In this document: positions 1 through 64,000 of the stretch, in pieces | Layout: each line of letters starts with the position of its first letter | Numbering within the stretch: position 1 is the stretch's first letter | Assembly: GCF_000003815.2 (NCBI RefSeq) | Contig: NC_049982.1 | Span: 28,024,329-28,088,328 of the forward strand | Source of the DNA: Branchiostoma floridae | Taxonomy: Eukaryota > Chordata > Leptocardii > Amphioxiformes > Branchiostomatidae | Direction of reading: 5' to 3' | DNA: 64,000 bases | The notes under the pieces: model-generated | The model's input: only the letters and a program-made list of their open reading frames with translations | Told to the model about the DNA's origin: nothing | Databases searched by the model: none | Made by a program: the position numbers and the translations under genes

Positions 1-775
1 GGTAGGGGGATCGACTCACGCACATTATGTATTTTCATGTATGTATATACTTATTTAATTATTTACTTATTATAGTCCTGTGTAATGTATTATTTTCAAT
101 ATTTGGTCACGCTAAAGTAAGTTGAGCAGAACTTGAGTCCGCCTTCACTTTGTCTTCGTACTTTTAGTTGTATAATTTTATGTATTTTTCAATAATAAAA
201 GACGTAAACAATAGTATAAGTCTTACTATAATACACTCTAGTATTACACTGTCTAACAATTGATTGTGCAACAAATCCTTTCACATGATGCATAGACGTT
301 CATTGACCGGTTACAAGGGGAAAATTGGAATGTTTTTTTTGGGGGGGGGTCGTCTCCTGATGACATCAAGTAAGTTTCTATCAAGGTCATCGCCCACTTT
401 ATCTGAAAGATTTAGATGTATAGACGAAATTCAAAACCACTACTAAAATACGCTTGGTTTGAGTCCACTGCATTTAAAAGAACGCGTGGAACTAATGGTA
501 CCTGCAACTCCGTTATTGGCTAATTGCCTGTGGTGCTCGGTGACCTCCTAGTAGTCATACGGCCATCTGATTTGTCTTCGCTGAAAATCGCCAAAATCTA
601 CTGAATGTCATATAGTCTACATGTACACGTCGACGATCCTAGTCGTTGAGAGCGTCGCTTTTTTTAATTGAGTGACACGAGTTCGGGATTTAACAGCTAA
701 CCATTAGCTATATTACTTACACAATGGTATACGTATACAATATACAACTGTAATCAGGATTTTGTTTTTTTTTAG
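1..775. other. Non-coding stretch, probably the last intron of the gene ending at 954
   Basis: AT-rich sequence with no open frame that looks like protein. It ends in a T-run and a TTTAG splice acceptor at 771-775 that leads into the membrane-protein exon at 776. I see no other exon in it. Confidence 0.5.
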
Positions 776-954
776 GGACATCAATCATAGTGGTCGGAGT
801 GGTGCTGGTGATTATATTGTTCGTGGTTGTTGTGATCTGGATCTGTGTTCGGCGATCAAGACGGAGTCATCAACACAGCCATAACCTGATCTCAGAAGAG
901 AACATCTCACTGACGTCGACGAACGACGATGACAATGAAGATGAAACTGCATGA
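776..954 (+). CDS. Terminal exon of a single-pass (type I-like) membrane protein, 3' end only
   Basis: After a polypyrimidine-AG acceptor the frame begins with two nucleotides completing a codon, then reads 58 residues to TGA at 952-954. The first ~24 residues are a strong hydrophobic segment (IIVVGVVLVIILFVVVVIWI), followed by a stop-transfer cluster (RRSRRSHQHSH) and an acidic tail (LISEEN, NDDDNEDE) ending in DETA. This is the layout of the transmembrane segment and short cytoplasmic tail of a cell-surface protein. The ectodomain exons lie to the left, outside the window, so the family cannot be named. No GPCR, kinase or tyrosine motif is visible in the tail. A distant AATAAA at 2107-2112 could end its transcript, but that is uncertain. 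Confidence 0.65.
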
Positions 955-1589
955 TGAAAATGAAGAGCTCAATGAAGAGCTTAACTTGAAAGTTCATCTG
1001 TGTTGGTAGAAGTCATTCTTGAAGTAGACTAAGTTGAACTGTTAAATCCAACACAAAATTTTGACTCACCCAAATGTTTGCCTGAACAGAACCAGTCTTT
1101 GTCAAGAAATGAACAATCGGCTGCTGCCGAGGCGTCACGTTATGCAGATAGAACACGTGACTCAGTGAGCAGGGGTCATAGGTTGCAGGAAACCTGTTCT
1201 TTGCTATATTACAGGGATTTGAAGGGTCAATGTACAGGGGAGATTCCCCTGGCTTTTTTGGAAAAACACAGCAAACAGAGAGAGAGAGAGAGAGAAACAC
1301 ACACACAATATCTTTATGATATTTTCATGAATATTTTTCATGAAGATACAAAAATGACTAGGATCGCCAGGTTTCGCAAGGGTCAGTCGGAAACTCGGAA
1401 AGGCAACACTTTTTTCTTAGGCATTATTTTAATGCATTTAGATTGAAGAGACACATTACGCATGCTGATATAGTGGCATTTCATTTATTATGATTATAAT
1501 ATAAAACCCAAAGTATCAGAACAATTAAAGAAAATCCCCTACTGCACCCTCTCTATCTGTTGCCACCACTGATGTTGTTATTGATGTTT

Positions 1590-2105
1590 GATGTCATGTC
1601 ATGTTGATTTGATCATATGGATGACATCCTCTAGGAATCCCAAAAAAGGTCCCCCCAAAAGTTCTCTTCTGTATGAAATATAGGTGGTCTTGAAGGTTGA
1701 ACAAATGATAAACTACACAAAGTATAGTATACCAAACTATAAATTCTGCATTTCTGTTCTTTCACACCTTCGGCTTCGTCTTGAACTTTGGAATTGACAT
1801 TGGCATTCTCTAGCATTAATATCCATTCTCCTTTTTTTCAGTCAACGGCCTAACATATGTAATCATTCTATAACTGATTTCTAAGATTTAAAGAATGGTC
1901 GAAAACTATTTCTGGACTTTGAAACTGATATTGACATTCTCTAACATTAATATCCATTCTAAGGTTTTTTTAACTGACAGCCTATATGCACTCATGCTAC
2001 AACTGCTTTCCACAATTTAAGGAATGGTCGAAAACATTTTTCTGAAACGGACAAAAATTGATGCGCGCGGATGTCATCCATATGGCAGAGCAACATGGCC
2101 TTGTA
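1590..2105. repeat. Dispersed repeat with inverted ends containing ATGGATGACATCC (copy 1)
   Basis: ATATGGATGACATCCTCT at about 1615 and GGATGTCATCCATAT at about 2073-2087 are inverted copies about 470 bp apart, and similarity continues a little outside them (GGCCATGTTG-like). The same arrangement recurs at 49610-50105, and one end recurs at about 41600-41690. This looks like a non-autonomous DNA-transposon family. Clear target-site duplications were not found. Confidence 0.5.
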
Positions 2106-2569
2106 AAATAAAGAAAGTGACTTGATTGACATTATATCTGTTGCAATTGTTAGATTACAATACATTGACTTACTGAGTAATAACGCTTCATTTCTTTTGC
2201 TGACAAAAACGTACGAAACGCAGATTTTTAAATTTCTTGCCTGCTTGAATAAAGATAAAGATCCACAAGCATGGGCAATTACTGCCTTGAATGCTCAATT
2301 ATATTAATTAATCAAATATTAATTAATGAAACATTTGTTGTACATCATCATGCAGTCTTGACATTCCTCACCAAATATTATTCATTAAACTTGTCAAATT
2401 TGTAATCATTTAAACGCATAATGGGACTACAGAGGAATCAAACTCCGAATACAGTTGGCAAAGCTAACTGTTCAATTATAGTTATGTCTTATTGTGTTAA
2501 TCTAAAAATGTATACCTACAAAATGATCGTTGTGTTGGTCGACATTGTAAATATTCCAAGTATTTGTCA

Positions 2570-2635
2570 ACGATCATTGTTTTGCGACCTGTACTTCACC
2601 CAGTGGGTTTATGTGTACAATAAAGGTCTTCATTC
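2570..2635 (+). repeat. LINE 3'-tail-like fragment
   Basis: The segment GCGACCTGTACTTCACCCAG, then a GTGTACAATAAAG-like stretch and CTTCATTCA, recurs nearly unchanged at 20290-20337. A conserved 3' end finishing in an AATAAAG-like motif and short tail repeats is typical of truncated LINE copies. No coding part is attached. Confidence 0.35.
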
Positions 2636-2819
2636 AGTCAGTGTAGTTAAAGTACAGTAGTAATCTTGATTACAATACAATGATATTGATAAACCATGCA
2701 CAAAATTGTTTATGATATTGTAATAGCTTCTAATCATCTGACTGGACACAGACACGTGGCGGGCCCTGTAAGAATAAAGACTTGTTTTTGGCGACGGCTC
2801 AAGGGCCGGGTAATAGTAT

Positions 2820-3365
2820 TAAATTGTGTGCAGGAATGTGTCCGTAGGAATGTGCTCCCGTAGGAGTTTGTGTTGTCAGGAATGTGTACCGACGGGACTG
2901 TGTCCGCAGGAATGCTCCCGGAATGTGTTTGTGGGAATGTGTCGGTAGGAATTTTTATGTAGGGATGTGTTAGCAGGTAGGTTTGTATCCGGGAATATCA
3001 TAGTAATGTCATAGTAATGTGTCCACAGGAATGTCCCCACAGAAATTAGCAGAGATGTGTGTCTGCAGAAATATCATAGAAATGTGTCCTCAGGAATGTG
3101 TGTCTACGGGAATAGCATAGGAATGTGTCCACAGCAGTGTCCTCGCAGAAATTCGTTTCTAGGAATGTGTTTGTAGGAAGGTGTGTCTGCAGGAATATCG
3201 AAGAAATGTGTCCGCGGGGATGCGTTATATTCTGTCTGATAGAGTATGCCCGCAGGTATGAGCATCTGCGGGAATGTACCAGCTAGAGTGAATTTCTCCA
3301 CATACAGGAATGTGTCAGCAGGAATTTGTCTACTGGAATGTGTCAGCAGTCCACTGGACCCATCT
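2820..3365. repeat. Minisatellite of GGAATGTGTCYGCA-type units
   Basis: Dozens of imperfect repeats of a roughly 17-22 bp unit built on GGAATGTGTCCGCA, with variants such as GGAATATCATAG. The unit length is irregular, so no consistent reading frame is maintained. The array lies directly downstream (gene sense) of the GPCR stop codon. Confidence 0.75.
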
Positions 3366-3435
3366 CTGTTTAAAAGGTTAAAATGTTACGCATGTCTGCC
3401 ACATTGGGTGATTGCAGAACGTCCTTCTCCAGCCC

Positions 3436-4789
3436 CTACTTCTTCCTTCCAACGACGACCCCAGCAGGTTTCTTGCCTCCTCCACCTGGCTTCTTTCCGC
3501 CCGCAGCGCCCGGTTTCTTCCCTCCGGCGGCGCCAGGACCACCGACTTTCTTGCCTCCAGGGCCGCCGGCCTTTTTCTTCCCTCCCGGAGCACCCGGACC
3601 ACCGGGCTTCTTTCCACCAGCGGCGCCCGGTTTCTTGCCTCCGGGACCGCCTGCTTTCTTCCCACCAGCGCCAGGGCCGCCGGCCTTCTTCCCAACTACA
3701 GGCCCGCCAGCCTTTTTCCCTCCTACGGGGCCGCCGGCTTTCTTCCCGGCCACACCGCCCTTCCCACCGGGAGGAACCGGCCCGGGCGGCTTCTTCTTCC
3801 CCTTGGCCTTGATAGCCAACACGGTGTACAGAACGGGGTTGAGAGCCGAGTTGATCGGCAGGATGATGACCGCGGTGAAAGCGAACACCTCGCCGGGGAG
3901 GGCTACCCCAGTCAGCGCCATGATGCCCATGAGAGTGACCGGGAACCAACAAAAGAAGTCGGTCAGCACGATCATGGTCATCCGGGTGGTCATGGTCTGG
4001 GTCTGGCCAGCCTTCTGCTTTCCCGCGGCCTCTCCGGACGCCTTGCCGGCGCTGCGGACGGAGATGAACATGGCGATGTAGCTTACCATGATCAGCAGGA
4101 AAGCGATGAAGTTGAAGACCATAAAGATGGCCACGGAGTACTCGAACCCAGGAGGGCGCTCAGCGGTGATGTGTAAGGGGAGACACACCCCGGAACGAGC
4201 GTAAAACTCGTCATGGAAATACGGCACCTCCATGAGGGGGAAAACCCCCAGAAAGGCCACGATTCCCCAAATCGCGACCATCGTGAGCGAAGCCTGCTTT
4301 GCGTTGATCTTCCACTCCGTCTTGAACGGAAACACGACGGAGATGAAGCGGTCAACCGTGATGAGGACGAGAGAACACACCGACACCTCGCTCGACACCA
4401 CGAAGATGAAGCCAGAAAGCTCGCACAGCCAACTTGTGCGCCACTTCTCATCGTTCCAGATGTACACGTTGCGGTAGAACTCGTCAACAGACGCTATGAT
4501 CATCTGATACACCCCCATCATGAAATCGGCGATCCCGAGATTCAGAACGAGGATGTTTTGGACTCGGCTCTTGCCGAGAGACTGATCTCGGTCGGCGATG
4601 ATCCGACGAATGATGACGTAACCGTTGCCAAGGATGGCGAAGCTTGCGAAGGTCCACATGACCACGCGCAGGCCCTGGCGGGCGATCAGGTCCTCGCAGG
4701 AGGAGAGCTCGTTGGGCTGAGGACTGAACGTGTCGAGTTGTTTGGTCTGGGTGAGAGCCACGCAGACGAATACGTATTTGTCGGTGTGC
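3436..4789 (-). CDS. GPCR exon 19: hinge, seven-transmembrane domain and repetitive C-tail
   Basis: A single 1354-nt exon. The hinge has Cys residues and SSCEDLIARQG, close to the relaxin-receptor hinge. TM1 has GNGYVII; TM2 has LVLNLGIADFMMGVYQ; TM3 ends in TVDRF (DRF in place of DRY); a conserved Cys precedes TM3 and another lies in the second extracellular loop; TM6 has FFCWFP; TM7 has LPINSALNPVLYT. After VLAIKAKGKK a roughly 120-residue tail is composed almost wholly of Gly, Lys, Pro, Ala and Val in units such as GGKKAGGP, ending VVVGRKK and a stop. The GC-rich triplet-like tail makes every other frame look open; those frames are artefacts. Confidence 0.92.
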
Positions 4790-7700
4790 CTGCAATGAAT
4801 GGAAGATGGATGATACGCCTGACTAAAACAGCGCTCCTAGCGTCCGGCCTTACAGTCGCCACCACTCTCAGGGAGGGGGTCATTAACCCCAGCCAGCGAG
4901 AGACTGTGTAAACACAGGCTGGGCTATAACTGATATAAGATATGCAAAATGTTAATGTTTCAATGTTCATCTCTTACTTGTTATGTCACATGTTCCAATA
5001 GTCCAATGCATTGGAACCGAGCAGGTTCATGCAATTTTCTTATTGATTATGCAAATCAGATTATGATTCGCATATTCACCATCTGCTTATGTTGCTTGTT
5101 GTTTGTTTTCTCTTGTGTTCAAGAGTATAATAAAACCTATTGTTCCTGGAGTCTAACTACAATTAAATCAAATACAAAGAACACCAAAGCACATCCTGGC
5201 TTCATGCAATTGATTGCTCTATCCCGGTCATCCAGAACTGAACCCAATCCGAGCACAACTTGGATAGAGCACTTCTTGGATAAAACACTTTAATATAACG
5301 TTCTTGGCAAATTTGATTTTTTTTTTCAACCTTTATTTAACTTTGGTACATCTTCGGCCTAAGCCGTTTTTCAAGATTTCAAGGGTGGGGGAGGTCAGAG
5401 GCCTAAATAGCTTCGAAATACAATGTAGTACACAAAAGATACAATTCAACATTTCATAGCCACTTTCGTATTCAATATAATATCAGTCTATCTCATAGTC
5501 CATTATAATAATAAAAGTTTTACTTACAGCTCACTGAGCTCCGTCAGACCGTCAAACATTCCAGGACCAAATTCTGTGATTTGGTTATCTTGAAGACGTC
5601 TGCAAATCAGATATTGAAAATGTTAATTTTAATACGTCGATGAAGGGTAGACATCGAGGTAATAATATAAGATACGCCAATCAGGTAGCAAGAAACGTCT
5701 GACGGTTTCTAAAATCAATTTTATCCAGTTGCTTGAGTAATTGCTATTTGGCGTACATTTTGATGCTTGTGCTAGTGTTTGAATGGTAATGATATAAATG
5801 CTCGTGATAGTGTTTAAGAATTCGAAGTACCTGTCATATCAATGGGACTAAATATAAAGTTTATTGTTTAATGATATCTAACATATTGTCCTCCATTAGA
5901 ACGTTTGGAAAATTTCTAAATGTGTTTAAAACGATTTAAACGTTTCAAAACGATTTTAACATAATTTTTCATGTTAAAACAAGTTTTTGACTATATGTAT
6001 AATATCTTTACGCAAATATGTGCAGAATCACATATTTGAGATATCCTCCAAATTTGCTCTAGACTGACCCAGTCTGGTAGAAGACAACATAGCATATTAG
6101 GATTGTGCAAGATGTAATGCACCTTTCTCACGTGGCGGCCATGAAATATTGAAGACGGGGTCAATGTGGCAAACAGACAAAACTTATTTCTAAAATTAGC
6201 TCACGTTTAGTTTTCCCCCAAACCACACAGATTTTCACAATAAAAGATCAAGTAGTAAATATTATAAGTCGTGTTTTGCACCGAAAGATGTAGCAATTTA
6301 GGGTAGCGTAGACTGATCCCATAGTCCCTTAAGAGATGCAAAATAAAAATATAATAATGCAAATATTTAACGCACATGCAGCCATTCTCTTATCGGTCGA
6401 TTTTTTAAATTTCCATTCTATGATTGGCTGAACTGCTAATTATGATGGACAGTCTTTTGTTTGCCTCATTGAACTCGTTTTAGATCTATCATTGCCGCCT
6501 TGTGACAAAGGTGTATATTGCTACGTTGAACATGTCACGTGCCATAGCTAGACCGGTGGTCATTCCCACTTCAGATAGTCGGCGGACTTCTTAAAAGCTT
6601 GGTGGTCCTAACAAGGTGTTTACTTTGCGTACTGAAAAATCTTAATAAAATCTGAATAATGGCTATAACGATAATTCATCTTTAACTACGGAATAACCTA
6701 TATCCGTTGTTGACATAAATTCCGTGGACAGTGGTTTTGAATTGAAATGTTTTTAAAAATATGCTTCAAAAAAATTAAGCTTGAAACCATCTTCCGTCGC
6801 CATGATACTAGTATTATCCCTACACCCTGATTTCAGAACTACCGATAAACGTTACCCTGCGGATAAAGGTTAACTAGACTTACAAGTTGACCAGGTTTGA
6901 AGTTGCGGTTGGATCGGATGGATCCGGTGCGAGCATGAAGGCACCGTTGTCCACACTGAAGATCTTATTTCCACTGAGGTCCCTACAGAAACAAACCAAT
7001 TATGCAGCAATACAGTTTCAGAAAGTTCTTTATGCAGAACCACATGATGCTACATTTGCCTATGTTTTGGTTACCGTCTGTATGTTGCTCCCTCTAGGGT
7101 AATACCTCACAGGGCACTACCTCACAGTGCAGCTAGGGGGCGCTGCTGATGTGTTACAGATGCGGTCACAAACGTAAAGTACTGCCACATTTACACGACA
7201 CTTACAAAGATTAATAAAAATTGTAGAGACGGAATTCATTTCTCTGCTTTGACAAGGAGTGCAAAAAAAATTTGAAACGAAATACATTTCGTATCAGAAT
7301 GGTTAAAACGATTCTTATGTAACGAATATAGCGGCTGTACTGATGTCAGCATTTCAACTGTATTATTGATGTTGGTAATTCGTAGAATGTTAACAGGGCT
7401 CGAAATATTTCTCCTTTTTTTTGCATAACTGCATTGGTGCAGGTAACATTGAAAATTACCTGCACCAGACAAATTTTACCTCCACCACTTTGAATTTAGG
7501 AAGTATGAATCATACTAAAATTGTTCACGAATCCATTGCTATCTTTTTCTTCTATACATTATAGGTGGTAACAGCCAATGCAGCTAAGAAAAATCAATAC
7601 ACACCTACATAATAGGACATCTATGTATGAAACACAAAACATGGACCATTGCAGGTTATGTGCAGGTAGCTAGACACCAGAAATACCTGCACAGCTCCAA

Positions 7701-10130
7701 TTGTACCTGCATATACAGGTGGTATTTTGAGCCCTGGTTAAGAATGCATATTTAAGTTTTGGGTACTCACAGAAACTCCAGCCTTCGGAGGTACTTGAAA
7801 GGTTGTCCCTCGATAGTTGTAATCTCATTGGCGCTAAGATCGCTGCAAAATATCATGCAAATGATTATATTACTTATAACTACAGCGTATACATTGTACA
7901 AACCATTAAATGTGACAGAATAAATCAAGCATATAAAACCACCGTTGCAAATTTTCTTTTCAAGCAGGACGTTGACATCTTTCAGTGTTGACTGTTGAAT
8001 GAATCATTTTAATGTTTAAAATGTTACAATTCATGTAAGTTGCTATTGCTTTCCATTTAAAGACCACTATTGCATGCTCCTAATTCATTTTAATTTTAAC
8101 ACATGTTTTGAATGAAATTGATTTTCTAATATTAGCTGATAAAAATAACGGACATAGATTTTAGATTGTTATTGCAAGAAATATAGTAACAGTCCTTTCT
8201 ATTGTATCTTATCATATTATGTAATCTTTGCATTTCAGATTTCTTTGGATCTATTGAGATTTTCTCAAAATATTAAACCATAACTTTATCGTACATGGTG
8301 TATAGGTTAAAATGGTAACTCACAGGTAATACAGGTTGGCTAGCGCTTCCAGTGTGCTGTTGCCGATGTAGTGCAAACTTACGTTCCTCAAAATACTGCA
8401 AACAAACAAAAAAACAAGGCACAAATCACACATACTGCAAGTGTTCAGTTTATACACATTTATATGTTACATCTGAATAATTTTCGAGTTTTAGCATTCT
8501 TTTTCAATCTGTAGCCTTGTGATATTTTCTCAGCTTTGAATGCTTGCTCTCAGAACGGCAGCCGTGGTACCAGACAAAAACACTGTCTGTTAATTTTTCC
8601 TGCAGGTACGTAACTATTTTCTAATAGGCAATACAATGCAATGCAATATTTAGGCATGCCTTAAAAACATGCGTAAAGGGGCATCCCATGAAGGAATGCT
8701 TTACTCATTTCACTGTAAACATAATTAAGAACTTGGTAGTGAATTTATACTTACAGTTCACCCATCAACTTGAAGTTTGTCAGGTCGAGCAGAGTTTCGT
8801 TCTGGAGTGCCGTTCCGTTAACGTCCGTCTTAATCGCCCGTTCGATCTCCAACAGTACAGCGTTGCTTGCATCACTGTAACAACACAGCATTGGTCAATA
8901 CACGTGATCAGATTAACTAGACAACCAATCAACTGTCCGGGGTGAATATCAGGGATCTCCGACTTTTGGGCGTTAGTTGCATAGCTTCATCAACACGTCA
9001 TTGGTCAATACAATTTAATTAGTTAGACAACCAATCAACTGTCTGTACGTTGTGAATATCAAGGATCTCTAACAGTATGGCGTTAGCTGCGCATGCATCA
9101 CTGTAACAACACGCCACTGGTCAAAACATTTAACAAACTAAGTTAACAAATAAAACAACCAATCAACTGTCTGTGATAACTATAGGAACTCTCCAACAGT
9201 CGGGTGTCACGGTAACAACACATCATTGGTCAATACATTTATCAAATTAACTAGACAACCAATCAGCTGGCTGGGATAACTATAGGGAATCTCCAACAGT
9301 CGAGTGTCACTGTAACAACACGTCATTGGTCAATTCACTTATCAAATTAACTAGACAATCAATTGCAGTGAACTGTCTGTGATAACTATGAGGAATGCCC
9401 AACAGTCCGGCGTCACTGAAACAGAATATCATTGGTTAATACACTTATCAAATTAACTAGACAACCTATAAACTGTCTGGGATGCCCATGAGGAATTTTC
9501 AAGTCGGGCGTCACTGAAACATCGCATCATTGGTCAACACATAAGTCAAATTAACTAGACAACCAGTCTACTGTCTAGGATAACTATGAGGCGTCACTGA
9601 AACATCACGTCATTGGTTAACACATAAAAGTATGTCAAATTGATTAAACAACCAATCAACTGCCTGTGGTTAATATATCTAGGGTCTCCAACAGTCGGGC
9701 CTTAGCTGCATCACAGTAACAACACATCACTGGTCAACACACTTGTAATTGAATTAACTAGATGTGTTGAAGCGAAAATAAAGGAAGATTTTACCTAGTA
9801 CCAAGCACTGAGTTCAACACTCACAGTTTTCGAAGTTGTTTGGTCAGTTTATCCAGGGTTACGTCAAACCTGTTGTTTGGACATAAGAAAGACAGTCCCT
9901 CGCATTTGCAGCCTTTGGGGCACTCGATACCTGTAGGATACAACATACTTGTAAAATAACACTATTGGGTTGATGTATATGAAGAAAACATTCCAATTTT
10001 CCCTCGACTTTATCGAAAGTAAAAATGTGTTATCCTAAAAGCTGCACTGCTTGAAACCTAATTGATTTGAAGTCTCTGCCCAAGTACCAAATATCAAGAC
10101 TACTTACTGAGGTATTCTTGATCTATCATG

Positions 10131-10189
<59 letters not shown>

Positions 10190-13100
10190 ACACGCGCACA
10201 CACATACACACACACACACACACACATACACACACGCACACACACATACACACACACACACACACTCACGAACGCACACACGAACACACACACGCACACA
10301 AACATTGCATGTAAAGCTTTGAGTTTCTAGGTAACAAACTCTTGCATGTTGCACCCGGAAACTTGACATTTTTAGCGATTTACGGGACATGTCGAACAGG
10401 ACACACTGCCTGTCCGGGCCATCGGCACACCCACAAATTTCCGGAAACGAACCACATTTGTGCTCGGTACGTGTCCAAGGCCTGTGCATTTCCGTACACA
10501 CACACAGGCATATGCAACAACACTATCCAAAATCATATAACCTTGTGGCAAAGGTAACAATCAGTAATGTTGGCAAAGCTTAAGTCTTACCGCAGTTGAA
10601 CTCATCGTCTCCATTTGGGCACTGCCTGATGCCATCACAGCGGTTCTCCATGGGTGTGCAGCTGCCGAAACTGTTGCAACGGTGGGCGCCAGGGCACTCG
10701 TAACCCTCTGTAATAGTAAAAGCAACGAATTTATAACTATCAATGCAAGGCATGCTTTTTTTGTGTGTTTCTGTGTGTGTCTCTCTGTGTGTATGTGTCT
10801 CTGTGGTGTGTATACATGTGTGTGCGTGTGTGTGTGTGTGTGTGATACCATGTTTATGTATGCACGTGATTGTGTGTATGTATGTGTGCGCAGATGCCTG
10901 TGTGATATGTGTGTCTGTGTGTGTAATTGGAAGTGTGTATGTGTATGTGTATGTGTATGAATATGTGTATGTGTGTGCGCGCGCCTGCATGTGAGTGCTT
11001 TTGTGTGTGGATGTGTGTAGGGGCTTCAATCTTTAATGTATCCCTATGTTTATTTCCTTTTCATTTATTTGATTAATTAATCAATTCATCCGTCCATACC
11101 CTTCCATCCATTTATACATTGAAACATTATTTTTTTTATTTCCCTAGTCCCTTCCTTTCTTTTACCAATCAACAAGTTTTTCGTTGATTCCTTACTACTG
11201 TGCTTTCATCCTTCGTTTTACAATGATTCATTCATTTTATCATTCATTTTCTTGTTTCGCTCATCCATCTATCCACCCATCATTCCACGCATTCATCCTT
11301 TTATTCATTTGTCAATCCATCCAGTCATCAATCTATGCATTCATCCTTTTATCAATTTGTCAATCAATCCATCCATCAATTCATGTATTCATCCTTTTAT
11401 TCATTCATCCATCCATCCATTCATTCATCCATCCATTCAATTCCTTCCTTCCTTCCTTCAATCATTCATTCATCCATCTATTCATCTATCCATTCATTCA
11501 ATGCCTTCCTTCCTTCCTTCAATCATTCATTCATTCATTCATCCATTCATCTATCCATTCAATTCGTTAATTCACTCGTCCATTATCCATCCATCCATTC
11601 ATTCGTTCGTTCATTCATTCAGTCATCCATCCATCCATCCGTACCACAGTTCTCCTCGTCCTCCCCAGTGGAACAGTCCATCTTCCCGTCACACCTCATG
11701 TGCTGCGGGATGCAGTATCCCAGGTTGCATTGCAGGTGGTTTATCGGACACACAAACTCTTTCGCTGTCCCACAAAAGAATAAACAAAAAAAATCATAAA
11801 TAATACATCATACGTCCGTAAAATAGTTTTTTATGACTTTCTTAATGCCGCAGCGTATGCTTTAGGCCATACATATTCGAAATACCAATGCTATGAATGT
11901 TCTATTTCCTTTAAAAGAAATCTCAGTTTGTACTTGTACTGTACATCTATACCACCATATATTTTTCGCTGTCTACTGTTATTCAAACTGCAAAAAAGTG
12001 TAGTAGTCTGCATTTATTCAATGATTTCATTTGTTAGGATTCTCCACAGTGAAGGGTATGGCGGAACAGGTGTCAAAAGACACCTTTTCGAAGCCGCCAT
12101 ACCTTAAACATAACAATGATACATCAAATCATAATATACATAAAATACAAGAACAGATATTATAATCAATGTAATGTTCAAATCAAGATAAATCAACTTA
12201 AATTAAGAACACACATACATTATTGAGTCCAAATCTATGAAATATTTGATTGCTACCTTCACATAGAGTTGCTGTACGGGTCAACGAAGACACCCGTAAT
12301 GAAACCAGCACTATATTCGCGCACGCACAACTTGGAACAATCTGTACCATGCTATACTATCATGCTCACTTCCTGGGAGCTTAGCCAAAAAAAACACGTC
12401 TACATGTTACTCACAGCATGGCCTAAGATGGGTAAGATCCCAACACCCTATCATGACCCCCCTCGTTGTCCTGGTTGCACATAAAATCGCTAAATTCGCG
12501 CAGATGCAACTTGGAACAATATGCACACTATCATGCTCACTTCCTGGGAGCGTAGCCAAAAAAACACGTCCACATGTTACTCACAGCATGGCCTGAGATG
12601 GGTAAGATCCCGGCACCCCATCATGACGCCCTCGTTGTCCTGCTCGTAGATACACGTGCTGTTCGGGCTCGAACACACCCCGTTCTTGCAACGGATCTGT
12701 CCTTTCATCGGGCAGGTGAAAGTTGGGCTCTTGTAATCTATATGGGACAAAGTAAAATATACTAAAAAGAAGTTGTTGTTAATTTCTTGGTATACTTATG
12801 AAGGCTTTTCTTGCTTAGGTTCATTGTCAATAAAAATTAATCCCTAGGTTAACGTTGTCTAAATGCACATTGAATTAAAGGCTGAACGGCTTGGAAAGAC
12901 TTATGAGTCAATTTCATTTCCTGTCACCATTTTTGGACCTTTCTATCACCTTTGAGCTAACTTCATGTTAGTGTCCCCGACGTGCCTAGCATTCAAATGC
13001 CAACTGCAGAATTGCCGACACAAATGGCTACAAACAAACACACCGAGTGTTTACAACACCTCTGGTTTTATTGAGGCAATAGCGCTTAATATAAATCACT

Positions 13101-16100
13101 TTATGGATTCAGAATCAAAATAGAAAAGACTATAAAAGGGTTCTTTGCTATATATAAGAGCATATTCAAAATAGGTTTTGGTGACCGTCTGTCACCTTTC
13201 TCAGGGCAATAATGACTAATGGTTATACTTCGCATCGCAGCTAGGTGTCGCTGTTACAGTCTTGAAAAGGCGGTCCCAGATGTAAAGTATTGTCGCATTT
13301 GCATGAACTTTGTCAAGCAACAACAGCAAGAGCGTGGACAATTATCAAGGTTTTTCTTAAACAAACAAACGTACCACAGTCGAATGGTTCGTCTTCACCG
13401 ATGTAGCCCATGCAGTCTATCTGGCCGTCGCAGTATCGCTCAATATTCAGGCACGAGCCGTCAAAACACTGGAAACCCTCTGGGCAGAAATCTATCGAGG
13501 TAAACAAAAGGAAACAAAATTAAACGGAATATATTATTTAACTGTTCACCACCTCGAATGGGTCACTCGAATCATTCAATCTCCTTAAGCTCGCACTCAG
13601 TCAATATTGACGCGTGACTTTATGTATGTGTGACGTCAGCAATTGGTCAAAGGTTGTTGGAAGTTAACATCGTCCCTCATCCCTACAAAAGCTTATTTTG
13701 CGCTATGGAACGATTTATTAGAAATAGATATCCTTAGTAGAAAGTTGACCTGCGATCCGTCCCTTGCTCTGCCTTAGCGCTGGACAGCCATTAACCAATC
13801 AAATTCAAGTATTCAGTCAAGAGTCACCGTGATTGGCTAGTTTAACTAATTGGTTGACGGTTTAACCATCGCTAACGAGTCAGATTCATTGGGCCAGGGT
13901 TATTTCTTGACGTGTATGCAGGCCACGGGCTTGGTATTCGAGGGTTAAGAAAACGAAACCTTACCACAACGAAATTCATCCGAACCGTCCGAACACTGGT
14001 AAATGCCGTCACAGACCTGAGACTTCAGCACGCACTGTTCAGAACCGCACCTCATCTCGTTGTCTTCACATGGTGGGTAGACTATAGGAAACAGAATTTG
14101 CAGATTCTGAAGTAAAACATGATTTTACCGGTGCGATGTCCAAGAGTGTTTGCCTTGCGCTCAGAATGTTCGAAGAATGTTCCCATACCCTAACCTGGGC
14201 AAACCAAAGACTTGAAAAATGGTACCCAGTGCTTCTCTGCATATAGCACTCAGTGCTAAGGAGTACCAAGATACAAGCACCAACTGAAGGCTTACTTCGA
14301 AGATGGGCAATGTACTGAAATACAATTAAATACATATGCAATGTACATTATGATTGTACAGAGTATACACCGGAAGGTGTGAGATGGATCTTAACTAACT
14401 TAACTGGTGTCATATATTATTTGGAAAAAAATATAACAATAATTGTTATAATTGCAAACGACAGTAAGGCAAATATCTAGTTCGATACTGAAATCGAACT
14501 AATGAATGTGGGGCTTTAGTTGATATCTGTTACTTACCAAAGTTTACAGAAGGATGATTACCTAATAATGTTAGGTTAAGCGCTCATTGCATTCAAGCAA
14601 GCAGAAACGTTAAGTAACAAATGTTTTTAATTCAGGCAACGGTTTCGCTGACCGCCTGTCACATTCCTCATGGTATACATTGAACTGCAACTAGGTGTCG
14701 CTGCTAAAACTGCGGTCCCAAACGCAAATACTGTCTTCTTCACATTACATTACAACAAGCAACAGTAACGAGAGAAATGTCACAGAGGTTTTGATTCTTG
14801 CAACAACTTTGCCATTGTTGTCAGTACACAAAATTGGTCGTAATTAGTTTGAACTTTAAAAGGTCCAACTTACCACAGTGAAGTTCGTCCCTACGGTTGC
14901 TACACTGTAAGTTAAAGTCACAGAAAAAGGATAGGGAGACACATTCCGTCTTTCCACGAGAACCACACTCGAAACTGAACGGAGCACACCCCGTTGAAGC
15001 TACAAATGTCAAAACAAGAAGAAAAAACACGTGTGTTATTAGCATGTTGAAGAAAACGCACACACAAACGTATGTACACACACATATTCACGCACGCACA
15101 CACATACATATATACACACTGGAGTATATAGTCCAGCTACTATACTAACCCTGTATAAATTTATATTCTTAACTTCGCCCTTGTCCTTTGGATATACACT
15201 CCGGTACTTGCCAACTTCAAAACAGATTAGACAGTACATATACAATTAAAATTACAGATTCGTACAAAATATATTTCTAGCACTCAATATGCTACACAAT
15301 TATGGAAGTCTTCCACAGCTATTTCAGAAGCTGACTCACCGAGGGGTACAATTTTTGGGGCATTGCTGTCAAGTCAAGCAGGAAATAGTTTCGTCCGTTC
15401 TCCTTTGGAAACCAAGTGGCCGGGTACATTGCAGAAGTTTGACTTTTACGGACACTGTGACGGGCTCTGGTATCGATTTTGAGAACTTAGAAAAAGCTTT
15501 AGACAGGGCTTTAAATTTCTGGTGTGAAAAATGTACTAGCCTGGTCCAGACCTCTGGTTAATAGTCTATGTAATGTATGTATGTAACACAATTGGGGCAA
15601 TAAAGGTTGACAAAAAACGTTTGATACATACGGCATTCTTCCTCATCCTCCCCATCAGGACAGTCGTTTCGTCCATCACACTTGAACACGTCCAGTACGC
15701 AGGACAAGTCGCTACAGGTGAAGTGGGTCCTTGGGCACGGGGGGCCAGGTCCTGATGGAGGTTGGTAGAATATAGGATATTGGACAATTCTTTTTACACC
15801 ACCAACAGGTACTTACATAGCTTACGTGTCTCGATGTCTCTCGACACCTTCATCAGAGCTTCTAAACTGGAGCTCTGCTATATGTAGCCAACTACGTCGG
15901 CTACATAAAGCGTTGAGAAGCAAACCTCCAGTTAGAAGCTCTGTGACATCGAAACGTAAGCAATGTAAAAACCTGCTGGTTGTGTAAGAGAATTCTCCTA
16001 TATCCATTATAGTACAGAGTTACAATTTTACCCAGTGATACATGTAATCCCATGTAACAAATTTGTCATCTCAAGAAATCAAACTTCAAGCCACACAAGT

Positions 16101-17250
16101 GCTAGGCTACCATGTCTAGTCCCATCAAATTTATTTGCAAGAATTTTTACGGGTAGTCTGCAGATAGAGAGACCCCTAATCAGGGCCCTTGGAATTGTTT
16201 GATTGCTTAAAACAGCTATCTATCTGGCGATGATACACATGCAATCACATAGATCTGGAAAGCGGTCAGACGTTTCATGTGGCATCCACTATCTTTCGTC
16301 AGTGACTTAAGACTCCCCTAACGAAAGCTCCACATCCATCATTATTGCTGTTCCATGAGAGCCGATAAGTAGAACAATACTAAAGAACATGCATCTTGTC
16401 CAAGTACTACATTCTATCTATCACCTTCCAAGAAAAAAAGGGTCTGAATTACAACTAAGGGTTAGAATTTAGACGCACTCACTGAGTTTGTCAGACTTGA
16501 GTACTGCCTTGTAGGGATCGTACGCATCCAAGTCCGGCACGTCTGTAAAATAATTTGAAAAAAGAATCAATACTTCATGAGAGGAATTATTGTTGTTCAC
16601 ATTGTATGTAGTGGCGCATTGGTCAGTAAGTTAGTTGTTTGCTGTATCTGTAGCAGGGTATATGTGTTGCAGAGAAGTATTGCCTGCAGGGCCAGCAGTC
16701 AGAAAAGGCCAGCAATCAGCGACCCAGTACAAAAAAGAAATGGCCAGAAAAAAGTTTATTGTGAGCCAAAGAAAGGACCTAGGGAACCTGTTATGGAGGC
16801 TAGGCCACGCCCTTTTAAGTCAAGGTCACAACTGGAAAAAAGGCGCTGCCTTGATAAAAAGTTCCCGGGCTATTTTGTTCGCACTTCCGAGCGTAACCAC
16901 TACGTATCCCCGTTGGGGTCTATACGTGGCGTGGTCCCGACTTAAAATCAGCCAGGGACCCGACGACGAATAGACGTCGTGACCTACCCATGAGAATACC
17001 GAGAGGTACCCCCGCGGTATCCAGCAGTAGCATGCAGAGCAGTAGTCAGAGCAGGGTACAGAAGAGGACAGTAGATTACAGCAGAGTACAGTGCAGTAGT
17101 CTAGAGTTGAATACTAGCAAAGTACTGTAACAGTAGAGTACAGCAGAGTACAGAAGAGAACAATAGAGTACAGCAGAGTACAGTTCAGTAAAGAAGAGTT
17201 GAGTACAGCAGAATACGCAGAGTACAACAGATCATATATATATATATATG

Positions 17251-17317
<67 letters not shown>

Positions 17318-20300
17318 CAGTGGAGAACAACAGAGTAGCAGAGTATAGTAGAGTACAGAAGAGTACAACAGAATACTGTAGGGTACAGAAGAGTACAGCA
17401 GATTACAACAGAGTACAGTATAGTACAACAGATTGGGTTACAGTAGAGAACAACAGAGTAGAGTATAATTGAGTACAGCAGAGTATAATGGAGTACAGAA
17501 GAGTACAGCAGAATACTGTAGAGTACAACAGAGTACAGTATAGTACAACAGAGTACAGCAGAGTCACAGAAGAGCTATAGCAGAGTAAAGTAGACGTCTT
17601 TGGCCAGGCACGATCATAGAAAATCGCATTCCTAAAAGCGTAGATTTTATTTATCTTACCATTCTGAAGTCGAAAGCCATACAGTTCGAGCCTCATGGCA
17701 GGGGGAGTGTGCTGGACTCCGGTTTCGTTCTTGCCGATCCAGTCTACCGGATAGATCCGGATGATCTGCGTCACGAAGGGGTAGTCCAGTGTGTGTCGCA
17801 CGGCGTCTTCCTTACCCATGTTAGTGGTCCAGCCTTCGTTCCCAAAGAATATCTATACGACAAACGGCAACATTATTAGTTAGGCTAACGTCCGTAGCGT
17901 GACTAGTACACTGCCAAAAATGATTAGTTTTCGTATTTTGCTTTACCAATGGACAATTCTTATTATGAAGAAAAATATTCTTACAGAAGGAAATGTAGAA
18001 TAAAATTCAAGCAAAATCTTCTTCTTCTTTCTTATAATGCAAGAAAAAATACAAGAAATACAAGAATTTTCTTCTTCCTGGAAGATAAATTTTCTATGAG
18101 GAAGCAAAACAAGATGAACATGGAAAAGCATTTCTTGAAATACAAGAAAACAAATCTCAAATTGTCTCAAAAACTTAACAAGCAAACATTTGCTTGCCCC
18201 ATCATATCCGGGACAAGCACCTTTTTTCTAAGATTACTTCGGAACCTAAAGGTCGATACCCTCGCCGTGCCCCCGACACCGTGCCCTTGTCAATGACACG
18301 AAACAGACCATTCTCACTCCACCCAGGTGTAAAAATGGGTACTAGCCCTCGTTTCCAAAGAATATCTATACGGTAAACGGCAAGAGTATGAGTTTGGCTA
18401 GCGTCAAATTTCTAACTCGGAGCCATGTGTTGAGAACCATAGATTATGCAAATCAGTTCCTCCTTTGCATATATTTCATGGGGTTAGTAGGCAACCTCAC
18501 GTACGTGGTCTGGTGTGTCTTTGTGCATAAATTATGCAAATCAGCTCCTCCTTTACATATATTCCAACGAGGCAGCCAGCTCCTGGATAAGGAGATGGAG
18601 CGACAAGATATGATAATTTCATGGAGCTTACGTGTTCTGGCGTGTCTTCCGAGGTCCCGTTCTTGTACGGCTTCAAAGCCGTGATGTTCTCGCCGTATTG
18701 GAGCGTGTAGGCCGTGACGGCGTAGTCCTTGTCCCGGTGGCCCCAGGTGGCTATCCCGGTGATCTCCGTGGACAGCCACATGTCGATCTGGAGCCACTCC
18801 AGGCCGTCCCACTCCTCCCACGGGACGTTGGACATCCAGTTGGGCAGGCTGCTGTAGAACCAGTCCCTAAAGCCCCACTCGTCCAGAGATATCCCCGATA
18901 TCCAGCCACGCCTGTTGGTATAGGGAGGAAAGAACACGATGCTTTTTTCTTTCAAATTTTTGAAATGAATATATTTAATCGTTATACCCGATTTAGAATG
19001 CGTTTTCTGAGTCTAATCTGATATAGGTTTCTAGTGGGATTGCTACTTGTAATTTGCAAGCAAAAATTGTTTATGATTATGGGCTTTCAGTGCTTTAAAG
19101 TTGGGCAAAATTTCAGGTTTTCACATACTGAAAACAGTGCATTGTACTAGTTTTCAGGTTGCCAGAGACCTTAGGTTGTACAAGAGATGGACTTTACGGC
19201 TATTTCATACAAACTTCTAAAGGCATTGAACTTATCAGCACATTCTGCAGTGTAAAGTGGATAAATGTAGTTGTGCGTACTTGTGAATGCGAGCCATGGC
19301 CGGTCGGTTGTAGTATTCTAACTATTCTAACTGCAGTATGACCGCATTCTGCGGCATGTCAACATTATTCGAAACATTCTTATCTCATTCAACGGAGAGC
19401 CGAAACGGCAAGCCACATCGAATTCTGCCACTTTACGGCTATTTCATCCAAACTTAGGCATTGATCTTATCAACACATTCTGCAGTGTAAAGTGGATAAA
19501 TGTATAGTTGTACGTACTCGTGAATGCGAGCCATGGCCGGCCGGTTGTAGTAGTCCTGGTACGACCATGCCGTGATCTGCTCGTTCAAGATGACTCCGGA
19601 CTCCATTCCCAGGTCACAGATCCTGTCTGAAAATGTAGCATTTTATATTCCTGACAGCAGTTGATAGTGGTGCGTACCTAAACTCATATTCAGGTTCAGG
19701 TCCGGATTCAGGTCCAGCAGTTCAGGTTCAGGTCCGGACTTTAAGTCCGGACCTGAACCCATCATTGCGTATTATGTGCGCTAGAAAGTTTTCTTTTTTG
19801 AGGGGGAGGGGGGATGGTGCATATAAAATTGCATGTTAGCATGAACTGAAATGCAATGTGAAAAAAAAAACTTATATACAGTCAGAGTAAACACAAAATG
19901 TATTTTGTGGCTTTTTCCAGTGCAAATTTCACTGACTATGGAAGGTTTTAGATGGTTTAGAACAAGAAAAGGGGATATAAATGACAGGTAGCTTTTTGCA
20001 AGTCTGGACTTGAGTCCGGATATTTAGTTTTTTTTTGGACTTGGACCTAAACATTTTTAGTTTGGTGTATAAACATTTTTAGGTCCAATTCCAAGTCCGG
20101 GGTTTAGGTACGCACCACTAGCAGTTGATAAACCAACTCTAGCCAACCATACAGCTAGCTACATTTATGCAATTACCAAGAAGCGAGAGGAAGTCGAATG
20201 TCCTAGAATAGATCAGACGCATATCTGCATATATAAATGTGTATGATTGTTTCCATTGTTACATATATGTGATACTAACTATGCGACCTGTACTTCGCCC

Positions 20301-23300
20301 AGTGGGGCAAAAATGTGCAATTAAGTTCTTCATTCATTAGAAATAAGATCACTTAACCCTTGTCATTCTGAGCCCGTATATGGACGGGATGGACCGTCTG
20401 TAATGCCTGCATGTGGGTCCAGTATCTATACGGGTTTGGGGCATTTCTCACTCATATGCTGTGCTTCGTGGGGCCGCGTAGCACGGTGGTAGTGTATTCG
20501 GCCCGTGACCGAGAGGTCGCCGGTTCGAATTCGCCTGCCGTGTTGCCGGTCTTGTGCCCTTGGGAAAGGCACTTTACACGACTTTCCTCACTTTACTCAA
20601 GTGAAAAATGAGTCGTCCCTCGGATAGGACGTTAAATGGAGGTCCCGTGTATGGGGAGAGCCATACCCTATGCACGTTAAAGAACCCGCCACATGTGCGA
20701 ACATCCACCCGAGCGGAACAAACCATTCCGGCCAAAATAGGGGTAGGGAATCTCCCGAGCAGCCCTCGCAAGACCGCAGCAAATCGTATCGAGTGGGGAA
20801 GTACGTCTGCAGCAGTTGCACAGAACAGGTCAAGTTTTAAATTGACAACAAATCCTCCACATGACAAAGATTTTAACAACCTCAGAATTTTTTCAACAGT
20901 CGTACGTAAAGAGTCATTTGAACACTATGACACACCTGAAGAAGAAGTGAGAATCCTGGATACAGAACCAGGCTTTTTTTGACTGAGGGATTTAAGAAGC
21001 CAACTATGTCAGAGCTTTTCAACCCTTAACACAGACGGTTCGAGCCATATACTTCCTGCAACTTATGATCCACTGCTCGCCGAGTCACTTAACGTGACGT
21101 CACAGAAGCAGTGTGCTGCTCATTCCTTTGACAAAGACACTGGAGCTGTTTAGTCAATCAATCAATCAATCGTTCGCATGCATCATATGTTGATGCGTGG
21201 CGGCTACAGACAGTTCAGACAGTAGGAGCTGTTTAGTCGAAAATTCCAATTTCCAGTTCAACTTTTCCAGAATCAGGAAAAAGGCAAATGAAAATCACGA
21301 TACCATGTCAATGCTTTCACGATTCAGAGGCTTGCACTTTATAATTTGTACAACAGGGAGCGCTGCTGTATCAGTGAAGAATGTAAAGCGTACTTCTTCG
21401 CATAGATCATAAAGGTGGGTTTACACCTGCGTATAGTTTCAAGTGCGCGTGAGTTCCGCATGAAATTTTGTCAATACGCGGCCGAACGCCCAGCATTTGG
21501 AATTTTTTTGGAATAAATTTAATTGTACGTCGAGCCCATCTGGCGTTTGAATTACGACTTCAGCGTTTTCATTTCGCATGAGATGCGTATGATTGCAACT
21601 GAAATGCGCAACAAAATTTTCCGTACTGCGAATAGATTCGTATGGGGTACGTATGTTGGGCGTTTTCCGGACGCACACAACGTCTACCGACCGCATGCCT
21701 GACGCACCTGGTGCTAACTGCATTCCAAACGCATTTCAGGTGTGTCAGAGGAACAGTTTGTGTTACATATACTTTTGTTTGCGAGCATTGCCAATAGAGT
21801 ATTTTTGTTAGAGGAACCCTTTGTACTACGTATGCCTTTGTTTACAGGCAGTGCAAGTAGAACATTGACAAGTAAACAGTGAAGAGTTTTTTTTATTCAT
21901 GTGCGAAGCAGTAAAGCAGTGACACTGTGCTTTTATAGAAATGTGGGCCATCATTTACCTTAAGAAATTATGTGCACTGTTAAGATTGTGTTTGTTTTCA
22001 CTTTGTCCTTAATGATTTCCCCTATCATCTTGGTATTTCAACTACTATAAAAATCACACTCATACACACCACAAAACGTATTCAAGATCTTTATCAAACA
22101 CGTAAATTAAACAAATATGAAACCTTACGCACTCTTTCAAATTATAATATGGCTCTATATTGCACCTTTATATCATGTGGTTCTACACACACAAAAAGGT
22201 GCCATTATCAGCAAATTAAGTCAAATATCTGTTACACAAAATGGCACGTGTGTCACACAAATTGACCCAGTGCTTGAGCAGGTTCCTCTACATCTTCCCG
22301 TCCCTGGAGGCTCTGTTGGGACCAGTGTCCTGCATTCATGGTGTCCTGCAAGTTGTGACCATCTCTCCATGCCCCCGGTACAAATTCGTCAGTCCTGGCC
22401 TGGATCTGACATCATAAACCGGAAGATTCCAAAAAATCCCTATCGACCAGAGGGTTTGTCCATTCTGTCCAGAGCTAATAGAAGACGAATATCACTTTAT
22501 GGTTGTATGTCCCAAATATTCCGATATACGCAATTCTCTATACAGAAGGCTGTCATTTTGTACACAAGGATTTATCCAAATGGACCTGAAGTGCAAATTC
22601 AAATACATAATGACATGTGACAATCCCTGCATGGCAGATATAGGAAAATATATCAAAGAAGGTTTAGACATTAGAAATTCCCCAAATGATTGTAAAAGCC
22701 TCCAATGATTGTAAGAAACTTATCCCATAATACAACTCCTGTATTAGTTAGATAAGCCTTAACTAAAGTTAAGAGGTACAAAGTATGACATCTACATAAC
22801 TACAGTGCTATAAGCACTGTAGTTATGTAGATGCCATACTTTGTACCTCGTACAATTGTTGTGCAATAAAGTTATATACATCTTGAGATGATTTTTTTTG
22901 TCTGGAGTCAGATGCACCTTCGTATTTATTCCAAATCTGGAGTGTGCGTCGATCACGCTATCAGTACGCGTAGTATGCGCATAGCGATCGCAGAACGCAC
23001 GGTACTAAATCGTGATCTATGTGTGCATTCGTTATACGGTCGCTCATGGTGCGTTGTGTCTGCGCTGTAAGAACGCTATGTGCTCGCATTACCGCGATTT
23101 CCGCGTATTACTGCGTGTAAAGCGCAAACATGTAGCGTCTTCATAGCGCAATCGACCGACGTGGGACCACTGTATTGCGCATCCATAACGTTTTGGGCAC
23201 CAAACTGCGTATGAATGATAGTTTTGTGCATGTCCAAAACTATCAGACGAACTGGGCGTATATTTTCGTTTGCCTGCGTACGTGAAACTTTCTAAAGACG

Positions 23301-26300
23301 ATTCAGATACAATAGAGGTGCGACTTGTGCGTGCGGCCGCGTATTGAAGAAATTAGTCAAAATGTCGAAAAATGTCAAAACGGAACTCATGCGGCATGAA
23401 AATATACGCAGGTGTAAACCCACCTTTAAGGGCTAATCAAAATCATGATACTTNNNNNNNNNNNNNNNNNNNNNNNNNNNNNNNNNNNNNNNNNNNNNNN
23501 NNNNNNNNNNNNNNNNNNNNNNNNNNNNNNNNNNNNNNNNNNNNNNNNNNNNNGACAGGGGGCGTTACTGTATCAGTGAAGAATGCAATGCAGGCTTAGA
23601 TAAAACTTGTCTGGATATCATTAAAGGCTAATCAAAACCATGATACCAGCACGATGTCAAAGGCCTTCAAGATCCCTAGGCGTGCACTTCGACATTTGTC
23701 GATAGGGGTCGCTACTGTCCCAGTCGAATGTGAGGCATTAGGGCTGGGTACCGGTACAGAAAATTCAGGTACAGGTCCGGTTCAGGTCCAAAGGATCAGG
23801 TCCAGGATCCGGACCTGAACCTGGACCTGATTCAGTATGACTCATACCAATGGTGCATTTCACTACAAAGAAATCTGTTTGTAAAGTATTAGACTTACAC
23901 TGGCGTTTTAAAATCCTACAACGCTAACTGCACCTGTACGATTGACTGTAAACCTTGGTAGAAATTACTATAAACTCTAATCTACTTCACTCTTGTCATT
24001 TTCTTCCAACTGCAAGCGCCAAAACGTGTGAATGCCTGATCAAATAATATGTTAATTTTCTAATCGGTCCAACATCCGGTCCACCGAACTTTTCAGGTCC
24101 GGTTTTTCTGGACCGGTCCAATAAGAAAAACCGGTTTTGTACCGGTACGCTGTACCGATACCCAGCCCTATGAGGCATGCTTACGTACTTTAAATGGAAT
24201 ATCAGAACAACATAGCTTAATATACAAAAAGGGCCATACTGATTTGATCATATAAATTCCATGGGCGCCCGAAAACGAGCGTGCAAAAATAGTGAAGAAA
24301 TGATAATAAACACTCGGCTAGGATATGGTCTTTTCTAAACAATGCATTATTTATTTCTGTTCTTTTGCATTTCCAGCCTACGATACACATGGCAAAAAAT
24401 ATCTGCGGNNNNNNNNNNNNNNNNNNNNNNNNNNNNNNNNNNNNNNNNNNNNNNNNNNNNNNNNNNNNNNNNNNNNNNNNNNNNNNNNNNNNNNNNNNNN
24501 NNNNNNNNACTTATGTCACGGTAGCAAATTCGCGGTGTGAGAAAAAATTAAGTGTTAACGGCACTCTATGTTCGCGGTGGCGGCGGTTCACCAAAAGAAA
24601 GTCGGCCTGTTTCGGCCGTGATTTGATGACAGCGCACGGAACGCAACAGGGCCAATGACCCCTGATATGTCGCAATCACATTTGCCGCATAGGCTGACGG
24701 GATACCCACGCCAAACACAAGCGACGCGGGCGCCATTTTGAAATATTTTCGGCGTGAAAGACGGCGCTAAGTTTTAAACTTTCAGCGTAATTTGTGGACA
24801 CAAATTGTACACAAATTGTACACAAGGAGGTGAAGAGTTTATCTCTCCGATATTTACAGTAGTTCCAACTCAGAATTATGAAACGAACGTCTTTTTTTCG
24901 GCATGTAAGCGGAGTTTTGTTTGCCACGTTTCTAGTCGTAAAAATTTCCCCGCTATTATTGTTGTGAATCTTAGTTGCTGTAATTCCATAGCCATTACTT
25001 GTATTTGTAAAGACCGGTACTACTCAGTTTTATTTTTTGTTCTGTTTTTAACTTGTAGAAATCTAGTTAAACTATGATAATGTACTAAGTAGATTGTTAT
25101 CGCAGCCATGTCACGGCGTGTACGTAAGTTTTGTTAGTAAACAAAGCCGATATGTTTCTTTTTCCTCCGGTCGCCGGTGGCACATTTCTATACAATAATG
25201 ACTCCCTGTATCGTATATGTGTTGAATCAACTTTTATTTTTACAACATACTGGTATTTCAGTAAATTCGCTGGTTTATTTGTACTCATCACCTGAAATTC
25301 CGCGACTTTGTTGAAAATTCCTTTGTCTAACGCTTGGCTTGGGTACCGCCATTTTGTAACATTTTTTTTATGTATCGCTAGCTGTAGTTGTACAAATATA
25401 CGAGTCATTTTTTGTACTAGTACTAGTACTTTCAGTGATGATCCTGTAGTAATTCCTTGCTTGAATAGCACTGTAGTAGTTTTTTAGTTTGTAAATGTAC
25501 ACATGCTGCCTGCTAGCGGCGATGTAAACAAAATAGCGGTTTATGTTATCGTAACGTAAACATGAACATAAGTAAAAGAAATGACACAATTTTGTGCTTG
25601 TAGAATAAATGTTTTATTTCTTGAGGAGAATTTGTGTTTGAGTTGTTATTGTGGCGATCGTTGCGTGTTGAAAGTGTGTTGTGTGAATGGATAAGACATT
25701 CGTAACGTACTAGTAAGTACTAGTTCTAAGTACTTGGATGGTAGCGGAGAAGGGGGAGGGGGGCGAAAGACGAATGATTTTTTAACGGCAATGATAACTT
25801 CGCGGCACAGACGTCACCGTGAAAACCGTGAACATAAAGTTACCGTTAATAAAACAGGAATTACAGTATACATTACGACGAAACTTTCGCGGTGGTTTAC
25901 TGTTCGCGGTTTTCGTGGTGGCCGCTTCGACGCGAACTTAAATCCACCGCGAACATTTTTTCATGGCGGTAAGAGACTGCAGTGCAGGGTGCTACAGCGA
26001 AATTAAAAACACCGTGAAAAGTCCTTTTTCCCTCTACCGCGAAATTAAATCCCCACGTTTATGCATTTACAGTATTGTAAGGTATACTGTGTGCTGAAAA
26101 ATAACATTCAGGCTCACCGTAAAGCAGAGATTGTAGCACATTGTACAGTCAAACCGGTCCTATTTATAAGCTTGAATCCGATCAAAGTTGACATTTTTCT
26201 ATTAATTCTCCAAGCGTAGATTATAGGTTATTCAGATTGTTTTGACGACTTTTCTAACTGTTTCATCATGCTGAGAATGTTTTTAGGTTTCCGTTTTGTC

Positions 26301-26616
26301 CATTTGTTTGGCGGATAAAAAAAGATACTAAACTAAAAGAGAAAGTCCGATAAAAATGAGTAAGAATTGATATCAAAACCAGCCAGAGCCTAACGAAGAA
26401 AAAGAAAACAAAATCCTAGTAAACAACATGTTACAAAGAACGCACCAAGGAAGGAATAAATTTTGTTCCGTTTTCGATACTGTTTTGGCCTTATGAAAAG
26501 GATAATAACAAATATGTCTTCTCACCTTGTTCGATGTAAATGAACCGCCTCTCGGATAAGAGTTGAGATCGTACGCAGGCGATAAGGGCGACAAACGCAC
26601 ACAAACAAAGGGCCAT
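3436..26616 (-). CDS. Discoidin-LDLa(x7)-LRR G-protein-coupled receptor (GRL101/relaxin-receptor-like), 19 exons
   Basis: Spliced minus-strand gene. Exons: 26616-26526, 19626-19518, 18911-18632, 17852-17660, 16542-16483, 15751-15632, 14999-14874, 14081-13965, 13491-13375, 12737-12585, 11764-11645, 10707-10591, 9930-9825, 8874-8755, 8395-8324, 7842-7771, 6982-6884, 5599-5528, 4789-3436. All junctions are GT-AG, phases agree throughout, and the sum is 3498 nt (1165 aa plus stop). Order: signal peptide 1-18, F5/8C about 34-222, linker 225-244, seven LDLa 245-534, LRR N-cap and LRRs 535-715, hinge and 7TM about 716-1044, basic Gly/Lys/Pro tail to 1165. The 7TM core carries NLGIAD, DRF, CWFP and LPINSALNPVLY, the signature of type C LGRs (relaxin receptors, molluscan GRL101). 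The role is inferred to be a plasma-membrane receptor; the ligand is unknown. An in-frame upstream ATG at 26649 is possible, but 26616 has the better start context (ACCATGG). Confidence 0.88.
5528..9930 (-). CDS. GPCR exons 13-18: LRR N-cap and leucine-rich repeats
   Basis: Exon 9930-9825 carries the Cys-rich N-cap (CPKGCKCEGLSFLCP), starts in phase 1 and ends in phase 2. Five exons follow, all phase 2-2: 8874-8755, 8395-8324, 7842-7771, 6982-6884 and 5599-5528. The 72-nt exons each encode one 24-residue repeat (LDLSANEITTIEGQPFKYL and LRLQDNQITEFGPGMFDGL are typical). The 6982-6884 repeat carries a 9-residue insertion, PDPSDPTAT in outline. In type C LGRs this LRR horseshoe binds the hormone, so ligand binding here is an inference by family. 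Confidence 0.85.
7068..7200. repeat. Interspersed repeat shared by three GPCR introns (copy 1)
   Basis: The segment with TTGGTTACCGTCTGT, CTAGGGGGCGCTGCTG, GCGGTCACAAACGTAAAGTA and CTGCCACATTT is recognisably the same sequence as at 13185-13365 and 14637-14800. No terminal inverted repeats were found. It could be a SINE fragment or duplicated intron sequence. Confidence 0.5.
7394..7736. mobile_element. MITE with CAGGGCTCGAAAT inverted termini and a 5-bp duplication
   Basis: Starts CAGGGCTCGAAATA and ends TATTTTGAGCCCTG. It is flanked on both sides by GTTAA (7389-7393 and 7737-7741). Internal sequence has paired GCAGGTAA/TTACCTGC motifs. The size is 343 bp with no coding sequence. A relative with the same terminal pattern lies at 58135-58435. 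The termini and short duplication fit hAT-related MITEs of the 5-bp type; the class is inferred. Confidence 0.7.
8846..9765. repeat. Nine-copy intronic tandem repeat that includes a splice acceptor and exon start
   Basis: About nine units of 90-125 bp, each with CTCCAACAGT, GTCACTGTAACAACAC, CATTGGTCAA, AAATTAACTAGACAACCAAT and AACTGTCTG. The first unit overlaps GPCR exon 14: on the minus strand its TTACAG acceptor and the first ~30 coding bases are part of the repeat unit. The later units therefore carry decayed copies of that splice boundary. Confidence 0.8.
10130..10300. repeat. (CA)n microsatellite
   Basis: Nearly uninterrupted CA dinucleotides with a few CG/TA variants, in the GPCR intron between exons 12 and 13. 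Open frames in it are low-complexity artefacts. Confidence 0.95.
10591..10707 (-). CDS. GPCR exon 12: LDLa module 7
   Basis: A phase 1-1 exon of 117 nt with CDGIRQCPNGDDEFNC and six Cys. It is the module closest to the LRRs, the position of the single LDLa module in vertebrate relaxin receptors. Confidence 0.85.
10757..11010. repeat. (GT)n-rich microsatellite
   Basis: Imperfect TGTG/TATG runs on the plus strand, complementary in type to the CA array at 10130-10300 and flanking GPCR exon 12 on its other side. Non-coding. Confidence 0.9.
11045..11640. repeat. (CATT/CATC)n tetranucleotide array
   Basis: About 600 bp of CATTCATCCATC-type tetramers with interspersed TTCCTTCCTTCC blocks, ending next to the donor of GPCR exon 11. 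It reads as Ser/Ile/His repeats in several frames but is not a gene. Confidence 0.9.
11645..11764 (-). CDS. GPCR exon 11: LDLa module 6
   Basis: A phase 1-1 exon of 120 nt with CDGKMDCSTGEDEENC, a good calcium-cage sequence and six Cys. The tetranucleotide array at 11045-11640 abuts its donor side. Confidence 0.85.
12315..12479. pseudogene. Intronic partial copy of LDLa exon 10 (tandem duplication)
   Basis: Sequence 12315-12479 repeats 12493-12646 at a spacing of about 180 bp (TTCGCGCA, CACTTCCTGGGAGC, CATGTTACTCACAGCATGGC, ATGGGTAAGATCC). The repeat includes the GTGAGTAAC donor and the 3' part of the LDLa exon. In this copy a run of extra G (minus sense, near GAGGGGGGTC) shifts the frame and there is no acceptor-side half, so it is a dead exon fragment. 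Confidence 0.8.
12585..12737 (-). CDS. GPCR exon 10: divergent LDLa-like module 5
   Basis: A phase 1-1 exon of 153 nt, the longest of the series. Six Cys are kept, but the second half (EQDNEGVMMGCRDLTHLRPC) has no DGSDE signature, so it is probably a structural module without calcium binding. The adjacent intron holds a broken copy of its 3' half (12315-12479). Confidence 0.75.
13185..13365. repeat. Interspersed repeat shared by three GPCR introns (copy 2)
   Basis: Same sequence family as 7068-7200 and 14637-14800 (GACCGTCTGTCACCTTTC, GCAGCTAGGTGTCGCTG, GCGGTCCCAGATGTAAAGTA). It lies directly downstream, in gene sense, of LDLa exon 9. Confidence 0.5.
13375..13491 (-). CDS. GPCR exon 9: LDLa module 4
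   Basis: A phase 1-1 exon of 117 nt with six Cys. The last loop is extended (CMGYIGEDEPFDC), but acidic residues remain in the calcium-site positions. Confidence 0.83.
13965..14081 (-). CDS. GPCR exon 8: LDLa module 3
   Basis: A phase 1-1 exon of 117 nt with CDGIYQCSDGSDEFRC, the textbook LDLa calcium-binding signature, and six correctly spaced Cys. Confidence 0.87.
14637..14800. repeat. Interspersed repeat shared by three GPCR introns (copy 3)
   Basis: Matches 13185-13365 over GACCGCCTGTCAC, CAACTAGGTGTCGCTG, GCGGTCCCAAACGCAAATA and CAAGCAACAGTAACGAGAG. It sits downstream of LDLa exon 7, in the same relative position as copy 2 beside exon 9. Confidence 0.5.
14874..14999 (-). CDS. GPCR exon 7: LDLa module 2 (degenerate calcium site)
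   Basis: A phase 1-1 exon of 126 nt with six Cys. The calcium-cage end reads CDFNLQCSNRRDELHC. It keeps the final Asp-Glu pair but lacks the usual SDGSDE acidic series, so calcium affinity may be reduced. Confidence 0.8.
15632..15751 (-). CDS. GPCR exon 6: LDLa module 1
   Basis: A phase 1-1 exon of 120 nt with six Cys in LDL-receptor class A spacing and the calcium-cage sequence CDGRNDCPDGEDEEEC. A canonical module. Confidence 0.85.
15798..15990. mobile_element. Foldback (snap-back) element
   Basis: An imperfect palindrome. CAACAGGTACTTACATAGC, TTACGTGTCTCGATGTC and CAGAGCTTCTAAACTGGAG on the left pair with CTCCAGTTAGAAGCTCTG, GACATCGAAACGTAAGC and ACCTGCTGGTTG on the right. The centre is itself palindromic (TGTAGCC...GGCTACA). 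About 190 bp, non-coding, in the GPCR intron between exons 5 and 6. Confidence 0.65.
16483..16542 (-). CDS. GPCR exon 5: short acidic linker
   Basis: A 60-nt phase 1-1 exon coding VPDLDAYDPYKAVLKSDKL between the discoidin domain and the first LDLa module. It has good AG and GTGAGT sites. No domain is recognised. Confidence 0.65.
17030..17590. repeat. (AGAGTACAGC)n decamer-like satellite
   Basis: Dozens of imperfect copies of AGAGTACAGC/AGAGTACAAC on both sides of an internal TA tract. The array abuts the donor side of GPCR exon 4. Both strands show spurious open frames. Confidence 0.9.
17233..17314. repeat. (TA)n microsatellite
   Basis: A near-pure TA run of about 80 bp with one GTATG interruption, embedded in the AGAGTACAGC array. 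Confidence 0.95.
17660..19626 (-). CDS. GPCR exons 2-4: F5/8 type C (discoidin) domain
   Basis: Exons 19626-19518, 18911-18632 and 17852-17660 encode residues 31-224. Hallmarks are CDLGMESGVI near the start, ITAWSYQDYY, WLQIDMW, ITGIATWGH, YTLQYG, FVTQIIRIYPVDW and the closing AMRLELYG. These match the conserved beta-sandwich core of F5/8C (coagulation factor V/VIII, discoidin) domains, which usually bind phospholipid, glycans or matrix. The first Cys is present, but the usual closing LYGC is LYGF, so the standard N-to-C disulfide is absent. N-glycosylation sequons occur at NIT, NGT and NET. The three-exon cassette begins and ends in phase 1. Confidence 0.88.
18342..18410. pseudogene. Intronic copy of the acceptor edge of GPCR exon 4
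   Basis: CGTTTCCAAAGAATATCTAT, ACGGTAAACGGCAAGAG and TTGGCTAGCGTC repeat the sequence at 17834-17895, which spans the start of exon 4 and its AG acceptor. On the minus strand the copy reads from ATAG into IFFGNEG and then a stop, so it cannot act as a full exon. Confidence 0.7.
18443..18527. pseudogene. Intronic copy of the donor edge of GPCR exon 3
   Basis: ATTATGCAAATCAG, TCCTCCTTTGCATATATT and CACGTACGTGGTCTGGTGTG repeat the sequence at 18530-18655, which spans the exon 3 donor (CTTACGTGTTCTGGCGTGTC on the plus strand). This is a short tandem duplication carrying the splice site. Confidence 0.6.
19180..19320. pseudogene. Intronic copy of the donor half of GPCR exon 2
   Basis: ACGGCTATTTCATACAAACT, CACATTCTGCAGTGTAAAG, TGTGCGTACTTGTGAATGCG and CATGGCCGGTCGGTTGTAG match 19433-19555, which covers the GPCR exon 2 donor and its last ~35 coding bases. 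Similarity then stops. It is a broken exon copy about 250 bp away. Confidence 0.8.
19665..20120. mobile_element. hAT-type MITE with a perfect 8-bp target duplication
   Basis: Begins TAGTGGTGCGTACCTAAA and ends TTTAGGTACGCACCACTA. Flanks are GCAGTTGA at 19657-19664 and GCAGTTGA at 20121-20128. Length 456 bp, with internal CAGGTCCGGA motifs in both orientations and no coding sequence. Eight-base duplications and short inverted ends are the hallmark of hAT elements. Confidence 0.87.
20285..20340 (+). repeat. LINE 3'-tail-like fragment
   Basis: GCGACCTGTACTTCGCCCAG, then TGTGCAATTAAGTTCTTCAT, the same tail as at 2570-2635. An isolated fragment. Confidence 0.35.
20469..20840 (+). mobile_element. 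tRNA-derived SINE
   Basis: The head looks like a tRNA, with an A box (TAGCACGGTGG, about 20479-20489) and a B box (GGTTCGAATTC, about 20522-20532). The body has GGCACTTTACACGACTTTCC, CCTCGGATAGGACGTTAAAT, GGTCCCGTGTATGGGGAGAG and CACGTTAAAGAACCC. That body resembles the central domain shared by SINEs of many marine invertebrates (the MetaSINE/MESC type, from memory). A diverged relative on the other strand lies at 53290-53520. Confidence 0.75.
22457..22708 (+). mobile_element. LINE ORF2 C-terminal fragment
   Basis: The frame reads CPFCPELIEDEYHFMVVCP, a Cys-Cys-His-Cys knuckle, then KYSDIRNSLYRRL and on to a stop at 22708. This is the typical C-terminal region after the reverse transcriptase of non-LTR retrotransposons. 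The polymerase part is missing. A related fragment lies at 45541-45795. Confidence 0.65.
22773..22849. repeat. Near-perfect 37-bp hairpin in the LINE 3' region
   Basis: Arm 22773-22809 (GAGGTACAAAGTATGACATC...) is complementary to arm 22813-22849 with a single mismatch and a 3-nt loop. It is followed by TTGTTGTGCAATAAAGTTAT, a LINE-type 3' end. It may be the structured 3' end recognised by the element's own reverse transcriptase (inference). Confidence 0.85.
23454..23553. other. Assembly gap (100 N)
   Basis: Exactly 100 undetermined bases, the conventional size for a gap of unknown length. It lies in GPCR intron 1. Confidence 0.98.
23739..24170. mobile_element. hAT-type MITE with a perfect 8-bp target duplication
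   Basis: Starts TAGGGCTGGGTACCGGTAC and ends GTACCGATACCCAGCCCTA. Flanks are TGAGGCAT at 23731-23738 and at 24171-24178. Length 432 bp, with subterminal CAGGTCCGG/GGTCCAGG repeats and no coding sequence. The same family occurs as a 74-bp copy at 53080-53153. Confidence 0.9.
24409..24508. other. Assembly gap (100 N)
   Basis: A second run of exactly 100 undetermined bases in GPCR intron 1. Confidence 0.98.
24510..26525. other. Remainder of GPCR intron 1, no exon seen
   Basis: Holds fragments rich in TTCGCGGT/ACCGCGAA motifs (about 24530-24600 and 25790-26070) that end in GCATTTACAGTA, a terminus seen in a widespread MITE type. The rest is AT-rich unique-looking sequence. The open frames show no protein character. 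Confidence 0.5.
26526..26616 (-). CDS. GPCR exon 1: signal peptide
   Basis: Codes MALCLCAFVALIACVRSQ followed by LLSERRFIYIEQ, then one nucleotide of the next codon (phase 1) before GTGAGAAG. The hydrophobic stretch and small residues before SQ fit a cleavable signal peptide. The next exon is 6.9 kb away. Confidence 0.75.
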
Positions 26617-28285
26617 GGTCCGACTTTTAGAACCAGCAGGCCACCACATCTCTCGTCCTGGTGGTTAACTTTGATTTGCCGCTAGTAGTTGTACCTGAAG
26701 GGAAATACGAATCCATGAATAGGGCTATCTTTAAACTTTGGGAAAGGATTTACAATAAACTTATTGATATTCTAAAATGTGCAATAGAAAAAAGAATAAT
26801 GAAAAACAACAACAATAGATATGTCAAAGAATCGTTCAAGCATTCATCATAGAAGCGAACTCATTTTCGCGGGTTTGGCTCAACTTAGCCCATTTTTTCT
26901 TTTGATAGCATTTTGTGGACCTTGGTACCTGGTATTTCCAGTCACAGGTAACTCGAGCACACCCGATTTTACTTCAACTGCGACCAAAAATGTAATGGAA
27001 ACCATCCATATTCCTAACCATCGCTGTTATTACCAATAGTATACTATAGCTGATTCTTGTACAACGCCAAGAAAGCCGGTTTTTGTGAAAGTCGTGACAG
27101 ACTTGATAGTCAAAACCGGAGGTTGCGCTGCAGTACAGAAGAAAGCTGCTAGGCAGCCCAAAATCTTATCCTTTCTTCCATCTGCCAACCCTCACCAACA
27201 TACCAAATATCTTCAACATTCATCCGCAACTTCGAAGGTAATACTCTCCACAAACACATTCACCCCTAAAACATAACATTCTTGCCTAAGGCAATAAAGC
27301 ATGCCCTTGTTTTCCTTAACGTAAAATTGTACTTACTAGATGCGAAGATGTACCAATATGAATTCAAAATTTCCGAGCTACATGAAAACTAGCCGCCCTG
27401 TGACATACTCGTGCGTAGACACAGTGCCAGGTGGAGTAAGAATGTGGGAATTCTAATATTCTCTGGCAAGTTATATGTCACGCATGTCATCGATGGAGCT
27501 GATTGAACATTTTTGGGTTTTATGGCAAGAAATACGAGAGCGAGTAATCAAATATATCTTTTAAAACAAAACAAAATCTAGAACTTTTAGAGAGGATATT
27601 GACGTATGGCTATTTTTTATTTGCTATGGCAAGGAGGTTATATCACGATTGATTTTTGAAAGACGAACGTCCACTGCAAGTTTAATTTTGGTCCCCCTTG
27701 GGGCTGTCCTTAGTACTGAAGCAGAACTTCCCGTGTTTGAATCTTTGAGATAGGGAGAGAGAGATAAAGATGGGAGAGATATAGTTAAAGACGGGAAAGA
27801 TAAAGAGGGAAGGGACAAAAAGAGAGGCGAAGAGAAGAAGTTTTGACAATGCCGAGTTCCCAGTAAGACTTTTCAGTACTTTGTTTCTTTCTTTGTATGT
27901 TTTGTAAACAACCAGTGCAGCTGAGCTATAACACGTGCGCCCCCTTTCCTTGTAAATGGACGAGGCCGCTGACCTTTGCCCTCACTAAGCCTCACTCTCG
28001 AACCACCAACAAACATTCCAAGACGGTGGCCCGGCGTATTTTGGAAGTCATACCTTGACTTTTCTTGACGTCTTAAGCCTTAACAAGCACCTACGGACAC
28101 CATGTAAGCGGGAAACGCTGGTACAACCTTTTATCCGTGTAATCTGACCAAAATGTGACTGCTATGCACGAAAGAAATTTGTGTAAAACGCGGGAACTGG
28201 CGAGTAGTGTTGTGGTCGTCGCACGACATTTTCCTCAGGTTTTCCTTTTCTTCTCCACAAAGAAAGTGGGAGTCGAGAGGTGAGA
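26617..28285. promoter_or_regulatory. Head-to-head intergenic interval between the GPCR and HECTD2 starts
   Basis: The two genes diverge from here, with about 1.67 kb between their start codons, so both promoters and 5' UTRs must lie in it unless upstream non-coding exons exist. A CACGTG E-box core is present near 27933. No TATA box or initiator could be assigned with confidence. A GAGAGA-rich stretch lies at 27750-27840. Confidence 0.45.
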
Positions 28286-49566
<21,281 letters not shown>

Positions 49567-49609
49567 CTCAAGAGCTCTTAAGGGGATCAGGTGCACAGGG
49601 ATCGTTTTG

Positions 49610-50105
49610 AAGAAGGCCATTCTGAGTCAATTGTATGGATGACATCCTCTGGGAAGCCCAAAACTGATGCAAGTGTGAAAAAAAAGTTGCCTTCATCATG
49701 AAATCTAAGTATATAGTCAGAAAGATTTAAGAAATGACTGAACTCACAGAATATGGTATGGCAAACAATAACTTGCTCATTTTTGTGCTAATTGATTGAC
49801 ATTTTCTTATATGACTTTGCTCAGGGCTTGAAATACATTTTGCAGCTTACTTGGAAAAAAATGTGCGCATGGCAAAAATATGACAAAAATATGCATTCAC
49901 AAACCAAGCCTGGTATGTTTACAACAAAATCAGAATGTTTCACAACAGGATATGAGGCACTCTATGACATAAATACCCATTTTCCTTTTACAATCTATAT
50001 TTGCTCGTTTCTTCTTTGTAATGCAGTATGATTGCAATTTTGGAAACAGCCAAAACTTGATATGCGGGCAGATGTCATCCATATAATAAAGTCAGTGTGA
50101 CCTTT
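49610..50105. repeat. Dispersed repeat with inverted ATGGATGACATCC ends (copy 2)
   Basis: GGCCATTCTGAGTCAATTGT then ATGGATGACATCC on the left, and GATGTCATCCATATAATAAA then GTCAGTGTGACC on the right. It has the same architecture and size as 1590-2105 and begins about 45 bp after the HECTD2 stop codon, so it forms part of the 3' UTR. Confidence 0.55.
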
Positions 50106-52605
50106 AAGTATTGGATGACTTGTGTATAATAAGTGTTCAAAAAGGTGTTGTTTTGATATACGTGCAAACTGCAAGGTAGGAATACGAGGCAAGAAATTTT
50201 CATGCAATTTCATTTTCACGTTGTCCAAAATGGTAACCCTATGCAATTGTGATGACCTGAGTGAGCACTCAATGCCTTGCAGGTACATTTTGTACACATG
50301 CAATACCAGGAAAGAACTATTAGTCAATTACTGTGGCCTTAGATGAATTTTTCCATATACTTTGACACATTATTGCTATTTAACTTTGTATGCAACAAAA
50401 TTACACTGTTACAACGGATGGTGATTGGTGATAAGTGTTGAGGCACTAAAATTGGTATTATGTAATCGTTGATTTTATATTATGCAAAATGTGAAAGTAT
50501 GATCATCCAAAAGATAACAACACACAAGAAATAAAGAAATGTTTTCTTTTTTCTTTATGATATTCAATGTTATTCCATCAAATTCACTTGTTCATCTTTC
50601 GCAGCCAGTAGTGGAACGAAATACCCCGAAAAAATGGCATTCCATTAGTAATATGCTTGATACTGGAAACTTGTTGCTATGCAATATGTACTAGGTTACG
50701 TACGTGTACAATGTATTTATATGCATAATACATGAGAACCTATTGTTACCATATGCTTGGTAAGTCTAAGTTGTGCAATTGGATCACAAAGGTATCAACC
50801 TCTCTTGATCAAATTTGCATAATATAGAATTGACTCAAAGCAAAAAATGTACTGTTTTGTAATGGACTTCTGCACAAGTGTGACTGTGCATTTTATTTGG
50901 CAAACACTGTTTTAGTGTTATGGAATTTGTTTTATGTAGTTACATGATTGCTTGCAAAGAAACTTTAAATTTGTTCCCTGTGGGAAATGTATTAGTCCGT
51001 CCATTGGTGTTGTAGAAATGTTGTAGATATGTAGATAGAGATTGTTAGAATAGGCTGTAACTTAAACATTCCAATACTGTACATACTATACACACTCTAT
51101 GTGCATTATATATTATGTACTACACGTTACACAAACACACACGCACACATACACAAAGTTTAGCAGGCAACTACAAACGCTATTTTAAACTACTTTGAAG
51201 TGCAATATATATGTCTTTAAGTGTGTGTAACATTATATTTTTTGGCTGTGTGCATTAATATTGATATATGATACCATTCATTTTGCATAGATTGCAGTTA
51301 TGACACAGCTATCTCCTGCAATTGTGCATGGCCAAAAATCCTTTGGTCACTATTCAGATGAAAAGAGTACTTTTCATACTTGCACCATGCATGGTTTAGA
51401 GATAGCAAAGTTTTTAATGAGTTATAATTTGTACACAATGTTTGTACCTTCATAGCTTTTACATGAGTATTTCTTGGCAAAGTTGCAATGAGTGTGTTTC
51501 AACTTAGCATGCAAAGGTAATATATTTTGAAGTATGTCCATAGTTTTATAAGTATCATAAATTAATGTACATGTATTTATGTTTTTGAATTACTGTTCAA
51601 CCAAGTGCTGAGGCTGTCTAAATCATGTTTTGCAAATCTTTACATCAAAGAAATTCGAAAAATATTCCTTAAAGGGATGATAATTATGAAAATGCACTGA
51701 CTTACTTTAAAACCCACTTGCGGACTCTGCAGTACTTTTCCAGAGGTGGATTTACATCCATCCCAGCATCCCTTGCAATATGCAGTCCATAATACACATC
51801 CCAAATGGTTGACTTTGGACGTAATATACTTCTCACGTTGCCTTTGACAGTACAGCAGCTTGTCCAATTTCATCAGTACATTTTCTTGTGAAAAGACCTA
51901 GAATTAGTCTATGAGACAGACTTTTTTGTGTGGCAATTTGCCATCTAAACTGTGTTGTTGAATGTGTATCACAAGGGATGCTGGGATAGATGCACATCCT
52001 CCTCTGGTACTATTAAAGACAAGGTGAACTCTTTATTTTGAGCTTCTGCTGCAATATAATAATTTGATGTAATAATGGCAACTTGCAATTCACAAATTGA
52101 CGTGTCTACGCTTGGTAAAGAGTAATTGTTTTTTGATTTGTGATTTTTAAGTTTTGTTGTTTTATTTTGACAAGTTTTCTCTAGTATGGCAAAGTGGATC
52201 GAGCCCATATCATTCCAAACTTGAGTTTTGAGAACTTAAAATTGAAGCATTTTGCTGTCTATGTAAAGGTTGCTAGATATCAGTCATATTTCTTGAAATG
52301 TATTCAAAGCTTTCTCCCTGTTGTACACAAACATTGTATGTATCACTTGCATTGACGTGTCTGTTTCAGTTTTAAGTCCATGTTTTCAAATATGCATCTT
52401 CATTCTGTATGTCTATGTGTCTTTGTTTGACCAAGACTAGTGGAACTAGCTATTTTCTGGAAGATGTCTTTATTGTAGATGTGATGTGCAACCCTTCTCA
52501 ATATAAATGGAAATATTCTGATTCACCACTTTGACTTGATATAATGAATTCCCCAAATTAAACACCAAATATACAAATGCAGGATTTTTAGTCTGGTACT
52601 ACATC

Positions 52606-52611
52606 TTTATT
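52606..52611 (-). terminator. Candidate INTS3 poly(A) signal
   Basis: AATAAA on the minus strand (TTTATT on plus), about 280 nt beyond the INTS3 stop codon. It is the first canonical hexamer I noticed downstream. Confidence 0.35.
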
Positions 52612-52888
52612 TTAATTTCCTATTTGTACAATGAAGATTTCAACCATACAATGTTACACATTAGTGAAATCGTCCTACATCTATCTACATGGCCTTCACA
52701 AAGGTATCAGTATCAAAAAGTAACATATACACAACCGGTATGTACAATATATACGGTTTTCTCCATACAAATGTTGATGAGTTTAACAATAAAGGCCCTA
52801 TTCTCGTTTTGCTGGTTTGAGAAGAATGATGACATCAAATATTTTGGAAAGTTTAGAAGAAGTGGGATAGCAAAAAGAGATTATTTAA

Positions 52889-55800
52889 TCAATCGCTGTC
52901 TGATGCTACTGTGGCTGAAGACTTCTTTTTCTTCTTGGGAGGTTTGGATCTGACTTCCTCCTGTTTAAAAGGATCAAAAGACATGTATTTTGTAAGCAAC
53001 AGATCAACTGTATATTGGCATGGTATCATAGTATATGATTGTATAGTGCATAAAAGTTGTCACAATATATGATAATAGGTAGGGCTGGGTACCGGACCTG
53101 GACCTGATCCTTTGGACCTGGACCTGAATTTTCTGTACCGGTACCCACCCCTAATAATAGGTGAAATCTATGAGTGAAAACTTGGTTTGGCTTAACTGGA
53201 ACTTTCTTTTGGCACAAGACACCAGTTCTATACAGTAGGTACAATCTGCAAAAGACCAGACTGTTAGGTTTGCTCCACTCATACATGGATGGACCCCTAC
53301 GCTTTTCAATCTACATTTGGTGGGATCTTTAACGTGCTCGAGGTGTGGCTGTTCTAAAACACGGGACCTCTGGCTTCGCTTTCCATCCGAGAGGACGTAC
53401 CTAACTAAAACCTGGTACTCATTTTTCACCTGGGTCGAGTGCAAAGTGCTTTTCCCAAGGGCACGAAAATTCAACCTGCAATGGATTCGAACTCAAAACC
53501 TTTACATTCTAAGAACACTGGCCTGTCTGGTAACGTCTAATGGCCAATAGATGACGTGTCCTTGGAAAAGGCACTTCACTTTATATAACTTTCTTCACTC
53601 CACCCAGGTGTAAACATAGGCACCTGACTTCGGTTGGGGGAGGTAAAAGACAGTGGAAGGAGAGAGATGGGCTCCACCTTCCAGTGCTGTGCCCTAGACA
53701 CACCAGATAACAACCCACTGCGCCTACAGCCTCAAAAAGGCTATGGGAGAACCAGTACCTTTACCAACAACCCTAAATATAAGGCCATTTTGCCACCTAG
53801 TACATTTTGTACACTTCATCGAAGATACAGGCACTTACCGTCTCACTCTCTGAAGAAGAGTCTGGTTCCCTCGGAGCTGTTCTCTTAGTGGGTTTTGGAC
53901 TGGTGTTGGAGACTTTCCTGGTCTTCTGTCTGGTCGGTCGGGTGGAATCCTCAAAATCTTCTGCCAGGGCAAACAGATCACTGTACCTGTAACATTAAAT
54001 AGGACCCAATGAACAACAGGGACACTACTCATATATTAGATCAGGTCTGTCCTTGGTGCTGAATACTACTCACACATGGGAGCATGTCTGTCCTTGGTGC
54101 TGAACAATACCCACACAAAAGAACAGGTCTGGTACTTGGTGCTGAATGCTAACCATACATAACAAAAGGTCTGTCCTTGGTGCTAAACACTGCCCACACA
54201 AAAAACAGGTCTGTCCTTGGTGCTGAACACTACCTGAACATGAGAACAGGTCTGTCATTGGTCCTGGACAGAGGTGTGAACACACAAACACAACCAAAAA
54301 CAGTACCCCTATTTAAGGTTAACCTCCTTTACATAGGTTAAAATGATATGTATATTGCAAAAAGAATTGCAAAAAGAATACTTGTAATAACAGCAGTAAA
54401 AACTTTGGTATCGACATGTTTATCTTATAGATAGACATGTTATCTATAAGCCTATTTTAACAACAAGTTGATCTTCTTCACTATTTCCCAACTTACTTAG
54501 TTTTCAGCATGTCGCTACAGCTCTGCTGGATGTGTTGGAGGGCCTGTAGGAGGGCTTCCTGGCCAAAAACTGGAACACAAACAAGAGGAAAATCATTAAG
54601 ATAAGATATTCTGTGATAGAGCTGTGTACCTTAATAAATTTCAGGTACACAGGTTTAGGTACAGGTCCGGTATCTGTACCTGGACTACTAGTTTAAATAA
54701 TGATTAATCTTAGATGACAACAAAAGCATGTTTGAACAGTACAGTGCTTCATTGTGGTAGCCACAAGCCTATTGCATAGAATTCCTCACAATCAACAACA
54801 CCAGTAGGGATTATTTTATAGAAACAAGAACGAAAATCATCCCATGTTGCCAACAAGAAAATTGTAATGCATTTTCCTGAATGCTAACATGTTTGCAAAA
54901 TGTCGCTGCAAGTTTGGAATTTTTTTTTACCATTCAAAAGGGCTATTTGCCCTAATTTGAAGTGAACTCTTAAACGAATGCACAATACACACTGTACATG
55001 TTAGAGGTAGGACTCACATGTCTGTCTTGGTGTGCACACCTGCCGCAGGTTATCCAGGTGTCCAAGTACCTGGTGGGTCGTCGGGGTCGGCTGGCGACTA
55101 CTCGTACTTCTGAAAATGAAAAAAAAAACTTTCTTAGCATAAAATTGTCATTTCCAGTGTGACTCAGATTCATGTACATGTACTTACAATATGTATTGCA
55201 GTGTTATAGACCTACTTTTGTCTTCCACAATGGACTGATCCTGATTGTCCATCACAATACCAGTTCAACCAATGATAGCATGGCAATCTGTGGTTAAACC
55301 AATGAGACACTGGCTGTGAAACAAAACTATTAACCACACATTTCTAGATTTTTACTTCATATTTTGTATGTTTTGACCGAGATTCAAATTCCCAGTGTTA
55401 AATCTCAAGCTTGTCTTAGGGAATAGATGTAATTTCTTTCTTTTTGATATTTCTTCTACACTTAGGAAGTACATGTAGTACAACTGTTCATAATCACAAT
55501 TTAAAAAAGTGCAATCGTTCACGGAAGCTCTAAATGCACATTCCTAATGCAAATCATATGATTGTCTACAACATTGAATCAGGGCCAAACCAGGTATCCT
55601 TTTACTTCTGTGAGTATCCAATTACAAAATTTCTGCTTTACATCCGGCAGGCTTCATAACTGTGGACACACACCAGGACTCACAAACAAACAAGCCAATT
55701 GGCTATAATACTTTGTTTTCACTGACTCAGAGGTAAATGAAAGGTGCAAGTGCCCAACTCAAGTGTCGCACCTTTTGCTCTTCCTGGTGGGGGTACTGCT

Positions 55801-58040
55801 GCTGAACTTGAAGACCATGGACTTGACCAGGTCTGCCAGCCTCTCCTCATGGTCCAGCGACCACTGGCGCAGGATACACGTGGTGAAGTGGTCCTGCTCG
55901 CTGCAGTCGCGAATCATCACGTACCGTACCATCTCCAACGTTGGTCTGCGAATATCATTTTTATATATTAGTACATCGTAGATCAAGCGAATTCAAAAAC
56001 ATTTGGGGTGATTTTCTTTGCAAAGTTTTTGCTGTAGCCCCTCTATTGAAAAGTAATTACACCATGAATATGTATTTACAGTGTATGTGACAGTAACACA
56101 TGAGAATCCAAAAACACAGCGAAAACATCCTTTAACAGTGAAAAAAATCAGTAGTTTTCAGCACTAATGCAGAAAATATGATTTGTGTTAAGAAAATGTG
56201 TTTTCATAATCTTTATCTGCATCTGATCATCAAAAGCAGATTCTGCATTGAAAACTACATTGTATTATTCTTATAGACGACTTCATATTTTTATCATCAA
56301 GTTAGAGCAGTTTTAAGACCTTTATTGTATTACAATAAAGGATAACTCAGTGTGATGTAACTGCAAACTCACCTTTCTACTTTCAGCATTAATAAAGTGT
56401 TGGTCAGGGCCTCTGAATGGTCTGAAAAAACCAGTAAAGCATTAAATTTCATTGTAGTGTACTATTGCATGTAAATATGTATCCTGAATGGTGTAGTTTT
56501 ATTTCTTTTCATTCCAATTTGCTTGTTCAGAACGTTTCATGCAAATCATAATTTACAATGAATAAAACAATACATGATTTTGCCATTTACTATAATCATA
56601 AGACTCAGAAAGCCACAAATACATGATTGTACAACATGCCTCTGTCAGACTGGCTTGGAAATAAAAGAAAAAGGAATGTGGTCTCAATCCAGTTTAAGAT
56701 CACTGCAGAGCTAGTCTTCCACTGGTCGTGACATAGAGGACAGACGGTATATATGTACAGTATTTACAGGTTATTGTATCAGGGAAAATTCCCCCAGCTT
56801 TTTTTGACAAGCACAATGAACAGTGGACCACGGTTTACCATCCCGTCCTTACGACTGCAACCCTTTCCAGTAGCGTGCATGTCGGGCGAGCGACACAGCC
56901 GGAATCAAACTAGAGGCAGGGCCAATAACCACTGGACTACACATGCTACTACGAGTACAGGAATTTTATGTTTAACATACTTTGCCTCCTGCCCTACCCA
57001 CCTTTATAGTTAGCCTTCTGTAGGATAGGAAGTACAGCCTCTACAGGGATGTCATGTGCCAAAAACAGCTGCCAGACGGCGTACTGCTCAAAACTCTCCC
57101 AGTTCAGACTCGACACTGGAATATCAGCCATATAAAATGTTAGACAAATGTTTGTCCAAAAATGATTTGATCAGGTTGGTAGTCATCAACCTAGTACTTT
57201 GGCTACATATAGTGGCAAGAAGCAGCACTCCTGTCAGAAGCTCTTCCGTTCTTTACACTTCACTTTTTTATCTAACCAGTAACATACTCTGAGCAAAATG
57301 TAACAGGTATCGTAACACGTAAGAGGGTCAGACACACAGTTTTTTAAAATAAATTCCTTATACCACAACCCTAGCCTTATCATGCATCATAACATTTGAT
57401 GCTCAGCAAGTTTCAAACTATCCAGGTGTCCCAATTTGAGGTCATTGACGTCCTCTTGTAGTGCAGACCAGCTGTCTGCATGTGGACTGTACTACACTAC
57501 TTTCAGGGTGGTGTCAGCTTGTAATGCTGCAGCACCTGCAAATACAGCTAGGGGGCTCAAAGTTGCCAGGTTTCTCTGGGACCTCAATAACCATCTACAC
57601 ACCAAAATGCATACAAATCCATTGAAAAGATCTTGAGCTTACTTTAACATACAAACAGTACTTACAAAGAACATTTGCCACAGACTCTTTTCTAAATGTA
57701 GTCAGGTTCCCCAGCATGACTTGGAATACCAGCTCTTGTAACTGAAAAAAGACATCAATACAAAAAGAATTGATCAACAAAATATTCACCAAAAATTATT
57801 CTCTTTTTTATCAGGAATGCCAGGAATAAAACCCCTTGATCTCTTGTTAGCTAGACTAGCCACTTGGCTATCATTGGCATTATACTATAAAATCTATAAG
57901 TTAGTACTATGTGCTACTTTTCTTCTTCTTTTGTTCTAAACAGTGTGCTTAATGTGCAGTTGACTACTGACCTGAGCTGGATCGATGACTGCAACAATTA
58001 GGTTCAGAAGTTCTGTGTTTCCGACAGAGACATTGGGGAA
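52889..58040 (-). CDS. INTS3: Integrator complex subunit 3 (SOSS-A), C-terminal 288 residues, nine exons, 5' part outside the window
   Basis: Exons: 58040-57972, 57741-57666, 57115-57002, 56421-56373, 55945-55772, 55109-55018, 54569-54497, 53986-53839, 52960-52889. All phases agree and the sum is 867 nt including TGA. The sequence follows the vertebrate INTS3 C-terminal half closely: LLNLIVAVIDPAQLQELVFQ, VMLGNLTTFRKESV, NWESFEQY.VWQLFLAHDIP, VEAVLPILQKANYKDHSEAL, DHFTTCILRQW, LGHLDNLRQVC, QALQHIQQSC, YSDLFALAEDFEDS, and a Lys-rich, acidic-Ser tail ending SATVASDSD. INTS3 is a scaffold of the Integrator RNA-processing complex and of the SOSS single-strand-DNA-binding complex, acting in the nucleus. 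The exon 55945-55772 donor is GTGCGA, unusual but in phase. Confidence 0.93.
53080..53153. mobile_element. 74-bp minimal hAT-type MITE with an 8-bp target duplication
   Basis: Begins TAGGGCTGGGTACCGG and ends TACCGGTACCCACCCCTA, flanked by ATAATAGG at 53072-53079 and 53154-53161. It has the same termini as the 432-bp element at 23739-24170, with only GGACCTGGACCTGA repeats between. It lies in the last INTS3 intron. Confidence 0.85.
53290..53520 (-). mobile_element. tRNA-derived SINE, minus strand
   Basis: On the minus strand a B-box-like GAGTTCGAATCC, then GTGCCCTTGGGAAAAGCACT, CCCAGGTGAAAAATGAGTAC, CTCTCGGATGGAAAGC and CACGTTAAAGATCCC. This is the same body layout as the plus-strand SINE at 20469-20840. 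Confidence 0.65.
53552..53720 (+). repeat. SINE-body fragment
   Basis: TGTCCTTGGAAAAGGCACTT, TTCACTCCACCCAGGTGTAA, AGAGAGATGGGCTCCACCTT and TGCCCTAGACACACC form a SINE-like body without a tRNA head. A short relative lies at 18280-18345. Confidence 0.5.
54005..54290. repeat. About 42-bp minisatellite with the core GTCTGTCCTTGGTGCTGAA
   Basis: Six or so units of AACAGGTCTGTCCTTGGTGC followed by TGAACACTACCCACACA and a variable end, in an INTS3 intron. The same core appears at 59478-59585 and 39305-39560. Confidence 0.8.
56715..56945 (-). mobile_element. tRNA-derived SINE, minus strand
   Basis: On the minus strand GTAGTCCAGTGGTTATTGGC (A-box region) and GTTTGATTCCGGC (B box), preceding a body that on the plus strand starts CTTCCACTGGTCGTGACATA. 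Pair of the fragment at 42380-42560. It lies in the INTS3 intron between exons 57115-57002 and 56421-56373. Confidence 0.65.
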
Positions 58041-58134
58041 CTAGAAAACAATGGAAGAGAATCAGTAAACACAATCAATGAGTTATTACACAAAGCATAT
58101 TAACTGTTACACTTTTTGCCTTAAAGTTTGCTGG

Positions 58135-58435
58135 CAGTGCTCGAAATACCCACTTGCCCACTTGCAATTGCAACCACATTTTGCTTGGTGCAACTTAACT
58201 TCAAACCCAGGTTGCACACTGCACAACCTGAAATTTTGCATTTGGAACATCGCTTTCCCCCCACCTACATGCATAAGCTTTACAGAAGCGAATTGGGAAG
58301 ACCATTACTGGAAGAAAAGATAATGGATAAGTAGCTAATTTGAAGAAAGTAATAACTTGGAAGTGGGGCAACCTGAAAAGTTGATGGCAGCCAGGCGCCT
58401 GGGCAACAAGGCTGAAAAAAGTATTTCGAGCACTG
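58135..58435. mobile_element. MITE with CAGTGCTCGAAATAC inverted termini and a 5-bp duplication
   Basis: Starts CAGTGCTCGAAATAC and ends GTATTTCGAGCACTG, with GCTGG on both sides (58130-58134 and 58436-58440). It is 301 bp and has internal paired GCAACC/GGTTGC motifs. Same terminal pattern and duplication length as 7394-7736. Confidence 0.78.
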
Positions 58436-58768
58436 GCTGGTCATAGTTGACTATTATGGAAACTTTTTTTTTACATCTGATATATGATAATTGTGGATTC
58501 TAGTATGATATATATTAAGTAATGGATTTGGTGTGTAACTTGTGGTCAAAAATGTAGGCATTGATAACAATCTTCTAAAAGGTGAATTAACGCATTTAGC
58601 CTAGAAACGTAAACGGCACGCATCACAAAACATTCTATTGGATTTTAAGTTAACTATTATTTAATTAAAATATTATCTTAATTTCCAAACAGTTGAATAG
58701 ACCTTTAACAGTGAGATTAAAGTTTCAACGAAAATATTGAATGTGTTTCTAAAATGTGTCTTCTACAG

Positions 58769-58879
58769 GTTCAAGCAGATCTAGCTGTTGTCAGCAGCAA
58801 AATTGAACTTGAAAACCAAATGCAGCGTTTTCAGCCTTATGACTACTTTGATCCAAAGCTCAAGCCAAACCCTACATGA
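58769..58879 (+). CDS. Candidate terminal exon of an unidentified plus-strand gene
   Basis: After a pyrimidine-rich tract and TTCTACAG the frame reads VQADLAVVSSKIELENQMQR, then FQPYDYFDPKLKPNPT and a TGA at 58877-58879, followed by ATGCAATAAACTTTGACTTG. Codon content looks protein-like and an ATAAA motif follows closely. I cannot name the family. It lies on the opposite strand inside the INTS3 intron, and the CTTTGACTTGACTTG tail could equally belong to a retrocopy or LINE. Confidence 0.35.
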   Translation, partial: VQADLAVVSSKIELENQMQRFQPYDYFDPKLKPNPT

Positions 58880-59477
58880 CTGTATATATGCAATAAACTT
58901 TGACTTGACTTGTATAAGCATCGAGAAAATTGGGTGTGGTAAAAGAAACTTTAAATCATTACATGGTACACCATGCTTCAAGATAAATCAATCAGTGAAA
59001 GTATGATTCTACATTATAGTTATACACTACTGTAACTGTATTGTTCCTGTATTGTTCCACAATTACTGTGCATTATTCGTATCCAGGGAGGAAAGATTGG
59101 TGTTTGGTGTACAATCATTGGCAATCTTGGTCTATCTATCGTACTTCTAAGTAAACGCATCGTTAAATGACAAAAAAAGTAACAACTAGGAAGACTTTGA
59201 CTTTCTTCAACAGTTACTGTTGATGCCAAAATATGGGCATTTGCTAAATGGTACATAATTGTAAGTTTATTTCAATCAGAAAAAAATCTGTAGATTAGAC
59301 AACGAAGAAATCAAAATGATTTGGTCTCAAGGAAAAGTTGGAGAGGTGACATTTGCTTGCAGTTTTCTTACATTTAACATAATTATTGATTTGTGAGTTG
59401 TCTTGTTCTTATAATCTCATTTACATTAGAGTAACAATTGATAAGAACATGAAATACATATTCACACAATAAGCAGG

Positions 59478-59585
59478 TTTTTCCTTGGTGCTGACCAACA
59501 TTCACAACATTAAAACAGATTTGTCCTTGGTGCTGACCAACACTCACACATCAATCATTAAAACATGTTTATCCTTAGTGTAATG
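59478..59585. repeat. Minisatellite fragment with the core TTGTCCTTGGTGCTGACCAA
   Basis: Two and a half units of the 54005-54290 type, 5 kb away in another INTS3 intron. Confidence 0.65.
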
Positions 59586-61290
59586 AAGATGAACTTGGCA
59601 AAATAGCAACTTAGGTATGAACGTTAACATGATAGCTACATGTGTTGAATTTCTCCTCACATTGCCATCGCTAGACACAGATTTTTGTGATCTTTCAGGG
59701 AAATATACCACAAAAAAAAACAATGCATGGGTTTTTGGGACACTTAAGGTAACACATTTTCCAAAATGCATCTTAACCTTTAAGTTGGTAGTGTCTAAAA
59801 TTTTCTCTAAACCCTTTTATTAAGAGCAGCCACTACTGGTAGCTAGCTCTCATGCTAGCCTGTAGTGAATTGTACAATACAGTCTAACATACATATGGGG
59901 TATGGATTTTCATACAAGCCTTGTTGAGGCAAACAGTAGCAGGGTGGCGAAAACAGTTATAGGTAAACAGAGGATAACGTTTGTCGCATTTGAATGAATA
60001 CTTGTTTCCTACAATAAGAAGTCGGTTAATTTGGTTACTAAACAGGTGGGGGAAGGTCATGATGTAAGAGAACCTCTGGACTGCTCAACATCTTATACGC
60101 CAGTCTGGGCAAAATGGGACAAACTGGACCTTTTTGAACACAAGCCTTCTTTAACAATTTCTTGCTATGCCATGGTACCAAAATTTGCATTTTATTACAT
60201 TTCTTCATTGTGCAAATGGCAGGGGAAGAAGATAAAAGTGCAGGAAAATGAAGTATTTTTTCCTGTCACTTGAAAAGCTCCTGCAATTTCACAGCCCACA
60301 GCTTTTGACAATGTTTGAACAAAGGTCAAATCTTTGGACTTTTGGACTTATTGATGGTTGACTCGTTGTTGATTTTAGCCCTCAGGCACGATACAAGCCT
60401 GGGCAGGTTTCGGTGTGTGACGCAAGCTCTTCATAACAACCCCTTCTGAGAAACAGGAAATGACCATTAACTAGTCTACAGTAGGGGACTCATTTTATGA
60501 ATACTGTAATAGTATAATTTTAAAATTAGTCTAGTACCTATGTTGAAAGAATGGCATGGGACACTTCACAATACAAAAGCTGGGTGACTGGAAATGCTGT
60601 AAAATCTTACGTTTCAAACTTAAAACCCACATATTTGTGACGTTTTAATCAAACTCGCCCCATTGATTCATCTATATGACCTCCCCAAACAAAATAATCT
60701 TTAGTTAAGTCTCTAACCTGAAAGGGAAATCTTCAGACGGCACTGTAGTCCTGACATTGCAGACATTGTTTGTCCTGGTCTACATACGCAGGTAAATTAC
60801 ACTAATCAGTTGCATGTACCTTTCACAAGTGTGAGTCAAGCGTTCTGCTTCTACAAAATACTACGTGTCAGTCTGAGTCTACTATGGGCCCATGGTCTCG
60901 CTGTTCTTGTATAGTTTAGAGTTGTTGGGATCTACGTTCGATTGGTTTTTAAGCCTCCAGACACAAGTTTTCTGGCTGCCCATTTTTCTGAAGACTTGGG
61001 TGCCAGCAACCACTGGGCAGTCAGAAATTGTGGCTATATTATCTGCTTGAAGATAACAAATCCTTTGTCTTTATTGCATGCATCATTTGAGCACATCGTG
61101 TAACTTTTCTTTTTATACTTTGATAGGTATTGTAAACTTTGGCATTTCAAGGTTTATTCTGTTATCCCTTATTTGTAATATGCACTGTAGTTGACCATAA
61201 AAAAGTCACTAAGGCTTGCTGTCTTTGCTGTAAGTATCTGTGTACTGGGCTATGCATGCTGTTACAGCTGCTGTTTCATAATCTTTTAAG

Positions 61291-61391
61291 ACATGCGTTG
61301 GTGTGAGGATTGCAAGTCTGCAAAACATCACAATCATGAATGTGAGACGTGCGTCTTCAATACAGCCGCAGGGCACATGCTGGGTGTCAAG
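61291..61391 (+). CDS. Candidate internal exon with a Cys/His-rich peptide
   Basis: Between an AG acceptor (TCTTTTAAG) and a GTAGGT donor the frame reads MRWCEDCKSAKHHNHECETC and then VFNTAAGHMLGVK. The CxxC...HH.H..C..C arrangement is zinc-finger-like (B-box-like), but the exon stands alone and on the strand opposite INTS3. It could be a chance open frame or a transposon fragment. Confidence 0.25.
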
Positions 61392-61444
61392 GTAGGTGTA
61401 TTTCAATGTTGTTTCATACAAGTCATAATATGTTTTATGTACTA

Positions 61445-63483
61445 CAGTGGATTCCGCTTAATTGTATCACCAATTTGTCCGAGCATTTTATCCAATTATC
61501 CGGCCTATTCTAGAGACCGAAGTTGCCTGTGTGACCTGAGCTTCAGCGGCGTGGGTTGGGGTGGGGGGGTGTAGTTTGAAAACCAATACGCACACATAAC
61601 ACACACACACTCAGAAGTTATCACAAACGTCTTATTTTTATTTACAATATCCCCGTCGTCCGTCATGCCTTGCGGCAACCTGTGAACAACATGGCGCCCA
61701 AAATGGCGCGCGCACCACGCTATCGGCGAGATTTTCGATGAGTAGAGTAGAGTAGAGTTTCTTCGGCCACGTAGGAACGACCAGTTCCAGTTTAGGCCGC
61801 TCTTTGCTTCTATGTCACAGTCATTTCCAGTTTGTGGGGGTTGTCTAGAGCACGGTAGTCGAAGTAAACTCTGTGTTTCCGCATAAGCCTGTCCAGCCTC
61901 TCCTTAAAGCAATTTGTGTTGGGAGAAACCACTACTGACTCAGGTAGGTTATTCCACCAGGGAATCACCCTAACACAGAAGAAGTGTGCTCTTCTTGCAT
62001 TTTTTGATGTTTTTCTCTTTAACCGTAGACTGTGTCCTCTTGTTCTGGTTTCATTGATCTGCTCAAAAGGGCATTCTAAGTCATAAACTCCATGGACGAA
62101 CTTGTAAGTGTTGATCAAATCCCCCCTAAGACGTCTGTAAACAAGAGTTGGTAAGTCCAGCACTCTTAGTCTCTCCTCGTACGTCATGTTCTTGAGACCA
62201 GGGACACGCTTTGTCGCCCTCTTTTGAACCCGTTCAAGCTCGAAAGCCAATTTCCACGAGTAAGGTGACCACACTGGAGCCCCGTATTCCAGGTGTGGGC
62301 GAATTAGCGATTTATACAGGAGTAGGAATACTTGTTTGTCAACAAATTCAAAGGTTCGCCACATAAGGCCTGCGACTTGATTGGCTTTGTTGGTTATTGC
62401 AGCTACATGACTACTGAAGTTCAGATCCTTATCAACCATAATACCCAGGTCTTTCTCCGACTGTGTAAAGTTCAGTGATGTACTTGCTTCTTTGTCCTTC
62501 ATAGTGTACACAAAGTCAGGATGGCCTTTTCCTAACCTAATAACAGAACATTTCTCTGGGTGAAAATTTAGTTGCCAGTTCGCTGCCCAGCTTTGTAATT
62601 GATGTAGATCATTCTGTATGATGGTACAGTCATTTACCTGTACTACTGGACGGTAAATTTTCGTATCATCCGCAAAAAGCTTTAGCTCACTTTGCACAGT
62701 CTCGGGTAGATCGTTAACAAACAGGGTAAAAAGGACAGGCCCCAATACACTTCCTTGTGGCACGCCACTAGTTACTGCAGCCCATTCAGATCTTGTGCCA
62801 TTAACCTGTACCCTCTGTCTTCTTCCTTGTAAGAAAGATTTTATCCACATCAAAATATTGCCCGTTATTCCATAGCTTTGCACTTTTGCTAGTAATCTTT
62901 GAATAGGCACCGAATCAAAGGCTTTACGAAAATCCAGATACACTGCATCTATTGGAAGACCTTTGTCTAACCATTCTGTCCATTTATCCATACATTCCAG
63001 CATTTGGGTGGTTGTTGACCTACCAGGTATAAATCCATGTTGGTGTACTGTAAAGAGATTATTCTGTTTCATATGTTTCACTATGGCATCCCTGATAAAG
63101 CTTTCGAGTATTTTGCACACTACCGAAGTTAGACTAACAGGGCGGTAATTCCCAGGCGTATTCCTAGAACCTTTCTTATGCAGGCCTGGGGTGAGATTAA
63201 ATCTACCTTCCTTATGGTCGTTATCTTGATGTTATGCCTTCATACATAGATTTATTGGTTACTATTGGACTCATTTTGTGACATTTTAGGTATATTTTCT
63301 CAGTTTTATTCATTGTAACTTGACGTAATTCTATCCAAAAACACGAAGTTTGAGACGGTGGGTTATCCAATTCTGCGATGTCTTAAACAATAGAATGAAT
63401 GGCAAATGGTTTGGGATTTCGTAATTCTATTCAATTACCCGAATTATCCAAAAAAGCGTAATACGAATAATTGGAATCCACTG
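61445..63483. mobile_element. pogo/Tigger-like DNA transposon remnant (TA duplication), carrying a nested LINE
   Basis: Left end CAGTGGATTCCGCTTAATTG and right end (inverted) CAGTGGATTCCAATTATTCG, each with TA immediately outside (61443-61444 and 63484-63485). The CAGTGGATTCC-AATT terminus and TA target fit the pogo branch of Tc1/mariner. No transposase remains. Most of the interior is the LINE at 61739-63195. Confidence 0.75.
61739..63195 (-). mobile_element. 5'-truncated non-LTR retrotransposon: reverse transcriptase domain and C-terminus
   Basis: The open frame runs from about 63180 to a stop at 61810. It has the RT motifs NYRPVSLTSVVCKILE, HGFIPGRSTTTQ, VYLDFRKAFDSVP, SGVPQGSVLGPVLF, the catalytic FADD (FADD in place of YADD), and the thumb region, in the order typical of CR1/Jockey-group LINEs. 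The C-terminal region includes LIRPHLEYGAPVWSPY. The endonuclease and first RT motifs are missing, so the copy is 5' truncated. The frame shows no stop, so insertion is probably fairly recent. The 3' end (plus strand 61739) has a GAGTA-type short tandem tail. Confidence 0.92.
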
Positions 63484-64000
63484 TACTAACAAGCAATGAA
63501 GTAAACTGAAAAATGCCTGGTCTTGGTCTGGTCTGATGCACTTACAAGTACAGTATTACTTGCTCACCTCCAAGCTCCATTGACATTCGACACATTCTAA
63601 TCAAGCTTATATATAGTACATATATGCCCTTGAGGTCCGGAGCAAAGATCACTCAAATGACAATTGTCCTGTTGAAATAACTCAGAACTGCATTAAATTT
63701 CAAAACATTCTCGGTGTGCACAGGAATTTAATGATATTACGTTAACATTGATTAAACTAGCATGATGGTAGAACTCGGGATGTTCCCAACAGATATTGAG
63801 TTACAGAAAGGGGCTGCTATAAGAAGCTACCTGTCCACAAGAGAATATGTAAAATTAATATTGATTAATGAATTTGGTACAAAATAAAATCTAATAGTCA
63901 GTGTAACATTACTCAGTATGAGACCAATTTTTATGATTTTGCAAAAAAAAAACTATTATATCATGTAAAATAGCCCAACACCAGACATTGTCACAGGTGG

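Follow-up and report, generated by a model that had tools for sequence, protein, structure and literature searches.

A Branchiostoma floridae gene predicted to encode a GRL101-type LGR with an F5/8C head

A single gene on the minus strand of a 64,000-nucleotide stretch of Branchiostoma floridae DNA (hereafter the window, i.e., the whole stretch that was analysed) very likely encodes an orphan GRL101-type (type C2) LGR that carries an F5/8C (discoidin) head, and there is little doubt about the gene and the receptor class taken together. The evidence comes from the reconstruction of the gene, from its comparison with amphioxus database models, and from the position of the predicted receptor among GRL101-like proteins, some of which bear other heads on a similar body.

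Gene model and domain order

Reconstruction from position 26616 to position 3436 yielded 19 exons, in which 18 of the 18 introns are GT-AG, the phases are consistent, and the sole stop codon is the terminal one. The spliced product has 1165 residues, which is exactly the count given by the sequence-only reading, in which the 19 exons had been joined in phase into one protein. This protein presents a signal-peptide-like start, an F5/8C domain, seven LDLa modules (one of them divergent), LRRs, a rhodopsin-type 7TM, and a Lys/Gly/Pro tail, distributed over the exons as follows (window positions).

Exon 1, 26526..26616, minus strand: start codon and signal-peptide-like segment, residues 1-30 (signal peptide judged by eye)
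Exon 2, 19518..19626, minus strand: beginning of the F5/8C domain, residues 31-67
Exon 3, 18632..18911, minus strand: F5/8C core with a Trp/acid-rich insert, residues 68-160
Exon 4, 17660..17852, minus strand: end of the F5/8C domain, residues 161-224
Exon 5, 16483..16542, minus strand: linker from F5/8C to LDLa, residues 225-244, 19/20 identical in B. lanceolatum
Exon 6, 15632..15751, minus strand: LDLa1
Exon 7, 14874..14999, minus strand: LDLa2
Exon 8, 13965..14081, minus strand: LDLa3
Exon 9, 13375..13491, minus strand: LDLa4
Exon 10, 12585..12737, minus strand: LDLa5, divergent, with the motif GCRDLTHLRPC; recognised via module 5 of the Ptychodera protein P0133
Exon 11, 11645..11764, minus strand: LDLa6
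Exon 12, 10591..10707, minus strand: LDLa7
Exon 13, 9825..9930, minus strand: LRR N-cap; 3 residues from the last LDLa Cys to the first N-cap Cys
Exon 14, 8755..8874, minus strand: LRR
Exon 15, 8324..8395, minus strand: LRR
Exon 16, 7771..7842, minus strand: LRR
Exon 17, 6884..6982, minus strand: LRR
Exon 18, 5528..5599, minus strand: LRR
Exon 19, 3436..4789, minus strand: hinge, 7tm_1 (residues 788-1036), Lys/Gly/Pro-rich tail (residues 1043-1165), and stop codon

In the spliced protein, Ldl_recept_a (118.1 bits), 7tm_1 (107.1), LRR_8 (60.4), and F5_F8_type_C (36.1; cut-off 28.2) each exceed the curated Pfam cut-off, which provides the LRR ectodomain and the rhodopsin-type 7TM of a type C2 LGR; the several LDLa modules of that type are also present, six of them recognised by Pfam at E up to 1 and the seventh being the divergent module of exon 10. 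Phase 1 introns flank the F5/8C block on both sides and surround every LDLa module, and those around the LRR exons are of phase 2. The C-terminal tail (window 3436-3807) comprises 123 residues, including 49 Gly, 30 Lys, 18 Pro, and 16 Ala.

An additional exon near 22.4 kb in intron 1 was considered and dropped, given that neither the frame nor the match to the B. lanceolatum protein P0001 requires one. The splice-site scan listed no site there, although sites of the accepted exons 2, 3, and 5 were missed as well, so that the scan offers no evidence either way. Intronic copies near 19.3, 12.4, and 9.0-9.7 kb were also ruled out as exons, as they correspond to duplicated exon edges: the edges of exons 2, 10, and 14 were duplicated into the adjoining introns (19318-19223, 12473-12356, and 9762-8954, respectively) with 72-92% identity, in three separate cases.

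Continuity of the head with the receptor body

The predicted protein P0001 of B. lanceolatum (1206 residues) has the same domain order, F5/8C included, with PF00754, PF00057, LRR, and PF00001 in its Pfam listing, and spans the entire query with 87% identity. This identity is distributed as 19/30 residues in exon 1, 145/194 in F5/8C, 19/20 in exon 5, 264/290 in the LDLa array, 161/180 in the LRRs, and 305/328 in the 7TM, and differs in the tail, where only 26/117 residues are identical. None of the 18 exon joins is gapped in the alignment, and the sole gap ahead of the tail falls within exon 1. The tail of P0001 contains many Arg, Glu, Cys, and Trp residues, and resembles another frame of the same repeat.

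A quite different reading is that two neighbouring genes were merged in this model, one for a secreted discoidin protein (exons 1-5) and the other for a receptor with a later start. The F5/8C exons are, for example, missing from two of the three amphioxus database models (P0002 and P0003), and are present in P0001. The B. floridae model P0002 (830 residues), which is 100% identical over its span, begins at a Met within LDLa3 and thus misses the signal peptide, the F5/8C domain, and two LDLa modules, whereas the hybrid model P0003 (903 residues) opens with approximately 40 unmatched residues that include a hydrophobic run, followed by LDLa2. In addition, intron 1 holds two 100-N assembly gaps (23454-23553 and 24409-24508), so the link between exons 1 and 2 rests on the scaffold and on the likeness to P0001, to which exon 1 is matched by tblastn with an E-value of just 0.024. 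A receptor could also begin at LDLa2, given that the ATG at 15045, shortly upstream of exon 7, is in frame and is followed by a hydrophobic stretch (15045-15000) which leads into this module, and makes a headless start possible. Against all this, P0001 is predicted as one protein, in the same order and with ungapped joins, exon 5 contains no stop codon, and an intron of 731 bases separates exon 5 from exon 6. If the genes were separate, one would not expect the linker exon to stay open in frame with 95% identity, and the merger of two genes is considered highly improbable. The sequence-only reading, which had proposed a single gene with this order of domains and had named transcripts of a separate gene for exons 1-5 as its refutation, is supported as to gene and domain order by the in-phase exons, and the refutation is opposed by the continuity of P0001, itself a prediction, over the 18 joins.

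On the other hand, the same models may reflect alternative promoters, in which a long isoform would carry the F5/8C head and a second, shorter isoform would be headless, with the head being a regulated option. Database models exist in both forms, the stretch opened by the ATG at 15045 is a signal-like lead in frame into LDLa2, and P0003 likewise begins with a hydrophobic run ahead of this module. The T/C-rich tract that precedes an acceptor site will encode a hydrophobic stretch in any case, however, and a start at 15045 would forfeit LDLa1, while no signal peptide is evident, by eye, where P0002 starts inside LDLa3. Regulated use of the head through a second promoter is rather unlikely. The B. 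floridae model P0002, being truncated, conceals this head.

Receptor class and nearest relatives

The GRL101-like receptors have been termed type C2 LGRs in the available text of PMC4079206 and PMC11863921, and they fall into two sorts, i.e., GRL101 proper (LDLa, LRR, and 7TM) and a sort in which CUB and C-type lectin domains are frequently added; the sampled hemichordates possess both sorts. The GRL101 of Lymnaea shares the multiple LDLa modules, the LRRs, and the rhodopsin-type 7TM with the amphioxus receptor, and differs from it in its reported 12 LDLa modules and six LRRs, with no mention of F5/8C in the available portion of PMC8286064.

The order of the LDLa modules is an ectodomain witness independent of the 7TM tree. 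Six of the seven amphioxus modules, the divergent fifth included, are best matched by the module in the same place in P0133 of the acorn worm Ptychodera flava, the exception being LDLa3, which picks module 1 of P0133 (score 90, with a second best of 86). The control proteins P0144, P0123, and P0124, all GRL101 proper, show no such same-order pattern, although some modules taken alone score equally with GRL101 proper (for LDLa3, 103 with P0144 against 90 with P0133). In P0128 of Glandiceps talaboti, five of the seven modules are in the same order, with the modules poorly cut. The order was judged on P0133, because the regular expression used to delimit the modules cut them poorly in P0128, P0131, P0004, and P0011. 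A strict GCRD-THLR motif was found in 14 of the 237 fetched proteins and in the window, and the 11 of those 14 that entered the tree all lie on the amphioxus side, while a looser GCRD motif (34 of the 237, plus the window) reaches the hemichordate GRL101 proper. P0133 and P0128 also share the LRRs, the 7TM, and the GCRD motif with the amphioxus receptor, and differ from it in having CUB and C-type lectin domains of their own and no F5/8C match; P0128 starts near its CUB domain, and may be a truncated model.

In a 52-row tree of the 7TM, the amphioxus side (25 rows, with CUB/lectin and other GRL101-like receptors) is separated from 27 rows of GRL101 proper, cnidarian, and RXFP proteins with a support of 95/95. 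On the amphioxus side, CUB or C-type lectin domains are found in the Pfam lists of 13 of the 21 rows that are not from amphioxus; on the far side, CUB is listed in six of the 27 rows, all of them cnidarian, and lectin in none. The rows were a selection (47 and then 51 proteins) from the 131 database entries that matched the 7TM, and the matching split in the first, 48-row tree was supported by just 83/66, so that the rise in support coincided with an altered set of rows: Saccostrea P0121, a long branch, was removed, and P0007, P0143, P0145, P0179, and P0199 were added. Three tunicate LDLa-7TM proteins with short matches (P0022, P0029, and P0036) were excluded from both trees. In the AU tests, the grouping of amphioxus with the RXFPs was not rejected (p 0.26) and its grouping with GRL101 proper was borderline (p 0.0515).

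The 7TM had been described as relaxin-receptor-like from the letters alone, and this description holds, given that RXFP1 is the best match by sequence of the LRR-7TM part among solved structures (E 7e-56), ahead of TSHR, FSHR, LHCGR, and LGR4. RXFP1 shares the LRR-hinge-7TM core, and is not known to carry an F5/8C domain. The AlphaFold2 model of P0002 (mean pLDDT 69.7) shows the strands of the LRRs and seven long helical segments, with a tail of low confidence; when it was compared by Foldseek, the glycoprotein-hormone receptors FSHR, TSHR, and LHCGR, together with LGR4 and a nematode LGR, outranked RXFP1 by E-value, the latter being 35th, with 31% identity (the highest among the 50 matches listed) and an rmsd of 2.3 over 290 columns. 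No GPS family, as would be found in an adhesion GPCR with a GPS/GAIN region, is present among the 12 Pfam hits at E up to 1.

This best structural match by sequence, together with the AU value of the RXFP grouping, could indicate that the gene is the amphioxus relaxin receptor (type C1, RXFP1/2-like) instead of a GRL101-type receptor. Such an assignment is very unlikely, as the protein has seven LDLa modules rather than one or two, the best trees place it apart from the RXFPs, and the last LDLa module and the LRRs are separated by 3 residues, in contrast with RXFP1, which has one LDLa module and requires a 32-residue linker between LDLa and LRR (PMC4837482, available portion).

Given this, the predicted receptor is a GRL101-type (type C2) LGR that bears an F5/8C head and lacks the CUB-lectin head seen in its nearest relatives. 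The latter appear to be LGRs with CUB and C-type lectin domains from hemichordates, chelicerates, and lophotrochozoans. In terms of the CUB/lectin subgroup, a grouping made here, the amphioxus receptor shares the same-order LDLa modules and the strict GCRD-THLR motif, and Pfam detects no CUB or C-type lectin head in it. The kinase-like tail of these relatives is missing as well. No CUB, lectin, or kinase exons were found hidden in the window when it was searched with seven heads and three tails of the relatives, the best match (E 0.095) being the Pecten F5/8C domain on exon 3.

A kinase-like tail lies past the seventh helix in P0128 (residues 1246-1323, PF07714, 24.4 bits against a cut-off of 23.1) and in P0156 (residues 1226-1312, PF00069, 24.5 bits, below the cut-off of 31.7), and similar-looking tails were recognised by eye in P0133, P0131, P0004, and P0011. 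Kringle domains are listed for the GRL101-like proteins P0195, P0176, and P0148, and a thrombospondin type 1 domain is also listed for P0176.

Origin and possible role of the F5/8C head

The sequence-only reading had held that no type C LGR carries an F5/8C domain. This claim fails, because proteins with F5/8C, LDLa, LRR, and 7TM from several phyla are already in the databases. An architecture search for LRR and 7TM matched 345 proteins. Many of the 120 that were listed are named GRL101 and belong to several phyla, and at least four combine PF00754, LDLa, LRR, and 7tm_1, i.e., P0131 (abalone, Haliotis asinina), P0142 (scallop, Pecten maximus), P0148 (the annelid Dimorphilus), and P0001; PF00754, LDLa, and LRR are also listed for P0011 of the sea spider Nymphon. 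These GRL101-like proteins of Haliotis, Pecten, Dimorphilus, and Nymphon place F5/8C first, followed by LDLa and LRR, and the first three share the 7TM, whereas P0011 has no 7tm_1 match. In all four of them, unlike amphioxus, CUB and C-type lectin domains sit between F5/8C and LDLa. The F5/8C domain of P0148 is below the Pfam cut-off (26.9 against 28.2). A comparable case is that of the GRL101-like SudRes2 receptors of Biomphalaria sudanica, which are also LGRs whose outer end bears an extra recognition domain, although theirs is a C-type lectin head, termed unique in the available text of PMC12297450.

The literature, in the portions available, contained no report of an F5/8C domain in an LGR, which is a weak test of absence from print. 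Discoidin is cited among the domains of amphioxus Adhesion GPCRs (PMC2246102, available portion). As far as these sources extend, neither the exchange of heads on a GRL101-type receptor body nor its compact form in a chordate seems to have been reported.

The head is of the factor V/neuropilin type. A pair of Cys usually joins the two ends of an F5/8C domain, and the C-terminal one of these is missing from the amphioxus head. In the window, the domain has a single Cys (C34), with a Phe at the expected position of the last one, so that the end-joining pair is absent. The B. lanceolatum copy, which reaches 60.8 bits in Pfam, has two further Cys that are absent from B. floridae, and a disulfide was perhaps lost as a pair in the latter. 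The B. lanceolatum domain reaches 77.5 bits against factor V, and that of the Pecten receptor 80.4 bits against factor VIII, which indicates that both are ordinary members of the family. The three lophotrochozoan receptor copies score 25-67 bits among themselves and at most 5.5 with amphioxus, and the amphioxus copies score 14.4-33.5 bits with cnidarian F5/8C domains. In a tree of 20 F5/8C domains, amphioxus is placed beside the b1 domain of NRP2 (80/79), and the lophotrochozoan trio is grouped together (96/98). On the other hand, a single clade of receptor heads was not rejected by the AU tests (p 0.185 with Nymphon and 0.229 without it), and an earlier tree, which included cnidarian but no vertebrate domains, had a weakly supported branch (70/67) with the six receptor domains all to the same side of it.

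The phase 1 introns at both ends make the F5/8C block a movable cassette, and we lean slightly towards a head that was newly acquired in amphioxus rather than inherited. A broader reading, offered only tentatively, is that of a sensor with exchangeable heads, in which the LDLa-LRR-7TM body of a deeply conserved orphan LGR subfamily would bear F5/8C, CUB, C-type lectin, or kringle domains according to the phylum, and in which the phase 1-1 cassette of amphioxus, related to neuropilin and factor V, would have independently replaced the CUB-lectin head, in convergence with the F5/8C heads of lophotrochozoans.

The receptor body has a conserved class A core. With regard to the working of the receptor, the LDLa array and the LRRs may capture a secreted ligand, and the hinge and second extracellular loop may relay its binding to the helices and the G protein. 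Activation of RXFP1 needs the LDLa module together with the 32-residue linker mentioned above, and a switch of this type is unlikely to work alike across the 3 residues between the last LDLa Cys and the first LRR N-cap Cys. GRL101-type receptors are still described as orphans (PMC11863921), although GRL101 has been proposed as a second insulin-like growth factor receptor, in which the basic tail of the ligand binds the LDLa modules, according to the available portion of PMC8286064, where vertebrates are also reported without GRL101-type receptors. By analogy with this proposal, the amphioxus ligand would perhaps be a peptide of the insulin type that has a basic tail, a possibility to which we give somewhat less than an even chance. 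The F5/8C domain would be the outermost contact and would gather the receptor or its ligand at the surface of a membrane, glycan, or matrix, where the sequence-only reading had also suggested docking; we infer this role of tether or co-receptor from the known uses of the domain, and the case for a surface tether is evenly balanced.

A chordate member of the GRL101 type, with a compact ectodomain free of CUB and lectin, is a practical subject for ligand finding, to which two sister species with differing head cysteines add further use, and the amphioxus receptor would test whether the outer heads bind surfaces or ligands.

Elsewhere in the window, a 48-base unit is repeated 13.5 times at 47643-48290 with a 97% match and several open frames, and a reverse-transcriptase ORF of 473 codons (61810-63231, minus strand; PF00078, 116.1 bits) represents a copy or remnant of a retroelement.
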